NCBI GenBank assembly: GCA_016213325.1 | Contig: JACRAY010000024.1 | Coordinates: forward strand, 1 to 64,000 | Length of the DNA: 64,000 nt | Reading direction: 5' to 3' | Origin: Burkholderiales bacterium | Lineage (GTDB): Bacteria; Pseudomonadota; Gammaproteobacteria; Burkholderiales; Burkholderiaceae_C | Shown: positions 1-64,000 of the stretch, one piece after another | Position numbering within the stretch: the stretch's first letter is position 1 | Layout: each line of letters opens with the position of its first letter | The notes under the pieces: generated by a model | Told to the model about the DNA's origin: nothing | What the model saw: the letters and a program-made list of their open reading frames with translations, nothing else | Databases searched by the model: none | Position numbers and translations under genes: made by a program

Positions 1-127
1 CGCCGCAGCTTCGTAACGACAGCTTGTCGGCGCGACAGCGCCGACCGACGCCGTCAGCGGTCCGATGCCGTGCACCGCCTGGCGCGACGAGAGCGGCACT
101 CACAAAGGCAAAAGAGGAAGCCCTGGG

Positions 128-156
128 TCCCCGCCTTCGCGACGCCTTCGCGGGGA
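128..156. repeat. REP-like GC palindrome downstream of the GGDEF-like gene
   Basis: The arms TCCCCGC (128-134) and GCGGGGA (150-156) can form a stem around a loop that contains a repeated CGCCTTCGCG-like core. It resembles the dispersed intergenic repeat of the CCCCGCCTTCGCGGGGATGACG kind seen in many proteobacterial genomes. It lies 16 bp past the stop of the minus-strand gene ending at 173, so it may also help end that transcript. The rest of 1-172 shows nothing I can assign. Confidence 0.45.
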
Positions 157-172
157 TGACGAGAGCCGAGCG

Positions 173-2008
173 CTACTTCACCACCGTCAAAGGCTGCCGC
201 GGGCTCTTCGAATCCAGCAACTGCGACTCGTCCAGCATCGACGAATCCTGCACCGGCACCGGGTGGGTGTCTTCGGGCTTCAGGAAGCGGATGGGGCGGC
301 GCGTGCGCGGCGACATGCTGCCCAGCAGGTCCGACAGGGCTTCGAGGGTCTCGTCCGGTTCCATCATCCGCTCGCGAAGCTGCACGGCGGCGATGTGGAA
401 CTGCAGCGTCACTTCGGGCTTCAGGCCCTTCAGCGGCATCAGGCCGGCGGCGATGAGGCGGGCCGCGCGATCGGTGATGGCCGAGCGGGAGGTCGCGCCT
501 TCCAGGATCACGCCGAAGCGCGCCTCGCCGAGGCGGCTGACGGTGTCGACGTCGCGCAGCAGCCGGCGCAGCTTGATCACACTGCGCAGCAGGCTCTGCT
601 CAGCCACCGCCGAGCCGAAGTGGTGCTTGATACGCGGGTAATTGACCAGGTCGATGAGGACCACCGCGCTGTCTTCGCCGTCGCGCCTGAAGCGCGACAC
701 CACCTGGCGCAGACGGTCGTGGAACAGGTGCGGCGCCAGCAGCCCGGTCAGCGCGTCCTGCGTCGACAGCGCCTGCTCACGGATCTGCGCGCCATGCCGT
801 TCGCGCGAACGGATCGACAGGGCCACCAGCAGCAGCGGCACCTCGAAGGCCATCGCGACCACCACCGAGTACTGCGTGCCGAAGCCGACCGCCATCCAGC
901 CGTGGATGCGCGCGACGGTCATCACCACGGCCAGGGTGAGGGGCACGTACGCCACGAAGACCCATTGCCCGACCACGTCGCCGCGCCGCCAGGCCGCCAG
1001 CGAAATCAGCATACAGCTTGTCGTAGCCAGCACGACATAGGCACCGAGCACGGCCAGGCCGCCCAGCTTGGGCAAGGCAGGGTGCAGCACACCCATCAAC
1101 AGGCCGCCGATGCCCAGCAGGTAGACCGTGCGGTCCACGTGGCGCAGCCGCGGCGGGATGCCGATCAGCTTGCGCACGAACAGCAGCGCGGCCGCCCCGG
1201 CAAAGTACGACAGGATGGCCTGCGGTGCATCGCCCAGTGCGCCGAAGCCCGGCCACAGCAGGTGCGGCGCCACGCCGGTGTAGGCGGCCACCGCCAGCGT
1301 GGTCACCAGCGCGTAGGCCGCATACCACGCATACACGCGGTCGCGGTACACCCAGCTCTGCGTGAGGCACATCGCGATCAGCAGCAGCAGCCCTCCGAAC
1401 ACCAGCCCGAGCGCCAGGTACTCCACTTGGCCGCGCTGCTCGTGGCCGGCCACGGTGACCAGCCGCATCGGGAAGTTGCCGGACGAGGCATGCCGGATGC
1501 GCACGTAGACCATGCGCGCCTGCCCCGGCGGCAGGTCGAGGCGGAAGAAGGGGTAGCGGCCGGGCTCGGGCCAGGTGGCGGTGGCCAGCGTGTCGCCGGC
1601 CGTTTCGGCGCGCCAGCGCCCGCGCTCCTGCTGGTACACCGTCACGCGGTCGATCACCGGCATGGGGAACTCCAGCACCCAGTCCTGCCGCTCGTCGGCA
1701 GGCCGCATGAGGCGCAGCCGCACCCACAGCGCGGCTTCGGTGCCCAGCGAATGGATGGTGCCGGCGCGCGCCGGCTGGAAGCGCCCGGCGCCACCCGGGT
1801 TGCTCACTTCGGCGATGGTGGCCTCGCCCTGGGTGTCCACCCACACCTGGCCCATGGCCTCGGCGTCCACCGTTTCCTGCGCGTCGCGCAGCATGGCCGC
1901 GCCGTTGCGCTGCGCCTCCTGCTGCGCGAAAGCGCCGGCCGCCAGTGCCAGCGCCAGCATGAGAGCCGCCCACGCCCGCAGCCCCAAGCCCGTGCAGCCG
2001 CTTCGCAT
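173..2008 (-). CDS. 7TM-DISM sensor protein with degenerate GGDEF domain
   Basis: This 611-aa inner-membrane protein begins with a signal peptide (about residues 1-28). A periplasmic 7TMR-DISM extracellular domain (about 35-165), a seven-helix DISM membrane domain (about 185-390) and a C-terminal GGDEF-type domain (about 420-580) follow. The family normally senses ligands and makes cyclic-di-GMP. Here the signature loop reads GEARF at residues 494-498 (bases 515-529) in place of GG(D/E)EF, so cyclase activity is unlikely and a receptor or scaffold role is more plausible. I chose the ATG at 2008 because it directly precedes the signal peptide; a longer reading would run into ychF. It is divergent from ychF with 31 bp between the starts. 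Confidence 0.85.
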
Positions 2009-2039
2009 ACACTTGAAGGTTCGTCTCTCGGGAACTGAC

Positions 2040-3134
2040 ATGAGTCTGAAGTGCGGGATCGTCGGCCTACCCAACGTCGGCAAGTCCACCCTGTTCAATG
2101 CCTTGACCAAGGCCGGCATCGCCGCCGAAAACTATCCGTTCTGCACGATCGAACCCAACGTGGGCGTGGTGGAACTGCCTGATCCGCGTCTCGCTCAACT
2201 GGCCGCTATCGTGAAGCCTGAGCGCATCGTGCCAGCCATTGTCGAGTTTGTCGATATCGCCGGACTGGTGGCCGGCGCGAGCCAGGGCGAGGGCCTGGGC
2301 AACCAGTTCCTGGCGCATATCCGCGAGACCGACGCGGTGGTCAACGTGGTGCGCTGCTTCGACGACGCCAACGTGATCCACGTGGCGGGCAAGGTCGACC
2401 CAGTCGCCGACATCGAAGTGATCCAGACCGAGCTGTGCCTGGCCGACATGGGCACGGTGGACAAGTCCCTGCAGCGCTACACCAAGGCAGCGAAGTCCGG
2501 CAACGACAAGGAAGCCGCCAAGCTGGTGGCAGTTCTCCAGAAAGTGCAGCAGCACCTGGACCAGGGCCAGCCGGTGCGCACGCTGGGCCTGAACGACGAA
2601 GAGCGCACGCTCATCAAGCAGCTGTTCCTCATCACCGCCAAGCCGGCGATGTTCGTCGGCAACGTCGACGAGAACGGCTACCACGACAACCCGTACCTGG
2701 ACCGCCTGCGCGAGTACGCCGCGAAGCAGAACGCGCCGGTGGTGGTGATCTGCGCCAAGATCGAGTCCGAGATCGCCGAGATGGAGGACGAGGACAAGAA
2801 GATGTTCCTGGCCGAGATCGGGCAGGAAGAGCCGGGGCTGAACCGGCTGATCCGCGCGGCGTTCGGGCTGCTGGGGCTGCAGACCTACTTCACGGCGGGT
2901 GAAAAGGAAGTGCGCGCGTGGACCATCCACGCCGGCGACACCGCGCCGCAGGCGGCGGGCGTGATCCACACCGACTTCGAGCGCGGCTTCATCCGCGCGC
3001 AGACCATCGCGTTCGAGGATTTCATCCGGTACAAGGGTGAGCAGGGGGCGAAGGACGCGGGGCGGATGCGTAGTGAGGGGAAGGAATACGTCGTGAAGGA
3101 TGGGGATGTGTTGAATTTCCTGTTCAACGTCTAG
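2040..3134 (+). CDS. ychF: Redox-regulated ATPase YchF (Obg-family NTPase)
   Basis: The product has 364 aa, the usual size for YchF/OLA1. The P-loop GLPNVGKS lies at residues 8-15. A G3-region [17 protein letters not shown] stretch follows, and the C-terminus is a TGS domain. YchF is a universally conserved cytosolic ATPase that associates with ribosomes and takes part in translation quality control and stress responses. The ATG at 2040 gives the canonical N-terminus [17 protein letters not shown] reading frame open further upstream is an antisense shadow of the divergent gene. Confidence 0.98.
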
Positions 3135-3173
3135 CTGGTTGCTGTGGGCGACGCCTGCGGCGCGCCACAGCAC

Positions 3174-3239
3174 GGCCGCCCTTCGAGGCCGACCGCTGCG
3201 CGGCGGCTCACGGGCGGCCGCGCGTGCGTACGCACGCGC
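3174..3239. terminator. Convergent hairpin region including a perfect 20-bp palindrome
   Basis: GGCCGCCC (3174-3181) pairs with GGGCGGCC (3212-3219). Immediately after it, 3220-3239 is a perfect 20-bp palindrome whose left half is GCGCGTGCGT. The block lies between the convergent ychF and the PhnD-like gene, where a bidirectional terminator is expected. There is no U-tract, so termination is inferred from position and structure only. Confidence 0.5.
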
Positions 3240-3267
3240 CTTGCCCGCCTCGGCCGGTTACCGGGCG

Positions 3268-4164
3268 TCAGGGCGCCATATCGAGCGCAGCACGCATCGC
3301 ATCCACTTCCGACTGCGCCAGCGACGCGAACTTGAAACTCTGGCCGACATCCAGCGCCCGCGCCAGCGAGGGCGAGGGCTGCTTCAGCGTGGCGAACTGC
3401 GCGACCACCTTCTTCGTCACGTCGGCCGTCACTTCGGGACGCAGGTAGATGCCGTAGCCCCAGCTCGACTTCTGCGTCGGCACGACCACCAGCCGGGCGT
3501 TGTGGAATTTGGGGTCGGAGCCGATGTGGTTCTTCATCGTCGTGTTGCGCGCGCCCTGTACGCGCGTGATCAGGCCGACCCAGCGCTCGGACTGCCATTC
3601 GAAGGCGGCCTTGGTCGGCAGGTAGCTCTGGCCCAGGCCGGCTTGCGGAATCACCTCGACGACCTTGCCGCACAGCTTTTCGGCTTTTACCAGCGCCGTG
3701 GTCACGCCGCTGCGGATGCCGAAGCAGGTGGACGCCTTGAGCCGGGCGCGCAGCTTCGCCTGTTCGTCGGCGCCCAGCTTCGACAGTTCGACCGGCTTCG
3801 GGTCCTTCTCGCTGCCGGCATCGGCCAGCAACAGCACGGCCGACTGGATCTCTTCGGTGTTGACCGCGACAGGGCGATAGCCTGAGGCCAGGCCGACCAC
3901 CGGGTTGCCGTACACCCAGCAGGGCGGCTGCCCGCGCTTGAGCGCCGCCATCGCTTCGTCGGCGCCGCTCACGTTGAGCACCGGAAACGACGACAGCCCG
4001 GTGCGGCCAAGGAACTCTGCCAGCTCGTTGGCCGCGCCGACGACCTGCGGCGTGCCTTCGCCGCGGATCACTTGCGGGTTGAGGTAGATGCCGCCCTCGC
4101 ACGACTGCGCGGATGCGGCCATCGAAAGGAGCGCCACGGCGAGCGCAATCAGCAGATGTTTCAT
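3268..4164 (-). CDS. PhnD-like periplasmic substrate-binding protein
   Basis: The 298-aa protein begins with a signal peptide ([21 protein letters not shown]). The rest has the fold signature of the PhnD/phosphonate-type ABC binding proteins, including a [16 protein letters not shown]-like first lobe and a [17 protein letters not shown] segment in the second. No ABC permease or ATPase gene lies next to it, so it is an orphan binding protein and its ligand cannot be read from the context. The ATG at 4164 is chosen because it starts the signal peptide. Upstream it shares a short intergenic region with the divergent PAS-frc operon, including the 14-bp palindrome at 4223-4236. Confidence 0.8.
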
Positions 4165-4222
4165 CACTTGTCTCCTGGTCGTGATGAAGCAGTGATGTAC
4201 GCCCGGCACCTCCATGGCCCCG

Positions 4223-4236
4223 TTGACCTCGGTCAA
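4223..4236 (+). promoter_or_regulatory. Crp/Fnr-type palindrome upstream of PAS-frc1
   Basis: TTGACCTCGGTCAA is a TTGAC-N4-GTCAA dyad, the first of five near-identical copies in the window. It lies about 97 bp before the PAS gene start. A possible -10 (GCGAAT, 4261-4266) begins after a 24-bp gap, 1 bp more than at the other four sites. The motif GGGTAAACCCTA sits just downstream on the minus strand (4252-4241). Binding by the local Crp/Fnr proteins is inferred. Confidence 0.65.
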
Positions 4237-4333
4237 CGCCTAGGGTTTACCCCTCAATTGGCGAATCTTGATGGCGGTCAACGGCCAGCCGCGCGCCGAG
4301 GCGGCACAGTGGCTCCACCAGAAGGAGTTGACG

Positions 4334-4780
4334 ATGTCCAGCAGTATCCAAACGATCGACTGCGAACAGCTCGTGCGCGCCATGGGCGACGCCGTGGTCG
4401 TGGCCGACGCCGCCAACCGCATCGTGATGTGGAACGCCGCGGCCACGCGCATCTTCGGCTTCACGCCCGAAGAAGCCATGGGCCAGTCGCTCGACCTCAT
4501 CATCCCCGAGCGGCAGCGCGCGCGCCACAACGAAGGTTTCGCCAAGACCATGGCCACCGGCATCACGCGCTACGGCGCGTCGCTCCTGCGCGTGCCCGCG
4601 CTGCACAAGGACGGACAGCGCCTGTCGATCGCCTTCACGGTCTGCATGCTGACCGGCGCCGCAGGCCAGGTGGAAGGCATCGCCGCCGTCATCCGCGACG
4701 AAACCGAACGCTTCGAAGAAGACCGGGCGCTGCGCAAGCGCATCGCCGAACTGGAAGCGGCAATCAAGGAGAAAGCTTGA
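4334..4780 (+). CDS. Single-PAS-domain protein coupled to frc
   Basis: The 148-aa cytosolic protein consists of one PAS fold (about residues 8-125, with [22 protein letters not shown] at its start) and a short C-terminal coiled coil rich in E, R and K. There is no output domain such as a kinase, GGDEF or HTH. A FixL-type haem-binding His is not evident, since the corresponding stretch reads ITRYGASLL. The start ATG at 4334 has AAGGAG 6 bp upstream. Its TGA overlaps the frc ATG by one base (TGATG), so the two are translationally coupled. A sensory or adaptor role tied to the CoA-transferase is inferred from this coupling only. Confidence 0.8.
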
Positions 4781-6027
4781 TGGACAAGGCCCTGGCCGGT
4801 GTGCGCATCCTGGACTTCACGCACGTGCAGTCCGGCCCCACCTGCACGCAGCTGCTGGCGTGGTTCGGCGCCGACGTGATCAAGGTCGAGCGGCCCGGCG
4901 AAGGCGACGCCACGCGCGCCCAGCTGCGCGACATCCCCGGCGTGGACAGCCTGTACTTCACGATGCTCAACCACAACAAGCGCTCGGTCACGCTCAACGC
5001 CAAGACGGCGTCGGGCAAGGCGCTGCTGGAAGCGCTGATCCGCCACTGCGACGTGCTGGTGGAGAACTTCGCACCGGGGGCGATGGAGCGCATGGGTCTC
5101 GCGTGGGAACGCATTCACGAACTGAACCCGCGCATGATCGTGGGCTCGGTCAAGGGGTTCGGCCCGGGCCGCTATGAAGACTGCAAGGTCTACGAGAACG
5201 TGGCGCAGTGCGCCGGCGGCGCGGCGTCCACCACTGGCTTCGGGGACGGCCCGCCGGTGGTCAGCGGCGCGCAGATCGGCGACAGCGGCACCGGCCTGCA
5301 CCTGGCACTGGGCATCGTCACCGCGCTCTACCAGCGCACGCACAGCGGCCGCGGCCAGAAGGTGCTGGCGCCCATGCAGGACGCCGTGCTCAACCTGTGC
5401 CGCGTGAAGCTGCGCGACCAGCAACGCCTGGAGCGCACGCACACGCTGCACGAGTACCCGCAGTACCCCGACGGCCACTTCGGCGACGCCGTGCCGCGTG
5501 CCGGCAATGCCTCGGGCGGCGGGCAGCCCGGCTGGATCCTGCGCTGCAAGGGCTGGGAGGACGACCCCAATGCCTATATCTACTTCATCACGCAGGCCGC
5601 GGTGTGGCCGGCCGTGTGCAAGGTGATCGGCGAAGAGGGCTGGATCGAGGACGACGCCTACAAGACGCCGCAGGCGCGCCTGCTGCACCTGAAGCCGATC
5701 TTCTCGCGCATCGAGCAATGGACCATGACCAAGACCAAGTTCGAGGCCATGGAGATCCTGAACCAGTACGACATACCCTGCGGCCCCATCCTGTCGATGA
5801 AGGAGATCGCCGAAGATCCGTGGCTGCGCATGAGCGGCACGGTGGTGGAAGTGGAGCACCCGACGCGGGGGCGCCACCTGACGGTGGGCAACCCCATCAA
5901 GCTGTCGGACAGCCCCACCGAGGTGACGCGCGCGCCGCTGCTGGGCGAACACACCGAGGAAGTGCTGCGCGAGCTGGGCTACACCGCCAGCGACATGAAT
6001 GCCCTGCGCGCCGAGGGCGCCATCTGA
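4780..6027 (+). CDS. frc: Formyl-CoA:oxalate CoA-transferase (first copy)
   Basis: A 415-aa class III CoA-transferase (CaiB/BaiF family) that transfers CoA from formyl-CoA to oxalate, giving oxalyl-CoA and formate. Alignment from memory with Oxalobacter Frc places the catalytic aspartate at D168 (IGDSGTG) and Q17 in the THVQSG motif. The Gly-rich active-site loop ASGGGQPGW is present. Length matches the family (416-428 aa). It differs from the second copy (61494-62762) by a shorter loop after ASTTG and by conservative changes, and the two are roughly 70% identical by eye. It follows the PAS gene with a TGATG overlap. YfdE-type acetyl-CoA:oxalate transferase activity is an alternative. Confidence 0.9.
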
Positions 6028-6137
6028 GCGCGTGCGATGCATCACGCCGCACTGATGGTCTGGATAAAAACTATTGACTGTTATTCGAGGGCGTGTGTCC
6101 GTAAATTCTCTTCGTACACACCTTCGAGGAGACAGCG

Positions 6138-6446
6138 ATGATGAACGACCTTCCGCCCGGGCTCGTGGACGCAGCCGATGCGCACGACGCGTACAACGCC
6201 GTGTTCTACGAGCTGGGCCTGCGCTGGCACTGGGACCGCGACCTGTACCAGGCCCTGCAGCATGCCAGCCGCGACCCGCTGGGGCGCATCTGCCACTACA
6301 TCGAGAACTGGCAGCCGCACCTGCTGAAGGCCTATGACGCGCAGGCACTGGCCACCACCATCTACCAGCGCGTGCTGGCGCACAAGCCCTGCGCGCACCG
6401 CAGCTTCGACTGGTCGGCGGCCGCCACCTGCGAAGTGGGCGTCTGA
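6138..6446 (+). CDS. Conserved hypothetical protein, nitrile-hydratase-subunit-like length
   Basis: I do not recognise this 102-aa protein securely. It is soluble and rich in aromatic residues and His, with a WHWDRDLYQAL segment and a C-terminal Cys pair separated by about 20 residues. GAGGAG at 6124-6129 precedes the ATG. It ends one base before the FAH-family gene begins, so the two are co-transcribed. A role with the downstream hydrolase is inferred from adjacency only. Confidence 0.65.
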   Translation: MMNDLPPGLVDAADAHDAYNAVFYELGLRWHWDRDLYQALQHASRDPLGRICHYIENWQPHLLKAYDAQALATTIYQRVLAHKPCAHRSFDWSAAATCEVGV

Positions 6447-7217
6447 ATGAAAAGCACACGCTGGGTCCGTTATCGTCTCGAAGGCGCCGAAGCCTTCGGC
6501 ACGCTGCACGGCGAGCGCATTGCCGAGCACGAGGGCCACATGTTCGGCCACGCCACGCCCACCGGCCGCGACGTGGAGCTGGCGCAGGTTCAGCTGCTGT
6601 GCCCGGTGCAGCCCACCAAGGTGGTGGCGCTGTGGAACAACTTCGGCGAGCTGCGCGCGAAGCTGCAGCTGGCGCACCCCGAGGAGCCGCTGTACCTGCT
6701 GAAGGCACCCAATGCCTGGAGCGCGCACGGCGACCCTATTCCGCTGCCGCGCGGCGGCGGCAAGGTGGCGTACGAAGGCGAGCTGGGCATCGTCATCGGC
6801 AAGCGCTGCAGCAGCGCCACGGAAGCCGAAGCCATGGCCAGCGTGTTCGGCTACACCTGCGCCAACGACGTCACGGTGGCCGACGTTCTGTTTCGCGACG
6901 CGTCGTTCGCGCAGTGGACGCGCGCCAAGGGGCTGGACGGCTTCTGCCCGATGGGCCCCGTGGTGGCCACCGGGCTGGACCCCGCCACGCTGGTGGTGAA
7001 GACGCTGCTGGACGGGCAGGTGCGCCAGCACTACCCGATCAGCGACATGACTTTTTCCGTGGCGCAGCTGGTAAGCCGCATCTCCGTGGACATGACCTTG
7101 CTGCCGGGCGACGTGATCCTGTGCGGCACGTCGGTGGGCGTCGGCTCCATGAAGCCGGGCAGCCTGGTCGAGGTGGAGATCGAAGGCATCGGCCGGCTCG
7201 CCAACCGGTACGCCTGA
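6447..7217 (+). CDS. Fumarylacetoacetate hydrolase (FAH) family protein
   Basis: The 256-aa protein has the FAH C-terminal fold. The metal-binding acidic triad is visible as the two Glu of VAYEGELGIVIGKR and the Asp of CANDVTVADV. The family hydrolyses, isomerises or decarboxylates small diketo- and oxo-acids (HpaG, YcgM and oxaloacetate decarboxylase types), and the exact substrate cannot be told here. It starts directly after the stop of the 102-aa gene. The ketopantoate-reductase-like gene follows 24 bp later, which suggests a short catabolic operon for a keto acid. Confidence 0.88.
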   Translation: MKSTRWVRYRLEGAEAFGTLHGERIAEHEGHMFGHATPTGRDVELAQVQLLCPVQPTKVVALWNNFGELRAKLQLAHPEEPLYLLKAPNAWSAHGDPIPLPRGGGKVAYEGELGIVIGKRCSSATEAEAMASVFGYTCANDVTVADVLFRDASFAQWTRAKGLDGFCPMGPVVATGLDPATLVVKTLLDGQVRQHYPISDMTFSVAQLVSRISVDMTLLPGDVILCGTSVGVGSMKPGSLVEVEIEGIGRLANRYA

Positions 7218-7241
7218 TTCCACCATTCACAGGACACCCCC

Positions 7242-8267
7242 ATGAAATTCGCCATCATCGGAGCCGGCGCCATCGGCGGCCTCGTGGGCGCCAGGCTGGC
7301 GCTCGCGGGCGAGGACGTCACCTTCCTCGTGCGCGGGCGCAACCTGCAGGCGATCCGCGCGCGCGGCATCAAGCTGGAAACGGCCGACGGCAAGGAGCAC
7401 GTCACGGGCGAAGTGCGGGCCACCGACGACTACGCCGCCGCCGGTGCGCAGGACGTGGTGGTGCTTGCCATGAAGGCCCACCAGGTCGAAGCCGTGCTGC
7501 CGTCGCTGCACCACCTGCTGGCGCCGCACACCGTCATCGTGCCGATGCAGAACGGCATTCCGTACTGGTACTTCCAGAAGCATGGCGGCCCGCACGACGG
7601 CCACTGCGTGACCAGCGTCGACCCCAAGGGTGCCATTGCCGCAGCCATCGACCCCGAGCGCGTGGTTGGCTGCGTGGTGTACCCGGCATCCGAACTCGTC
7701 GCGCCGGGCGTGATCCGCCACATCGAGGGCGACCGCTTCCCGCTGGGCGAGCTGGACGGCCGCAGCACCGACCGTGTCAACGAAATCGCCGCGGCCTTCA
7801 TCAACGCCGGCTTCAAGGCGCCGGTGCTGGACGACATCCGTGCCGAGATCTGGCTCAAGCTGTGGGGCAACGCCACTTTCAACCCCATCAGCAGCCTGGC
7901 GCATTCGACGCTGGTGGACATCTGCCAGTACCCGCTGACGCGCGAGCTGGCCGTCGCCATGATGACCGAGGCGCAGGAAGTCGCGCACAAGCTGGGCATC
8001 ACCTTCCGCGTGTCGCTCGACAAGCGCATCGCCGGCGCCGAACGCGTGGGCAAGCACAAGACGTCGATGCTGCAGGACGTGGAGGCGGGCCGCGAGCCCG
8101 AGATCGACCCGCTGGTGGGCTCGGTGATCGAGCTGGCGCGCCTGACCGGCACGCCCACGCCGCACATCGACACGGTGTATGCGCTGGTGAAGCTGCTGGC
8201 GCGCACGATGCAGGAACAGAGCGGCCACGTGCGCCTGCGCGAACTCGACGAGGCGATGGCCGCGTGA
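7242..8267 (+). CDS. 2-dehydropantoate 2-reductase-like (ApbA/PanE family)
   Basis: A 341-aa NADPH-dependent oxidoreductase. The Rossmann motif GAGAIGG lies at residues 7-13. The family's catalytic Lys and Asn are in IWLKLWGNATFNPIS, and the conserved Glu is in MLQDVEAGREPEID. PanE reduces 2-dehydropantoate, but many Burkholderiales homologues sit in catabolic operons and act on other 2-oxo acids. The neighbours (FAH family, LysR) favour the catabolic reading, so panE is not assigned. AGGACACCCCC precedes the ATG. Confidence 0.85.
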   Translation: MKFAIIGAGAIGGLVGARLALAGEDVTFLVRGRNLQAIRARGIKLETADGKEHVTGEVRATDDYAAAGAQDVVVLAMKAHQVEAVLPSLHHLLAPHTVIVPMQNGIPYWYFQKHGGPHDGHCVTSVDPKGAIAAAIDPERVVGCVVYPASELVAPGVIRHIEGDRFPLGELDGRSTDRVNEIAAAFINAGFKAPVLDDIRAEIWLKLWGNATFNPISSLAHSTLVDICQYPLTRELAVAMMTEAQEVAHKLGITFRVSLDKRIAGAERVGKHKTSMLQDVEAGREPEIDPLVGSVIELARLTGTPTPHIDTVYALVKLLARTMQEQSGHVRLRELDEAMAA

Positions 8268-8277
8268 TGGCAACGCC

Positions 8278-9273
8278 GTGAAGCACGCCACGCTGCGCCA
8301 GCTGAAGGTGTTCGAGTCGGTCGCCCGGCACCTGAGCTTCTCGCGCGCCGCGGAAGAACTCCACCTCACGCAGCCCGCCGTCTCCACGCAGGTCGGCAAG
8401 CTCGAGGAGCATGCGGGCAACGCGCTGTTCGAGCAGTTCGGCAAGAAGATCTACCTCACGGCGGCCGGCGCTGAGCTGCTGGCGCTGAGCCGCGGCATCA
8501 TCGCCCAGTTCGAGCAGGCCGAGGCCGCCATGGCGCACCTTCGCGGGGTGCGCGGCGGCCGGCTCAACGTCGGCGTGATCAGTGCGGGCGACTATTTCTT
8601 TCCGCAGCTGCTGGTGGAATTCATCGGCCGCCACAGCGACGTGACGCTCAACTTCACCGTGCACAACCGCGAAGAGCTGCTGGCCCACATCGACGCCAAC
8701 CTGACCGACCTGGCCATCATGGTGCGGCCGCCGTCGGACCTGGACACCACCAACGAGCCCTTCGCGCCGCATCCCTACGTGGTGGTGGCGCCGGCGTCGC
8801 ACCCGATGGTGCGGCGCCGCGACATCCCGCCCGCCGAGGTGATGGCCCAGCCTTTCGTCGTGCGCGAGCGCGGCTCCGACACCTGGCGCTCGATGCAGGA
8901 AGCCTTTGGCGGCGACGTGACGGGCCTGAACGTCGCCATGGAAATCCGCAGCACCGAAACCATCAAGCAGGCCGTGATCGCGGGCTTCGGCCTGAGCTTC
9001 CTGTCTGCCCACACCGTCAGCCGCGAGCTGCAGTCGGGCGCGCTGCGGGTTCTGGACGTGCAGGGTTTTCCGCTTCAGCTGCACTGGTACATGGTGCACC
9101 GGCGCACCAAGCGGCTGCCACCGGTGGCGCAGGCTTTTCGCAACTTCCTGCTGAGTGAAGGAGCGGGGCTGATCGCACTGGCCGTGCCGGCCGGCCCGCG
9201 CGATGTCAGCGCGGCGTCAGTTGTGGGCGATTGTCAGCCTGTTGTCGGGAAGGTGGCCTTTCATTGCAGCTAG
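8278..9273 (+). CDS. LysR-family transcriptional regulator, CbbR-like
   Basis: The 331-aa protein has an N-terminal winged HTH (about residues 4-62, with FSRAAEELHLTQPAVSTQVGKLE) and a CbbR/CysB-type ligand-binding domain (about 90-300). It starts at a GTG 10 bp past the previous stop and is on the same strand as the operon, which is unusual because LysR genes are commonly divergent. The last 35 residues are a tail beyond the usual family end. It probably senses an intermediate of the upstream pathway; the inducer is unknown. Confidence 0.9.
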   Translation: MKHATLRQLKVFESVARHLSFSRAAEELHLTQPAVSTQVGKLEEHAGNALFEQFGKKIYLTAAGAELLALSRGIIAQFEQAEAAMAHLRGVRGGRLNVGVISAGDYFFPQLLVEFIGRHSDVTLNFTVHNREELLAHIDANLTDLAIMVRPPSDLDTTNEPFAPHPYVVVAPASHPMVRRRDIPPAEVMAQPFVVRERGSDTWRSMQEAFGGDVTGLNVAMEIRSTETIKQAVIAGFGLSFLSAHTVSRELQSGALRVLDVQGFPLQLHWYMVHRRTKRLPPVAQAFRNFLLSEGAGLIALAVPAGPRDVSAASVVGDCQPVVGKVAFHCS

Positions 9274-9289
9274 GCGAGAGGAGCCCACC

Positions 9290-9496
9290 ATGCCCGAATC
9301 CACCGACGCGCAATTCCAGCTCTGCTTCCGTTCCCTGTTCAATAGCGGCCGCGGCTATGCCTTCCCGTGCGACCCGCGCGGTAGCGTGGACCTCGACGGG
9401 CTGAGCGACCGGGCCCGCTGCAACTACCTGTATGCGCGTGCCATGGTGGGACGTGAGCTGGGCGTGCCGGCGGTGGAGGCCGTGGCCCACGCGTGA
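9290..9496 (+). CDS. Small conserved hypothetical protein (68 aa)
   Basis: I do not recognise a named family. The 68-aa protein has no signal peptide or membrane segment. A central NSGRGYAFPCDPRGSVDLDGLSDRARCNYLYAR block resembles small proteins I associate with Burkholderiales genomes. GAGAGGAG sits 6-13 bp before the ATG. It is a separate short gene between the LysR gene and the MerR-type promoter at 9509. Confidence 0.65.
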   Translation: MPESTDAQFQLCFRSLFNSGRGYAFPCDPRGSVDLDGLSDRARCNYLYARAMVGRELGVPAVEAVAHA

Positions 9497-9508
9497 GTCC
9501 ATGGCGGG

Positions 9509-9539
9509 TTGACACTGACATCGTGTCAACCTTGAGAGT
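9509..9539 (+). promoter_or_regulatory. MerR/CueR-type promoter of DUF4148 gene 1
   Basis: A -35 TTGACA (9509-9514) and a -10 GAGAGT (9534-9539) are separated by exactly 19 bp. The spacer holds the dyad TGACATCGTGTCA. Long 19-bp spacers with an internal dyad are the hallmark of MerR-family activated promoters. Confidence 0.7.
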
Positions 9540-9625
9540 CCGGGTTGTCGCGGTCAGCGAGTTCATGTCGAACTCCATCGCGGCCCGGCCGAAAGCCGGT
9601 TCACCATTGAAAGCGAGTGAACCCC

Positions 9626-9904
9626 ATGAAGACCTCCATCATCGCCATCCTCCTGCTGGCCTCCGGCGCCGCCTTCGCCAACGAAGCGGGCGACGACCTG
9701 TCGCGCTCTGCGCCGTTCGCGGGCGAGCGCACGCGCGCCGAAGTCAAGGCCGAAACCATGGCCGCCAAGCAGTCGGGTACGCTGAGCACCAGCGAGTACA
9801 CGGCCAGCCGCATGCCCGAGTTCAAGGGCGAGCGCAGCCGCGGCGAGACGCGCTACGAAGCCGTGCAGGCAGCGCGCGCGCACACCATCCACCAGCTGTA
9901 CTGA
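9626..9904 (+). CDS. DUF4148 secreted small protein, copy 1
   Basis: A 92-aa exported protein with a signal peptide (MKTSIIAILLLASGAAFA) and the DUF4148 pattern of TRAEVKAE and RSRGETRYEAVQAAR segments. DUF4148 proteins are small, abundant periplasmic proteins of Burkholderiales with no established function. A GTG nine bases upstream is in frame, but the ATG at 9626 is adjacent to the signal peptide. Copy 2 at 22328-22606 differs at 9 of 92 residues. Expression from the MerR-type promoter upstream is inferred. Confidence 0.88.
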   Translation: MKTSIIAILLLASGAAFANEAGDDLSRSAPFAGERTRAEVKAETMAAKQSGTLSTSEYTASRMPEFKGERSRGETRYEAVQAARAHTIHQLY

Positions 9905-9922
9905 TCCATGCCGTGTCCACGG

Positions 9923-9959
9923 CCGGGCCGCGCACCACGCGCCGCCCGGTCTTTTTTTT
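9923..9959 (+). terminator. Rho-independent terminator after DUF4148 gene 1
   Basis: The stem arms CCGGGC (9923-9928) and GCCCGG (9944-9949) are followed by a run of eight T (9952-9959). This is the clearest intrinsic terminator in the window. The duplicated copy at 22311 lacks it because the homology stops at 9921. Confidence 0.85.
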
Positions 9960-9963
9960 GGCC

Positions 9964-9994
9964 TTGACCTTGACATCGTGTCAAGGATCAAAGT
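9964..9994 (+). promoter_or_regulatory. CueR-type promoter of the DUF4396 gene
   Basis: TTGACC (9964-9969), a 19-bp spacer and CAAAGT (9989-9994). The dyad ACCTTGACATCGTGTCAAGG matches the CueR-type half-sites ACCTTG/CAAGG(T). Confidence 0.75.
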
Positions 9995-10020
9995 GGAAGC
10001 ACCCCAACCAGGAGACCCCC

Positions 10021-10512
10021 ATGAACGCTTCCCACGCCCACCAGGCCCATCACCAGCACCACTCGGCCGGGCCCAGCCTGAACGCCACGGCCTTCTGGGC
10101 CACGCTGCACTGCCTGTCGGGCTGTGCCATCGGCGAAGTGCTGGGCATGGTCATCGGCACCGCTCTCGGCCTGTCGAACGCCGCCACCATCGCGCTGGCC
10201 GTCAGCCTCGCATTCGCCTTCGGCTACGCGCTCACCATGGCGCCGATGCTGCGGCACGGCATGGGCTGGAAGGCCGCGGCGAAGCTGGCCCTGGCGGCCG
10301 ACACCGCCTCGATCACGATCATGGAGATCGTGGACAACGCAATCATGCTGGTCATTCCCGGCGCCATGGACGCGGGGCTGGGCAGCGGGCTGTTCTGGGG
10401 CGCGCTGGCGGCGTCTCTCGCAATCGCGGGTGTGGCGGCTTACCCGTTGAACCGCTGGCTCATCAAGCGTGGTGCGGGACATGCGCTGGCGCATGCGCAT
10501 CACCATCACTGA
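10021..10512 (+). CDS. DUF4396 membrane protein with His-rich ends
   Basis: The 163-aa integral membrane protein fits DUF4396, with about four hydrophobic helices between residues 25 and 150. Both ends are His-rich: about seven His in the first 15 residues and HALAHAHHHH at the C-terminus, consistent with metal binding. It lies 26 bp downstream of the -10 of a CueR-type promoter and has AGGAG before its ATG. A role in copper or silver handling is inferred from the promoter and the His tails. Its last 50 bases overlap the convergent DUF6064 gene. Confidence 0.85.
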   Translation: MNASHAHQAHHQHHSAGPSLNATAFWATLHCLSGCAIGEVLGMVIGTALGLSNAATIALAVSLAFAFGYALTMAPMLRHGMGWKAAAKLALAADTASITIMEIVDNAIMLVIPGAMDAGLGSGLFWGALAASLAIAGVAAYPLNRWLIKRGAGHALAHAHHHH

Positions 10513-11143
10513 TGGTGCGCCCCGTACGCGCAATCATGAACACGGAAGCGCCGCTCACGAGCAGCACCCAGTCCTGCGGCACCTGGAGCAGGAACGCGGC
10601 GCTCCCGCCCACGAGCGACCAGATCACGGGAATAGCCAGCAGCCAGCGGGAAACCGGGCCGCTGGCAAGCAGGAGAGTCCCGAATGTGAAAAGCGTCACC
10701 GGGCACGGGGTGATGCCGAACATCGGGATCCGGGGATAGCCGGGGCCCAGCGCCTGGCCAAGCACGGGATAGAGGAGCATGGCGTACGCGACCAGCCCCC
10801 ACCCGACCCACCGCGAGGCTGGCGGGGCTGGTGCGTCGAAGCGCAGCGTGCCGCGCACCGCAGCGAAGATGAACACCAGGCCCTGGGCGACGAACAGCGC
10901 GCCGAACGCCCACGCGGCCTGGTTGAGGGCGGTGAACTGCAGCCAGTGGTAGGCGATGCCGGACCACAGCCACATCACCCCCAGTCCGCCGGCCACCAGC
11001 CGGCTGCGCAGCGATGGCCCGGCCAGGGCCAGGCTCGCCAGCATCGCTGCCGCCACCGCATAAGCGACGACCTGGCTCGGCCAGACGGCCGCGTTGTACG
11101 TCGCGAAGACGTCCAGGAACTGGGCGTGGGTGAAGGGCAGCAT
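10463..11143 (-). CDS. DUF6064 family membrane protein
   Basis: A 226-aa protein beginning MLPFTHAQFLDVFATYNAAVWP, the typical DUF6064 N-terminus, followed by about six transmembrane helices. Its function is unknown. The ATG at 11143 matches the family start. The C-terminal tail DGDAHAPAHVPHHA is encoded antisense to the His-rich tail of the DUF4396 gene, giving a 50-bp convergent overlap, so each gene's end is constrained by the other. Confidence 0.85.
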   Translation of the reverse strand: MLPFTHAQFLDVFATYNAAVWPSQVVAYAVAAAMLASLALAGPSLRSRLVAGGLGVMWLWSGIAYHWLQFTALNQAAWAFGALFVAQGLVFIFAAVRGTLRFDAPAPPASRWVGWGLVAYAMLLYPVLGQALGPGYPRIPMFGITPCPVTLFTFGTLLLASGPVSRWLLAIPVIWSLVGGSAAFLLQVPQDWVLLVSGASVFMIARTGRTISDGDAHAPAHVPHHA

Positions 11144-11195
11144 CGACGTTGCTCCGGCAGGCCCACCCACATTAGTCCTCGCCGGGTGTGCGAGG

Positions 11196-11209
11196 TTGAC
11201 AGCTGTCAA
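11196..11209. promoter_or_regulatory. 14-bp perfect palindrome TTGACAGCTGTCAA
   Basis: The perfect palindrome lies in the region between the divergent DUF6064 gene (start 11143) and the 84-aa gene (start 11296). It has TTGAC half-sites like the Crp/Fnr motif elsewhere (TTGAC-N4-GTCAA) but with AGCT at the centre. It could be an operator for either gene. Confidence 0.45.
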
Positions 11210-11295
11210 GCGTGGCGGCAGTTGCGGCCCATTCCTACACATCCGGCGTGCCATCGGACCTAGATTGAAGTCTCCCATCGGCCAAGGAGACTGCC

Positions 11296-11550
11296 ATGCC
11301 TGACCCCAAGGACAACGCCAAGCAGACCGGTGACACGCGATTGCCGGAAGTGGAATCCGAGTTCGAAGCCCAGGAAGGCTCGCCCGACGCTGCGGGTATC
11401 CAGCGTACGCCCTCCGACCGCGGTCGTTCGGGCGAGCTGGGCCACGAGGGCCGCCCCGGCCGCGGCATCAACCAAGCCGGCCTCATCAAGGACCGCGAAG
11501 CCCCGGCCAGCGACAGCTACGGCAACACCCGGGAGTCGGGGGAAACTTGA
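11296..11550 (+). CDS. Small hydrophilic hypothetical protein (84 aa)
   Basis: An 84-aa, highly charged, probably disordered protein rich in G, E, D and R, without hydrophobic segments. The pattern (PSDRGRSGELGHEGRPGRGIN) resembles small stress-type proteins seen next to genes of this kind, but I cannot name a family. AAGGAG at 11284-11289 sits 6 bp before the ATG, supporting translation. Confidence 0.65.
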   Translation: MPDPKDNAKQTGDTRLPEVESEFEAQEGSPDAAGIQRTPSDRGRSGELGHEGRPGRGINQAGLIKDREAPASDSYGNTRESGET

Positions 11551-11583
11551 TCGCGCAGAAGCGTCGGACGTGATCCTGTCGGC

Positions 11584-12696
11584 CTAGAGCAAGCCCTCCG
11601 CGGCGACATAGGGATACCCCAGGTCCCGGGCCACCGCCTCGTACGTCACGCTCCCCTGGCACACGTTGAGCCCGCGGCGCAGGTGCACGTCGTCCCCCAT
11701 CGCCGCCTTCCACCCCTTGTTCGCGAGCGCGATGGCGTGGGCTATGGTGGCGTTGTTCAGCGCAAACGTGGAGGTGCGCGCCACGGCCCCCGGCATGTTG
11801 GCCACGCAGTAGTGCACGACGCCGTCGACTACGTAGACCGGCTCGGCATGCGTGGTCGCATGCGAGGTCTCGAAGCAGCCGCCCTGGTCGATGGCCACGT
11901 CCACCATCACAGCGCCCTTCTTCATGCGCGCCACGTGCTCGCGCGTGACGAGCTTGGGCGCCGACGCCCCGGGCACCAGCACGCCGCCGATCACCAGGTC
12001 GGCGTCGAGCACCGCTTCTTCGATGCTGAGCGCGTTGGAGTACGCGGTGTTGATGCGGTTGCCGAAGACCAGGTCCAGCTGCCGCAGGCGGTCGACGTTC
12101 TTGTCCAGCACCGTGACGCGCGCGCCCAGTCCCACGGCCATCTGCAGCGCGTTGGTGCCCACCACGCCCGCGCCGATCACGGCCACGTGGCCCGGCGCGA
12201 CGCCGGGCACCCCGCCCAGCAGCACGCCACGCCCGCCGTGCGCGATCTCCAGGTAGTGCGCGCCGGCCTGCACCGCCATGCGCCCCGCCACCTCGCTCAT
12301 CGGCGCCAGCAGCGGCAGCCCGCCGCCGGGGCCGGTGATGGTTTCGTAGGCGATGCACACGGCGCCGGATTCGACCAGCGCCTTGGTCTGCGCCGGATCG
12401 GGGGCGAGGTGCAGGTACGTGTAGAGGATCTGCCCCGGGCGCAGCATGCGGCATTCGGCGGGCTGCGGCTCTTTCACCTTCACGACCATGTCGGCGCGCG
12501 CGAACACTTCCTCCGGCTGCTCGACGATCTGCGCACCGGCGGTACGGTACTGGTCGTCGGCAAGGCCGATGGCCGCACCCGCGCCGGACTGCACGAGCAC
12601 CTGGTGGCCGTGCACCACCAGTTCGCGCACGCTGGCAGGCGTCAACCCGACCCGGTATTCATGGTTCTTGATCTCCTTCGGTACCCCGATGAGCAT
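11584..12696 (-). CDS. ald: Alanine dehydrogenase
   Basis: The 370-aa protein matches the length and sequence of NAD-dependent L-alanine dehydrogenase, which interconverts alanine and pyruvate plus ammonia. Visible features are the N-terminus [20 protein letters not shown], the substrate-binding Lys in VVKVKEPQ, the catalytic His in [10 protein letters not shown], and the NAD-binding motif GAGVVG in [14 protein letters not shown]. The ATG at 12696 is the family start and is preceded on its own strand by GAGGAG. It is divergent from the MerR regulator at 12866. Confidence 0.95.
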
Positions 12697-12865
12697 GGCG
12701 CTTCTCCTCTCGTGCAGACGACGCATTCTGGGCGCGGGGTGCGCGCAAGCACCAGCTGGATTCACAAAGCACCGGGGGCAGTAGCCAAGCTGATGGCCCC
12801 GGCCTTGACATGGCGCGCCGGTGGCGAGACATTGCCACCCGACTTTCCTGCTTCGAGGAGCTGTC

Positions 12866-13432
12866 ATGGGCTACATGAACATTGGCGAGGCCGCCGCCGC
12901 CGCCGGCGTCACGCCGAAGATGATCCGCCACTACGAGTCGCTGGGCATGATCCCGAACGTCGAGCGCACCGAGGCCGGCTACCGCCTGTACTCGCCGCGC
13001 GAAGTCGCCATGCTGCGCTTCATCCGCCAGTCGCGCACGCTGGGCTTCTCCGTCAAGCAGGTCGAGTCGCTGCTGGGCCTGTGGCGCGACGACCATCGCG
13101 AGAGCCGCGAGGTGAAGGAACTGGCGCAGCAGCAGCTGGCCGAGCTGGAGGCGCGCCAGCGCGAGATCGACGAGATGCGCTCGACGCTGTCGCAGCTGGT
13201 GGCCAAGTGCCGGGGCGACGACGACCCGCATTGCGCCATCCTCGAGGAGCTGTCGTCGGACGGCGTCGGCCCGGTGGCCGCCGTGAAGCCGGGCCAGACG
13301 CTCAAGGCCGTGAAGGCCGGCACGACCCGGGGCTCCCGCAAACCGGCCGCGGAGCCCTGCCATGCTGCACCCAAGGCAGAGCCCCTGTCCGGCCTGATGG
13401 CCTGGAGCAGGGGCCTGGGAGCCAAGCACTGA
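12866..13432 (+). CDS. CueR-like MerR regulator 1 (monovalent metal type)
   Basis: A 188-aa MerR-family activator with an N-terminal winged HTH (residues 4-40, MNIGEAAAAAGVTPKMIRHY), a dimerisation helix and a metal loop with C115-x7-C123 (CRGDDDPHC). S80 sits at the position of CueR Ser77, the residue that marks sensors of monovalent Cu/Ag/Au ions. A C-terminal basic extension (about residues 140-188) exceeds the usual CueR length of about 135. CGAGGAG precedes the ATG at 12866; MNIG at 12875 is an alternative start. Likely targets are the 19-bp-spacer promoters nearby. Confidence 0.88.
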   Translation: MGYMNIGEAAAAAGVTPKMIRHYESLGMIPNVERTEAGYRLYSPREVAMLRFIRQSRTLGFSVKQVESLLGLWRDDHRESREVKELAQQQLAELEARQREIDEMRSTLSQLVAKCRGDDDPHCAILEELSSDGVGPVAAVKPGQTLKAVKAGTTRGSRKPAAEPCHAAPKAEPLSGLMAWSRGLGAKH

Positions 13433-13433
13433 T

Positions 13434-14690
13434 TCAGTTCACCGGCGAACGCAGCCACTTCGCTTCGGCGTTCACGGGCCCGCTCAAGGTCCCGAGGAAT
13501 GCCTCAAGCTGGCGCAGCTCCGCCTGGCTCAACCCCAGCGGCTTCAGCTCGCTGTGGCCCGCAGGCGCCGCCGGTGCGCGGTTGTAGTGCTCCAGCACGT
13601 CCTTCAGCGTTGCCAGCTGGCCGGCGTGCATGTACGGCGCGCGCTCGGCCACGTTGCGCAGCGACGGCACGCGGAACTGGCGCAGCTGGTTGGGGTTGTC
13701 GTCGAGGAACCGGACCTCGCCGCACTGTTCGGGCTTTGCATCGCTGTGCCGCGACAGGCAGTTGAATTCGTCCTGCACCACCTGCCTGGCGCCTGCCAGC
13801 CGGCCCAGGTCGGCGGGCAGGCCCTTGGCCGCGGCGACGCCGGTGTTATGGAACTCGTTGTTGGTGAGCAGCGGCCCGCTGTGGCACTGGATGCACTGGC
13901 CCTTGCCCACAAACAGCTTCAGGCCGGCAATCTCGTCGCGGCTCATCGCCTGCTTCATCGCCTGCGCGTCGGACTGCAGCGCCGCTTCGACGTAGGCGTC
14001 GAAGCGCGAGCGCCCCGGCTCGAGCTTGCGCTCGTACGCGGCAATCGCCTTGCCCATGTTGGCGAACACGGTGCTCACCTGATCCCGGTCGGCGGCCAGC
14101 ATGGCCTCCCAGGCTGCCTTCGCCTGTTCGTCCTTGACCGGCCCCGCGTGACGCGGCAAGTGCTTCAGGTCGGGCAGCTTGCCGAAGATGGCTTCGTAGT
14201 CGGCGGCGTAGTGGCCGGCCACGATGTGCGCATACTGCGTGCGGTTGCCGCCGTGCTCGACCGGGCTTTCCAGCGGGCCCAGCGCCTGCGCCCACTGGCT
14301 GTCCTTGCGCCCGTCCCAGAACTGCCAGGGGCTGTGGGCGGTGCCGATCACGCTCATGGTTCGCCGGTCTGTCGTGCCGACACCCTTGGCGAGCGGCGTG
14401 CCGTCCTGGAACGACCTGTCCGGCAGGTGGCAGGTGGCGCAGGCGACTTCGCCATTGCTGCTGAACCGCTTGTCGAAGAACAGGCGCTGGCCGAACTCGG
14501 CGGCGCGCGGGTCGTCGGCGACGCGATTGGACGGATCGGCGGCCGGCGGCTGCAGGCTGGCGATCGCGAGCGAGCGCAGTTGCCGCAGCTCGTCGGCCGA
14601 CCAGGGCGAGTCGCCGCCGTAGAGCAGCGCGCCGATGGCGAGCGTGAGCCATGCAAACAGCAGCGCGATTTCGAATTTGCGCACTCGCAT
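13434..14690 (-). CDS. MauG/CcpA-type di-haem cytochrome c peroxidase
   Basis: The 418-aa periplasmic protein is anchored by an N-terminal hydrophobic segment (residues 7-24). It has two c-type haem motifs, CATCH at 84-88 and CIQCH at 266-270, as in bacterial di-haem peroxidases and MauG-like enzymes. The family reduces H2O2 or oxidises partner proteins. It is the last gene of a three-gene minus-strand operon (DUF1127-like, YtkA-like, peroxidase) preceded by a CueR-type promoter, suggesting a role in metal-linked oxidative stress. Its stop is adjacent to that of the convergent MerR gene. Confidence 0.9.
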   Translation of the reverse strand: MRVRKFEIALLFAWLTLAIGALLYGGDSPWSADELRQLRSLAIASLQPPAADPSNRVADDPRAAEFGQRLFFDKRFSSNGEVACATCHLPDRSFQDGTPLAKGVGTTDRRTMSVIGTAHSPWQFWDGRKDSQWAQALGPLESPVEHGGNRTQYAHIVAGHYAADYEAIFGKLPDLKHLPRHAGPVKDEQAKAAWEAMLAADRDQVSTVFANMGKAIAAYERKLEPGRSRFDAYVEAALQSDAQAMKQAMSRDEIAGLKLFVGKGQCIQCHSGPLLTNNEFHNTGVAAAKGLPADLGRLAGARQVVQDEFNCLSRHSDAKPEQCGEVRFLDDNPNQLRQFRVPSLRNVAERAPYMHAGQLATLKDVLEHYNRAPAAPAGHSELKPLGLSQAELRQLEAFLGTLSGPVNAEAKWLRSPVN

Positions 14691-14698
14691 GGCAGCCC

Positions 14699-15148
14699 TT
14701 ACCTCTGCAGCTGCAGGTTGAAGCGGACCGTGTCGGTGCGCCCGGCGGCGGTGATGGTGAAGTCCATCACCCACCAGCCGCCCATCTGGAACTTGATGCC
14801 TTCGACCAGGTAGTCGCCGTTGCCGAGGTAGCGCGTCATGCGCGGACGCGTCGGCAGGCCGTGGCGGTGCTCGGGCATGTCGCCGTCGACGGCAATCTGT
14901 GCGTCGGTCACGGGCGTGCCGTCGGCACGCGCCACGTGCAGGGTCCAGGCCTGCAGCTTCTTCACGGGCACCGGCGCGGTCTCGGGCTGGTACGAGACGC
15001 GGAAGGCGCCTTGCGCGGAAAACCTCTCGGTGGCGTAGTCGCGCGGCTGTTGCGACGCCTCGGACGCCTGCATGCAGCCGGCGGCAAGAGTGGCGCCGGC
15101 GGCCAGCGTGGCCAGGAGGAAGCGGCGGCGAAGGGTGTTCGTCGTCAT
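14699..15148 (-). CDS. YtkA/FixH-like domain lipoprotein
   Basis: A 149-aa exported protein with a lipobox ending at C25 (LAAGC) and an immunoglobulin-like YtkA/FixH-type domain (about residues 60-149) containing PEHRHGLPTRPRMTRYLGNGDY. Domains of this type occur in periplasmic proteins linked to copper or cytochrome systems. The start at 15148 has AGGCGG upstream and the gene ends 8 bp before the peroxidase start, consistent with one operon. The precise role is unknown. Confidence 0.8.
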   Translation of the reverse strand: MTTNTLRRRFLLATLAAGATLAAGCMQASEASQQPRDYATERFSAQGAFRVSYQPETAPVPVKKLQAWTLHVARADGTPVTDAQIAVDGDMPEHRHGLPTRPRMTRYLGNGDYLVEGIKFQMGGWWVMDFTITAAGRTDTVRFNLQLQR

Positions 15149-15160
15149 GGTCCGCCTCCT

Positions 15161-15349
15161 TTATGCGCAGCAGCCGGACGGCTTCATGGCCCCCACCGAC
15201 GCGTGCGAGATGCCGAGGTCGGTGAGCTCGCAGGCGCTCATGGCGCCAAGCTCCTGCAGGTCGCGGCGCAGGCGGCGCGCCTCGCGCCATCGGCAAAGCA
15301 GGCGGCGGGCGAGCGATGAGAAGTTCGAGAGGATGAGGGTGGTCGACAT
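15161..15349 (-). CDS. Small DUF1127-like protein with C-terminal CC
   Basis: A 62-aa protein with an Arg-rich DUF1127-like core (LLCRWREARRLRRDLQELGAMSACELTDLGIS). DUF1127 proteins are small regulators of phosphate, carbon or RNA metabolism in several proteobacteria. Unusually the protein ends in GCCA. With two more internal Cys, this could bind a metal. It is the first gene of the peroxidase operon and begins about 22 bp after the predicted start of transcription from the minus-strand CueR-type promoter. Confidence 0.75.
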   Translation of the reverse strand: MSTTLILSNFSSLARRLLCRWREARRLRRDLQELGAMSACELTDLGISHASVGAMKPSGCCA

Positions 15350-15377
15350 GGTGGGCTCCTGGGTTGGTGTGGCCGCA

Positions 15378-15408
15378 AGGTTCAACCCTCACCCGATGTC
15401 AAGGTCAA
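15378..15408 (-). promoter_or_regulatory. MerR-type promoter of the peroxidase operon
   Basis: On the minus strand TTGACC (15408-15403) and GAACCT (15383-15378) flank a 19-bp spacer with half-sites ACCTTGACA and a degenerate right half. It is back-to-back with the plus-strand box at 15423, so one intergenic region drives both the peroxidase and the RND operons. Confidence 0.6.
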
Positions 15409-15422
15409 GCCCCGGCGAGCGC

Positions 15423-15453
15423 TTGACCTTGCCACCGTGTCAAACCGGAGCAT
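15423..15453 (+). promoter_or_regulatory. CueR-type promoter of the RND operon
   Basis: TTGACC (15423-15428), a 19-bp spacer containing ACCTTGCCACCGTGTCAA, and GAGCAT (15448-15453). It lies 36 bp before the adaptor gene. Confidence 0.75.
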
Positions 15454-15489
15454 CCGGGCTTTCCAATCTCAACCGAACCCGGAGCCACC

Positions 15490-16629
15490 ATGCCATCCCA
15501 TCCCTTCCACAAGACGGCGGCGACCTTGCTGCTGTCGACGCTGGCTGCCGCGACCATGGTCGCCTGCCAGCCGGCCGTGCCGTCCGCGCAGGCCGCCGCG
15601 GCATCCCCCGCGCCTGTCGTCGCTGTCGCCGCCGTGCAGCAGCGCAACGTCGCGCCAGCCCACTCGCAAGTGGGCCGCGTCGAGGCGGCGCAGCGCGTCG
15701 ACGTGCGCCCGCGCGTCGCCGGCCATGTCGACGCCGTGCTGTTTCGCGAAGGCGACATGGTGCGTGCCGGCCAGCCGCTCTTTCGTATCGACACGCGTCC
15801 CTTCGACCTCGCCGTCGACCGCGCGCGCGCCGAACTGAATCTCGCGCGCAGCAGGGAGTCACTGGCCCGCAGCGAGGCCGAGCGCGCGCAGCGCCTGGCG
15901 AAGGAAAGCGCGATGGCCGGTGAAGAGGTCGAGCGCCGCACGGCCGCCTTCGCCGAAGCGCAGGCGCGCACGGCTGCTGCGCAGGCCGCGCTGCAAGCCG
16001 TCTCGCTCGATCGCGAGTTCGCCGTGGTCACCGCGCCGATCGCCGGCCGCGTGGGCCGCGCGCTGGTCACGGCCGGCAACTTCGTGGCCGCGGGAACGAC
16101 GCAACTGACGACACTGGGTGCGGCGGCGCCGCTGCACGTGCACTTCGACATCGGCGACCCCACGCTCGTCGCGCAGGTGGCCGCCGCGCGGCAGGCCGGG
16201 CAGTGGCAGGCCCGCATCATCGACGCCGCCACCGGCGCCGAGCTGGGAGCCGCCCCGGTCGACTTCATCGACAACGAGATGCCGGCGCAGGTCGGCACGC
16301 TGCGCCTGCGCGCGCGGCTGGACAAGCCCACGGCCTCGCTGGTTCCCGGGCAGTTCGTGCGGGTGCAGATGGCGGGCCGTCCGCGCGACAGCCTGCTGGT
16401 GCCCGAGGCGGCTATCGGCACCGACCAGGGGCAGCGCTACGTGCTGGCCGTGAAGGAAGGCAAGCTGGAATATCGCGGCGTCAAGACTGGCGCCGCGCTG
16501 GGCGACCAGCGCATCGTGACGAGCGGCATCGCCGCCGGCGAGCAGGTGGTCGTCTCGGGCCACATGAAGCTGCGCCCCGGCATGGCGGTGCAGGTCGCGA
16601 AGCGTGAGGATGCAAGGAGCGCGCCGTGA
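15490..16629 (+). CDS. RND efflux periplasmic adaptor (membrane fusion) lipoprotein
   Basis: The 379-aa adaptor has a lipobox at C26 (MVAC), a barrel-sandwich/lipoyl hybrid domain (VDVRPRVAGHVDAVLFREGDMVRAGQPLFRID), a coiled-coil hairpin (about residues 105-175) and beta-barrel segments, as in AcrA/MexE/MdtE. It links the inner-membrane pump to the outer-membrane channel. It is the first gene of the operon under the CueR-type promoter at 15423, and its stop overlaps the pump's GTG by 4 bp. Confidence 0.93.
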   Translation: MPSHPFHKTAATLLLSTLAAATMVACQPAVPSAQAAAASPAPVVAVAAVQQRNVAPAHSQVGRVEAAQRVDVRPRVAGHVDAVLFREGDMVRAGQPLFRIDTRPFDLAVDRARAELNLARSRESLARSEAERAQRLAKESAMAGEEVERRTAAFAEAQARTAAAQAALQAVSLDREFAVVTAPIAGRVGRALVTAGNFVAAGTTQLTTLGAAAPLHVHFDIGDPTLVAQVAAARQAGQWQARIIDAATGAELGAAPVDFIDNEMPAQVGTLRLRARLDKPTASLVPGQFVRVQMAGRPRDSLLVPEAAIGTDQGQRYVLAVKEGKLEYRGVKTGAALGDQRIVTSGIAAGEQVVVSGHMKLRPGMAVQVAKREDARSAP

Positions 16630-19600
16630 AATTCGCCAGGCTCTTCATCGACCGGCCGATCCTGGCCATCGTGCTCGCGCTCGTCACCCTGCTCGCGGGC
16701 ATCGCGAGCATGGGCCAGCTGCCGCTGACCGAGTACCCCAACGTGATGCCGCCGACAGTGAGCGTGGTCGCGCGCTACCCGGGCGCGGGACCGGCGGTGA
16801 TCGCCGACACCGTCGCCACGCCGCTGGAAACCGAGCTCAACGGGCTGCCCGGCCTGCTGTACATGGGCTCCCAGTCCACCGCCGACGGCCGGTACGCGCT
16901 CAACCTCACCTTCGACCAGTCGGTCGACCCGGCCCGCGCCGAAACGGACGTGCAGAACCGGGTGGCACGCGCGCTGCCCCGCCTGCCGGCCGAAGTGCAA
17001 CGCATCGGCGTCGTCAGCGAAAAGGTGTCGCCCGACATGCTGATGGTGGTGCACCTGCTGTCGCCCAGCCAGCGCTACGACCTGCTGCACCTGTCGAACT
17101 TCGCGCAACTGAACGTGCGCGACGCGCTGCTGCGCGTGCCCGGCGTGCAGGGCGTGACGGTGTGGGGCAGCGGCGAGTACAGCCTGCGCGTGTGGCTCGA
17201 CCCCGAGCGCATGCTGGCCCACGGCCTGGCAGCAGGCGACGTGATCGCCGCCATCCGCGAGCAGAACATGCAGGTGGCCGCCGGCTCGGTGGGCCAGCCC
17301 GACGTGGGCTCGCGCCGCCAGCTGCCGCTCGCTGTCTCGGGCCGGCTCGCCACGCCCGAGGCTTTCAACGACATCGTGGTGCGCACCGGTCCCTCCGGCG
17401 AGCAGCTCAAGCTCGCCAGCGTGGCGCGCATCGAACTCGGCGCCAGCCAGAACAGCCTGCGCAGCCTGCTGGACAACCAGCCGGCGGTTGGCATCCAGAT
17501 TACCCAGGATCCTTCGGCCAGCGCGATCGAAGTCGCGTCCGCCGTGCGGGCCGAGATGCACAAGCTGCAACAGGCTTTCCCCGACGGTATCGAGCATCGC
17601 GTGGCCTACGACCCGACGCTGTTCGTGCGCGCGTCCATCGCCAACGTGCTGCAGACGCTGGCCGAGGCGGTGGCCCTGGTCGTGCTGGTCGTGCTGCTGT
17701 TCCTGCAGAACTGGCGCGCCGCGCTGATCCCGATCGCAGCCGTGCCGGTGTCGCTGGTAGGCACGCTCGCGGCCATGCAGCTGTTCGGCTTCTCGCTCAA
17801 CACGCTGTCGCTGTTCGGGCTGGTGCTGTCCATCGGCATCGTGGTCGACGACGCCATCGTGGTCGTGGAGAACGTCGAGCGCCACCTCGCCGCCGGCATG
17901 AGCCCGCGCGACGCAGCCATCCGCGCGATGCAGGAAGTCACCGGCCCCATCCTCGCGATCACCGCGGTGCTGGCTGCCGTGTTCATCCCCACGGCGTTCA
18001 TGGGCGGCATGTCCGGCCAGTTCTACCGCCAGTTCGCGCTGACCATCGCCATCTCCACCGTGCTGTCGGCGATCAACTCGCTGACGCTGAGCCCGGCGCT
18101 GGCCGCGCTGCTGCTGAAGCCGCATGCGCCGCACGGGCCGCTGGCGCGCTGGCTGGGCGCGTTCAACCGGGGCTTCGATGCGCTGGCCTCGCGCTACGCC
18201 GTGTTCACCGCGGCGGCGCTGAAGCGCGGCGTGCGCCTGATGGCCCTCTACCTGGCGCTGCTGGTCGTGACCTTGGTCGCTTTCCGCGCGACGCCGGTGG
18301 GGTTCGTCCCCGCGCAGGACAAGTACTTCCTGGTCGGCATCGTGCAGCTGCCGCCCGGCGCCTCGCTCGACCGCACCGAGGCGGTCACGCGCGAGATGAC
18401 GCGCATCACCCTGGAGCATCCCGGCGTCGAAAGCGTGGTGGCCTTCCCGGGCCTGTCGATCAACGGCTTCGTCAGCAACCCCAGTGCCGCCGTCGTGTTC
18501 GCCATGCTCGACCCGTTCGAGCAGCGCAAGGACAAGGCGCTCGCGGCCGGGGCCATCGCGGGCTCGCTCAACGCTCGCTTCGGCGGCATCGACGAGGGTT
18601 TCGTCGCCATCTTCCCGCCCCCGCCCGTGCCCGGCCACGGCCAGACCGGCGGCTTCAAGCTGCAGGTTCAGGACCGTGCCCGTCTCGGCCCGCAGGCGCT
18701 CGAGCAGGCGCTGGGCAAGGTGATGGGCGCCGCGGCGAAGGACCCTCGCCTGATGGGCCTGATGTCCGGCTACCAGGCGCAAGTGCCGCAATTGTCGGTG
18801 GAGATCGACCGCGAGCGCGCCAAGGCGATGGGCGTGCCCATGAACGTGCTGGCCGAGTCCATGCAGGCCTACCTGGGCTCGGTGTACGTCAACGACTTCA
18901 ACTTCCTGGGCCGCGCCTGGCAAGTGAACGTGCAGGCCGACGCAGCTTTCCGCACGGACGCGGAATCGCTGTCACGCTTGTGGACGCGCAACACTGCGGG
19001 GCAGATGGTGCCGCTGGCTTCGCTGGTCAACGCCAGCGAAACCGTGGCGCCCGACACCATCAGCCGCTACAACGGCTTCGCGTCGGCCGACCTGTCGGGC
19101 GGCCCGGCGCCCGGTGCCAGCGCCGGCGACGCGGTGGCTGCGATGGAGGCGATCCTGGCCAAGGAGCTGCCCGAAGGCTTCGGCTACGAGTGGACCGACC
19201 TCACCTACCAGCAGCAGCGCGAAGGCAACGCCGGGGCACTGGTGTTCCCGCTGGCCGTGGGCCTCGCGTTCCTGATCCTCGCCGCCACCTACGGCAGCTG
19301 GTCGCTGCCGGTCGCCGTGCTGGGCATCGTGCCCATGGCCTTGCTCGGCGCACTGGGCGGCGTGTGGGCCAGCCGCGGCGACAACAACCTGTTCACGCAG
19401 ATCGCCTACGTGGTGCTGGTGGGGCTGGCGACGAAGAACGCGATCCTGATCGTGGAGTTCGCCCGCCAGCTGCAGCAGCAGGGCCGCGACGCGGTGTCTG
19501 CCGTGGTCGAAGCCGCCCGGCTGCGGCTGCGTCCCATCCTGATGACGTCGCTGGCCTTCGTGATGGGCGTGCTGCCGCTGGTGTTCGCCACCGGTGCGGG

Positions 19601-19757
19601 CGCCGAGATGCGGCAGGCCATGGGCGTGGCCGTGTTCGCCGGGATGCTGCTGGTCACGCTGGCCGGCCTCGTCTTCACCCCGCTGTTCTACGTGTTCGTG
19701 CAGCGCCGCTCGACCGAGCGGCGCGAGCTCTTCCCGAAGGAGATCCAGCATGCTTGA
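16626..19757 (+). CDS. RND efflux pump, HAE1 (MexF-like) type
   Basis: A 1043-aa inner-membrane proton-driven transporter with 12 predicted helices and two large periplasmic loops. TM4 carries the adjacent aspartates of HAE1 pumps (GIVVDDAIVVVENVERH, about residue 405), not the pattern of CusA-type heavy-metal (HME) pumps. The substrate is therefore expected to be an organic compound, even though the promoter upstream looks copper-sensor controlled. It starts at a GTG overlapping the adaptor stop (GTGA) and overlaps the outer-membrane gene by 8 bp. Confidence 0.95.
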   Translation: MKFARLFIDRPILAIVLALVTLLAGIASMGQLPLTEYPNVMPPTVSVVARYPGAGPAVIADTVATPLETELNGLPGLLYMGSQSTADGRYALNLTFDQSVDPARAETDVQNRVARALPRLPAEVQRIGVVSEKVSPDMLMVVHLLSPSQRYDLLHLSNFAQLNVRDALLRVPGVQGVTVWGSGEYSLRVWLDPERMLAHGLAAGDVIAAIREQNMQVAAGSVGQPDVGSRRQLPLAVSGRLATPEAFNDIVVRTGPSGEQLKLASVARIELGASQNSLRSLLDNQPAVGIQITQDPSASAIEVASAVRAEMHKLQQAFPDGIEHRVAYDPTLFVRASIANVLQTLAEAVALVVLVVLLFLQNWRAALIPIAAVPVSLVGTLAAMQLFGFSLNTLSLFGLVLSIGIVVDDAIVVVENVERHLAAGMSPRDAAIRAMQEVTGPILAITAVLAAVFIPTAFMGGMSGQFYRQFALTIAISTVLSAINSLTLSPALAALLLKPHAPHGPLARWLGAFNRGFDALASRYAVFTAAALKRGVRLMALYLALLVVTLVAFRATPVGFVPAQDKYFLVGIVQLPPGASLDRTEAVTREMTRITLEHPGVESVVAFPGLSINGFVSNPSAAVVFAMLDPFEQRKDKALAAGAIAGSLNARFGGIDEGFVAIFPPPPVPGHGQTGGFKLQVQDRARLGPQALEQALGKVMGAAAKDPRLMGLMSGYQAQVPQLSVEIDRERAKAMGVPMNVLAESMQAYLGSVYVNDFNFLGRAWQVNVQADAAFRTDAESLSRLWTRNTAGQMVPLASLVNASETVAPDTISRYNGFASADLSGGPAPGASAGDAVAAMEAILAKELPEGFGYEWTDLTYQQQREGNAGALVFPLAVGLAFLILAATYGSWSLPVAVLGIVPMALLGALGGVWASRGDNNLFTQIAYVVLVGLATKNAILIVEFARQLQQQGRDAVSAVVEAARLRLRPILMTSLAFVMGVLPLVFATGAGAEMRQAMGVAVFAGMLLVTLAGLVFTPLFYVFVQRRSTERRELFPKEIQHA

Positions 19758-21063
19758 AAGACATTGGCTTGCGCTCGCCCTGGCGGCGGCGTTCGTCGGC
19801 GCGCCTGCGGCGGCCGAACCCCTGGTTGAGTCTGCGGCCACGACCGCGCCGGTGTCCGCCGGCGCGGGCTGGCACGCCCTCGGTGACCCGGTCCTGTCGG
19901 GCCTCATCGAACGCGGCCTGGCGGCCAACCACAATGCCGCGCAGGCGCTGGCACGGCTGGAGCGGGCCCGCTCGCTGGAGCAGGGCGCTCATGCGCAGTC
20001 GGCGCCGGGCGGCAGCGTGCGGCTCGAGGCCACCGGCTCGAAGCAGGGCAGCCTGCGGCGCTCCGGCGTCGAGCTGGACTGGGAACTCGACCTGTTCGGC
20101 CGCCTGCGCACGCGCACCGGTGCCGCGACGCAGCGCGTGGTCGCCAGCGCTGCGGAACTCGAGGGCGTGCGGCTCGCCATCGGTGCCGGGATCGCACACA
20201 CCTGGTTCGAAGTGCTGGGCGCACGCGAGCAACTCGCGTTGGCCCGCAGCGTCGCCGACAACCGCGCATCGATGCTGAAGCTGGTGCAAAGCCGTGCCCG
20301 CCACGGCCTGGCGGCGCCGATCGACGAAGCGCGCGCCAGCGCGGAACTGGAGGCCGCGCAGGCTGACCTGCCGGTGCGCGAAGCCGCGCTGCAGGTCGCC
20401 ACGCATCGGTTCGCGGTGCTGCTGGGCGAGTCGCCGGCGGGCTTTGCCGTGCCGGCCGAGGCGGCAGCCCGCGCCATTCCGGTGCAGCTCGCCATTCCCG
20501 CCGCCGCCACCTGGCTGGCACGCAGGCCCGATATCCGCCAGCACGAAGCGCAGTTGCGTTCGAGCGAAATGGACGTGGAGGCGGTGCGCTCCGAGTTCTA
20601 CCCGAGGATCACCATCGGCGGGCTGCTCGGCTTCATCGGCGGGTCGGCAGCAGCCGTCGCCTCCAGCGGCAGCCTGTCGTGGATGGCCGGGCCGACGCTG
20701 CTGGCGCCGCTGTTCGACCGCCCGCGGATTGAAGCGCGGCTGGCTGGCGCGAAGGCCGGCAAGCAGGAGGCACTGGCCGCCTACCGGCAACGCATCCTGC
20801 TGGCCGTGGAGGAAGTGGAGAACGCGGTCGCCCGCCATGCGGCCGGCCAGCGGCAGCTGCAGAGCCTGGAGCGCCGCGCTCACCACGCGTCGAACGCCCA
20901 GCGGCTGGCCCGCACCCGCTTCGAAGCGGGGGCTGCCGACATGCTGGAACTGCTGGACGCGCAGCGTACGGCGCAGCAGGCGACGGCCGCGCTGTCCGAG
21001 GCGCTCACGGCCCAGCGGCAGGGCGTGGTGGCTGTCCTCAAGGCGGTGGCAGCCGGCGCTTGA
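19750..21063 (+). CDS. Outer-membrane efflux channel, NodT/OprM family
   Basis: The 437-aa TolC-superfamily channel has a signal peptide (residues 1-22) and two tandem OEP domains. The RRPDIRQHEAQLRSSEMDVEAVRSEFYPRI segment is typical of NodT-type proteins. A lipobox Cys is not evident, unlike many relatives. It completes the tripartite pump with the two preceding genes. Its TGA (21061-21063) lies inside the -35 element of the next promoter, so the MerR gene after it has its own control signal. Confidence 0.92.
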   Translation: MLERHWLALALAAAFVGAPAAAEPLVESAATTAPVSAGAGWHALGDPVLSGLIERGLAANHNAAQALARLERARSLEQGAHAQSAPGGSVRLEATGSKQGSLRRSGVELDWELDLFGRLRTRTGAATQRVVASAAELEGVRLAIGAGIAHTWFEVLGAREQLALARSVADNRASMLKLVQSRARHGLAAPIDEARASAELEAAQADLPVREAALQVATHRFAVLLGESPAGFAVPAEAAARAIPVQLAIPAAATWLARRPDIRQHEAQLRSSEMDVEAVRSEFYPRITIGGLLGFIGGSAAAVASSGSLSWMAGPTLLAPLFDRPRIEARLAGAKAGKQEALAAYRQRILLAVEEVENAVARHAAGQRQLQSLERRAHHASNAQRLARTRFEAGAADMLELLDAQRTAQQATAALSEALTAQRQGVVAVLKAVAAGA

Positions 21064-21090
21064 CCTTGCCATCGTGTCAAGGTTGACACT
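21060..21090 (+). promoter_or_regulatory. CueR-type promoter of merR gene 2 (autoregulation)
   Basis: TTGACC (21060-21065), a 19-bp spacer and GACACT (21085-21090). The dyad has perfect 6-bp half-sites ACCTTG (21064-21069) and CAAGGT (21078-21083 region), the best CueR-type match in the window. It overlaps the stop codon of the channel gene. Confidence 0.78.
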
Positions 21091-21120
21091 GGCTGCATCG
21101 ACGACGAGGAGAACGTTTCC

Positions 21121-21681
21121 ATGCAGATGATGAACATCGGGGACGCGGCGAAGGCCGCGGGGGTCACGCCCAAGATGGTCCGCCACTACGAACTGCTCGG
21201 CCTGATCCCCGAGGCCGAGCGCACCGGATCGGGCTACCGCCTGTACGGGTCACGCGAGATCGGCATGCTGAAGTTCATCCGCCAGTCGCGCGGCTTCGGC
21301 TTCTCCACCCGGCAGATCGACTCGCTGCTGGCGCTGTGGCGCGACGACGGCCGCGAAAGCCGGCAGGTGAAGCGGGTGGCCGAGGCGCAGCTGGCCGAGC
21401 TGGAGCAGCGCCAGCGCGAGCTGGACGAGATGCGCGCCACGCTGTCGAGGCTGGTGGCCGACTGCGCCGATGACGCTGAATCGCACTGCGCGATCATCGA
21501 GTCGCTGGCCGCTGACGCCCCGGCCCCCGGCCGCGTGAAGGCACGCACGCTGAAGGAAGTCCGCGCCGGCGAGAAGCGGCCCGCCGGGGCGCGCCGCACG
21601 GCTGCCAAGCCGGTCGCAGCACCGGCTGCGGGACACCTCGGCCTGATGGCATGGGCGCACTCAGCCGCCCAGCGCTCGTGA
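21121..21681 (+). CDS. CueR-like MerR regulator 2
   Basis: A 186-aa paralogue of the regulator at 12866 with the same landmarks: an HTH at residues 4-40, S80 at the monovalent-metal position, and C115-x7-C123 (CADDAESHC). Like its paralogue it has a basic/Ala-rich C-terminal extension ending in a similar LGLMAWA-type motif, which suggests duplication after the extension was gained. GAGGAG precedes the ATG. It follows the strongest CueR-type box, indicating autoregulation. Confidence 0.88.
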   Translation: MQMMNIGDAAKAAGVTPKMVRHYELLGLIPEAERTGSGYRLYGSREIGMLKFIRQSRGFGFSTRQIDSLLALWRDDGRESRQVKRVAEAQLAELEQRQRELDEMRATLSRLVADCADDAESHCAIIESLAADAPAPGRVKARTLKEVRAGEKRPAGARRTAAKPVAAPAAGHLGLMAWAHSAAQRS

Positions 21682-21688
21682 GGCGGCC

Positions 21689-22192
21689 ATGCGCAAAGCC
21701 CGCAAGCAACTCAACACCCTGGCCCTGCGCCTGGTCGAACTCGCCATCGCCGGCGTGTTCCTCGGCGCGGTGGGGCACCACGTCTACACGCTGAACCTGA
21801 AGCCGCTGGCGGCGCTGTGCCTGCCGGTGCTGGTGGCGATGTTCGGCTTCACCTCGCTGCTGTACATGCGCGGCCGGTCGCTGAGCCGCGGGCGGGACCA
21901 GATGCGCACGCTGTTTGCGGCCGAGCGGGCCATGCAGGGGGCGATCTGGTACTTCACGGGCATCGTGGCCGCCATGGCCCTCCACGGACTGGTCCAGTTG
22001 CTGGACATCGCGCACGACCCCGCGGATCCCGGCATCGAGTCGCTCGCGCTGGTGCTGTTCCTCGGGCCCTATGCGCACATGCAGACCGGCTTCACGCTTT
22101 TCATGCGGGCGGCGTGGCTGGTCGCACCGCAGTTCATGCGCACGGTGCCCACGCGCGAGATCTGGCGGCGGGTGCACTACGTGCCGGGCTGA
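21689..22192 (+). CDS. Hypothetical membrane protein (167 aa)
   Basis: The protein has about four hydrophobic helices (around residues 12-32, 38-58, 85-105 and 115-140) with positively charged loops, and ends in a short cytosolic tail. I do not recognise the family. It starts 7 bp after the MerR gene 2 stop and is likely co-transcribed with it. Its 3' end overlaps a remnant of an AraC gene on the other strand. Confidence 0.65.
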   Translation: MRKARKQLNTLALRLVELAIAGVFLGAVGHHVYTLNLKPLAALCLPVLVAMFGFTSLLYMRGRSLSRGRDQMRTLFAAERAMQGAIWYFTGIVAAMALHGLVQLLDIAHDPADPGIESLALVLFLGPYAHMQTGFTLFMRAAWLVAPQFMRTVPTREIWRRVHYVPG

Positions 22193-22310
22193 CGCCTCAG
22201 CCCTGGCGCGGCGCGTTTCACCAAGGCCGGGCTCAAGCCGAGCACGCGCAGGAAGCTGCGACGCATGCGCTCGGCGTCGCCGAAGCCGCAGTCCTGCGCG
22301 ACGCGCCGGA
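22177..22310 (-). pseudogene. Truncated AraC-family regulator (C-terminal HTH remnant)
   Basis: Minus-strand translation gives VRRVAQDCGFGDAERMRRSF followed by a short LRVLGLSPALVK stretch. This is the second helix-turn-helix of GlxA/AraC-type regulators (VA..CGFG..E.MRR.F...LG.SP). Nothing of the rest of the gene remains. The coding similarity starts exactly at the left edge (22311) of the inverted duplication, so the duplication event appears to have cut the gene. It has no start and is not expected to be expressed. Confidence 0.75.
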
Positions 22311-22327
22311 CGTGGACACGGCATGGA

Positions 22328-22606
22328 TCAGTACAGCTGGTGGATGGTGTGGGCGCGCGCTGCCTGCACGGCTTCGTAGCGCCTCTCGCCGCGGCTGCGC
22401 TCGCCCTTGAACTCGGGCGTGCGGCCGGCCGTGTACTGGCTGGTGCCGAGCGTGCCAGCCTGCTTGGCGGCCATGGTTTCAGCCTTGACTTCGGCACGGG
22501 TGCGCCCGCCGGCGAACGGCGCGGAGCGCGACAGGTCGTCGGCCGCTTCGTTGGCGAAGGCGGCGCCGGAGGCCAGCAGGAGGATGGCGATGCTGGAGGT
22601 CTTCAT
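22328..22606 (-). CDS. DUF4148 secreted small protein, copy 2
   Basis: A 92-aa protein with a signal peptide, about 90% identical to copy 1 (9626-9904). Differences include Ile to Ser at position 5, three Ser to Gly/Ala changes and Met to Thr. The frame is intact and the promoter copy upstream (22723-22693) keeps its 19-bp spacer and dyad, so it is likely functional. Function of the family is unknown. Confidence 0.85.
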   Translation of the reverse strand: MKTSSIAILLLASGAAFANEAADDLSRSAPFAGGRTRAEVKAETMAAKQAGTLGTSQYTAGRTPEFKGERSRGERRYEAVQAARAHTIHQLY

Positions 22607-22692
22607 GGGGTTCACTCGCTTTCAATGGTGAACCGGCTTTCGGCTGGGCCGCGACGGAGTTCGACATGAGCTCACTGATCGCGACAACCCGG

Positions 22693-22723
22693 ACTCTGAA
22701 GGTTGACACGATGTCAGTGTCAA
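22693..22723 (-). promoter_or_regulatory. MerR-type promoter of DUF4148 gene 2
   Basis: Minus strand TTGACA (22723-22718), a 19-bp spacer and CAGAGT (22698-22693). It is the duplicated counterpart of 9509-9539, and the dyad is unchanged. Confidence 0.68.
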
Positions 22724-22773
22724 CCTCGTTCAGTCCGTGCGAAGCCGTAAGGCACTTGCGATGCCGCTGACTG

Positions 22774-22828
22774 ATGACAGAACCGTAATCTGGCGGCGAT
22801 CCCTGCGTGCGGAACTGTCCCCTACACT
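22774..22828 (+). promoter_or_regulatory. Copper-type response-regulator box and -10 of the TolC/oxidase operon
   Basis: ATGACA-GAAC-CGTAAT (22774-22789) is followed 33 bp later by TACACT (22823-22828). The same box and 33-bp spacing recur at 26861 and, on the minus strand, at 29956. A good -35 is lacking, which suits an activator-dependent promoter. Confidence 0.65.
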
Positions 22829-22906
22829 CCACAGGCCCATGAATGCTCTGCGAAGTCCCGGCATCGAAACCCGGTTTCAGGCACGAGTCGATAGAATGCC
22901 CCGGTG

Positions 22907-23302
22907 ATGGCGCTCCTTCGATTGCTCGTCGCCTGGTTCGTGATGATTGCGGTCCCGCTCCAGGGGATTGCAGGCGTTTCGATGTCTTTCTGCGGCACTG
23001 CCGCGCCGGTCGGCCAGGAGCTCGGGAGCATCGACCACGCACATGCCGAGCACAACCATTCGCATGCCCTGGCCGACCAGGTGCATGCCACGAAGACCGA
23101 TAGTCAGGATCCGGCGGATGCCCCCTCGGATGCGATGTTTCACAAGTGCTCTGCCTGTTCCTCGTGCTGCTTGACCGTCGGTGTCCCCCAGCAGGCACGA
23201 ATCGAACTGGACGCTGCGCGCCTACCGCCAGTGTTTCCCCCGGTCGTTGTCGGGGCTTCGGAAAGTCACCCTGCCCGGCTCGAACGGCCGCCTCGCTGCT
23301 GA
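22907..23302 (+). CDS. Cys/His-rich periplasmic protein of a copper operon (CzcI-like)
   Basis: A 131-aa exported protein with a hydrophobic N-terminus (residues 1-25), a His-rich stretch (HAHAEHNHSHALADQVH) and a Cys cluster HKCSACSSCC. The arrangement resembles the small CzcI/DUF2946-like proteins that precede metal efflux genes. Periplasmic metal binding is likely; copper is inferred from the neighbouring oxidase and CusF-like genes. The ATG at 22907 is preferred over the overlapping GTG at 22904. Confidence 0.7.
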   Translation: MALLRLLVAWFVMIAVPLQGIAGVSMSFCGTAAPVGQELGSIDHAHAEHNHSHALADQVHATKTDSQDPADAPSDAMFHKCSACSSCCLTVGVPQQARIELDAARLPPVFPPVVVGASESHPARLERPPRC

Positions 23303-23384
23303 AATCGCCCGAGCCCGGCCAGGGTTCGCGAAATCTGCGCCGGCCGAGCAGGCCGCGCCACTTCCACCCATCTGGAGTGTGCCC

Positions 23385-23687
23385 ATGTTGCACTTACAAC
23401 TCATTGCGGTGCCCGCTGCCGTCCTCGCCGTGGCGACAGCTGCAGCGCAGCAGCCCGCGGAACCGGCGGCGGTTGTGCCGTCCGTCCCTGGTTACCAGTC
23501 CGCCTTCGAATCGTACGAGGCCTACAAGGAACAGCCCACCGGCTCGTGGGTCGAGTCGAACGGGACGGTGCGTCGCATCGGAGGATGGCGGGCCTATGCG
23601 AACGAGGCGCAGGGAAAGGCCGCACCTGCGACCGTGCCGTCCAGCGCGCCGGCAGCCCCCGGTCCGCACCAGGGGCAGCGCCGATGA
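23385..23687 (+). CDS. Small secreted hypothetical protein of the copper operon
   Basis: A 100-aa exported protein with a signal peptide (MLHLQLIAVPAAVLAVATAAAQ) and a mature part containing FESYEAYKEQPTGSWVESNG, followed by a Pro/Ala-rich tail. I do not know a named family. GGAG lies 7-10 bp before the ATG. Its stop overlaps the ATG of the TolC-type gene (ATGA), so translation of the two is coupled. Confidence 0.7.
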   Translation: MLHLQLIAVPAAVLAVATAAAQQPAEPAAVVPSVPGYQSAFESYEAYKEQPTGSWVESNGTVRRIGGWRAYANEAQGKAAPATVPSSAPAAPGPHQGQRR

Positions 23688-25120
23688 AAACGAACACCAT
23701 GAATGCGCGTGGAAAGCTTGCCACCGCCATACTGTCTGTGCTTGCCCTGGGCGCGTGCGCGTCGCTCGACATCGACCAGGCGGTCGACGATGCGAATCGC
23801 GCCATACCCGCATTCACCAACGGCCAGCTCGAGGTCGCCCGCACCGGGCAACAGCACGACCAGCGTGCCCGGGTCACCCGCGAACTGCTCGCTGCACCAC
23901 TAGGGATGGACGACGCGGTACGCCTCGCCCTGGTCAACAGCCCCACGGTCCAGGCGCTCATTGCCCAGGCCTGGTCGGAGATGGCCGAAGCCAACCAGGC
24001 GGGCCGGGTCGGCAACCCCATCTTCACTTTCGAACGCATCCGCAGCGGTGACGAACTCGAGATCGGCCGCCTGTTGACGATCGGGTTGCTTGACCTGATC
24101 ACCCTGCCTGCGCGTCAATCGATGGCGGGAAACCGGGTCGAACAGGCCAAGGTCCAGCTCGCGGCGAACGTCGTGGAGCACGTCAATCGCGTGAGGCAGG
24201 CATGGATCAACGCCGTTGCGGCACAGCAGCAGCTGGCCTATGCCGAACAGGTGGGCAGGGCTGCCAGGGCGGGCGCCGAGCTGGCCAGGCGAATGGAACA
24301 GGTCGGCAATTTCAGCAAGCTCCAGCGCGCACGCCAGCACGCCTTCTACGCCGACGCGGCAGCCCAGCTTGCAGCTGCAAGCCATGTCGCGACCAGCGCG
24401 CGGGAGGAGCTCATCCGGCAACTGGGGCTGGACGGCGAGCAGTCAGTCCTTCTCAGGCTGCCGGAGCGCCTGCCGGAGCTGCCGAAGGAGCCTCGTGGGC
24501 CCGCCGAGCTGGGCCGTGCGGCTCTTGACCAGAGGCTCGACATCCGCCTGGCGCGACTTCAGCTCGACGTCGCCGGCCGCGCGCAGGGGCTGAACCTCCT
24601 CAACACCGTTTTCGATGTGGAGTTGGGCCGGCGTCACGATACGCGCTTCGACAACGCCGGCGGTACGCGCTCCGTCGCGCGCGGCTGGGAAGCCGAGATT
24701 CGCCTGCCGCTCTTCGACTGGGGCGGGGCGCAACTGGCAGCCATGAACGCCCGATCACTGCTGGCGGCCACTCGGTATGACGCAGCGGTTCGCGCCGCCG
24801 GTTCACAGCTACGGGAGGGCTACTCGGCCTACCGGACGGCATACGACATCGCACGGCACTACCGCGACGAAGTCGTGCCGCTGCGCAAGACGATCTCCGA
24901 CGAGAACGTCCTTCGCTACAACGGGATGCTGATCGGCGTGTTCGAGCTTCTCGCCGACGCACGCGACCAGATAGCGACGGTCATGGCCGCCATCAATGCC
25001 CAGCAGCAGTTCTGGCTGGCCAATGCGGCACTGGCTTCCACCCTGGTCGGCCGCCCGGTGACGGCCGGCACCGCGCGCGCCGCCACGGCCACGCCGAGCG
25101 GCGCCGAGGCCGGGCACTGA
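23684..25120 (+). CDS. TolC-family outer-membrane channel lipoprotein
   Basis: The 478-aa protein has a lipobox at C25 (LALGAC) and two OEP-type repeats with long helices. It belongs to the branch of TolC proteins commonly found before a copper oxidase gene in Burkholderiales. No pump or adaptor gene lies in this operon, so it must borrow an inner-membrane partner or serve another export route. The upstream overlap is ATGA and the multicopper oxidase follows after 19 bp. Confidence 0.88.
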   Translation: MKTNTMNARGKLATAILSVLALGACASLDIDQAVDDANRAIPAFTNGQLEVARTGQQHDQRARVTRELLAAPLGMDDAVRLALVNSPTVQALIAQAWSEMAEANQAGRVGNPIFTFERIRSGDELEIGRLLTIGLLDLITLPARQSMAGNRVEQAKVQLAANVVEHVNRVRQAWINAVAAQQQLAYAEQVGRAARAGAELARRMEQVGNFSKLQRARQHAFYADAAAQLAAASHVATSAREELIRQLGLDGEQSVLLRLPERLPELPKEPRGPAELGRAALDQRLDIRLARLQLDVAGRAQGLNLLNTVFDVELGRRHDTRFDNAGGTRSVARGWEAEIRLPLFDWGGAQLAAMNARSLLAATRYDAAVRAAGSQLREGYSAYRTAYDIARHYRDEVVPLRKTISDENVLRYNGMLIGVFELLADARDQIATVMAAINAQQQFWLANAALASTLVGRPVTAGTARAATATPSGAEAGH

Positions 25121-25139
25121 TTTCGAGCAGGCAGCAACC

Positions 25140-26555
25140 ATGAACCATCGAAGATCCTTTCTCACTACGGCAGCGGTGACCGGCGCGGTCGCGGCTGCAG
25201 CTGTCTCCAGGTCGGCCCTGGCTGCTGTGCCGGAAGCTGCCACCCAGGCCGGGCCCGACACGGCGCCCCCGCTGGTTCCCCAGTCGGGGCGTCCATACCG
25301 ACCGGTCGTGACGCTCAACGGCTGGACCTTGCCATGGCGCATGAACGGTGGCGTCAAGGAGTTCCACCTGGTTGCCGAACCGGTCGTGCGCGAAATGACG
25401 CAGGGGTTCAAGGCGCACCTGTGGGGCTACAACGGGCAGTCGCCCGGTCCGACCATCGAAGTGGTCGAAGGCGACCGGGTGCGGGTGTTCGTGACCAACA
25501 AGTTGCCCGAGCACACCAGCATCCACTGGCACGGCCAGCGCCTGCCCAACGGGATGGATGGCGTGGGGGGGTTGACGCAGAAGCACATCCCGCCCGGCAA
25601 GACGTTCGTCTACGAGTTCGTCGCACGCAGGCCCGGCACGTTCATGTATCACCCGCACGCGGACGAGATGGTCCAGATGGCCATGGGAATGATGGGGTCC
25701 TGGGTCACGCACCCGAAGGCGCGCCATCCCCTTATCGACGAAGTGGACCGCGACTTCGTCTTCCTGCTCAGCGCGTTCGACATCGAGCCGGGGTCGTACA
25801 CGCCGAAGATCATGACCATGCTGGACTTCAACCTGTTCACGTTCAACAGCCGGGTCTTTCCAGGCATCGATTCGATGAACGTGCGCAAGGGCGACAGGGT
25901 CCGTATCCGCGTCGGCAACCTCAGCATGACGAACCACCCCATGCACCTGCACGGCCACGAGTTCCTGGTGACAGGCACGGACGGCGGCCCGACTCCGCGC
26001 AGCACGCGCTGGTACGAAGTCACGACCGACGTGGCGGTGGGGCAGATGCGGCAGATCGAGTTCGTCGCCGACGAGGAGGGCGACTGGGCGTTCCATTGCC
26101 ACAAGAGCCACCACACCATGAATGCCATGGGCCACGACGTGCCGACCATGATCGGCGTGGATCACCGCAAGGTCGTGAAGGAGATCACGAGCGTCATCCC
26201 GGACTACATGGTGATGGGCGAACGGGGGATGGCGGACATGGCGGAAATGGAGATGCCGCTGCCGGACAACACGGCGCCCATGATGGGCGGCACAGGCCCG
26301 TTCGGCTCGCTGGAGATGGGCGGCATGTTCACGGTGTTGAAGGTGCGCCGCGAGCAGAAGCCGGGCGACTACGGCGACCCTGGCTGGTACCGGCACCCCG
26401 AAGGGTCCGTCGCGTACGAATTCACCGGGAACCTGCCGCCACAACTGCGGTCGGACAGTGCCGGCAAGAGCGCTGCGCCGTCCCGCGGGCAGCCGAAGAA
26501 GGACGTGGAGGTCCGGATCCGGAAACCCGCGTCGGGCCACCAAGGCCATCATTGA
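25140..26555 (+). CDS. Multicopper oxidase (copper oxidase)
   Basis: A 471-aa exported protein with a Tat-like RRSFL signal at residues 4-8. The four copper-binding motifs are visible: HWH (129-131), HPH (171-173), HPMHLHGH (about 266-273) and HCHKSHH (about 320-326). It also has a Met-rich segment (MGERGMADMAEMEMPLP, then MMGG) of the kind that binds Cu(I) in CueO/CopA-type enzymes. The likely role is periplasmic oxidation of Cu(I) to less toxic Cu(II). It lies between the TolC-type and CusF-like genes, consistent with copper detoxification. Confidence 0.93.
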   Translation: MNHRRSFLTTAAVTGAVAAAAVSRSALAAVPEAATQAGPDTAPPLVPQSGRPYRPVVTLNGWTLPWRMNGGVKEFHLVAEPVVREMTQGFKAHLWGYNGQSPGPTIEVVEGDRVRVFVTNKLPEHTSIHWHGQRLPNGMDGVGGLTQKHIPPGKTFVYEFVARRPGTFMYHPHADEMVQMAMGMMGSWVTHPKARHPLIDEVDRDFVFLLSAFDIEPGSYTPKIMTMLDFNLFTFNSRVFPGIDSMNVRKGDRVRIRVGNLSMTNHPMHLHGHEFLVTGTDGGPTPRSTRWYEVTTDVAVGQMRQIEFVADEEGDWAFHCHKSHHTMNAMGHDVPTMIGVDHRKVVKEITSVIPDYMVMGERGMADMAEMEMPLPDNTAPMMGGTGPFGSLEMGGMFTVLKVRREQKPGDYGDPGWYRHPEGSVAYEFTGNLPPQLRSDSAGKSAAPSRGQPKKDVEVRIRKPASGHQGHH

Positions 26556-26569
26556 AAAGGAGAGTACGC

Positions 26570-26857
26570 ATGAGAGTCCTGGAACACATCCTGCTGGCCG
26601 CGCTGGTGGCTGCTTCCCCGGCCTACGCGGCCAGCCACATGGCCGACGGCGAGGTGCGCAAGATCGACAAGGAGGCGAAGAAGATCACCCTGAAGCACGG
26701 GCCGATCCGCAGCCTGGACATGCCGCCGATGACCATGGTCTTCCACGTCGCCAACGTGGCGCTCCTCGACAGGGTCAAGCCCGGCGACAAGGTGCAGTTT
26801 GCCGCGGCCAACGATGGAGGCAAGCTGACGGTGACCGCGATCGAACCGTCGAAGTAG
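26570..26857 (+). CDS. CusF-like periplasmic copper-binding protein
   Basis: A 95-aa protein with a signal peptide (residues 1-20) and the CusF beta-barrel. The CusF ligands align as H43, position 51, M54 and M56 (KHGPIRSLDMPPMTM). The Trp that caps Cu(I) in E. coli CusF is Met here (M51). It is the last gene of the copper operon, preceded by AAAAGGAGAG, and probably acts as a metallochaperone. Confidence 0.9.
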   Translation: MRVLEHILLAALVAASPAYAASHMADGEVRKIDKEAKKITLKHGPIRSLDMPPMTMVFHVANVALLDRVKPGDKVQFAAANDGGKLTVTAIEPSK

Positions 26858-26860
26858 GTG

Positions 26861-26915
26861 ATGACAGGAACGTAATGTGCTCGCTGCCCGAACTGACCGG
26901 CGATCTCAGCATACT
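26861..26915 (+). promoter_or_regulatory. Copper-type response-regulator box and -10 of the 96-aa gene
   Basis: ATGACA-GGAA-CGTAAT (26861-26876), then 33 bp, then CATACT (26910-26915). It is the second member of the three-site set. Confidence 0.62.
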
Positions 26916-26961
26916 TTCAAGTGTCAGGGTTCCCCTGATTCAAACTTGAAAGGAAGCCCAC

Positions 26962-27252
26962 ATGAAAAGTCTGATTGCCCTTGCCATCGCCGCTGTCTTC
27001 GGCACGTCCGCCTTCGCTGCCGGTCACCCGGCGGAGGCCCAGGTCTCCGGTAGCGAGGGGCCCAAGGCGAAGGCCGAGGCCAGGCACCTCGCGAAGAAGC
27101 ACGGGCTCAAGCCCATGCAGCAGCCCGAGGCGCAGGCACCGGGAAGCGTGAAGGCCCAGGCCAGGGCCGAAGAGATCCACCTGAAGAAGAAGCACGGAAA
27201 CGTGAATCCACCTTCGGAGGAGGCGCCGAAGAAGGATGCCTCGAGGTTGTAG
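26962..27252 (+). CDS. Small secreted protein with a two-fold repeat
   Basis: A 96-aa exported protein with a signal peptide (MKSLIALAIAAVFGTSAFA). The mature part has two related units, KAKAEARHLAKKHG and KAQARAEEIHLKKKHG, each with a conserved His and Lys-rich end. I know no named family. It is the only gene following the second ATGACA-N4-CGTMAT box, so it is probably induced with the copper genes. Its stop directly abuts that of the convergent histidine kinase gene. Confidence 0.72.
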   Translation: MKSLIALAIAAVFGTSAFAAGHPAEAQVSGSEGPKAKAEARHLAKKHGLKPMQQPEAQAPGSVKAQARAEEIHLKKKHGNVNPPSEEAPKKDASRL

Positions 27253-28647
27253 TCACTCCGGGCACGGGAAGCGCAGCCGGAACGTGGTCTGCGTGCCTGG
27301 CGCGCTCTCCACTTCCACGCTTCCGCCATGGGCTTGCATGATGGACTTGACGATGGCCAGCCCCAGGCCCGTACCGCCGTCGCTGCGTGCCCGGGCAGTG
27401 TCCACGCGATAGAAGCGGTCGAACAGCCTGGGCAGGTGCTCGGCAGGAATGCCTTCCCCGGAGTTGGTGACAGCCAGCCGTGCCTCGCCGGACCGCCGTT
27501 CCACACATACCCGGATGGCAGTGCCCGGCGTTGCGTGGCGCACGGCATTCGACAGCAGATTCGTGACAGCGCGCTCCACCAGCAGCTTGTCGGCGGCCAC
27601 CGTGGCTGCGCCGGCAACGGAGATGGAGATGCCCTTCTCTTCGGCCGGCAGCGCCAGGAACTCGGCCACGCGCCGGGCCTCTTCATGCAATGGGACCGGC
27701 TCGCGCTGCAACGCAGTGGCGCCGTCCTCCGCACGCGCCATGAACAGGATGTCGCTGGTCAGGCCCGAGAGCCGCTCCAGCTCCTCGATGTTGCCCTCGA
27801 GCACTTCACGCAGTTCCTGGGTGGAGCGCGACTGGCTCAACGCCACCTGGCTGCGGCCCATCAGGGTCGCAATGGGCGTGCGCATCTCGTGGGCGAGGTC
27901 TCCCGAGAACTCCAGCAGCCTGCCGTAGCCCTGGTCGATACGGTCCAGCATGCCGTTGAATTCCCTGGCGAGCTCGGACAGTTCCTCGGGGAGGTCGGCC
28001 GCCGACAGCCGCAGGTGCAGGGAACTGGCGCCGGTCGATGCGGCAAGGTGGTTGAACCGGTGCAGCGGCGCAAGGCCTGTCCGGGCCACCGCCCACGCGC
28101 CAACGGCGACCAGCACGAGAATCAGGGGCAGCCCGAGTGCGATGGCGCCCAGGTAGTGGCCGATCAGCACGTCGTCGTGCATGCGCGTGGTCGACAGGTA
28201 GTAGCGCACCTGCTGCCCGGAGGGGAAGCGGTAGGTGTTCCTGAGCGCGGACCACCGTTCGGCGGGATCGCGCCAGCTGAGGATGGATTCACCGTCCGGT
28301 TCTTCCCCGAGCACGGCGACGGACCGCGCAGCGGTCTGGGAGGACACCAGCAGCAGGCTGCTGCCGGCGACGTCCTGGAGCGCGAGGTGCAGCCCGTCAT
28401 GGCCGATCAGGATGTCGTCGAAGCGCTCGCGATGGGCGCCGATGTCGGCAGGGTTCGCCAACCCGGCCAGGACGTGCAGGATCTGTTGCCTGCGGCCTGT
28501 CAGTTCGTCCTCGATGCGGTCCTCGAGATGCACGATCACCGCCTCGTAGCCGAAGACGCCGGCCGCAACAGCCACGACCAGGCTGACCAGCGTGCTGGCC
28601 AGAGTGATCCGGGCCGCCAGCGACGATGCGAGGCGCCAACGCCTCAA
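27253..28647 (-). CDS. Sensor histidine kinase, CusS/CopS-like
   Basis: A 464-aa membrane kinase with two transmembrane helices (about residues 12-35 and 155-180) flanking a periplasmic sensor domain, then HAMP, HisKA (phosphoacceptor His in [13 protein letters not shown]) and HATPase ([26 protein letters not shown]). I place the start at a TTG (28647) that overlaps the response regulator stop as TTGA; upstream readings only extend into that gene. It pairs with the adjacent regulator and is likely a copper sensor given the cupredoxin gene in the operon. Confidence 0.9.
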
Positions 28648-29321
28648 CCGCGCAGCTCCAGCACGTACCCGACGCCCCGGACGGTATGGATCAGCTTGAC
28701 TTCGAAAGGATCGTCGATCTTCGCGCGCAACCGCCGGATGGCGACCTCCACCACGTTCGTATCCGAATCGAAGTGAATGTCCCACACGAGCGATGCAATC
28801 TGTGTCCGCGACAGGACTTCGCCGGCTCGCTGCGCGAGCAGCGTCAGCAGCGCGAACTCCTTGGCCGTCAGGTCGATCCTCTGGCCCGCACGCGTCGCGC
28901 GGTGGCGGACGGGGTCGATCTCGAGATCCGCCACGCGCACAAACGGCTCCTTCGGTGAGCCGGCCTGTCCCCGCTTCAACAGCGCGCGGACCCTGGCCAG
29001 CAGCTCGGGAAACTGGAACGGCTTCACGAGGTAGTCGTCCGCGCCGAGGTCGAAGCCGCGGACCTTGTCGTCCGTCGCCCCGCGCGCGGTCAGCATCAGC
29101 ACCGGCACCTGACGCGACGTGCGCAAGGCCGACAGCACGGCGAAGCCGTCGATGCCGGGGAGCATGACGTCGAGGATGACGAGGTCGTGGTCGCCGTTGG
29201 CGGCGGCATGCAGGCCGTCCGTCCCGGTGTGCTGCACCTCCACTGCGTAGCCGCTCTCGGCGAGCCCCTGGCGGATGTACCCGGCCGCCTTCGGCTCGTC
29301 TTCGACTACCAGGATCTTCAT
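28644..29321 (-). CDS. OmpR-family response regulator, CusR/CopR-like
   Basis: The 225-aa protein has a receiver domain (D8-D9 pocket, phospho-acceptor D51 in ILDVMLPG, Lys in YLVKPF) and a C-terminal winged helix. It lies 16 bp after the cupredoxin gene and overlaps its kinase by 4 bp. It is the best candidate to bind the ATGACA-N4-CGTMAT boxes, one of which precedes this operon. Confidence 0.93.
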
Positions 29322-29337
29322 CGCCTCACCGGCCGGC

Positions 29338-29862
29338 CTACTGCCGTGCCAGGGTTTCGGGTCTGACCTGGATGGTGCCCTTCATGCCGGCTTCGTAGTG
29401 CCCGGCGATGAGGCAGGCGAACTCGAACTCGCCGGGGCGGTTGAAGGTCCACACGATTTCGGCCGTCTTGCCGGGAGCCACGTGCGCCATGTAGGGTTCG
29501 TCGTGCTCCATGCCCGGGAACTTCTTCATCAGTTCTGCATGGGCGAGGTTTTCCTTCTTCGTGCCGATCACGAACTCGTGCATGACCTTGCCCGAGTTGT
29601 GCACGACGAAGCGGACCGTGTCGCCGAGCTTCACCTTGACGAATTCGGGGGTGAAGCGCATGGTGTCCTTCATGTCGTGCCTGACTGTCACCTTGACAGC
29701 CTTGGCGTCGCCGGCGACGCCCCAGTCCTTCTGCTCCTTCTTGACGGGGCCGGCCGGCGCCGGGGCATGGGCCTTGTCGGCGTGAGCCTGGGCGGCACCA
29801 GCAGCCAGCAGCAGGCTCGCGGCTGCCGTGGAGGCAAGGAAGCGTTGGACGAGCACGTTCAT
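29338..29862 (-). CDS. Plastocyanin-like cupredoxin
   Basis: A 174-aa exported blue-copper-type protein with a signal peptide (residues 1-27). Type 1 copper ligands are visible as H95 (VMHEF), C150, H155 and M160 ([13 protein letters not shown]). The region [12 protein letters not shown] after the signal may add metal sites. It is the first gene of an operon with the response regulator and kinase, an arrangement that links copper binding to sensing. The ATG at 29862 is preceded by AAAGGA. Confidence 0.92.
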
Positions 29863-29901
29863 GGGCCAGGATCCTTTCGGGACAGAGTACTTGCTGGAAG
29901 C

Positions 29902-29956
29902 AGTGTAAGGGCCGGACGGCGACGCCACCTCGACGCGGACATGACAAATTCGTCAT
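29902..29956 (-). promoter_or_regulatory. Copper-type response-regulator box and -10 of the cupredoxin operon
   Basis: ATGACA-AATT-CGTCAT (29941-29956) is a near-perfect dyad. On the minus strand, 33 bp beyond it, lies TACACT (29907-29902). It is the third member of the set and lies between two head-to-head two-component operons, so it may act in both directions. Confidence 0.65.
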
Positions 29957-29992
29957 CATCGCGTTCCTCATGCATGAGGAGAATCGGACACC

Positions 29993-30682
29993 GTGAAGAT
30001 CCTCGTTGTGGAAGACGAACCCAAGCTGGCGGAGTACCTGCGCAAGGGCCTGGGCGGGGCCGGCTTCATCGTCGACGTCGCGCACAACGGCATCGATGGG
30101 CTGCACCTTGCCCTTGCCGTCGAGTATGACGCGGTCGTCCTCGACCGGATGCTGCCCGGCATCGACGGCCTGGGCTTCCTGGCGGCGCTGCGCTCGAGCA
30201 AGCCATCGCCGCCAGTGCTCATGTTGACTGCGCTCGGCAGCGTCGAGGACCGGGTGAGCGGGCTGCAAGGCGGCGCCGACGACTATCTGGTGAAACCTTT
30301 CGCATTCTCCGAACTGGTAGCGCGTGTGCAGGCGTTGATGCGCCGCAACCAGCCGCTCCAGGCCAAGGCCGAGGCGACGGTCTTGCGCCTGGCCGATCTC
30401 GAGGTCGACCTTGTGCGAAGGAAGGCGACCCGGTCAGGTCGGCGGCTCGACCTGACCGCCAAGGAGTTCACACTGCTGGCGCTGCTGCTGCGCCGCCAGG
30501 GCCAGGTCTTGTCGCGCGCCGAAATCGCCGAGCAGGTCTGGGACATGAACTTCGACAGCGACACGAATGTCATCGAAGTGGCTGTCCGGCGCCTGCGCGG
30601 GAAGCTGGATGCTTCGTTCGAACGGCCCCTGCTGCACACGGTGCGCGGCATGGGCTATGTACTGGAAGAGCGGGCGCAGTGA
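29993..30682 (+). CDS. OmpR-family response regulator (second system)
   Basis: A 229-aa receiver plus winged-helix regulator (D51 acceptor in VLDRMLPG, Lys in YLVKPF), closely related to the regulator at 28644. It starts at a GTG with GAGGAG upstream and overlaps the kinase gene (GTGA). It is head-to-head with the cupredoxin operon, 131 bp apart. The similarity of the two DNA-binding domains (DSDTNV.EVA.RRLR) suggests overlapping targets. Confidence 0.92.
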
Positions 30683-32013
30683 CCCCCGCCGGCAAGCGGC
30701 ACTCACTGGGCAGACGACTGTCCGCCTGGCTGGCCTGGCAGGCACTGGCCGGCCTCGCGCTGGTTTCCGTCGTGGTCTACGCAACCATCTTCCTGCACCT
30801 CGAGTCGCGCCAGGCGCAGACGCTGGCCAACAAGCGCTCCGTGGTTGCGCACCTGCTGGAAGAAGCCAGGAGCGACGGCGACCTGGCGGGCCTGAGGCAC
30901 CGCCTCGACGATTTTCTGGCAGGGCACGACGACCTGGTGCTCGCACTGCATGCCGCTGACGGCACGGCAATCTATGCCAGCGCGGCCACCCCTGCGGCCG
31001 CCCGCACGGGGACGGTGGAGTTCGCCGTACCGCCGCTGGCCGGCACAAAGGGGCCGGTGACCGCGAGCCTGTCGCTGCATACGCAGGCCGACGACACGCT
31101 GCTGAAGCACCTGGCAGCCGCCCTGGCCGTGTCGACCCTGGCGTGGGTTCTCGCCATGTCGACGGGTAGCTATCGCCTCGTGCGGCTCGGCCTGAAGCCC
31201 GTGCAGAAGCTGGTCGACCAGACGCAGGCCCTGGCGGCCGACCAGCTGGGCCGACGCCTGGATGGTTCGGGCCAGCCCGAAGAACTGCAGCCGCTGGTTG
31301 CGCAGTTCAACGACCTGCTCGACCGCGTCGAGCGTGCGCATGTCCAGCTCGAGGGATTCAATGCCGACGTGGCGCACGAACTGAACACGCCGCTGACCAC
31401 TCTCATCGCCAGCACGGAGCTGGCCCTGCGCGAAAGCGCCGACGCGTTCGACTTGCGCGAACTGCTCGCGTCGCAGCTCGAGGAACTGCGCCGCATGACG
31501 GCGATCGTGAGGGACATGCTGTTCCTGTCGCAGGCCGACCATGGCGCCCGTGCGCGCCGCGAGCCCGTGCCAAGCCTCGCCGCCGTCGCTGCCGACGTGA
31601 CCGCCTACCATGAGGCGGCGCTGGCCGACTCGGGTTTGCGCGTCGAGGTCCACGGTGACGTGGCGGGCCGCTTCGACGCGCCGCTGCTCAAGCGCGCCAT
31701 CTCCAACCTGCTCGGCAACGCCACCCGGTATGCCGACCGCGGCAGCGTCATCCGCATCGAGATCGGACCGGCCGGCCCGGGGCGGGCGCGGCTGGCCGTG
31801 ACCGATCGCGGGACACCGGTGCCGCCGGAACACCTGCCGCGCCTGTTCGACCGGTTCCACCGTGTCGAGGCGGCACGCCCCCATGCCGAAGCGCAGCACG
31901 GCCTGGGCCTGTCGATCGTCGCGGCGATCGCCAGGATGCACGGTGGCAGTGCCTTCGCCGAGAGTGGCAAGGAACTCACGACGGTGGGACTCATCGTGCG
32001 GCAGGACGGCTGA
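30679..32013 (+). CDS. Sensor histidine kinase (second system), atypical G1 box
   Basis: A 444-aa kinase with two transmembrane helices (about residues 18-38 and 148-170), HAMP, HisKA ([13 protein letters not shown]) and HATPase domains. The N-box [12 protein letters not shown] and G2 box HGLGLSIV are present, but the G1 box reads [11 protein letters not shown] where DxGxGIP is usual. ATP binding may therefore be altered. The GTG start overlaps the regulator stop by 4 bp. Confidence 0.9.
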
Positions 32014-32025
32014 ACCAGGGCGGGT

Positions 32026-32931
32026 TCACTCCTTCACCGCACCACCGGTGAGGACCTGGAGCCAGTTGCCCCCCAGGTCCTGGCTCACGAACACATTGCG
32101 CTTGAATGTCCCGATGGCCACTTCGGTGGGTCTCACGGGGTTGTGGGCGATGTGGGACACGGCGTCGTCGACCAGCGGCGGCAACACGATGTCGCTCGGC
32201 CACCGGTCTCCGCGCAGCGGAAGCTTCATCAGCCAGGCCTTGTCCGCGGCCCAGCCGCTGAACCACAGGTACTCGCCGTACGGATCGAAGCTGACCGCGA
32301 GCACGAAACCCGGATTCCCCAGCCGGGTGAACGTGGCGGCTCGGTCGCGCGAGAGATAGATGCCCGCATCGCTGGCCGCGGCGACCATGTCCGGATCGAG
32401 TGGGTGGGCGGCCAGCTGGTGGATCGGGCCGCCCAGACCCTGCGCCTCGGCGCGTTCCCAATGCGCACCGTCGTCCAGGGAGTAGTGGATGCCCCTCGAT
32501 TCCATCTTCGAATTCGGCTGGCGGTTGCCGACGTACAAGGCCCCGCCGCTGCGGCTCGCAGCCAGTGTGTGGAAGTCGGTTTCGCCGTGCAGCCCGAGCC
32601 GGCGCCACGTCCTGCCGCCGTCCGTGCTCTTGATCAGGCCCATCGGATCGGCGAGTCCGGAGCCGCGCGCCGGATGGCCGCTGCTATAGAGGGCATCGCG
32701 CGTTGCCGCCAGGCTCACGAAGTCGTGCGCCGGGCCGCCCACCATGGACCACCGTCCGCCGGCATAGACGGCCAGCCCACGGTGGGTGGGGATGAGCAAC
32801 TGCCGGCCGTTGGCGCTGAAGGCGAGGCCATGGGCATGCACGGCTACCACCAGCGGTGCTGCCAACGCCGGCCGCAGCACGAACAGCGCCAACACCAGCA
32901 GTGCGACAGCCGGGAGTCGACGCGTGTCCAT
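32026..32931 (-). CDS. F510_1955-type BNR/exo-alpha-sialidase-like protein
   Basis: A 301-aa exported protein with a signal peptide (about residues 1-25) and BNR/Asp-box-like repeats such as STDGGRTWRRLG, SLDDGAHWERA and SQDLGGNWLQV, as in beta-propellers. The family name implies glycosyl hydrolase but activity is unproven. It is convergent with the kinase gene (12 bp between stops). The ATG at 32931 begins the signal peptide. Association with copper genes is common, so a metal-linked role is possible but not shown. Confidence 0.8.
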   Translation of the reverse strand: MDTRRLPAVALLVLALFVLRPALAAPLVVAVHAHGLAFSANGRQLLIPTHRGLAVYAGGRWSMVGGPAHDFVSLAATRDALYSSGHPARGSGLADPMGLIKSTDGGRTWRRLGLHGETDFHTLAASRSGGALYVGNRQPNSKMESRGIHYSLDDGAHWERAEAQGLGGPIHQLAAHPLDPDMVAAASDAGIYLSRDRAATFTRLGNPGFVLAVSFDPYGEYLWFSGWAADKAWLMKLPLRGDRWPSDIVLPPLVDDAVSHIAHNPVRPTEVAIGTFKRNVFVSQDLGGNWLQVLTGGAVKE

Positions 32932-32944
32932 GGCACATCCTAGC

Positions 32945-32967
32945 CCGAACTTCGATTCAAAGTTCGG
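32945..32967. repeat. Inverted repeat upstream of the BNR gene
   Basis: CCGAACTT (32945-32952) and AAGTTCGG (32960-32967) form a perfect 8-bp dyad with a 7-bp centre, 13 bp upstream of the BNR gene ATG. It could be an operator or a 5' UTR hairpin. The rest of 32968-33114 shows nothing else I can assign. Confidence 0.5.
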
Positions 32968-33114
32968 CCTGGCTCGCAGCGTCCAACTGCGCGAGCGGCA
33001 GCCGGCGCAGAACATGACCGAAACGGTCGAAACCCGGCCGCGATGGAACTGGCAGCTTTGTCATCGGGCTGTCAACGGGAAGCAGGCGGTGACCTGCCGG
33101 TGGTGCCGTAGAGC

Positions 33115-33128
33115 CTGACGCAAGTCAA
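33115..33128 (+). promoter_or_regulatory. Crp/Fnr-like site upstream of the hemerythrin gene
   Basis: CTGACGCAAGTCAA is a one-mismatch version of TTGAC-N4-GTCAA. A weak -10 (CACACT, 33151-33156) begins 22 bp beyond it, close to the 23-bp spacing at the oxalate promoters. Hemerythrin genes are often under FNR-type control, so this fits. Confidence 0.45.
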
Positions 33129-33189
33129 GATTGCGTGGCGCGGGCAGTGCCACACTGACGCCACACCCACCTCGGAACGAGGAAGCACC

Positions 33190-33771
33190 ATGTCCACCCT
33201 GCACAGCCTCGAACCGGCCGCAGCCGGTCTGGATGCCGGAGCGCCGTTAGCGGACTTCTCCCGGTGCCACGACGAGTTCGTCACCCTGCTCGACATCTTC
33301 CTCGGCCTGCCCGGCATGGTGGCGACCGCCGCGCGGGCCCGCGCGCGGGCGTCGGACGTGCTCAAGATGTTCAGGCACGGCTTGCTGGCGCACCACGACG
33401 ACGAGGAGCGCGAACTGTTCCCGGCGGTCCTGGTGGCCGCGCTGCCCGGTGAAGAGGCCCGGCGGGCGCGTGACATGGTCGAGCAACTCGTGCGCGAGCA
33501 CCGCGAGATCGCGCTGTTGTGGAAGCGGCTCGAACCGTCGGTCGAGAGCGTGGCCAGGGGCTACCTGCCCGAGCTGGATGGGGCGCTGCTGAACGAGCTG
33601 GTGCAGCAGTTCAACGCGCACGTGCGGCTGGAAGAAGAGGATTTCCTGCCGTTCGCGCAGCAGGTGCTGGGCCGCCAGGGCGATGACATGGCTGCGCTCG
33701 GCATGGCGCTGCATCGACGGCATGAAGATGCCCAGACGTGGGCGACCGCGGTGATCTACGGCGCTTCCTGA
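33190..33771 (+). CDS. Hemerythrin HHE cation-binding domain protein
   Basis: The 193-aa cytosolic protein is a four-helix hemerythrin-type bundle. Candidate di-iron ligands are the His/Glu in FSRCHDEF, HHDDEERELFP, EHREIALLWKRLE and HVRLEEEDFLP. Proteins of this type bind O2 or NO, or protect iron-sulfur centres. GAGGAAG lies 6-12 bp before the ATG. A Crp/Fnr-like dyad precedes it. It stands alone between the BNR gene and the Ku operon. Confidence 0.88.
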   Translation: MSTLHSLEPAAAGLDAGAPLADFSRCHDEFVTLLDIFLGLPGMVATAARARARASDVLKMFRHGLLAHHDDEERELFPAVLVAALPGEEARRARDMVEQLVREHREIALLWKRLEPSVESVARGYLPELDGALLNELVQQFNAHVRLEEEDFLPFAQQVLGRQGDDMAALGMALHRRHEDAQTWATAVIYGAS

Positions 33772-33869
33772 CGCCAGCGCACCTGTCGCGGGAAACCCAC
33801 AAAATGTGACATCGCTCAGGCGATGCGGCCTACCATTGACCTCCCGCCGCTGCGCTGGAAGGTTTGCCC

Positions 33870-34781
33870 ATGGCCGCCCGATCGATCGCTTCGTTGACGC
33901 TGAGCTTCGGCCTTGTGTCGATCCCCGTGAAGCTGTACTCCGCCACCGAGTCGGCGGGCTCCGTCAAGTTCAACCTGCTGACCAAGGAAGGCTCACGGGT
34001 GAAGCAGCAGTACGTGTCCGAGAAGGACCCCAGCGTGGTGGTGCCGCGCTCGGAGATGGTCAAGGGCTACGAGTTCGAGAAGGACCGCTTCGTGCTGTTC
34101 TCGCCCGAGGAGCTGAAGGCACTGGAAGAGTCCAGCAGCCCCACCATCGAGATCATGTCCTTCATCCCCGAGAAGTCGGTGGACCCGCTGTATTACGACA
34201 AGGCCTACCTGCTGGCGCCCGACAAGCGCGGCGGCAAGCCCTATGCGCTGCTGGCCGAAGCCATGCGGCAAAGCGGCCGCTGCGCGCTGGCCAAGTGGGC
34301 GTGGAAGGCCAAGCAGTACGTGGTGCAGATCCGCCCGGCCGAAGGCGGGCTGGTGCTGCAGCAGCTGCTGTACGCAGCCGAGGTGCGCTCGCTGAAGGAC
34401 CTGGACATCGAGAAGGTCGAAGTGTCCAAGGCCGAACTGCAGCTCGCCCTGCAGCTCATCGACCAGATCGCCACCGACAGCTACGACCCGGCGCAGTACG
34501 TGGACGAGGAGAAGCAGCGCGTGCTGGCGGCCATCGACCAGAAGATTGCAGGCAAGCAGGTGGTGGCTGCCACGCACGAAGAAGCGGCCAGCTCCGGCCA
34601 GGTGATCGACCTGATGGAGGCGCTGAAGGCCAGCCTGGCCAAGAAGCCCGCCGCGGCCAAGCCTGCGGGCGAGCCGGCAGCGGCCACCAAGGAACGCAAG
34701 GCCGCCAGGCGTGGCACGGCTACCAAGGACAGCGACGAGGCGGCGGCGCCGGCGCCTGCCAAGGCGCGCGCCCGCAAGTGA
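33870..34781 (+). CDS. ku: DNA end-binding protein Ku
   Basis: A 303-aa bacterial Ku homologue with the central ring-forming domain (SIASLTLSFGLVSIPVKLYSATE, and MSFIPEKSVDPLYYDKAYLLAPDKRGGKPYALL) and a Lys/Ala-rich C-terminal tail that binds DNA and LigD. It caps double-strand breaks in non-homologous end joining. The ATG at 33870 has GGAAGG 7 bp upstream; a TTG six bases earlier is in frame but lacks spacing. It begins the Ku / MerR-TPR / ligD operon. Confidence 0.96.
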   Translation: MAARSIASLTLSFGLVSIPVKLYSATESAGSVKFNLLTKEGSRVKQQYVSEKDPSVVVPRSEMVKGYEFEKDRFVLFSPEELKALEESSSPTIEIMSFIPEKSVDPLYYDKAYLLAPDKRGGKPYALLAEAMRQSGRCALAKWAWKAKQYVVQIRPAEGGLVLQQLLYAAEVRSLKDLDIEKVEVSKAELQLALQLIDQIATDSYDPAQYVDEEKQRVLAAIDQKIAGKQVVAATHEEAASSGQVIDLMEALKASLAKKPAAAKPAGEPAAATKERKAARRGTATKDSDEAAAPAPAKARARK

Positions 34782-34785
34782 TGCG

Positions 34786-35613
34786 GTGACGCCCGGCGAA
34801 GACAGTTCCACCTTTACGCTGCGGCGGGTGCAGGCCATGCTGGGCCTGTCGCGCCATACCGTCGCGGGCCTCGTCGAGGCGGGCTTCGTCACGCCGGCGC
34901 GCGGCAAGCGCAACGAGTGGCGCTTCACTTTCCAGGACCTGATGCTGCTGCGCACGGCGCACGCGCTGAAAGCGCAGGGGCTGGCGCCGCGGCGCATCGT
35001 GCGCTCGCTGGCCCAGCTGAAAGCCACCTTGCCGGCCGAGCTTCCCTTGAGCGGCCTGCGCATCACCGCCGTGGGCGACGACGTGGCGGTGCGCGACCGC
35101 AGCGGGCGGCTGCGCTCCGGCAGCGGCCAGCTGCTGTTCGACTTCGACGTGACGCCGGTGGCGGGCAACGTGACGATCCTCGAACGCACGTCGAGGCAGC
35201 AGCCGGCTGACGCCCGCGCGCTGTACGAGCGCGCCCTGTCGCTGGAACTGTCCGACCCGGCCGTGGCCGAGTCGACCTACCTGCAGGCGCTGGCGCTGGC
35301 GCCCGACCTCGAAGACGCGTACTTGAACTTAGGCGCGATGTGGGCCGCCGCGGGCCGTTTCAGCGAAGTGGTGCGCCTGTCCGACGCTGCCCTGCGGCAC
35401 TGCCCGGGCTCGGCGCTGGTGCAGTTCAACCGTGGCGTGGCGCTGGACCACCTGGAGCGGCTGGAAGAAGCAGCGGCCTGCTACGAGCGCAGCCTCGCGC
35501 TCGACCCGTCGCTGGCCGATGCGCACTTCAACCTGGCGCAGCTGCACCAGCAGGCCGGCGACGAGCGCGGCGCGCTGCGCCACTACAACGCATACCGGCG
35601 GCTCCAGCGCTGA
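34786..35613 (+). CDS. MerR-type HTH protein with TPR repeats, NHEJ operon
   Basis: The 275-aa protein has an N-terminal MerR-like winged helix (about residues 8-75, FTLRRVQAMLGLSRHTVAGLVEAGFVTPARG) and C-terminal tetratricopeptide repeats (about 145-270, with AYLNLGAMWAAAGRFSEV and ALVQFNRGVALDHLERLEEA). It starts at a GTG 4 bp after the ku stop, and ligD follows 10 bp after its own stop. Proteins with this architecture accompany ligD in several betaproteobacteria. A regulatory or scaffold role in end joining is inferred. Confidence 0.82.
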   Translation: MTPGEDSSTFTLRRVQAMLGLSRHTVAGLVEAGFVTPARGKRNEWRFTFQDLMLLRTAHALKAQGLAPRRIVRSLAQLKATLPAELPLSGLRITAVGDDVAVRDRSGRLRSGSGQLLFDFDVTPVAGNVTILERTSRQQPADARALYERALSLELSDPAVAESTYLQALALAPDLEDAYLNLGAMWAAAGRFSEVVRLSDAALRHCPGSALVQFNRGVALDHLERLEEAAACYERSLALDPSLADAHFNLAQLHQQAGDERGALRHYNAYRRLQR

Positions 35614-35623
35614 GGGGGCGGCC

Positions 35624-38122
35624 ATGCCCCGCGTGCGCAAGCCTGCCGCCGAAGCCGCCGACAACGCGCTGGCGCGCTACTGGTCCAAGCGCGACTTCAA
35701 CGTCACCGCCGAGCCGCGTGGCGATGGCGAGGCACCGCGCAGCGGTGAGGGTGCGCTCTCGTTCGTGGTGCAGAAGCACTGGGCGAGCCGCCTGCACTAC
35801 GACTTCCGCCTCGAGCTCGACGGCGTGCTGCTGTCGTGGGCCGTGCCCAAGGGGCCCAGCTTCGACCCGGCCGACAAGCCGATCGCGATCCATGTGGAAG
35901 ACCACCCGCTCGCCTACGGCAGCTTCGAGGGCACCATCCCGAAAGGGCAGTACGGCGCGGGCACCGTGATCGTGTGGGACCGCGGCACGTGGGAGCCGGT
36001 GGGCGACCCGCGGCAGGGCCTGCAGGACGGCAAGCTCGTGTTCACGCTGCAGGGCCACAAGTTGGCGGGCCTGTGGGAGCTGGTGCGCATTGCCAAACCG
36101 GGCGACAGGCAGGAGGCGTGGATCCTCTTCAAGAAGCGCGACCGGCATGCGAAGCCGCGTGCGCAGTACGACGTCCTGAGCGCGTTGCCCGACAGCGTGA
36201 TCGCCAAGCCGCTGAAGGCCGAGCCTTTGCCCGGTGACGACGGCTTGCCGGCGGGCGCTGTGCCCGCTGCGCTGCCCGAAAAACTTGCGCCCCAGCTGCC
36301 CACGCTGGCCGCGGCCGCACCCGCGTCGGACCAGTGGATCTGGGAGATCAAGTTCGACGGCTATCGCCTGATGGCGCGCGTCGAGGGCGACAAGGTGCAG
36401 CTGGTCACGCGCGGCGGCCACGACTGGTCGGCGAAGATGCCGGCGCTGGTGCAGGCGGTGGCGTCGCTCGGCCTGCGCAGCGCGTGGCTCGACGGCGAGA
36501 TCGTGGTGCTGGGGCCCCAGGGCACGCCGGACTTCCATGCGCTGCAGAACGCCATCGACCAGCCGCGCCACCGTGGCGCCATCGAGTACTTCCTGTTCGA
36601 CGTGCCTTACCTCGACGGCTACGACCTGCGCAAGGTTCCGCTGCTGGCGCGGCGCCAGTTGCTGCAACGGCTGATGGAGGAACGGCCGCAGGAGCGGCTG
36701 CGGTTTTCCACTGCGTTCGATGCGGACGCGGCCGCCATCCTCGAGTCGGCCCGGCGCATGGGGCTGGAAGGGGTGATCGCCAAGCGCAAGGACGCGCCCT
36801 ACGAGTCGCGCCGCACCGAAACCTGGCTGAAGCTCAAGAACAAGCTGCGGCAGGAGTTCGTGGTGGGCGGCTACAGCGACCGCGCCGGCGTCACGTCCGA
36901 GATCGGCGCGTTGCTGCTGGGCGTGCATGACGACAAGGGTGCGCTGCGTTACGTGGGGAACGTGGGCACGGGCTGGAACGCGCGGACGGCAACGCTGCTG
37001 AAGCAGCAGCTCGCGGCGATCGAACAGGCGAAATCGCCGTTTGCCGGAGCGCCGCCTTCCAAGGGCGTGCGCTGGGTGCAGCCGCGTTTCGTCACCGAAG
37101 TCGAGTTCTCCGAATGGACGCCCGACCAGCAGCTGCGCCACGCCAAATTCATCGCGATGCGCGACGACAAGCCGGCAGCCGACGTGCGGCGTGAAGACGC
37201 GGTGATGCCCGCAGGCCCGGCGCTGCTGCAGGCGGTCAGCAGCATCGTCGACGGCATCAAGGTGTCGCACCCCGAGCGCGTGGTGGACGAGGCGAGCGGC
37301 ATCACCAAGCTGGAACTGGTGCGCTACTACGAGTCGGTGGCCGACTGGATGCTGCCGCACCTGCGGGGCCGGCCGTGCTCGCTGGTGCGTGGGCCCAATG
37401 GCGTGGGCGGCGAGCTGTTCTACCAGAAGCACCTGAACGAACAGGCCATCGCCGAGGTGCGCGAGTTGCCGGCGGCCTTGTGGCCGGGCCATGCCTCGCT
37501 GCTCGAGATTCCGACGAAGAAGGCGCTGGTGGCGGCGGCGCAGATGAACGTGATCGAGTTCCACACGTGGAACGCGACCGAACGCAGGATCGGCCAGCCC
37601 GACCGCGTGATCTTCGACCTGGACCCGGGCGAAGGCGTGCCGTGGAACCACGTGCAGGAGGCCGCGCTGCTGGTGCGCGGCATGCTGGCCGAACTGAAGC
37701 TGCAGGCCTGGCTGAAGACCAGCGGCGGCAAGGGCCTGCACGTGGTGGTGCCGCTCGCGCCGCGCGACGGCTGGGACGCGGTGAAGGCGTTCTCCGAAGC
37801 GGTGGTGCAGCACCTGGCCCAGGTGATCCCGCAGCGCTTCGTGGCGAAGAGCGGCGCGGGCAACCGCGTGGGGCGCATCTTCGTGGACTACCTGCGCAAT
37901 GGCCATGGCGCCACGACCGCGGCCGCTTTCTCGGCGCGTTCGCGACCCGGGCTGGGCGTGTCGATGCCCATCGCGTGGGACGAGCTGCCAGCGCTGAAAC
38001 GCAGCGACCAGTGGACGGTTCGCACGGCGCGCGAGTACCTGTCGTTCCAGCAGGCCGACCCTTGGGCCGGCTACTGGGATTGCAGGCAGACGCTTACGGC
38101 TGCGCGGAAGTTGCTGGCTTGA
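35624..38122 (+). CDS. ligD: ATP-dependent DNA ligase LigD (PE-LIG-POL)
   Basis: The 832-aa protein has three modules in the order 3'-phosphoesterase, ligase, polymerase. The PE residues H52, H58, D60 and R62 (KHWASRLHYDFRLEL) align with H42, H48, D50 and R52 of Pseudomonas LigD. The ligase nucleotidyl Lys lies in IKFDGYRL (about residue 245). The primase-polymerase Asp pair is in FDLDPGEGVPW (about residue 665). It completes end joining with Ku. Its 3' end overlaps the convergent hydrolase gene by 29 bp. Confidence 0.96.
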   Translation: MPRVRKPAAEAADNALARYWSKRDFNVTAEPRGDGEAPRSGEGALSFVVQKHWASRLHYDFRLELDGVLLSWAVPKGPSFDPADKPIAIHVEDHPLAYGSFEGTIPKGQYGAGTVIVWDRGTWEPVGDPRQGLQDGKLVFTLQGHKLAGLWELVRIAKPGDRQEAWILFKKRDRHAKPRAQYDVLSALPDSVIAKPLKAEPLPGDDGLPAGAVPAALPEKLAPQLPTLAAAAPASDQWIWEIKFDGYRLMARVEGDKVQLVTRGGHDWSAKMPALVQAVASLGLRSAWLDGEIVVLGPQGTPDFHALQNAIDQPRHRGAIEYFLFDVPYLDGYDLRKVPLLARRQLLQRLMEERPQERLRFSTAFDADAAAILESARRMGLEGVIAKRKDAPYESRRTETWLKLKNKLRQEFVVGGYSDRAGVTSEIGALLLGVHDDKGALRYVGNVGTGWNARTATLLKQQLAAIEQAKSPFAGAPPSKGVRWVQPRFVTEVEFSEWTPDQQLRHAKFIAMRDDKPAADVRREDAVMPAGPALLQAVSSIVDGIKVSHPERVVDEASGITKLELVRYYESVADWMLPHLRGRPCSLVRGPNGVGGELFYQKHLNEQAIAEVRELPAALWPGHASLLEIPTKKALVAAAQMNVIEFHTWNATERRIGQPDRVIFDLDPGEGVPWNHVQEAALLVRGMLAELKLQAWLKTSGGKGLHVVVPLAPRDGWDAVKAFSEAVVQHLAQVIPQRFVAKSGAGNRVGRIFVDYLRNGHGATTAAAFSARSRPGLGVSMPIAWDELPALKRSDQWTVRTAREYLSFQQADPWAGYWDCRQTLTAARKLLA

Positions 38123-38783
38123 ACCACGCCGCCATGGTGGCGGCCAGTTCTTCCAGCACTTGCGCATCGTTGCGCCCGGAGCGCGCCAGCACGTGGAACG
38201 AATGGTCCGCGCCTTCGACGACGTGCAGCGTGGCCAGCGGGCCGAGCTTCGCGGTGGTGGCGCGGATCAACTCGAGGTCGGCCAGCGTGTCGCGCGTGCC
38301 TTGCAGGAACAGCATCGGCACTTGAACCTTGGCGAGATGCGCGGCGCGGTCGACAGCCGGCTTGCCGGCGGGATGCAGCGGGAAGCCAACGAAGGCGAGG
38401 CCCCGCACGCCTTCCAGCGGCGCCGTGGCCTGCGCCTGCGAAGTCATGCGGCCGCCGAACGACTTGCCGCCTGCGAACAACGGCACGCCGGGCAACCTGG
38501 CCGCCGCCTCGGCCACGGCAGCGCGGATGGCCGCTTGCGCCGTCGCAGGGTCGTCGGGGCGCTTGCTGCCTTGCTCCATGTAGGGGAACTGGAAGCGCAG
38601 CGTGGCGATGCCGCGCTCGCCGAGCGCCGACGCCAGGTCAGCCATGAAAGCGTGGTTCATGCCCGCGCCGGCGCCATGCGCGAAGACGTACGCCGCCGCC
38701 GCCTGCTCGGGCGTGCGCAGCACGGCAGCCACCGAGGCGCCCGAAGGCAGGGCGATGCGTAGGGGCGTGACGGCTGCGTTCAT
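38094..38783 (-). CDS. Alpha/beta hydrolase of the KAT8/Tex30-like family
   Basis: A 229-aa cytosolic protein with an alpha/beta hydrolase fold. The nucleophile elbow GGKSFGGR contains the Ser, FAHGAGAGMNHAFM forms the oxyanion region, and TRDTLAD and ADHSFHV supply the Asp and His. The substrate is unknown. The ATG at 38783 fits a start just after MKIFS in the upstream frame and before the TRIC gene promoter region. It is convergent with ligD and overlaps it. Confidence 0.85.
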   Translation of the reverse strand: MNAAVTPLRIALPSGASVAAVLRTPEQAAAAYVFAHGAGAGMNHAFMADLASALGERGIATLRFQFPYMEQGSKRPDDPATAQAAIRAAVAEAAARLPGVPLFAGGKSFGGRMTSQAQATAPLEGVRGLAFVGFPLHPAGKPAVDRAAHLAKVQVPMLFLQGTRDTLADLELIRATTAKLGPLATLHVVEGADHSFHVLARSGRNDAQVLEELAATMAAWFKPATSAQP

Positions 38784-38825
38784 GGAAAAGATTTTCGCAT
38801 CGGGAACGGCGGGCACAATCGGCCG

Positions 38826-39470
38826 ATGTCCAGTGCATCCCTGCTGCCCATCGTCCAGACCTCGGTCGAAGCGCTGGCGACGCTGGCCTTCGCAGTGTCG
38901 GGCCTGCTGGAAGCCGCGCGCAAGCGGCTGGACGCGGTGGGGGTGGTGGTGGTGGCCGGGCTCGCCGCGTTCGGCGGCGGCACGCTGCGCGACGTGCTGC
39001 TGGACCGGCGACCGTTCGTCTGGGTCGCGCATCCCGAATGGATCTGGGCGCTGCTGCTGCTGTGCGTAGCGGCGATGGCGCTGCTGAAGGCGCGCCACTT
39101 CGAGCCGACCGGGCGCGCCATGCTGTGGCCCGACGCCTTGGGCCTCGGGCTGTTCAGCGCAGCAGGCACCGACTTGGCGCTCGCGCAGCAGATGCCGGGC
39201 ATCGTGGCCGTGCTCATGGGGGTGGTCACGGCCACTTTCGGGGGTGTCCTGCGCGACGTGGTCTGCAATGAAGTGCCCGCGGCCTTGCGCGATCACCAGC
39301 CCTACGCCGTGTGCGCCTTCCTCGGTGGCTGGGTGCTGGTGCTCGGCGAGGCGCTGCAGTGGCCGCACGGTGTGGGCATGCTGCTGGCCGCTGCCGTCGC
39401 CACGGGGCTGCGCGTGCTGGCACTGCTGACCGGCTTCACCTTGCCGCGCTGGGATTCCGGCGTGCGTTAG
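38826..39470 (+). CDS. TRIC (trimeric intracellular cation) channel family protein
   Basis: The 214-aa membrane protein has seven hydrophobic helices and two copies of the UPF0126/TRIC signature GGG(T/V)LRDV (AFGGGTLRDVLLDR and TFGGVLRDVVCNEVP). Bacterial homologues form potassium- or cation-permeable trimers. It is divergent from the hydrolase with a 42-bp gap and convergent with the MmgE/PrpD gene, overlapping it by 35 bp. Confidence 0.92.
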   Translation: MSSASLLPIVQTSVEALATLAFAVSGLLEAARKRLDAVGVVVVAGLAAFGGGTLRDVLLDRRPFVWVAHPEWIWALLLLCVAAMALLKARHFEPTGRAMLWPDALGLGLFSAAGTDLALAQQMPGIVAVLMGVVTATFGGVLRDVVCNEVPAALRDHQPYAVCAFLGGWVLVLGEALQWPHGVGMLLAAAVATGLRVLALLTGFTLPRWDSGVR

Positions 39471-40893
39471 CGCTTGAATGGGGCGAGGGCACACGGCCGA
39501 AACGCGTGCCGTCATCGACTTGAGCTTCAAACTGGAGTAGTGCCAGCAGTTGGCGAACCTTGACGCCTTGTGGTCGAGCCAGGTTATCGCGAAGGCGTGC
39601 CAAGCGCTCTTCCGGAAGAATGCCCTTTGTGCATTGTTCGAATTTGACTTGCCGCTCCAACGCCGAAAACGGATTCAGGAACGACCCTTTGGCGTGGTGA
39701 ACGACGCGCTCCAGGTGCCGTCCGTCCTTCAAGGTCACGGCGGTGGTGTGGGGAAGCAGCTGTGTTGCGGTTTCCTCGCGTGTCGAGCCCAGGCGCATTT
39801 CGACACGTGGCATGAGGCGTCGGGTCACTTCGTCCTGCACCGCTTGCAGCGTGAAGTCGGCCAACGTGACAGTGCCGTAACGGAGCATCGTGGCCACCGC
39901 GTAGGGCATGGAGAACATGGCCTCGCGGGGATCCCTGGGCTCCGGGTATTTGAGGTTCACCAGGTTGACGCGCCCTACCAGTGTTTCGACACGCTCCACA
40001 TCCTCCAGGCCGAATCGGTGTTCGGTGGCGAGGGCTTGTAACGCGTCCAGGCAGCGGTGTGTGGACGCACAGTTGGGATACAGCTTGAACGCCAGGCCGT
40101 GGCTGTCGATCGCCAGCGGGCCATCGTTGACCGCAGCTACGGACCGCCAGTCGGCCGGCGAGTCCCCGGCATACAGTGCGCCAAACCCATGCGGGCCTTC
40201 CAGGGCTTCTTCGCTGCCGGTGACGCCCGATGCTGCAAGCGATGCGGCCAGCACACCGCCTTGAGCCGCCAGTCCGGCATGTACGGGTTTCGTGTCGGTG
40301 CCGAACTGGACCTTGGGTCCAGCTGCCATGGAAACGGCCAGGCTGAGGGCGTGTGTCATCCTGCCAGCGTCCAACCCAAGCAGCCTGGCACAAGCTGCTG
40401 CGGCCGCGATCACACCGACAGTTTGGGTGCCATGCCAGCCCTTTTCGGCATGGGGACGGTCCATCGCCATGCCGACGCGGGCCATCACCTCGCTGCCGAC
40501 TATCAGCGCGTCCAGCACGGCGTCCAGCGTGGCGTCGATCTCGTGCGCTTGCGCCAGGATGGCTGGGATGACCGCACACCCAAAGTGACCACCGGCGACG
40601 AAAAACATCTCATCCAGCTCCCGCGCATGGGCGGCCGTGCCGTTGGCCAGCGCACTGAAGGCGGCACAAGTCCCGGTGCTGCTGCCCACCACCGGGACTG
40701 GGCCCGTGGCGCGCAATCCCGCCCGTACCGAGGCGCAAACCGGATCCCCAGCCCCTGCCACCATGGCGGCGATGGTGTCCTCCAGGGAGTGCTCCGCCGT
40801 GCGCAGGGTGGATTCACCCCATTGATTGGGGACCGTTGCAGCCCAGTGCGCGAGAACCTGGGTAGCGCGAGAAGGCAAAGCAAGCTCAGTCAA
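39436..40893 (-). CDS. MmgE/PrpD family protein
   Basis: The 485-aa protein matches the MmgE/PrpD fold (2-methylcitrate dehydratase and cis-aconitate decarboxylase relatives), with HARELDEMFFVAGGHFGCAVIPA and YPNCASTHRCLDAL segments. The family includes dehydratases and decarboxylases of several carboxylates, so the reaction is unknown. The likely start is a TTG at 40893 inside the end of the upstream TctC gene, with GGAG upstream. It is the last gene of a minus-strand operon, and its tail overlaps the TRIC gene. Confidence 0.86.
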   Translation of the reverse strand: MTELALPSRATQVLAHWAATVPNQWGESTLRTAEHSLEDTIAAMVAGAGDPVCASVRAGLRATGPVPVVGSSTGTCAAFSALANGTAAHARELDEMFFVAGGHFGCAVIPAILAQAHEIDATLDAVLDALIVGSEVMARVGMAMDRPHAEKGWHGTQTVGVIAAAAACARLLGLDAGRMTHALSLAVSMAAGPKVQFGTDTKPVHAGLAAQGGVLAASLAASGVTGSEEALEGPHGFGALYAGDSPADWRSVAAVNDGPLAIDSHGLAFKLYPNCASTHRCLDALQALATEHRFGLEDVERVETLVGRVNLVNLKYPEPRDPREAMFSMPYAVATMLRYGTVTLADFTLQAVQDEVTRRLMPRVEMRLGSTREETATQLLPHTTAVTLKDGRHLERVVHHAKGSFLNPFSALERQVKFEQCTKGILPEERLARLRDNLARPQGVKVRQLLALLQFEAQVDDGTRFGRVPSPHSSANARRNPSAAR

Positions 40894-41859
40894 GCTTCAC
40901 TCCGGCGTTGCGGATCACGGCGCCCCATTTCTTGGCCTCGCTGTCGATATGCGTCTTGAAAAACTCGGGTGTGCCCCGAGCACTACCTGTCCCACTTGAG
41001 CGAATTCGGCTTTGGTCGCAGGCGCCTGAAGCCAATTGTTGATCTCGCGATTCAGGCGCAGGATGACCGGCCGGGGCGTGCCAGTCGGTGCCACGATGCC
41101 ACCCCAGGCCACCACCTCGAAGTCTGCAAGACCCGCCTCTTCCATGGTCGGCACATTGGGCAAAATCGCCGAGCGCCGTTTGCTGGTCACCGCGAGCGCG
41201 CGCACCTTGCCGGACTGGATGGCGCCCACCATGGACGGCAGGTTGTCGAACATGAAGTCGATCTGGCCGCCAACCAGGTCAGTCTGCGCCTGAGGCGCGC
41301 CGCGATAGGGTATGTGGTTGAAGCTGATGCCTGCCTTTTCCTTGAGGATTTCGCCGCTGAGGTGACTGGTCGTGCCGTTGCCACCCGAGCCCATTGCCAG
41401 GCGGCCCGGGTTGCTCTTGGCATGGATGATCAACTCGCGCACCGAGGCGGCGGGAAGACCCTGGCGGACCACCAGCACATTGGGCACCTGCGACAGCACG
41501 GCCACTGGCACCAGGTCCTTGTCGGGGTTGTAGGGCATCTTGGCGATCAGGCTGCGGTTGATCGCCATGGTCACGATGTTGCCAAAGCCCAGCGTGTAGC
41601 CATCGGGCTTGGCTGTGGCCACTGCCTGCATGGCAATGGTGCCCGCCGCGCCAGGGCGGTTCTCGACGATCACCGCCTGCTTGAGTTTGTCCTGCAGGTA
41701 GTTGGCCAGCTTGCGGCTGGTCTGGTCAGGCGTGCCGCCGGCGGCCGAGGGCACCACCAGCTTGATTGGCTGGGCGGCGGGCCAGTCTGCCGCCAGGGCG
41801 GTGCCCCCCAGCGCGGCCGCAGCCAGCAGCGGCGCAATGAATGTTTGAAATTTCGGCAT
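40886..41859 (-). pseudogene. Frameshifted Bug/TctC tricarboxylate-binding protein gene
   Basis: A signal peptide and a Bug/TctC body run normally to VGQVVLG (about residue 295). A run of four G then puts the reading out of frame and it ends early at 40915 with an unrelated tail. Reading one base shifted gives TPEFFKTHIDSEAKKWGAVI followed by RNAGVKLD and a stop at 40886-40888, the expected family C-terminus. Five G would restore the frame, so a one-base deletion or sequencing error lies at 40974-40977. The intact protein would bind a carboxylate for uptake. Confidence 0.85.
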
Positions 41860-41880
41860 TTGCAACTCCAAGGTTTTGTT

Positions 41881-42756
41881 CTAGCGGGTAGCGGTGACGG
41901 TGTGAATGTGAGCGGCGATCTCGCACAGGGCTTCGGCGATGTCCTCGCGCACAGCGTTGGCGCGCGGCAGCAGTTCGCGCGTCTTTTCGTTCAGGTAGAT
42001 CGCACGGTTCAGTTCGATCTGCAGGCTTTGATGTCCGCGTGCTGGTACGCCGAATTCGCGCAGCAGATCCTGGCCCGCATACGGGTCGTTGATGGCGACG
42101 CTATAGCCCAGTTGGCGAAATGCCCCGGCCACCAATTCGGTAAAGGCGGCACTGCAGCTCTGGCCATTCAGGTCGCCCAGCACCACGTCAGCCAGCGGCC
42201 CGGGTGCCACACGGCCAAGCCGCTCGTAGGCGTTGCTTGGCATCGAGTGCAGGTTCAGGTGCCAGCGCGGGCCTTGAGGGGCCGCTGCCTGAAGCGCCTG
42301 CGCCAGCGCGCGCCGGTAAGGGCGCCAGTAATGCTCAATGCGGTGCGCAATCTCCCACGCCGCCAAGCGGCGTGCGTAGATGGGCTGGCGCGCAGGCGTA
42401 AGGCTGGACACCAGCCCGTTACCCAACGCCAGGGTGCGGGCTGCAGGTGCCGCCCCGCCGGGCCAGGTGTCAGCCAGCATGGCGACATCGATGTCATGCT
42501 CATGGCGATTCGGATCGATGTAGCTGCGCGGGAACGTGGCGTGCACCAGGGTGCCGCCCACGCGCGGCACGGCGTCCCACAGCCACTGCACGTGCGTGTC
42601 CTCGAGTTTGCGCAGCTCGGCGGCTTCCACGGCATAGTCGAAGTCGGCCGGGTAGTCGGTGCCGCTGTGCGGCGAGTCGCACACCAGGGCAATGGCTGGC
42701 GCGGCTGGAGGCAACACCAGGACGGGTAGAGCAAGTCGGGAGTCTCCGGGTGGCAT
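41881..42756 (-). CDS. N-formylglutamate amidohydrolase-like protein (HutG/FGase family)
   Basis: A 291-aa hydrolase with the FGase signature CDSPHSGTDYP and several candidate metal residues (HEHDIDVAML, HLNLHSMPS). Family members release formate or acyl groups from N-formylglutamate or related amides. It is the first gene of the operon that continues with TctC and MmgE/PrpD, so the true substrate may differ from N-formylglutamate. It is divergent from the LysR gene with a 102-bp intergenic gap. Confidence 0.85.
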   Translation of the reverse strand: MPPGDSRLALPVLVLPPAAPAIALVCDSPHSGTDYPADFDYAVEAAELRKLEDTHVQWLWDAVPRVGGTLVHATFPRSYIDPNRHEHDIDVAMLADTWPGGAAPAARTLALGNGLVSSLTPARQPIYARRLAAWEIAHRIEHYWRPYRRALAQALQAAAPQGPRWHLNLHSMPSNAYERLGRVAPGPLADVVLGDLNGQSCSAAFTELVAGAFRQLGYSVAINDPYAGQDLLREFGVPARGHQSLQIELNRAIYLNEKTRELLPRANAVREDIAEALCEIAAHIHTVTATR

Positions 42757-42858
42757 CGCCGTTTCTCAATGGATGGAAGTTGAGTGAAGCGTAGTCAGCC
42801 CAGGCCTTAGGGGCAAACGACAATTTGATCGATGCTGATAACCTGATGTAATCAGGGC

Positions 42859-43788
42859 ATGCGATTCAACTCCCCCTCATTGCCCGAGTTGCACGCATTT
42901 CTGGCGGTGTGCCAGCTGGGCAGTTTTCGCCGGGCGGCCGACGTGCTCTGCGTGACGCAGGCGGCCGTGAGCCGCGCCGTGCAGCGGCTGGAGCAGCGCC
43001 TGGAATGCACGCTGCTGGACCGCTCAGGCACTCGGGTGCAGCCCACAGTCCGCGGGCGTGAATTTCAGACACTGGTGGAAGCCCATGTGGCGGGGCTGGA
43101 GAGCGCCATCGGCGAGTTCGGTGTGCGTGCCGCGCCGCGCAAGCTGCGGGTGAGCGTGGTGCCCACGCTGTGCACGCGCTGGCTGGTGCCGCGGCTCGGA
43201 CAGTTCCGCGAGCTGCACCCGGACATCGAGATCGAGCTGCGGCAGTTCCACCACGACGAAAACTTTGAACGCGATGACGTGGATCTATGGATCAACGTGA
43301 AGCGACCGGCGCGGGCCTGGCCCCGCGGCATCCGTGCGCGTTACCTGCTGGGGCGCGAGCTCCAGCCCGCCTGTACACCCGCGCTGGCGGCCGGCCTGCG
43401 CCAGCCGCGCGACCTCCTCAAGGTCACGCTGCTGCAACACATCAACTACCCGGGCAACTGGGCGCTGTGGCTCAGTCAGGTCGGCGGCGTGGACACGCTA
43501 CCCACGCTGGGCGCGGGGTTCGACCTGGGCAACAACCTGATCGTCGCCGCCTGCGCGGGCATGGGCGCGATCGTGATCCAGCCCTTGCTGATCGAAGCCG
43601 AGCTGGTCTCGGGCCAGCTTGTGTTGCCATTCAGCCCGGCCGTTGTCACGGATCGCGGCTACTACCTCTGCAGCCGCGCAGCCCTGGCCGAAAACGAGGC
43701 GGTGGAGCAGTTCACGCGCTGGCTGCTGGACGAGTCAAGAGCCAGTACAGACCGCTTCGTTACTCATGCCGGACTTGATCCGGCATGA
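42859..43788 (+). CDS. LysR-family regulator, GcvA-like
   Basis: The 309-aa protein has an N-terminal winged HTH (FRRAADVLCVTQAAVSRAVQRLE) and a periplasmic-binding-like effector domain (about residues 90-295), most like the GcvA group. It is divergent from the amidohydrolase operon and probably controls it. The last six residues (AGLDPA and the stop) are encoded by a 25-bp palindromic repeat, so the gene end may have been altered by it. Confidence 0.9.
   Translation: MRFNSPSLPELHAFLAVCQLGSFRRAADVLCVTQAAVSRAVQRLEQRLECTLLDRSGTRVQPTVRGREFQTLVEAHVAGLESAIGEFGVRAAPRKLRVSVVPTLCTRWLVPRLGQFRELHPDIEIELRQFHHDENFERDDVDLWINVKRPARAWPRGIRARYLLGRELQPACTPALAAGLRQPRDLLKVTLLQHINYPGNWALWLSQVGGVDTLPTLGAGFDLGNNLIVAACAGMGAIVIQPLLIEAELVSGQLVLPFSPAVVTDRGYYLCSRAALAENEAVEQFTRWLLDESRASTDRFVTHAGLDPA
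43764..43788. repeat. Palindromic REP-like element at the LysR gene end
   Basis: TCATGCCGGA (43764-43773) and TCCGGCATGA (43779-43788) are perfect 10-bp arms around CTTGA. The arms resemble the widespread CCGGA-CTTGA-TCCGG repeat. It supplies the LysR stop codon and could terminate transcription toward the fds operon. Confidence 0.7.
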
Positions 43789-43848
43789 CAAAGCCTTCTG
43801 CCGCGCGGACTCCCAGCTAGCTCGGGCACTGGAGGGATTTTTCGATTC

Positions 43849-43891
43849 TTGACTGCGGTCAATGGCATCGCGGGGCCGCCAAAGCGATAGT
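43849..43891 (+). promoter_or_regulatory. Crp/Fnr-type operator and -10 of the fds operon
   Basis: TTGACTGCGGTCAA (43849-43862) is followed after 23 bp by GATAGT (43886-43891). This places the palindrome centre near -41.5, the class II activator position. The same layout occurs at 56037, 58228 and 61427. Confidence 0.75.
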
Positions 43892-43924
43892 GCATCGCAC
43901 CCCAGAAGTCCGCAGGAGACCAGC

Positions 43925-44383
43925 ATGAGCACAGCCGCCAGCGCGGCACCCTACGACCCGGCCGCCGTGGCGCGCGTCATCGCCGAACGCGGCCACCTCG
44001 ACGGTGCGCTGATGCCGGTGCTGCACGGCGTGCAGGAAGCGCTGGGCTGGGTGCCGGCCGAAGCCGTGGGCCAGATCGCGCAGGCACTGGACCTGTCGCG
44101 CGCCGAAGTGCACGGCGTCATCAGCTACTACCACCACTTCCGCCAGCAGCCCGCGCACGGCCCGGTGCTGCAGGTGTGCCGCGCCGAGTCGTGCCGCTCG
44201 GTCGGCGGCGAGCAACTGCTGCAGCATGCGCAACGGCATCATCACGGCTGCCATGTAGAGGCCGTCTACTGCCTCGGCCTGTGCGCGCAGTCGCCGGCCG
44301 TCATGCTGCAGGGGCAGCCGCATGCGCGCGTCACCGCCGAGAAGCTCGACCGGCTGGTGGCCGAAGCCGGGGCGCACGCATGA
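43925..44383 (+). CDS. fdsG: NAD-dependent formate dehydrogenase, gamma subunit
   Basis: A 152-aa NuoE-like subunit with a [2Fe-2S] thioredoxin-like domain: C85-x4-C90 and C116-x3-C120. It passes electrons within the soluble, molybdenum- or tungsten-dependent FdsGBA complex that oxidises formate to CO2 and reduces NAD. Start at MSTAAS (43925), about 63 bp after the operator. It overlaps fdsB by 4 bp (ATGA). Confidence 0.95.
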   Translation: MSTAASAAPYDPAAVARVIAERGHLDGALMPVLHGVQEALGWVPAEAVGQIAQALDLSRAEVHGVISYYHHFRQQPAHGPVLQVCRAESCRSVGGEQLLQHAQRHHHGCHVEAVYCLGLCAQSPAVMLQGQPHARVTAEKLDRLVAEAGAHA

Positions 44384-45897
44384 GCACCATCGTCTACGTG
44401 CCGCGCGACGCCGCCGCGCTGGCGGCCGGTGCCGACGCCGTTGCTGCAGCGATCGAACGCGTAGCCGCCGCGCGCAACGCCGAAGTCACCATCGTGCGCA
44501 ATGGTTCGCGCGGCCTGTTGTGGCTGGAGCCGCTCGTCGAAGTGCAGTCCGAGCATGGGCGCATCGGCTACGGGCCGGTTGCGCTGGACGACGTGCCGTC
44601 GCTGTTCGCCGCCGGCTTCCTGAAGGGTGATCCGCATCCGCTGTGCCTGGGACCGGTCGAGGAACTGCCGCAGTTCCGCCTGCAGCAGCGCCTGACGTTT
44701 GCGCGCTGCGGGCTCGGCGACCCCCTGGCGCCTATGGCGTGGCGCGGGCTGCAGGAAGCGCGCAAGCTCTCGCCAGAAGCCATCGTGCAGCAGGTGCTCG
44801 ACTCGGGCCTGCGCGGCCGCGGCGGCGCCGCCTTCCCGGCAGGCATCAAATGGCGCACCGTCGCCGCCACGCCTTCGAAACAGAAGTACGTGGTGTGCAA
44901 TGCCGACGAAGGCGACTCGGGCACCTTCGCCGATCGCATGCTGCTGGAAGGTGACCCGTTCCTGCTGATCGAAGGCTTGGCGATTGCCGCGCTGGCTGTC
45001 GGCGCGAGCAAGGGCTTCGTCTACATCCGCTCCGAGTACCCGCACGCCATCGCCACCTTCGAGGCGGCGTTGGCCGAAGCGCGCAAGGCCGGTGTGCTGG
45101 GCCAAGGCTTCGACATCGAAGCGCGTGTCGGCGGCGGCTCCTATGTGTGCGGCGAAGAAACCGCGATGCTCGAAAGCCTGGAGGGCAAGCGCGGCATCGT
45201 GCGCGCCAAGCCGCCGCTGCCGGCTATCAGCGGCCTGTTCGGCCAGCCCACCGTCATCAACAACGTGCTCACCTTCGCGGCCGTGCCGACCATCCTGGAG
45301 CGGGGCGCCGACTTCTACCAGCACTTCGGCACCGGCCGCTCGCGCGGCACGCTGCCGTTCCAGCTGGCGGGCAACGTCAAGCAAGGCGGCTTGTTCGAGT
45401 TGCCCTTCGGCCTGACGCTGCGCGAGGTGGTGTTCGACATCGGCGGCGGCACCGCCAGCGGCCGCCCGGTCAAGGCGATCCAGGTGGGCGGCCCGCTGGG
45501 CGCCTACGTGCCCGAGTCGCAATGGGACCTGCCGCTGGACTACGACGCCTACACCGCCCAGGGTTTGGTGCTGGGCCATGGCGGCATCGTGGTGCACGAC
45601 GACACGGCCGACATGGCACAACTCGCGCGTTTCGCCATGGAGTTCTGCGCGGTCGAGTCGTGCGGCAAGTGCACGCCGTGCCGCATCGGCTCCACCCGCG
45701 GCGTCGAGGTGATCGACCGCATCGTGGCCAACCACAACCGCCCGCAGCAGGTGCGCCTGCTGCGCGACCTGTGCGACACCATGGTCCACGGCAGCCTGTG
45801 CGCCATGGGCGGCATGACGCCGTTCCCGGTGCTGTCGGCGCTGGACCACTACCCGCAAGACTTCGGCCTCGTCGACGAATCCGCGAAAGCCGCCTGA
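44380..45897 (+). CDS. fdsB: NAD-dependent formate dehydrogenase, beta subunit
   Basis: The 505-aa NuoF-like subunit has an N-terminal thioredoxin-like extension, an FMN/NAD-binding core (GRGGAAFPAGIKW, NADEGDSGTFADR, GSYVCGEETAM) and a C-terminal [4Fe-4S] motif (ESCGKCTPCRIG). It is the NAD-reducing subunit of the complex. The gene sits between fdsG and fdsA in the canonical order and shares an ATGA overlap with fdsG. Confidence 0.96.
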   Translation: MSTIVYVPRDAAALAAGADAVAAAIERVAAARNAEVTIVRNGSRGLLWLEPLVEVQSEHGRIGYGPVALDDVPSLFAAGFLKGDPHPLCLGPVEELPQFRLQQRLTFARCGLGDPLAPMAWRGLQEARKLSPEAIVQQVLDSGLRGRGGAAFPAGIKWRTVAATPSKQKYVVCNADEGDSGTFADRMLLEGDPFLLIEGLAIAALAVGASKGFVYIRSEYPHAIATFEAALAEARKAGVLGQGFDIEARVGGGSYVCGEETAMLESLEGKRGIVRAKPPLPAISGLFGQPTVINNVLTFAAVPTILERGADFYQHFGTGRSRGTLPFQLAGNVKQGGLFELPFGLTLREVVFDIGGGTASGRPVKAIQVGGPLGAYVPESQWDLPLDYDAYTAQGLVLGHGGIVVHDDTADMAQLARFAMEFCAVESCGKCTPCRIGSTRGVEVIDRIVANHNRPQQVRLLRDLCDTMVHGSLCAMGGMTPFPVLSALDHYPQDFGLVDESAKAA

Positions 45898-45910
45898 GGA
45901 AGACAACCCG

Positions 45911-48766
45911 ATGCACATGCACGAAACCGACTACGGCACGCCGCGCAGCGACTCCGACACCCAGGTCACGCTGGAGATCGACGGCCAGCCGGTCACGGTG
46001 GCCGCCGGCACCTCGCTGATGCGCGCCGCCATCGAGGCAGGCATCAGCGTGCCCAAGCTGTGCGCCACCGACAGCCTGGAATCGTTCGGCTCGTGCCGCA
46101 TGTGCATGGTCGAAGTGGAAGGCCGACGCGGCTACCCGGCTTCGTGCACCACGCCGGCCGAAGCCGGCATGAAGGTCCGCACGCAAAGCGACAAGCTCGC
46201 CAAGCTGCGCCACGACGTGATGGAGCTGTACATCTCCGACCACCCGCTCGACTGCCTGACCTGCAGCGCCAACGGCGACTGCGAGCTGCAGGACATGGCC
46301 GGCGCGGTGGGGCTGCGCAACGTGCGCTACGGCTTCGACGGCGCCAACCACCTGAAAGAGAAGAAGGACGAGTCCAACCCGTACTTCACCTACGACCCCA
46401 GCAAGTGCATCGTGTGCAACCGCTGCGTGCGCGCCTGCGAGGAGACGCAGGGCACCTTCGCACTCACCATCAGCGGCCGCGGCTTCGAGTCGCGCGTGTC
46501 GCCCGGGCAGGACCAGGCCTTCATGGACAGCGAATGCGTGAGCTGCGGCGCCTGCGTGCAGGCCTGCCCCACCGCCACGCTGCAGGACAAGAGCGTGGTG
46601 TCGCTCGGCATGCCGACGAAGAGCGTGGTGACGACCTGCGCCTACTGCGGCGTGGGCTGCGGCTTCAAGGCCGAGGTCAAGGGCGAGCAGGTGGTGCGCA
46701 TGACGCCGTGGAAGGACGGCCAGGCCAACGACGGCCATTCGTGCGTGAAGGGCCGCTTCGCCTGGGGCTACGCCACGCACAAGGACCGCATCACGAAGCC
46801 GATGATCCGCAAGGCCATCACCGACCCGTGGCGCGAAGTGGGCTGGGACGAGGCCTTCGCCTACGCCGCCAGCGAGTTCAAGCGCATCCAGGGCGCGCAC
46901 GGCCGCGACTCGGTCGGCGGCATCACGTCGTCGCGCTGCACCAACGAGGAAACCTACCTCGTGCAGAAGCTCATCCGTGCCGGCTTCGGCAACAACAACG
47001 TCGACACCTGTGCGCGCGTGTGCCACTCGCCCACCGGCTACGGCCTGAAGCAGACCTTCGGCGAGTCGGCCGGCACGCAGACCTTCCGCTCGGTAGAGCA
47101 GTCCGACGTGATCATGGTGATCGGCGCCAACCCGACCGATGCGCACCCGGTGTTCGCCTCGCGCATGAAGAAGCGCATCCGCGCCGGCGCGCGCCTGATC
47201 GTGGCCGACCCGCGGCGCATCGACCTGGTGGCGTCGCCGCACGTGCGGGCCGACTACCACCTGCAGTTGAAGCCCGGCACCAACGTGGCGCTCATCACGT
47301 CGATGGCGCACGTGGTCGTTACCGAAGGGCTGCTGGACGAGTCCTTCATCGCCGGGCGCTGCGAGGAGAAGTCGTTCCGGCAGTGGCGCGAGTTCGTCGC
47401 GCGCGACGCCAACTCGCCCGAGGCGATGGAAGCCGTCACCGGCGTGCCTGCCGACCTGGTGCGCGGCGCCGCGCGCCTCTATGCCACCGGCGGCAATGCC
47501 GCCATCTACTACGGCCTGGGCGTCACCGAGCATGCGCAGGGCTCCACCATGGTGATGGGTATCGCCAACCTCGCCATGGCCACCGGCAACGTGGGGCGCG
47601 AAGGCGTGGGCGTCAACCCGCTGCGCGGGCAGAACAACGTGCAGGGCTCGTGCGACATGGGCTCGTTCCCGCATGAACTGCCCGGCTATCGCCACGTGTC
47701 CGACAGCACCGTGCGAGCCGAGTTCGAGGCGGCCTGGGGCGTGTCGCTCGCCGCCGAGCCCGGCCTGCGCATCCCCAACATGTTCGACGCCGCGCTGGAA
47801 GGCAGCTTCAAGGGCCTGTACGTGCAGGGCGAAGACATCGTGCAGTCCGATCCCAACACGCAGCACGTGACGGAAGCCCTGTCGAAATTGGAATGCCTGG
47901 TGGTGCAGGACCTGTTCCTCAACGAGACCGCCAAGTACGCGCACGTGTTCCTGCCCGGCTCGTCCTTCCTGGAAAAGGACGGCACCTTCACCAACGCCGA
48001 GCGCCGCATCTCGCGCGTGCGCAAGGTCATGAAGCCGCAGGGTGGCCTGGCCGACTGGGAAGTGACGGTCCAGCTCTCGAACGCCTTGGGCTACCCGATG
48101 GCGTACCGCCACCCCTCGGAGATCATGGACGAGATCGCCGCGCTCACGCCCACCTTCCGCAGCGTGAGCTACGCGCGCCTGGACAAGCTGGGCAGCGTGC
48201 AGTGGCCCTGCAACGAGGACACTGACGAAGCCGGCACGCCGATCATGCACGTGGATGCCTTCGTGCGCGGCAAGGGCCGCTTCGTCATCACGCAATACGT
48301 GGCTTCGCCCGAGAAGGTGACGCGCCGCTTCCCGCTGGTGCTGACCACCGGCCGCATCCTGAGCCAGTACAACGTGGGCGCGCAGACGCGCCGCACGCCC
48401 AACAACCTGTGGCACGACGAGGACCGGCTGGAGATCCACCCGCACGACGCCGAGGAGCGCGGCATTGGCGATGGCGACTGGGTGGGCATCGCCAGCCGCG
48501 CCGGCGACACCGTGCTGCGTGCTGTGGTAAGCGAACGCATGCAGCCCGGCGTGGTCTACACCACCTTCCACTTCCCTGAGTCGGGCGCCAACGTGATCAC
48601 CACCGACAGCTCCGACTGGGCCACCAACTGCCCCGAGTACAAGGTGACGTCGGTGCAGGTCACCAAGGTGACGCAGCCGTCGCAATGGCAACAGGGCTAC
48701 AGCCGCTTCAACGAGCAGCAGCTCGACCTGCTGGCGCAACGCCACGACAGCGTGGGCGCCAAGTGA
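45911..48766 (+). CDS. fdsA: NAD-dependent formate dehydrogenase, alpha catalytic subunit
   Basis: The 951-aa catalytic subunit has an N-terminal [2Fe-2S] ferredoxin domain, a His-Cys-type [4Fe-4S] region, two further [4Fe-4S] motifs (CIVCNRCVRACEE and CVSCGACVQACP), a fourth cluster (CAYCGVGCGF) and the molybdopterin domain. The molybdenum ligand Cys is in CARVCHSPTGYGLK, so this is a Cys- rather than Sec-type enzyme. It is the site of formate oxidation. Confidence 0.97.
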   Translation: MHMHETDYGTPRSDSDTQVTLEIDGQPVTVAAGTSLMRAAIEAGISVPKLCATDSLESFGSCRMCMVEVEGRRGYPASCTTPAEAGMKVRTQSDKLAKLRHDVMELYISDHPLDCLTCSANGDCELQDMAGAVGLRNVRYGFDGANHLKEKKDESNPYFTYDPSKCIVCNRCVRACEETQGTFALTISGRGFESRVSPGQDQAFMDSECVSCGACVQACPTATLQDKSVVSLGMPTKSVVTTCAYCGVGCGFKAEVKGEQVVRMTPWKDGQANDGHSCVKGRFAWGYATHKDRITKPMIRKAITDPWREVGWDEAFAYAASEFKRIQGAHGRDSVGGITSSRCTNEETYLVQKLIRAGFGNNNVDTCARVCHSPTGYGLKQTFGESAGTQTFRSVEQSDVIMVIGANPTDAHPVFASRMKKRIRAGARLIVADPRRIDLVASPHVRADYHLQLKPGTNVALITSMAHVVVTEGLLDESFIAGRCEEKSFRQWREFVARDANSPEAMEAVTGVPADLVRGAARLYATGGNAAIYYGLGVTEHAQGSTMVMGIANLAMATGNVGREGVGVNPLRGQNNVQGSCDMGSFPHELPGYRHVSDSTVRAEFEAAWGVSLAAEPGLRIPNMFDAALEGSFKGLYVQGEDIVQSDPNTQHVTEALSKLECLVVQDLFLNETAKYAHVFLPGSSFLEKDGTFTNAERRISRVRKVMKPQGGLADWEVTVQLSNALGYPMAYRHPSEIMDEIAALTPTFRSVSYARLDKLGSVQWPCNEDTDEAGTPIMHVDAFVRGKGRFVITQYVASPEKVTRRFPLVLTTGRILSQYNVGAQTRRTPNNLWHDEDRLEIHPHDAEERGIGDGDWVGIASRAGDTVLRAVVSERMQPGVVYTTFHFPESGANVITTDSSDWATNCPEYKVTSVQVTKVTQPSQWQQGYSRFNEQQLDLLAQRHDSVGAK

Positions 48767-48773
48767 GGGTGCG

Positions 48774-49598
48774 TTGACAGCCGCACCGCCCACTTTGCCC
48801 GGCGCCTGCGCGGTGCAGGCGCTCGCCTGCCACGGCGGCGTGCTGCGGCAGGTGGCCGACTGGGTGGCCGACGAAGTGCCGGTGGCGCTGCAGTTCAACG
48901 GCGTGTCGCACGCGGTGATGCTGGCGACGCCGCTCGACCTGGAAGACTTCGCGGTCGGCTTCTCGCTGGGCGAAGGGCTGGTGGACAGCGCCGCCGACGT
49001 GTTCGGCATCGAGCCCGAAGACACCGCGCAGGGCCTCGTCCTGCACATCGAGATCGCCTCGCGTTGCCTGGCGCGCCTGAAGGCGCGGCGGCGCACGCTG
49101 GCCGGCCGCTCGGGCTGCGGCCTGTGCGGCACCGAGAGCCTGGCGCAGGCGCTGCCGCAGGTGGACCGGCGGGTGGCGCCGTTCGACCTGCAAGGCCATG
49201 TGCTGTCGCGCGCACTGGCAGAAATGCGCGCTCGGCAAGCGCTGCAAGCTGCCACCGGCGCCACGCACGCCGCCGCGTGGTGTTCGCCCGACGGCGCCGT
49301 GCAGGTGGTGCGCGAGGACGTCGGCCGCCACAACGCGCTGGACAAGGTCATAGGCGCGCTGGCGCGCGACCGCATCGATGCATCGCGCGGCTTCCTCGCG
49401 GTCACCAGCCGTGCCAGCTACGAGATGGTGCAGAAGGCCGCGCGCGCCGGCGTGGGCGCGCTGGCGGCGATCTCCGCGCCGACCGCGCTGGCCGTGCGTT
49501 GCGCCGAAGAGGCGGGCCTGTGCCTGGTCGGCTTCGCGCGCGGCGCCGACTGGGTGGCCTACAGCGGCACCGCGCACCTGATCCTTTCCTCACCATGA
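48774..49598 (+). CDS. fdsC: Formate dehydrogenase accessory sulfurtransferase FdsC (FdhD family)
   Basis: A 274-aa FdhD-family protein with the sulfur-transfer motif C115-GL-C118 (SGCGLCGTES). It delivers sulfur to the bis-MGD cofactor and protects it until insertion into FdsA. I use the TTG at 48774, which is 7 bp after the fdsA stop; no ATG gives a complete N-terminus. It overlaps fdsD by 4 bp. Confidence 0.93.
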   Translation: MTAAPPTLPGACAVQALACHGGVLRQVADWVADEVPVALQFNGVSHAVMLATPLDLEDFAVGFSLGEGLVDSAADVFGIEPEDTAQGLVLHIEIASRCLARLKARRRTLAGRSGCGLCGTESLAQALPQVDRRVAPFDLQGHVLSRALAEMRARQALQAATGATHAAAWCSPDGAVQVVREDVGRHNALDKVIGALARDRIDASRGFLAVTSRASYEMVQKAARAGVGALAAISAPTALAVRCAEEAGLCLVGFARGADWVAYSGTAHLILSSP

Positions 49599-49819
49599 AG
49601 CAAGACCACCTGATCCAGATGGCCAACAGCATCGGCGACTTCTTCGCGGCGATGCCCGACGCCGAAGAAGCGAAGGGCGACCTGGCAAGCCACATCCACC
49701 GGTTCTGGGAGCCGCGCATGCGGCGCAGCATCTTCGAGCACATCGACCAGACGGGGGGCGCGGGATTGCAGCCCATCGTGTTGCAGGCGCTGCTGGGGCA
49801 TCGCACGCGGCTGCTCTGA
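49595..49819 (+). CDS. fdsD: Formate dehydrogenase delta subunit
   Basis: The 74-aa protein (MKQDHLIQMANSIGDFF..., with RRSIFEHIDQTGGAGLQPIV) matches the small delta subunit of Fds complexes, needed for activity or assembly. The ATGA overlap with fdsC and the order fdsGBACD are as in Cupriavidus necator. The HPP-CBS gene follows after 21 bp and may be co-transcribed. Confidence 0.92.
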   Translation: MKQDHLIQMANSIGDFFAAMPDAEEAKGDLASHIHRFWEPRMRRSIFEHIDQTGGAGLQPIVLQALLGHRTRLL

Positions 49820-49840
49820 GGCGCCAGGAAGGCAGTACCC

Positions 49841-50995
49841 GTGCAGGCACCGACCACCGCGGCGGCTGACGCAGTGCGTGCGCGTCCCGCGCAGCGCTGG
49901 CACGACTGGCTGCCGGCGCCGATGCCGGTCGACGGTGCCGAGCGCCGGCGCGCCGGCGCCGGTGCACTGATAGGGCTCCTGGTCACGGGCCTGCTCGCGG
50001 GCATCCTGCTGCCCCCGGGCGACGTGACGCCGTGGCTGGTGGCGCCGATCGGTGCGAGCGCGGTGCTGGTGTTCTGCGCACCGGCCAGCCCGTTCGCGCA
50101 TCCGTGGGCTGTGGTCGCCGGCAACACGCTGTCGGCACTGGCGGGTATCGCTTGCGTTCACGCATTGGGTGCCGGGCCCGTGGCGGCCGCGGCAGCAGCG
50201 AGCCTCGCGATCATGGTGATGTTCACCCTGCGCTGCCTGCACCCGCCGGGTGGCGCATGCGCCGTCCTGACGGCGCTGGGCGGCGTCACCGACCCGCACT
50301 TCGCGCTGGTGCCGGTGCTGCTCGACTCCGTGCTGCTGGTCGCCACGGGCATGGCCTACAACAACGCCACGCGAAGGGCTTATCCGCAACGTGCCGCCTT
50401 GCCGGCCACGGAGCCGGCACAGCGCCGCTCGTTCACCGACGCCGACCTCGATGCCGTGCTGGCACGCCACAACCAGGTGCTGGACGTGAGCCGCGAGGAC
50501 CTGCACACCCTGCTCGAAGAAGCGCAGGTGCAGGCATGGCGGCGCCGCGCGCGCCAGTTGCGCTGCAGCGACGTGATGTCGCGCGAGACGGTGGCCGTGA
50601 GCTTCGGCACACCGGTGCACGAGGCGTGGCGGCTGCTGCGGCAACACCGTGTGAAGGCCCTGCCGGTGCTGGACCGCGCGCGCCGCATCGTCGGCATCGT
50701 GACGCTGGCCGACTTCATGCGCGAAGCCGGCGTGGACCCGCACCCGCGATGGGCGCAGCGGCTGCGCCAGTGGCTGCGGCCGTCGCCCGGCTGCCACAGC
50801 GAGAAGCCCGAAGCCGTCGGCCAGATCATGACGCGGCAGGTGCGGGTGGTCAGTGCCGGGCGGCCCATCGGGGACCTGCTGCCGCTGTTCGCGAGCACGG
50901 GCCACCACCACGTACCCGTGATCGACGCCGAGCGGCGGCTCGCCGGCATCATCACCCAGTCGGACGTCGTGCGGGCCCTGGCACGGCTAGACTGA
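49841..50995 (+). CDS. HPP-family membrane protein with tandem CBS domains
   Basis: The 384-aa protein has an N-terminal HPP integral-membrane domain (about residues 35-180, with RCLHPPGGACAVLTALGG) and two CBS domains (about 235-290 and 325-380). CBS domains usually bind adenine nucleotides. HPP proteins have been linked to nitrite transport in plants but their bacterial role is unclear. The GTG start has AGGAAGG upstream. The position after fdsD suggests a function with formate or anion metabolism, which is unproven. Confidence 0.85.
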   Translation: MQAPTTAAADAVRARPAQRWHDWLPAPMPVDGAERRRAGAGALIGLLVTGLLAGILLPPGDVTPWLVAPIGASAVLVFCAPASPFAHPWAVVAGNTLSALAGIACVHALGAGPVAAAAAASLAIMVMFTLRCLHPPGGACAVLTALGGVTDPHFALVPVLLDSVLLVATGMAYNNATRRAYPQRAALPATEPAQRRSFTDADLDAVLARHNQVLDVSREDLHTLLEEAQVQAWRRRARQLRCSDVMSRETVAVSFGTPVHEAWRLLRQHRVKALPVLDRARRIVGIVTLADFMREAGVDPHPRWAQRLRQWLRPSPGCHSEKPEAVGQIMTRQVRVVSAGRPIGDLLPLFASTGHHHVPVIDAERRLAGIITQSDVVRALARLD

Positions 50996-51042
50996 AAGTC
51001 CCGATGGACAAGCCCCCGGAAGCGGGCACCATCGCGTAGCCG

Positions 51043-52551
51043 ATGTTCCGCTATTTCCGTGCCATTGATCCGGGGCGCAGCCTGGCCACCGCCGTTGCCT
51101 GGTTCGCCGTGGCCCTGTCCCTGGCCATCGCCTTCGCGCTGGTCGCGGTGGGCGACTTTGCCGCCAACAGCATGCTGGCCCAGCGCGACGCCCGCATGAA
51201 GCGCTTTGCCAACCGCTTCGCCGAACAGCTCGAGAAGACGCTGGCAGGGCAGCGCCAACTGGCGGCGGCGGCTACGGCGCTGCCGCCGGCGCGCCTGGCC
51301 GCACTGGCCGACGCGGCGCGTGAGGCCACCAAGCCCGACCCCGATGCGCGTGCGCTGCTGGTGGACGACCACCTGGGCGTGGTGTTCGAGCATCCACGCG
51401 GTCCATCGACAGAGCCTTTGCCCACGGTGATGCAAGGGGTCACCGTGCTGCCGTCCGGGCAGGGCCGCACGGTGGTCGTCACCGCGTCGCGCGACGCGGC
51501 CCCGTCGCTGGCCGCGCTGGGCTGGCAGGTGGCGGTGGCACAGCCCGCCGAGGAGCGCGGGCATGGCGGCGGCCTGAACGAGAAGCTGACCGCCATCTCC
51601 ATCCTGCTGAGCATCACGGCCGCCCTGTTCGGGGCCCTGTTCGCGCGCCGGCTCACGCGCCGGCTGGGCGAGCTGACGTCGCAGGTGCGCAAGGTGGCGC
51701 GCCAGGAGGCCGAAGGCGTGGACGAGCCGGCGGGCCGTGACGAAGTGGCCGTGCTGGGCCGTGCCTTCAGCCGCCTGCTGGAGGCGCTGCGGCAGGAACG
51801 CGACGAGCTGGACCGCATGACGCAGGAGCTGGAGCAGCGCGTGCAGGTGCGCACGCGCGAAGTCGAGCGGCTGGCCGCCGACAGCCGCTACGCCGCGGTG
51901 GTGCGCGAGCGCCTGCGCATGGCGCGCGACCTGCACGACACGCTGGCGCATTCGATGATGGAGATGCTGGTGGAAATCCGCACGCTTCGCGTGCTGCATG
52001 CCCACGATCCCACGCGCCTGGGGGCCGAGCTCGAGAGGGCGGAGGAACTGGCGCACCAGGGCCTGAAGGAAGCGCGCGATGCGGTCAGCCAGATGCGCGT
52101 GAACGCCGTGCGCGACCTGGGGCTGGGGCCGGCGCTGCAGGGTGCGGCCAACCGCTTTGCCGAACGCAGCGGGCTGGACGTGCGCTTCGCCGCCGACCCG
52201 CAGGCGGCCAGCTTTGCCGACGCGCGGGCCGAGACCCTGTTTCGCATCGCCGAAGAGGCGCTGCGCAACATCGACCGCCATGCACACGCCGCGCATGTCG
52301 ACGTGGCGCTGCGCGACCACGACGACGGCACCATCGAGCTGGTGATCGCCGACGACGGCGTCGGCTTCGACCCCGGCATGCCGCACCCGGGGCACTACGG
52401 CGTGCTGGGCATCCGCGAGCAGGCCGAGCTGGTCGACGCACGGCTCGAGCTGGTGAGCGCGCCAGGGCAGGGCGCCACGGTCAAGGTACGGCTGCGCGTG
52501 GGCGCCGAGATGCGCGCCGTTGACGAAGCATCCGTGATGGGGACGCCATGA
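51043..52551 (+). CDS. NarX-type sensor histidine kinase coupled to OxlT-like transporter
   Basis: A 502-aa membrane kinase with two transmembrane helices (about residues 15-38 and 180-202), a periplasmic sensor region, HAMP, a long coiled coil, HisKA_3 (MARDLHDTLAHSMMEM) and HATPase (ALRNIDRHAHAAHV). Its stop overlaps the transporter start by 4 bp (ATGA), so sensor and transporter are made together. Its partner is probably the LuxR-type regulator at 53908-54600. An oxalate or formate signal is inferred. Confidence 0.88.
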   Translation: MFRYFRAIDPGRSLATAVAWFAVALSLAIAFALVAVGDFAANSMLAQRDARMKRFANRFAEQLEKTLAGQRQLAAAATALPPARLAALADAAREATKPDPDARALLVDDHLGVVFEHPRGPSTEPLPTVMQGVTVLPSGQGRTVVVTASRDAAPSLAALGWQVAVAQPAEERGHGGGLNEKLTAISILLSITAALFGALFARRLTRRLGELTSQVRKVARQEAEGVDEPAGRDEVAVLGRAFSRLLEALRQERDELDRMTQELEQRVQVRTREVERLAADSRYAAVVRERLRMARDLHDTLAHSMMEMLVEIRTLRVLHAHDPTRLGAELERAEELAHQGLKEARDAVSQMRVNAVRDLGLGPALQGAANRFAERSGLDVRFAADPQAASFADARAETLFRIAEEALRNIDRHAHAAHVDVALRDHDDGTIELVIADDGVGFDPGMPHPGHYGVLGIREQAELVDARLELVSAPGQGATVKVRLRVGAEMRAVDEASVMGTP

Positions 52552-53873
52552 ACGTCGAACCTGCTCGCCCTCAACACGGCCCGGCCGCGGCCTTGGCGCG
52601 CTGGCCCGAGGACTTCGACGAGGAAGTGCCGCCGGGCGCGGCCTTCCGCTGGGTGCAATTGGCGATGGCAATGGTGTGCATGGCCACCATCGCCAACCTG
52701 CAGTACGGCTGGACCCTGTTCGTCGACCCGCTGGGCGACCGCTTCGGCTGGAGCCAGACGGCGATCCAGGCCGCCTTTGCGGTGTTCGTGCTGTTCCAGA
52801 CCTGGTCGGTCCCGCTCGAAGGCTACCTCGTCGACCGCTATGGTCCCCGCCCCGTGGTGCTGGCCGGCGGCCTGCTGTGCGCCATCGGCTGGGTGATGAA
52901 TGCCTTCGTCGACTCGCTGTCTCTGCTGTACGTGGCAGCCGCCATCACCGGCATCGGCGCGGGCGCGGTGTACGGCACCTGCGTGGGCACGGCACTCAAG
53001 TGGTTCCCCGACCGGCGCGGGCTGGCCGTAGGGCTGGTCGTCGCGTGCTTCGGCGCCGGCTCGGCGCTCACCGTCGTGCCGATCTCCGGCGTGATCGCAT
53101 CGCGCGGCTTCGAGGCGGCCTTCCTCTACTTCGGGCTTGGCCAGGGCCTGCTGGTGATGGCACTGTCGCTCGGGCTGGAAGACCCGTCCAAGATCATGAA
53201 GCGGCTCAACATCCAGCCGCCGCCGTCGCGCCTGAAGCAGACGAAGCGCGACTACACGCCGGCCGAGACCCTGCACCAGCCGGTGTTCTGGGTGATGTAC
53301 GTGGTGTTCGTGCTGGTGGCTGCGGGCGGGCTGGTGGCCACCGCGCAGCTGGCACCGATGGCGCGAGATTTCAAGATCCACGACGTGCCGGTGAACCTGA
53401 TGGGCATCGTGCTGCCTGCACTGACTTTTGCCTTGGCGCTGGACCGCGCGCTCAACGGCATCACGCGGCTCGTCTTCGGCTGGGTGTCCGACCGCATCGG
53501 CCGCGAGGAGACGATGGTCATCGCCTTCCTGCTGGAGGCCGTGGCCATCTTCTCGATGTACGAGTTCGGCAGCCACCCGGTGGGCTTCGTGCTGCTGACG
53601 GGGCTGATCTACTTTGCCTGGGGCGAGATCTATTCGCTGTTCCCGTCGACCTGCGCCGACACCTTCGGCTCGCGCTACGCGGCGGCCAATGCGGGCATGC
53701 TATACACGGCGAAAGGCGTGGCGTCGCTGTTCGTGCCGCTGTCGAGCCTGGCGGTGGCGAGCACCGGTGACTGGGGCGGGGTGTTCCTGGCCACCGGTGC
53801 GATGAACCTGGTGGCTGCGACGATCGTGTGGTGGGTGATGCGGCCGATGCGGTATCGGCTGCTGGATAGCTGA
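52548..53873 (+). CDS. Oxalate/formate antiporter, OxlT-like MFS transporter
   Basis: The 441-aa 12-helix major-facilitator protein closely matches the OxlT branch. The two basic residues required for oxalate binding in OxlT (R272 and K355) appear conserved in DRALNGITRLVFGWVSDRIG and YTAKGVASLF. It would exchange oxalate for formate or take oxalate up across the inner membrane. It is followed by a hairpin terminator shared with the convergent regulator gene. Confidence 0.9.
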   Translation: MNVEPARPQHGPAAALARWPEDFDEEVPPGAAFRWVQLAMAMVCMATIANLQYGWTLFVDPLGDRFGWSQTAIQAAFAVFVLFQTWSVPLEGYLVDRYGPRPVVLAGGLLCAIGWVMNAFVDSLSLLYVAAAITGIGAGAVYGTCVGTALKWFPDRRGLAVGLVVACFGAGSALTVVPISGVIASRGFEAAFLYFGLGQGLLVMALSLGLEDPSKIMKRLNIQPPPSRLKQTKRDYTPAETLHQPVFWVMYVVFVLVAAGGLVATAQLAPMARDFKIHDVPVNLMGIVLPALTFALALDRALNGITRLVFGWVSDRIGREETMVIAFLLEAVAIFSMYEFGSHPVGFVLLTGLIYFAWGEIYSLFPSTCADTFGSRYAAANAGMLYTAKGVASLFVPLSSLAVASTGDWGGVFLATGAMNLVAATIVWWVMRPMRYRLLDS

Positions 53874-53874
53874 A

Positions 53875-53897
53875 GGTGGGCAGCGAAGCTGCCCACC
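53875..53897. terminator. Bidirectional hairpin terminator
   Basis: GGTGGGCAGC (53875-53884), loop GAA, GCTGCCCACC (53888-53897): a perfect 10-bp stem between the convergent OxlT-like and LuxR-type genes. There is no T-run. Confidence 0.75.
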
Positions 53898-53907
53898 CTA
53901 CGGCTGC

Positions 53908-54600
53908 TTACTCGCGGCGGCGTCGCAGCGCAATCACCGCCAGCTCGGTACGGCTGCTCGCATGCAGCTTGTCCATGATGCGGCTCACGTAGTTCTTCAC
54001 CGTGCCTTCGGCCAGGAACAGCATGGTGGCGATCTGCTTGTTGCTCTTGCCCTCGGCGATGAGCTGCAGCACCTTGCCTTCCTTGTCGCTCAGGTCGGCG
54101 GCCTCGTCCTCGGGGTCTTCGCCGCGCGGCGCGAGCGCCGGCGACGCGTCGCCCATGCGGCGGAACTCGTCCAGCACCTTGCGCGCCACCTGCGGCGTCA
54201 GGCGCGACTCGCCCCGGTGCACGGCCCGCACCGTCTCCACCACTTCGCTCTCGGTCGCGTCCTTCAGCAGGTAGGCCATGGCACCGGCGCGCACGGCGTC
54301 GAACACGGACTGTTCGGCCTCCAGCGTGGTCAGCACCAGCACGCGCGTTTGCGGCAGCGTAGCGGTGATCTCGCGCGTCGCGCCCACGCCGCCCTTGCGC
54401 GGCATGTGCAGGTCCATCAGCACCACGTCGGGCCGCAGGCGCAAGGCCTGTTCGATGGCTTCGAGCCCGTCGCCGGCCTCGCCCACCACCTCCATGTCGG
54501 GCTCCATCGACAGCATCAGCGCCAGCCCGCGCCGCACCACCGGCTGGTCGTCCACGACGAGCAGCCGGATGCGGTGGGGCGTGGCGCGGTCCGCGGTCAT
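53908..54600 (-). CDS. NarL/LuxR-family response regulator
   Basis: A 230-aa regulator with a receiver domain (acceptor D63 in VLMDLHMPRKGG, Lys in YLLKDA) and a C-terminal LuxR HTH (KVLQLIAEGKSNKQIATMLFLAEGTVKNYVSRIM). It is the obvious partner of the HisKA_3 kinase at 51043. The ATG at 54600 precedes the receiver domain directly. The Crp/Fnr gene begins 55 bp upstream on the same strand. Confidence 0.9.
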   Translation of the reverse strand: MTADRATPHRIRLLVVDDQPVVRRGLALMLSMEPDMEVVGEAGDGLEAIEQALRLRPDVVLMDLHMPRKGGVGATREITATLPQTRVLVLTTLEAEQSVFDAVRAGAMAYLLKDATESEVVETVRAVHRGESRLTPQVARKVLDEFRRMGDASPALAPRGEDPEDEAADLSDKEGKVLQLIAEGKSNKQIATMLFLAEGTVKNYVSRIMDKLHASSRTELAVIALRRRRE

Positions 54601-54655
54601 ATGGGGCAATATACGGCAGCGCCCGCCTGGCGCCCAGGCAGCGGGTCGCATGGCG

Positions 54656-55279
54656 TCAGGCCGCCACCTGCGCGCGCTGCCGCCGCGACAGGCGGCACAG
54701 CGTCTCGGCGGACAGGTTGAGGTGCGCGGCCACGTCGCGCTGCGACAGGCTTTCGGCCAGGTCGGGGTAGCGGCACGAGAAGCGGTCCACGCGGCTGGGC
54801 GCATCCAGCAGCAGCAGCGCCACGGCGTGGTCGGCGATGGCCGAGCCGAGCTGCAGCATGCGGTCGTGGAAGGCCTGGCGGGCGGCGGGGTGACGGTCCA
54901 TGAAGCTGCACCAGTCGTCCATGGCCAGCGTGGCCAGCACGGCGCGCCGTGCGCAGACGACGGCGTAGGCCGACCCGCATCGGCTGCGCCAGGCGTCGTA
55001 GGCGGTCTCGAAGTCGCCTTCGCGGGCGAAGTGCAGCGTCATCTCGCGGCCACCGGCGCTCGTGACCACGCGCTTGAGCATGCCTTCGATCACGAAGAAC
55101 TGGCGCAGTTCGCGGCCGCCCTGCTGCAGCAGCGTTTCGCCGCGCGGCACGTCCAGGACTTCGAGCATGGCGAACAGTTCCGCCTGCGCGGTGGCGTCCA
55201 GTGCGGCGAGCAAGGGGTTCGCCCTCAGCTGCAGGCTGATCGAGTTGCGTAGCGGATGGTCGTACAGCGCGCATTTCAT
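54656..55279 (-). CDS. Crp/Fnr-family regulator 1
   Basis: A 207-aa protein with a cyclic-nucleotide-binding-like domain (about residues 10-120) and a C-terminal winged helix. The recognition helix reads LSAETLCRLSRR, similar to the FNR pattern E-T-x-S-R but with Cys in place of Ser. There is no N-terminal Cys set for an FNR-type iron-sulfur cluster, so direct O2 sensing is unlikely. It sits between the response regulator and the second Crp/Fnr gene, all on the minus strand. Confidence 0.88.
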   Translation of the reverse strand: MKCALYDHPLRNSISLQLRANPLLAALDATAQAELFAMLEVLDVPRGETLLQQGGRELRQFFVIEGMLKRVVTSAGGREMTLHFAREGDFETAYDAWRSRCGSAYAVVCARRAVLATLAMDDWCSFMDRHPAARQAFHDRMLQLGSAIADHAVALLLLDAPSRVDRFSCRYPDLAESLSQRDVAAHLNLSAETLCRLSRRQRAQVAA

Positions 55280-55362
55280 GGACAGGAATGTAGGCAACCT
55301 GCCTGGCACCCGGTCCTGCAGAACGTCACCGTCCCCGTGCGCCTTCGGTCACGAACTGGCCG

Positions 55363-55374
55363 TGACGAAAGTCA
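55363..55374 (-). promoter_or_regulatory. Partial Crp/Fnr-like dyad upstream of regulator 1
   Basis: TGAC-GAAA-GTCA shares the inner 12 bp pattern of the oxalate operator (without the outer T and A). It lies 84 bp upstream of regulator 1 and past the end of regulator 2, a position where auto- or cross-regulation is possible. Confidence 0.35.
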
Positions 55375-55405
55375 TGCCGCATACGAGGGAAAACCCACGG
55401 CGAAA

Positions 55406-56014
55406 CTAGATCTTGCCCTTCTGGCGCAGGCGGCTCAGCGTTTCGGGCGTGAGGTTGAGGTACGAGGCCAGCTGCTTCTGCGGGATGCGGTCGACCAGCT
55501 CGGGTTGCTTGCGCAGGAAGCGGTGCACGCGCCCCGGTGCGTCCAGCAGGTGCAGCGTGATGGTGTGCGCCATGATCTCGCTCATCACGCCCATCACGCA
55601 GAACTCGAAGGCCGCCTTGGCCTTCGGCCGCGACTCGAGGAACGCGGCCCACTCGTGCAGGGGCATGCGCGCCACGCGCGTCTTGGTCACGCACACGATG
55701 CCGTACGGCGTGGGCGTGCCCAGGCGCCAGGCGGCGTAGCTGGTGTCCATGTCGCGTTCGGCGGCAAAGCGCAGGATCATCTCCTTGCCTTCCTGGTTGG
55801 ACACCACGCGCTTCAGGATGCCGTCGATGATGAAGTACTGCTCCATCTCCTGCACGCCCTGGTAAAGCAGGAAATCGCCCTTCTGCCCGTCGAACACCGT
55901 GAGGTGCCGCTCGAGCTCGGCGCGGTCGTCGTCGCCCAGCTCCTTCAGGATCTCGTTCTGCTTCAGCTGCAGCCGGATCACGTTGCGTTCGGGATGTTGG
56001 GCGAGCGACGTCAT
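55406..56014 (-). CDS. Crp/Fnr-family regulator 2 (candidate master of the oxalate regulon)
   Basis: The 202-aa protein has an effector-binding beta-roll (about residues 20-115), a dimerisation helix and an HTH ending in LNLTPETLSRLRQKGKI. The E-T-L-S-R of the recognition helix equals the E209, S212 and R213 contacts of FNR, which read TTGA half-sites. No FNR-type Cys cluster is present, and the ligand is unknown. It is divergent from oxc; the perfect operator TTGACCGCGGTCAA lies 23 bp upstream of its start, so it probably represses itself while activating oxc. Confidence 0.9.
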   Translation of the reverse strand: MTSLAQHPERNVIRLQLKQNEILKELGDDDRAELERHLTVFDGQKGDFLLYQGVQEMEQYFIIDGILKRVVSNQEGKEMILRFAAERDMDTSYAAWRLGTPTPYGIVCVTKTRVARMPLHEWAAFLESRPKAKAAFEFCVMGVMSEIMAHTITLHLLDAPGRVHRFLRKQPELVDRIPQKQLASYLNLTPETLSRLRQKGKI

Positions 56015-56036
56015 GGCGATCCGGTTTCTTCGATTC

Positions 56037-56079
56037 TTGACCGCGGTCAACGGAGAAAGACAGGGGCACGAATCATAGT
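56037..56079 (+). promoter_or_regulatory. Crp/Fnr-type operator and -10 of oxc
   Basis: TTGACCGCGGTCAA (56037-56050), a perfect 14-bp palindrome, then 23 bp, then CATAGT (56074-56079). It is shared by the divergent Crp/Fnr gene 2. Confidence 0.78.
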
Positions 56080-56117
56080 CCCCCCAGCCAAACAGAGACA
56101 CCGACCGAAGGAGATCC

Positions 56118-57872
56118 ATGTCTTCCGTCCTCGACACACCGCCTGTCGCCCTTGCCGCAGCCCCGAGCGCCGAACCGCGCCCGCTCACCGACGGCTTCCA
56201 CCTCGTGATCGATGCGCTCAAGCTGAATGGCATCGACACCATCTACGGGCTGCCGGGTATTCCCATCACCGACCTCACGCGGCTCGCGCAGGCCGAAGGC
56301 ATGCGGGTCATCTCGTTTCGCCACGAGCAGCACGCGGGCAACGCCGCGGCGGCCGCGGGCTTCCTCACGGGCAAGCCCGGCATCTGCCTCACGGTATCGG
56401 CGCCCGGCTTCCTGAACGGGCTGACCGCGCTGGCCAACGCCACGGTCAACTGCTTTCCCATGATCCTCGTCTCCGGCTCCAGCGAGCGCGAGATCGTCGA
56501 CCTGCAGCAGGGCGACTACGAAGAGATGGACCAGCTGAATGCGGCCAAGCCGTTCTGCAAGGCGGCGTTCCGCATCCTGCACGCGCAGGACATCGGCATC
56601 GGCATCGCGCGGGCCATCCGCAGCGCTGTGTCGGGCCGCCCGGGCGGCGTGTACCTGGACCTGCCGGCCAAGCTGTTCTCGCAGACCATGGATGCCGTGG
56701 CCGGGCGCAACTCGCTGGTGAAGGTGGTCGACGCGGCGCCGCGCCAGTTGCCCGCGCCCGATTCGGTGCAGCGCGCGCTCGAAGTGATCAAGGGTGCCAA
56801 GCGCCCGCTGATCCTGCTGGGCAAGGGCGCCGCCTATGCGCGCGCCGATGCCGAGATCCGCGCCCTCGTCGAGAACTCGGGCATCCCCTACCTGCCGATG
56901 TCGATGGCCAAGGGCCTGCTGCCCGACACGCACCCGCAGTCGGCCGGCGCCGCGCGCTCGTATGCGCTGGCCGAAGCCGACGTGGTGGTGCTGGTCGGCG
57001 CGCGCCTGAACTGGCTGCTGTCGCACGGCAAGGGCAAGACCTGGGGGGCCGACAAGGGCGCCAAGCAGTTCGTGCAGATCGACATCGCGCCCACCGAGAT
57101 CGACAGCAACGTGCCGATCGCGGCGCCGCTGGTGGGCGACATCGGTTCGTGCGTGGCCGCGCTCAATGCCGGCATCGGCGCGGGCTGGGCCAAGCCGCCC
57201 GCGGCCTGGGTCGGGGCCATCGCCGAGCGCCGCGACAAGAACCTGACGAAGATGGCGGCCACGCTGGCGCTCGACCCGGCGCCGATGAACTTCCACAGCG
57301 CGCTCGCGGCCATCCGCGACCTGGTGAAGCAGCGACCCGACGCCGTCATCGTGAACGAGGGCGCCAACACGCTCGACTTCGCGCGCAGCATCGTCGACAT
57401 GTACGAGCCGCGCAAGCGCCTGGACTGCGGCACGTGGGGCATCATGGGCATCGGCATGGGCTTCTCGGTGGCGGCCGCCGTCGAGACCGGCAAGCCGGTG
57501 ATCGCCATCGAAGGCGACAGCGCGTTCGGCTTCTCGGGCATGGAGGTCGAGACGATCTGCCGCTACAACCTGCCGGTGTGCATCGTCGTGTTCAACAACA
57601 ACGGCGTGTACAAGGGCACCGACGTCAACCTGTCCGGCGGCGCCGACCCGGCGCCCACGGTGTTCGTCAAGGGCTCGCGCTACGACCTGATGATGGAAGC
57701 CTTCGGCGGTAAGGGCGTGGTGGCGCGCACCAGGCAGGAACTGGCCCGGGCGCTCGACGAAGCGGTGGCCAGCGGCCGCCCGACGCTCATCAACGCCATC
57801 ATCGACGAAACCGCGGGCACCGAAAGCGGCCGCATCACCAACCTGAACCCGGCCAAGGCGGCGATCAAGTAA
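56118..57872 (+). CDS. oxc: Oxalyl-CoA decarboxylase
   Basis: A 584-aa thiamine-diphosphate enzyme that converts oxalyl-CoA to formyl-CoA and CO2. The catalytic Glu is E70 (RHEQHAG). The ThDP/Mg motif [19 protein letters not shown] ends with VFNNN (about residues 475-500). The N-terminus [12 protein letters not shown] and the central domain match Oxc. GAAGGAGAT precedes the ATG. A small gene follows, then TctCBA and frc2, giving a full oxalate module. Confidence 0.96.
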
Positions 57873-57920
57873 GGGCATCTGACCCAAGGCAAAGACGGCA
57901 AGGGTAAACCCTAATACAAT

Positions 57921-57952
57921 GACTTCCAGTGGGTCCTCGACCTCTGGGAGTC
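57921..57952 (+). promoter_or_regulatory. Leader hairpin hiding the ribosome-binding site
   Basis: Three short paired arms, GACT/AGTC, CCAG/CTGG and GGTC/GACC, fold around CTC. The GGGAG that would serve the ATG at 57959 lies in the 3' arm (57946-57950). A -10-like TAATAC/TACAAT (57912-57920) precedes it. This could be a translational switch or an RNA thermometer-like element. Prediction from sequence only. Confidence 0.4.
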
Positions 57953-57958
57953 TTTGTC

Positions 57959-58114
57959 ATGAATGCGCTGTATGCCTTGTTCCTTGCCGTCCGTTCGCCT
58001 CGTACGCTACGCCTCGTCAGGGGCTTCGCGCGCGAAGCCAATGCCCTGCTCGACGCAGTGACGAGCCCGGGCTCGTTCGTCGCCGAAGTCGAGAAGCTGC
58101 GCAAGAAGCACTAG
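57959..58114 (+). CDS. Small conserved protein (51 aa) between oxc and tctC
   Basis: The 51-aa protein MNALYALFLAVRSPRTLRLV... has an amphipathic/hydrophobic start and a charged C-terminus (EVEKLRKKH). I do not recognise the family. GGGAG lies 9-13 bp upstream within a hairpin. It is preceded by GGGTAAACCCTAATACAAT and followed by a strong terminator, so it forms its own transcription unit. Confidence 0.6.
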   Translation: MNALYALFLAVRSPRTLRLVRGFAREANALLDAVTSPGSFVAEVEKLRKKH

Positions 58115-58140
58115 GCACTCCCCGTTCGTTTTCACGCCCA

Positions 58141-58172
58141 AGGGCGCCCGCGAGGCCACTCGCGGGCGCCCT
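58141..58172 (+). terminator. Strong stem-loop after the 51-aa gene
   Basis: AGGGCGCCCGCGAG (58141-58154), loop GCCA, CTCGCGGGCGCCCT (58159-58172): a perfect 14-bp stem followed by TCGTCATT. It separates the small gene from the TctC operon. Confidence 0.8.
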
Positions 58173-58227
58173 TCGTCATTGCGTGCATGTGACTCGCGTC
58201 ATGACACGCGCATGCCGATTCGAAATC

Positions 58228-58270
58228 TTGACTGCGGTCAACGGCGTTTGACGGGCGCCCGGCCGACCAT
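58228..58270 (+). promoter_or_regulatory. Crp/Fnr-type operator and -10 of tctCBA
   Basis: TTGACTGCGGTCAA (58228-58241), 23 bp, then GACCAT (58265-58270). A weaker TGAC-TCGC-GTCA (58190-58201) lies 26 bp upstream and could be a second site. Confidence 0.72.
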
Positions 58271-58337
58271 TCGCCGCACTCCAGGGAGGCCGCGTCGTGC
58301 GTCCTCCTGAGCCGGAGCAACTTCAGGAGACAAGGCA

Positions 58338-59339
58338 ATGAAAGCAGCAAGAATCACGCGCGCCATCATCGCGGCCTTCGGCGCCGCCCTGGCCGCAGCC
58401 ACGCCCGCCTGGGCCTGGGAGCCGACCAAGGCCGTCGAATTCGTCGTGCCCGCCGGCACCGGCGGCGGCGCCGACCAGATGGCGCGGCTGATCCAGGGGA
58501 TCATCGTCAAGCACAAGCTGATGAAGGAGTCGATGGTCGTCGTCAACAAGTCGGGCGGCGCCGGCGCCGAAGGCTTCCTCGACGTGAAGAACGCCAAGGG
58601 CGACCCGCACAAAATCATCATCACGCTGTCCAACCTGTTCACCACGCCCATGGCCACCGGCGTGCCGTTCGGCTGGAAGGACATGACGCCGGTGTCGATG
58701 ATGGCGCTCGACCAGTTCGTGCTGTGGGTCAACGCCGCCGCGCCCTACAAGAACGCCAACGAGTACGTCGCCGCCGTCAAGGCGGCCGGTGCCAGCAAGT
58801 TCAAGATGGGCGGCACGGGCTCCAAGCAGGAAGACCAGATCATCACCGTGGGCCTGGAGAAGGCTACCGGCACCAAGTTCATCTACGTGCCGTACAAGGG
58901 CGGCGGCGAAGTGGCCGTGCAACTGGTGGGCAACCACATCAACTCCACCGTGAACAACCCGATCGAGGCCGTCGCGCAGTGGCGCTCGGGCGCGCTGCGC
59001 CCGCTGTGCGTGTTCGACCACGACCGCATGCCCTACAAGACCAAGGTGACCGACACGCAATCGTGGGCCGACATCCCCACCTGCAAGGAATCCGGCGTGC
59101 CCACCGACTACGTGATGCTGCGCGGCATCTTCATGGCACCCGGCGTCACGCCCGACCAGCTCGGCTTCTACGTCGAGCTGCTGAAGAAGGTGCGCGAGAC
59201 GCCCGAGTGGAAGGAGTACATGGAAAAGGGCGCCTTCAACACCACGTCGATGTCCGGCGCCGACTTCCAGAAGTGGCTGGGCGCCGCCGAGGCGCAGCAC
59301 CGCACGCTGATGACCGAAGCCGGGTTCCTGGCGAAGTAG
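58338..59339 (+). CDS. tctC: Tripartite tricarboxylate transporter binding protein (Bug/TctC)
   Basis: A 333-aa periplasmic binding protein with a signal peptide (about residues 1-26) and the Bug/TctC pattern VEFVVPAGTGGGADQMARL and GSKQEDQIITVGLEKATG. It hands a carboxylate to the TctBA membrane complex. It starts with AGGAGACAAGGCA upstream. Because an oxalate operator controls it, oxalate or a related dicarboxylate is the likely ligand (inference). Confidence 0.92.
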   Translation: MKAARITRAIIAAFGAALAAATPAWAWEPTKAVEFVVPAGTGGGADQMARLIQGIIVKHKLMKESMVVVNKSGGAGAEGFLDVKNAKGDPHKIIITLSNLFTTPMATGVPFGWKDMTPVSMMALDQFVLWVNAAAPYKNANEYVAAVKAAGASKFKMGGTGSKQEDQIITVGLEKATGTKFIYVPYKGGGEVAVQLVGNHINSTVNNPIEAVAQWRSGALRPLCVFDHDRMPYKTKVTDTQSWADIPTCKESGVPTDYVMLRGIFMAPGVTPDQLGFYVELLKKVRETPEWKEYMEKGAFNTTSMSGADFQKWLGAAEAQHRTLMTEAGFLAK

Positions 59340-59346
59340 CCCCGCC

Positions 59347-59865
59347 ATGTCGCACGAACAAGACCTGGGCGAGGGCAAGGTCCTCGCCACCAACGCCAGC
59401 GTCGACGCCGTCGTCGCCGCACTGCTCGCGCTCGTCGGGCTCGTCGTGATGGTCGAGGCGCGCCGGCTGGGGGCCTCGTGGACCAGCGACGGCCCCGGCG
59501 CCGGCTACTTCCCGTTCTACATCGGCCTGATCCTCGCGGTCGGCGGCCTGGGCATCCTGTACCAGTCGCTGCTGTCGAAGAAGGCCGACCGCGGCGCCTT
59601 CATCGACTCGCAGCAGCTGCGCCGGGTGGCGTCGGTGCTGGTGCCGTCCGCCGCCTACGTGGGCGCCATCATGCTGCTGGGCCAGTACGTGGCCTCCGCG
59701 ATCTTCCTGGCCGCCTTCATGGTCTGGATCGGCAAGTACTCGTGGTTGAAGGGCGCACTGCTCGGGGTGTTCGCCAACGCCTTCTTCTTCGCGATGTTCG
59801 AGATCTGGTTCAAGGTGCCCCTGTACAAGGGCGCGCTCAACCCGCTGGCCTTCCTGGGCTATTAA
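59347..59865 (+). CDS. tctB: Tripartite tricarboxylate transporter small membrane subunit (TctB)
   Basis: A 172-aa protein with four transmembrane helices (about residues 18-38, 55-73, 92-112 and 118-150), matching TctB. It forms the small membrane component of the carrier with TctA. The gene begins 8 bp after tctC with only a weak ribosome-binding site and is followed by tctA after 11 bp. Confidence 0.9.
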   Translation: MSHEQDLGEGKVLATNASVDAVVAALLALVGLVVMVEARRLGASWTSDGPGAGYFPFYIGLILAVGGLGILYQSLLSKKADRGAFIDSQQLRRVASVLVPSAAYVGAIMLLGQYVASAIFLAAFMVWIGKYSWLKGALLGVFANAFFFAMFEIWFKVPLYKGALNPLAFLGY

Positions 59866-59875
59866 GGGGCAACAA

Positions 59876-61408
59876 ATGGAAGAACTCTCGGCCCTGATGC
59901 AGGGCTTCGCCGTGGTGCTGTCGCCCACGAACATCGCTGTGATGTTCGTCGGCATCGTGCTCGGCGTGCTGATCGGCGTGCTGCCCGGCCTGGGCGGCGC
60001 CAACGGGGTGGCCATCCTGCTGCCGCTCACCTTCACCATGTCGCCCACCACGGCCATCGTGATGCTGTCGTGCATCTACTGGGGGGCGCTGTTCGGCGGC
60101 GCCATCACGTCGGTGCTGTTCAACATACCGGGCGAGCCCTGGTCGGTAGCCACCACGTTCGACGGCTACCCGATGGCGCAGCAGGGCAAGGCGGGCGAGG
60201 CACTCACCGCGGCCTTCACCTCGTCCTTCGTCGGCGCCTTCATCGCGGTGCTGATGATCACCTTCCTGGCACCGCTGGTGGCGAAGTTCGCGCTGAAATT
60301 CGGGGCTCCCGAGTTCTTCGCGGTGTACCTGCTCACCTTCTGCAGCTTCGTCGGCATGGGCAAGGGCTCGCCCTTCAAGGTGCTGGTGTCGATGGCGCTG
60401 GGCTTCGCGCTGGCCGCCGTGGGCATGGACACGGTGACCGGGCAGTTGCGCCTGACCTTCGGCCTGCCCGACCTGATGCGCGGCTTCGACTTCCTGATCG
60501 CGGTGATCGGCCTGTTCGGCATCGGCGAGATCCTCGCGTCGATGGAAGAAGGCCTGCAGTTCTCGGGCAAGTCCGCGCGCATCAACGCCAAGGTGGTGTG
60601 GGAGACCTGGAAGAAGCTGCCGCGCTACTGGGTCACTTCCATCCGCAGCTCGCTGGTGGGCATGTGGATGGGCATCACGCCCGGCGGCGCCACGCCCGCC
60701 TCGTTCATGAGCTACGGCCTGGCCAAGAAGATGTCGAAGAACGGCAGCAGCTTCGGCAAGGGCGAGATGGAAGGCGTGGTCGCACCCGAGACCGCAGCCC
60801 ACGCCGCCGGCACCAGCGCGCTGCTGCCGATGCTGGCGCTGGGCATCCCCGGCTCGCCCACCGCCGCCGTGCTGCTGGGCGGCCTGCTGATCTGGGGCCT
60901 GCAGCCCGGGCCGCTGCTCTTCGTCGAGCAGAAGGAGTTCGTGTGGGGCCTGATCGCGTCGATGTACCTCGGCAACCTGGCCGGCCTGGTGGTCGTGCTG
61001 TCCACCGTGCCCCTCTTCGCGTCGATCCTGCGCATCCCGTTCTCGATCATCGCGCCGCTCATCATCGTCATCTGCGCCATCGGCGCATACACGGTGCACA
61101 GCGCGATGCTCGACATCTGGCTGATGCTGCTGTTCGGCGTGATCGGCTACGTCTTCAAGAAGCTCGACTACCCGCTCGCGCCGATGGTGCTGGCGCTGGT
61201 GCTGGGCGACAAGGCCGAAGACTCGTTCCGTCAGGCCATGCTGGTGTCGCAGGGTGACGTCTCGATCATGTGGGCCAACCCGCTGGTGGGCACCATCACC
61301 ACGCTCGCCCTGCTGATGCTGTGCTGGCCGCTCATCTCGCGCCTGATCGCGCTGGTGCGCCGCCCCAAGCAGGGCAGCGCATTGCCGCAGGAGCAGCCGG
61401 TCGACTGA
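59876..61408 (+). CDS. tctA: Tripartite tricarboxylate transporter large membrane subunit (TctA)
   Basis: The 510-aa protein has 11-12 helices and the TctA signatures GVLPGLGGANGVAILLPLTF and GITPGGATPASFMSYGLAKKMSKN, plus a second GIPGSPTAAVLLGGL block. It is the main permease of the secondary (sodium-type) carrier. It is the last gene of tctCBA; the next operator and frc2 follow directly. Confidence 0.95.
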   Translation: MEELSALMQGFAVVLSPTNIAVMFVGIVLGVLIGVLPGLGGANGVAILLPLTFTMSPTTAIVMLSCIYWGALFGGAITSVLFNIPGEPWSVATTFDGYPMAQQGKAGEALTAAFTSSFVGAFIAVLMITFLAPLVAKFALKFGAPEFFAVYLLTFCSFVGMGKGSPFKVLVSMALGFALAAVGMDTVTGQLRLTFGLPDLMRGFDFLIAVIGLFGIGEILASMEEGLQFSGKSARINAKVVWETWKKLPRYWVTSIRSSLVGMWMGITPGGATPASFMSYGLAKKMSKNGSSFGKGEMEGVVAPETAAHAAGTSALLPMLALGIPGSPTAAVLLGGLLIWGLQPGPLLFVEQKEFVWGLIASMYLGNLAGLVVVLSTVPLFASILRIPFSIIAPLIIVICAIGAYTVHSAMLDIWLMLLFGVIGYVFKKLDYPLAPMVLALVLGDKAEDSFRQAMLVSQGDVSIMWANPLVGTITTLALLMLCWPLISRLIALVRRPKQGSALPQEQPVD

Positions 61409-61426
61409 CGACGGTTTTCCCGGAAA

Positions 61427-61469
61427 TTGACCGCGGTCAAGCGCGTTTCGTGGCCGCGGTTTTTAACAT
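61427..61469 (+). promoter_or_regulatory. Crp/Fnr-type operator and -10 of frc2
   Basis: TTGACCGCGGTCAA (61427-61440), a perfect palindrome, 23 bp, then TAACAT (61464-61469), the best -10 of the set. Confidence 0.78.
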
Positions 61470-61493
61470 GAATCAAGACAAGGAGATTCCAAC

Positions 61494-62762
61494 GTGACCA
61501 AACCCCTGGCAGGCATCCGCATCATCGACTTCACCCACGTGCAGGCCGGCCCCGCCTGCACCCAGCTGCTCGCGTGGTTCGGCGCCGACGTGATCAAGGT
61601 CGAGCGCCCCGGCGCCGGCGACGTGACGCGTTCGCAGCTGCGCGACATTCCCGACGTCGACGCGCTGTACTTCACCATGCTCAACAGCAACAAGCGCTCG
61701 ATCACGCTCGACACGAAAAAGCCCGACGGCAAGGCGGTGCTGGAGAAACTGATCAAGGGCTCCGACGTGCTGGTCGAGAACTTCGGCCCCGGCGCGCTGG
61801 ACCGCATGGGCTTCACCTGGGAACGCATCCAGGAGCTCAACCCGAAGATGATCGTCGCTTCGGTCAAGGGCTTCTCCGACGGCCACCACTACGAAGACCT
61901 GAAGGTCTACGAGAACGTCGCGCAGTGCGCCGGCGGCGCCGCGTCCACCACCGGCTGGTGGAAGGGCGAGGGCGCAGGCCCGATGATTTCGGCGGCGGCG
62001 CTGGGCGACACCAACACCGGCATGCACCTGGCCATCGGCATCCTCACGGCCATCATCGGCCGCCAGCAGACCGGCAAGGGCCAGAAGGTGGCGTGCTCGA
62101 TGCAGGATGCCGTGCTGAACCTGTGCCGCGTGAAGATGCGCGACCAGCAGCGGCTGGAGAAAGTCGGCTACCTCGAGGAGTACCCGCAGTACCCACACGA
62201 GATGGAAGCCTTCGCCGACAAGGTCACGCCGCGCGGCGGCAACGCGGGCGGCGGTGGCCAGCCCGGCTGGATCCTGAAGTGCAAGGGCTGGGAGACCGAC
62301 CCCAACGCCTACATCTACTTCACGGTGCAGGGCCACGCATGGGAGCCGATCTGCGATGCGCTGGGCAAGCCCGAGTGGAAGACCGACCCGGCCTACACCA
62401 CGGCCAAGGCGCGGCAGCCGCACATCGACGAGATCTTCGCGACCATCGAGGACTTCATCAAGGACAAGACCAAGTTCGAAGCGGTCGACATCTTCCGCAA
62501 GTACGACATCCCGTGCGCACCGGTGCTCTCCATGTACGAACTGCTGCGCGACGAGTCGCTGCGCAAGAGCGGCTCCATCGTGGAAGTGGACCACCCGGCG
62601 CGCGGCAAGTACTGGACCATCGGCAGCCCGATCAAGTTCTCGGACCTGAAGCCCGAGGTGACCGCTTCGCCGCTGCTGGGGCAGCACACCGACGAGATCC
62701 TCGCGGAGCTCGGCTACGACGGCGACAAGATCGCCACCTTCCACGCCGTCGGCGTGGTCTGA
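61494..62762 (+). CDS. frc: Formyl-CoA:oxalate CoA-transferase (second copy)
   Basis: A 422-aa class III CoA-transferase, the copy most like Oxalobacter Frc ([21 protein letters not shown]). The catalytic Asp is D172 (LGDTNTGMH), and Q17 and the Gly-rich loop [10 protein letters not shown] are present. It starts at a GTG preceded by AAGGAG. It is controlled by its own operator and completes the cycle with Oxc. Compared with copy 1 at 4780 it has a longer loop after ASTTG (WWKGEGAGP). Confidence 0.95.
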
Positions 62763-62767
62763 GTGAA

Positions 62768-62786
62768 GGGCCGCCCCCGGCGGCCC
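62768..62786. terminator. Bidirectional terminator between frc2 and yqaA-like gene
   Basis: GGGCCGCC (62768-62775), loop CCC, GGCGGCCC (62779-62786), with an outer GTGA/TCAC extension (62763-62766 and 62788-62791). It lies between convergent stops. Confidence 0.75.
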
Positions 62787-62787
62787 C

Positions 62788-63279
62788 TCACTTCGTGATT
62801 CCCGCGATGTCTCCCGGAAACAGGTAGAGCAGCGCCGCGGTCATCGTGACATAGCGCAGGAACTTGCCCACCAGCATGTAGCCCGTGCACGGCCAGAAGG
62901 GCAGCCGGAGCCAGCCCGCCACCGCGCACAGCGGGTCGCCCACGATCGGCATCCAGGCCAGCAGGCAGGCCTTCGGGCCCAGCCGCTCCAGCCAGCCGAG
63001 CGCCTTCGAGTGCCACTGCTTGTGCTCGTACTTGTCGACCACCTCGTGCGTGCCATAGCCGATCCACCAGTCGACCATGCCGCCCAGCGTGTTGCCGGCA
63101 GTGGCCACCAGCACGGCCGGCCAGAACAGCTCGGGGTTGAGCTTGAGCAAGCCAAACAGCGCCGGCTCGGAGCCGATCGGCAGCAGCGTGGCGGAAATGA
63201 AGGCGGCGACGAACAGCGTGCTCAGCCCGAACTCCGGCAGGGCAAGCAGCGCGAACAGTGACGTCATCCAGCTGGGCAT
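62788..63279 (-). CDS. YqaA/DedA-like small membrane protein
   Basis: A 163-aa membrane protein of the SNARE-associated/DedA superfamily, YqaA branch. It has about four helices and the motif GNTLGGMVDWWIGYG; RLGPKACLLAWMPIVGDPLCAVAGWLRL follows. Members are linked to membrane homeostasis, with unknown mechanism. I use the ATG at 63279; starts at 63306 or 63267 are possible because no clear ribosome-binding site is visible. Confidence 0.82.
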   Translation of the reverse strand: MPSWMTSLFALLALPEFGLSTLFVAAFISATLLPIGSEPALFGLLKLNPELFWPAVLVATAGNTLGGMVDWWIGYGTHEVVDKYEHKQWHSKALGWLERLGPKACLLAWMPIVGDPLCAVAGWLRLPFWPCTGYMLVGKFLRYVTMTAALLYLFPGDIAGITK

Positions 63280-63401
63280 GCGAGGCGCCAGTATAGGGAC
63301 GAGCATGGACCGAACATGTAGGTGCGGCACGTACGCAATCCATCATTTCGGGAGTTGAAATCGCGCAGGGCTAGAATCGTGCCTACTTTTTAAGCAGCGG
63401 C

Positions 63402-64000
63402 ATGCAGATCGGTCCTTACACCCTGGCGAACAACGTGTTCGCAGCGCCCATGGCGGGCGTGACGGACCGCCCGTTCCGCCAGCTGTGCCGCCGCTTCGGC
63501 GCGGGCTACGCGGTGAGCGAGATGGTCACTTCGCGCCGCGACCTGTGGACCAGCCTGAAGACCTCGCGCCGCGCCGACCACACCGGCGAGCCCGGCCCGG
63601 TGGCCGTGCAGATCGCCGGCACCGACGCGCAGATGATGGCCGACGCGGCCGCCTACAACGTCGAGCGCGGCGCGCAGATCATCGACATCAACATGGGCTG
63701 CCCGGCCAAGAAGGTCTGCAACAAGTGGGCCGGCTCGGCGCTGATGCAGGACGAGCCGCTGGCGGTCGCCATCGCCGAGGCCGTGGTGCGCGCCTGCGAG
63801 CCGCACGCCGTGCCGGTGACGCTGAAGATGCGCACCGGCTGGTCGCGCTCGCACAAGAACGCGCTGGTGCTGGCGCGCGCCTTCGAGCAATGCGGCATCC
63901 GCATGCTCACGCTGCACGGCCGCACGCGCGAGCAGGGCTACGGCGGGCACGCCGAGTACGACACGATTGCTGAAGTGAAGGCCGCCCTTGACATTCCTGT
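63402..64000 (+). CDS. dusB: tRNA-dihydrouridine synthase DusB (partial, runs off the window)
   Basis: The N-terminal 199 residues of an FMN-dependent tRNA-dihydrouridine synthase are present: FMN loop AAPMAGVTDRPFR (14-26), catalytic C100 in INMGCPAKKV, and the LKMRTGW segment. MVTSRRDLW matches DusB rather than DusA or DusC. The gene is cut by the window end. A TAGAAT -10 (63372-63377) precedes it. In many proteobacteria fis follows dusB, so fis may lie just outside. Confidence 0.93.
   Translation, partial: MQIGPYTLANNVFAAPMAGVTDRPFRQLCRRFGAGYAVSEMVTSRRDLWTSLKTSRRADHTGEPGPVAVQIAGTDAQMMADAAAYNVERGAQIIDINMGCPAKKVCNKWAGSALMQDEPLAVAIAEAVVRACEPHAVPVTLKMRTGWSRSHKNALVLARAFEQCGIRMLTLHGRTREQGYGGHAEYDTIAEVKAALDIP

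Follow-up and report, generated by a model that had tools for sequence, protein, structure and literature searches.

To our knowledge, little is known about how bacteria control the breakdown of oxalate. Within the Crp/Fnr family of regulators, FNR carries E..SR in its recognition helix, and these residues have roles in DNA specificity in proteins of the FNR/FixK type. In CRP, E72, R82 and S83 contact cAMP. DNR, which serves denitrification, recognizes an FNR-like half-site. For Escherichia coli promoters that are activated by FNR and have a known start, the site is at −41.5±4 in 19 of 23 cases (PMC3688515). A Crp/Fnr regulator of oxalate genes was not among the matches listed in the literature (titles and beginnings of abstracts), and neither of the passages found in PMC10192776 concerns regulation.

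The window, i.e. the whole 64-kb stretch of DNA analysed, is part of a 5.4-Mb genome; coordinates are on the forward strand unless the reverse strand is indicated. It includes a gene for a small PAS-domain protein (4334–4780; Pfam on the enclosing ORF and NCBIfam sensory_box) directly before frc1, encoding a formyl-CoA transferase (4780–6027; TIGR03253 above the cut-off). The fds genes encode an FdsG-like subunit (43925–44383; Pfam 2Fe-2S_thioredx on the enclosing ORF), an FdsB-like subunit (44380–45897), an FdsA-like formate dehydrogenase alpha subunit (45911–48766; TIGR01591 above the cut-off) and an FdhD/FdsC-like accessory protein (48774–49598; TIGR00129 above the cut-off). Also present are oxc, for oxalyl-CoA decarboxylase (56118–57872; TIGR03254 above the cut-off), tctC, tctB and tctA, for a tripartite transporter that is a candidate oxalate importer (58338–61408), and a second formyl-CoA transferase gene, frc2 (61494–62762; TIGR03253 above the cut-off). 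The Crp/Fnr-type gene adjoining oxc, named crpA here (55406–56014, reverse strand), encodes the proposed activator.

The original prediction was of five 14-bp palindromes upstream of these genes. All five are present, and each is an exact match to TTGACYNCGGTCAA: TTGACCTCGGTCAA upstream of PAS-frc1 (4223–4236), TTGACTGCGGTCAA upstream of both fds (43849–43862) and tctCBA (58228–58241), and TTGACCGCGGTCAA between crpA and oxc (56037–56050) and upstream of frc2 (61427–61440). A degenerate element, GTGACTCGCGTCAT, is found upstream of tctC (58189–58202). The predicted 23-bp gap between operator and −10-like hexamer is exact at four sites, before GATAGT (43886–43891) of fds, CATAGT (56074–56079) of oxc, GACCAT (58265–58270) of tctC and TAACAT (61464–61469) of frc2. 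However, the 24-bp gap proposed for the first site was not found, as the operator at 4223 has no NANNNT hexamer at gaps of 21–24 bp. A second operator that had been missed, TTGATGGCGGTCAA (4268–4281), is followed after 23 bp by CACAGT (4305–4310). With this copy as the proximal operator of PAS-frc1, five promoters rather than four have the arrangement operator, 23 bp, NANNNT, and the window contains six operators. The tandem pair is also found in a same-genus genome, G007, where the separation is 77 bp (45 bp in the window) and the proximal site is TTGACCCCGGTCAA, again followed by 23 bp and CACAGT. Hexamer and gap are identical at fds in G086 and G072, and at tctC in G007 and G086; at frc2 the G007 hexamer is TACCAT with the gap unchanged.

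The spacing is also conserved in the related oxc loci. Among distinct oxc sites from these, 42 of 43 have NANNNT at a gap of 22 or 23 bp, and the hexamer occurs at 48 of 1118 other offsets in the same set (L074, L084 and L116 were left out and duplicates removed). Taking the −10 element as −12 to −7, the operator centre is at −42.5 for a gap of 23 bp and −41.5 for a gap of 22 bp. From this conserved gap, we infer a class II operator position, near −42 and over the place of the −35 element. The left TTGAC was also considered as a sigma-70 −35 element, but the 31 bp that separate it from the −10 are too long and this reading was rejected.

The strict pattern TTGACNNCGGTCAA is found at nine distinct places in the genome, five of them inside the window (binomial P ~3e-8, which is optimistic because the pattern was derived from the sites tested). 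The looser pattern TTGAYNNNGRTCAA has six of its 36 genome places within the window where 0.43 are expected (P ~4e-6), and TTGACNNNNGTCAA with up to two mismatches gave 22 matches, compared to a mean of 12.7 in shuffles. For GTGACNNNNGTCAY, there are 21 places in the same genome, but the reversed pattern gave seven forward and nine reverse matches and this count is therefore weak by itself. Chance clustering of the operators was rejected on the genome counts taken together with the gap statistics of the oxc sites and a pattern scan of 399 genomes. That scan, for TTGACCNNGGTCAA-N22/23-TATSAT, yielded nine matches and none for the reversed pattern. All nine are at oxc promoters, with oxc downstream and crpA adjacent (co-oriented with oxc at six of the nine). 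Part of the 399 genomes had already been sampled (e.g. G017), so the nine matches overlap in part with the evidence from the loci examined before.

Absence of the palindrome from orthologous promoters had been named beforehand as a result that would count against the original prediction, and the prediction withstood this check at oxc and tctC. Of 80 related loci, 46 carry the palindrome in the 400 bp that precede the Oxc match, and it was also found at 27 of the 32 tctC loci in which the start of the gene is visible (duplicates removed). A crpA gene (>50 % identity), usually divergent from oxc, is found in 43 of the 46 oxc loci with a site and in only two of the 34 without (Fisher P ~1e-16, kinship ignored). 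The three remaining loci with a site, L074, L084 and L116, have no crpA in view. L047, one of the two siteless loci with crpA, has a one-mismatch site followed by 23 bp and CATAGT. Loci counted as siteless include L083, in which the sequence before the Oxc match is just 51 bp long, and L054, with a co-oriented crpA and a run of N. Where a genome holds both crpA and oxc, site plus hexamer were found in 14 of 15, with no matching promoter found in G014. The second oxc of the genome studied here has neither site nor crpA within 12 kb. Mapped on the Oxc tree, the site shows seven changes and so does crpA; of the only four well-supported independent pairs, two or three change the same way and none the opposite way (median P 0.25); co-evolution is therefore not significant on this tree alone. 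In 21 genomes, TTGACCNNGGTCAA is found at 23 places (four for the reversed pattern), of which eight are near none of 15 query proteins; ORFs beside six of these eight belong to other Pfam families or to none.

The proposal that one regulon spans the whole oxalate/formate pathway is supported by sites at oxc and tctC in many loci. Those at PAS-frc1 and frc2 are also present in one same-genus genome, and at fds the site is lineage-specific. An fds site is present in two of the six crpA genomes in which an FdsG locus was examined and lacking in four. With L162 and L163 included, three of 30 FdsG loci have it, and fds as a general target is unsupported beyond the closest FdsG. In L118 (G008), an fds-like operon has GATGGT at a gap of 22 bp.

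CrpA is a member of the Crp/Fnr family, with a beta-roll and a C-terminal helix-turn-helix. It scores above the cut-off for PF00027, the cyclic-nucleotide-binding domain (31.5 against 27.5), and below it for HTH_Crp_2 (21.0 against 27); its predicted model (mean pLDDT 82) gave Foldseek matches to CRP, DNR and FNR. In an alignment of the window protein with 28 of 40 full-length homologues, the recognition helix ETLSRL is invariant, with E191, S194 and R195 in 29 of 29, and by this sequence CrpA is of the FNR/FixK specificity type. Conserved cysteines, as needed for the [4Fe-4S] cluster of FNR, were not found: no column that is invariant or nearly so across the 29 proteins is a Cys. S, T and P align with E72, R82 and S83 of CRP. 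Hence, judged from the alignment, CrpA appears to be neither an oxygen sensor like FNR nor a protein that contacts cAMP as CRP does. A plasmid search for CrpA gave no match at 1e-20.

Sequence comparison establishes the sites themselves, the constant distance that separates them from a −10-like hexamer, the fact that they are conserved and the way they go together with crpA. That CrpA binds them and activates from them we infer. We consider it highly probable that these genes form a dedicated oxalate/formate regulon, in which CrpA, the likely binder of the two Crp/Fnr proteins in the window, would bind TTGAC-N4-GTCAA as a dimer and act as a class II activator from about −42, overlapping the place of the −35 element. 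Its targets would be oxc, tctCBA, frc2 and PAS-frc1, and in this lineage fdsGBA, and its signal would be a pathway compound, neither cAMP nor oxygen. The paralogue CrpB (54656–55279, reverse strand) has the recognition helix ETLCR, i.e. Ser to Cys relative to CrpA. Upstream of crpB are a candidate operator, GTGACGTTCTGCAG (55316–55329, reverse strand), with a 23-bp gap to TACATT and counterparts in G007 and G086, and a second candidate element, ATGACTTTCGTCAC (55362–55375, reverse strand). A rather speculative extension is that CrpA is an oxalate-dedicated sensor of oxalate or a pathway acyl-CoA, and that its tandem paralogue CrpB has shifted to an RTGAC rather than TTGAC operator with the same 23-bp spacing, as a case of paralogous operator divergence.

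The sites might instead be ordinary sites for FNR, or for another FNR-like protein, which would place the oxalate genes in an anaerobic regulon. The genome does encode an FNR-type protein (helix ETVSR; C14:76257) and has 30 further TTGAYNNNGRTCAA places, and TTGA agrees, as a half-site, with TTGATnnnnATCAA, the consensus for FNR (PMC3688515). However, the oxalate sites are of the TTGAC type, 40 of the 43 distinct oxc sites having C as their fifth base, and their gap in this genome is 23 bp, whereas the 30 other places, scored for NANNNT over 60 orientations, more often have 21 or 22 bp (11 each, against three at 23 bp). Moreover, the site goes with crpA, both being missing at the second oxc, and we regard the FNR explanation as unlikely.

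CrpA could also bind the sites as a repressor relieved by oxalate, since an operator that overlaps the promoter might keep polymerase away. This is improbable, as an operator centre near −42 fits activation, and so does the sequence directly following the operator, where no TTGACA-like hexamer is found at 17-bp spacing; FNR activation sites in E. coli are also mostly at −41.5±4 (PMC3688515). It is more doubtful still that the palindrome belongs to a LysR protein, a partner of the PAS protein or CrpB. There are LysR genes beside apbA and upstream of fds, and the PAS gene immediately precedes frc1, but relatives of both are also present in siteless oxc loci. CrpB was found in only three of 45 genomes (the 21 used for the TTGACCNNGGTCAA count and 24 chosen for best FdsG matches), and the element upstream of its gene differs.

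The dedicated CrpA regulon proposed here names a candidate regulator and gives a base-by-base prediction of the sequence it binds. It would mark TctCBA as a likely oxalate importer, and the site could help to tell, where oxc, frc and fds are present in several copies, which of them act together. A promoter that responds to oxalate could be designed directly from the operator–promoter layout.

Among known systems, CRP has the overall fold that is predicted for CrpA, and the class II geometry proposed for the CrpA sites is that of CRP. However, the CrpA half-site is not GTGA, and the cAMP-contact residues are replaced. The model also matches DNR of Pseudomonas aeruginosa (3dkw) over the length of CrpA, with 21 % identity in the structural match. 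CrpA and FNR have the E..SR helix in common. The class II regulon of E. coli FNR (PMC3688515) is alike in its TTGA..TCAA half-sites and 14-bp inverted repeat, and its position near −41.5 is about that proposed for the CrpA sites. It differs in that FNR sites have TTGAT where those of CrpA have TTGAC, the aligned CrpA proteins are without an invariant Fe-S cysteine, and the FNR regulon is global whereas that proposed for CrpA is local to one pathway.

The five 14-bp palindromes of the original prediction, at 4223, 43849, 56037, 58228 and 61427 upstream of PAS-frc1, fds, oxc, tctCBA and frc2, respectively, are exact matches at those coordinates. The 23 bp gap claimed between the last operator base and a -10-like hexamer (NANNNT) is exact at the latter four. 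For PAS-frc1, the working site is most likely not 4223 but one at 4268-4281 (TTGATGGCGGTCAA), which has the hexamer CACAGT 23 bp further on. Among the six oxalate operators of the window, 4223 is an upstream tandem copy, and each of the other five is followed on its coding side by a gap-23 NANNNT. In G007, a genome from the same genus, two operators are present at the PAS-frc1 promoter, and CACAGT stands 23 bp after the proximal one. The other gap-23 hexamers of this genome are CATAGT for oxc, GACCAT for tctC and TACCAT for frc2. Those of oxc and tctC in a further genome, G086, are CATAGT and GACCAT. As even a poor hexamer, GACCAT, is conserved, we argue that the spacing and the hexamer are functional.

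TTGACNNCGGTCAA was found at nine distinct places in the 5.40 Mb genome, five of them in the window. The looser TTGAYNNNGRTCAA was found at 36 places, all of which were included in the within-genome control, and six are in the window compared with 0.43 expected. At the remaining 30 (60 orientations), NANNNT was present three times at gap 23 and 11 times each at gaps 22 and 21, with one orientation counted at both gaps. Many of these places appear to resemble promoters of the FNR type, in which the gap is slightly shorter.

In the window, oxc adjoins crpA (55406-56014, reverse strand), which encodes a Crp/Fnr-type regulator. Among the best 80 oxc loci, chosen on Oxc similarity alone, 46 contain TTGA[CT]N4[GA]TCAA no more than 400 bp ahead of the Oxc match, and crpA adjoins in 43 of these versus 2 of the 34 without the site. 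Kinship inflates these and the other counts for related loci and genomes. Of the two crpA loci counted as lacking the site, L047 has a site with a single mismatch, followed by CATAGT after 23 bp, and L054, with crpA upstream in the same direction, includes a run of N. The three loci with the site and without crpA (L074, L084 and L116) have paired sites and were excluded from the gap count. NANNNT was at gap 23 for 25 of the 43 distinct oxc sites counted, at gap 22 for 17 and at neither for one (48 of 1118 at other offsets). The flank directly 5' of the oxc operators is A-rich, in most cases with GAAA one base ahead. Of the 32 loci in which the start of tctC could be seen, 27 have a site no more than 350 bp from its estimated position, and at 28 tctC sites the NANNNT counts were 15 for gap 22, 10 for gap 23 and three or fewer for any other gap. 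In an Oxc tree of 81 rows, the site and crpA each change seven times, and of only four well-supported independent pairs two to three agree and none disagree, which alone is not significant. The second oxc of the same genome (C5:188098, 80 % identical) has neither site nor crpA across a 12 kb stretch. This second oxalate set, tctCBA-oxc-frc (L209), which is without operator or crpA, is near an fds-like operon. In many oxc loci, whether or not crpA is present, a small PAS gene (4334-4780 in the window) directly precedes frc.

Among 45 genomes surveyed (21 from the motif-place count and 24 picked for FdsG), crpA was found in 16, oxc in 18 and both in 15. Site and hexamer precede oxc in 14 of these 15, G014 being the one without. 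In G020, where crpA and oxc are on separate contigs, the oxc site is kept, with GATAAT at gap 23. A motif-only scan of 399 genomes of the order for TTGACCNNGGTCAA-N22/23-TATSAT returned nine matches, and the reversed pattern none. Each of the nine is an oxc promoter next to crpA, one of them (G017) seen previously. As crpA and oxc have the same orientation in six of the nine, the site accompanies the oxc promoter rather than a divergent gene arrangement. TTGACCNNGGTCAA itself occurs at 23 distinct places in 21 genomes (versus four for the reversed pattern), 15 at oxalate or formate genes and eight elsewhere. Pfam searches with seven ORFs beside six of these eight gave unrelated families or no match.

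The fds operon is a predicted lineage-specific target. The site is present at 3 of 30 FdsG-type loci, namely the window and its two best matches, GATAGT being the gap-23 hexamer at all three, and four other crpA genomes in this set have no site at fds. In one of the three, G072, oxc has a site and crpA was not found. In G017, from another family, a formate-tetrahydrofolate ligase gene (L204:12503-14291) lies downstream of the site and a gap-23 TATAGT, and in G008 an fds-like gene is preceded by the site with GATGGT at gap 22. As these cases differ, formate handling may be linked to the regulon via different genes in different lineages.

CrpA is 202 aa, with a cNMP-type domain and a predicted fold of the CRP/DNR/FNR type (mean pLDDT 82). 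All 29 sequences in the alignment, that of the window and those of 28 of 40 full-length homologues, have the same recognition helix, ETLSRL. Proteins of the FNR type read TTGA with E..SR. In contrast to CRP, the cAMP-contact residues align to S, T and P, and no invariant cysteine was found among the 29, making cAMP and an FNR-type Fe-S cluster unlikely signals on sequence grounds. We infer that the signal may be an oxalate-pathway compound. CrpA may also control its own gene, as an operator sits close upstream: in the window 22 bp separate it from the crpA start, and in related loci with divergent crpA it begins 13-139 bp upstream (one further L105 site is at 283).

The neighbouring crpB (54656-55375 together with its upstream elements) encodes a 41 % identical paralogue of CrpA with the helix ETLCR, and the elements upstream of it are of RTGAC type: GTGACGTTCTGCAG, 23 bp and TACATT in the window, ATGACGTTCTTCAG, 23 bp and TACAGT in G007, and ATGACGTTTCACAG, 23 bp and TAGAGT in G086, with only 6-11 of 23 spacer positions identical. 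G019 (L208:5317-11069) combines an orthologue of crpA with frc-PAS-frc and the operator TTGACCAAGGTCAA, which has TAAGAT at gap 23. The place of Oxc is occupied by a TPP enzyme, only ~25 % identical, that fell below the cut-off for each of 25 NCBIfam families among the matches listed and is possibly a different oxalyl-CoA enzyme.

Among the papers listed in a literature search covering titles and the beginnings of abstracts, mostly from journals without subscription, none was on a Crp/Fnr regulator of oxalate genes. With the -10 element at -12 to -7, the operator would be centred at -41.5 for a gap of 22 and at -42.5 for a gap of 23. In Escherichia coli, the site lies at -41.5 ± 4 in 19 of the 23 promoters that are activated by FNR and whose start is known (PMC3688515). 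We conclude that these promoters are probably activated in a class II manner.
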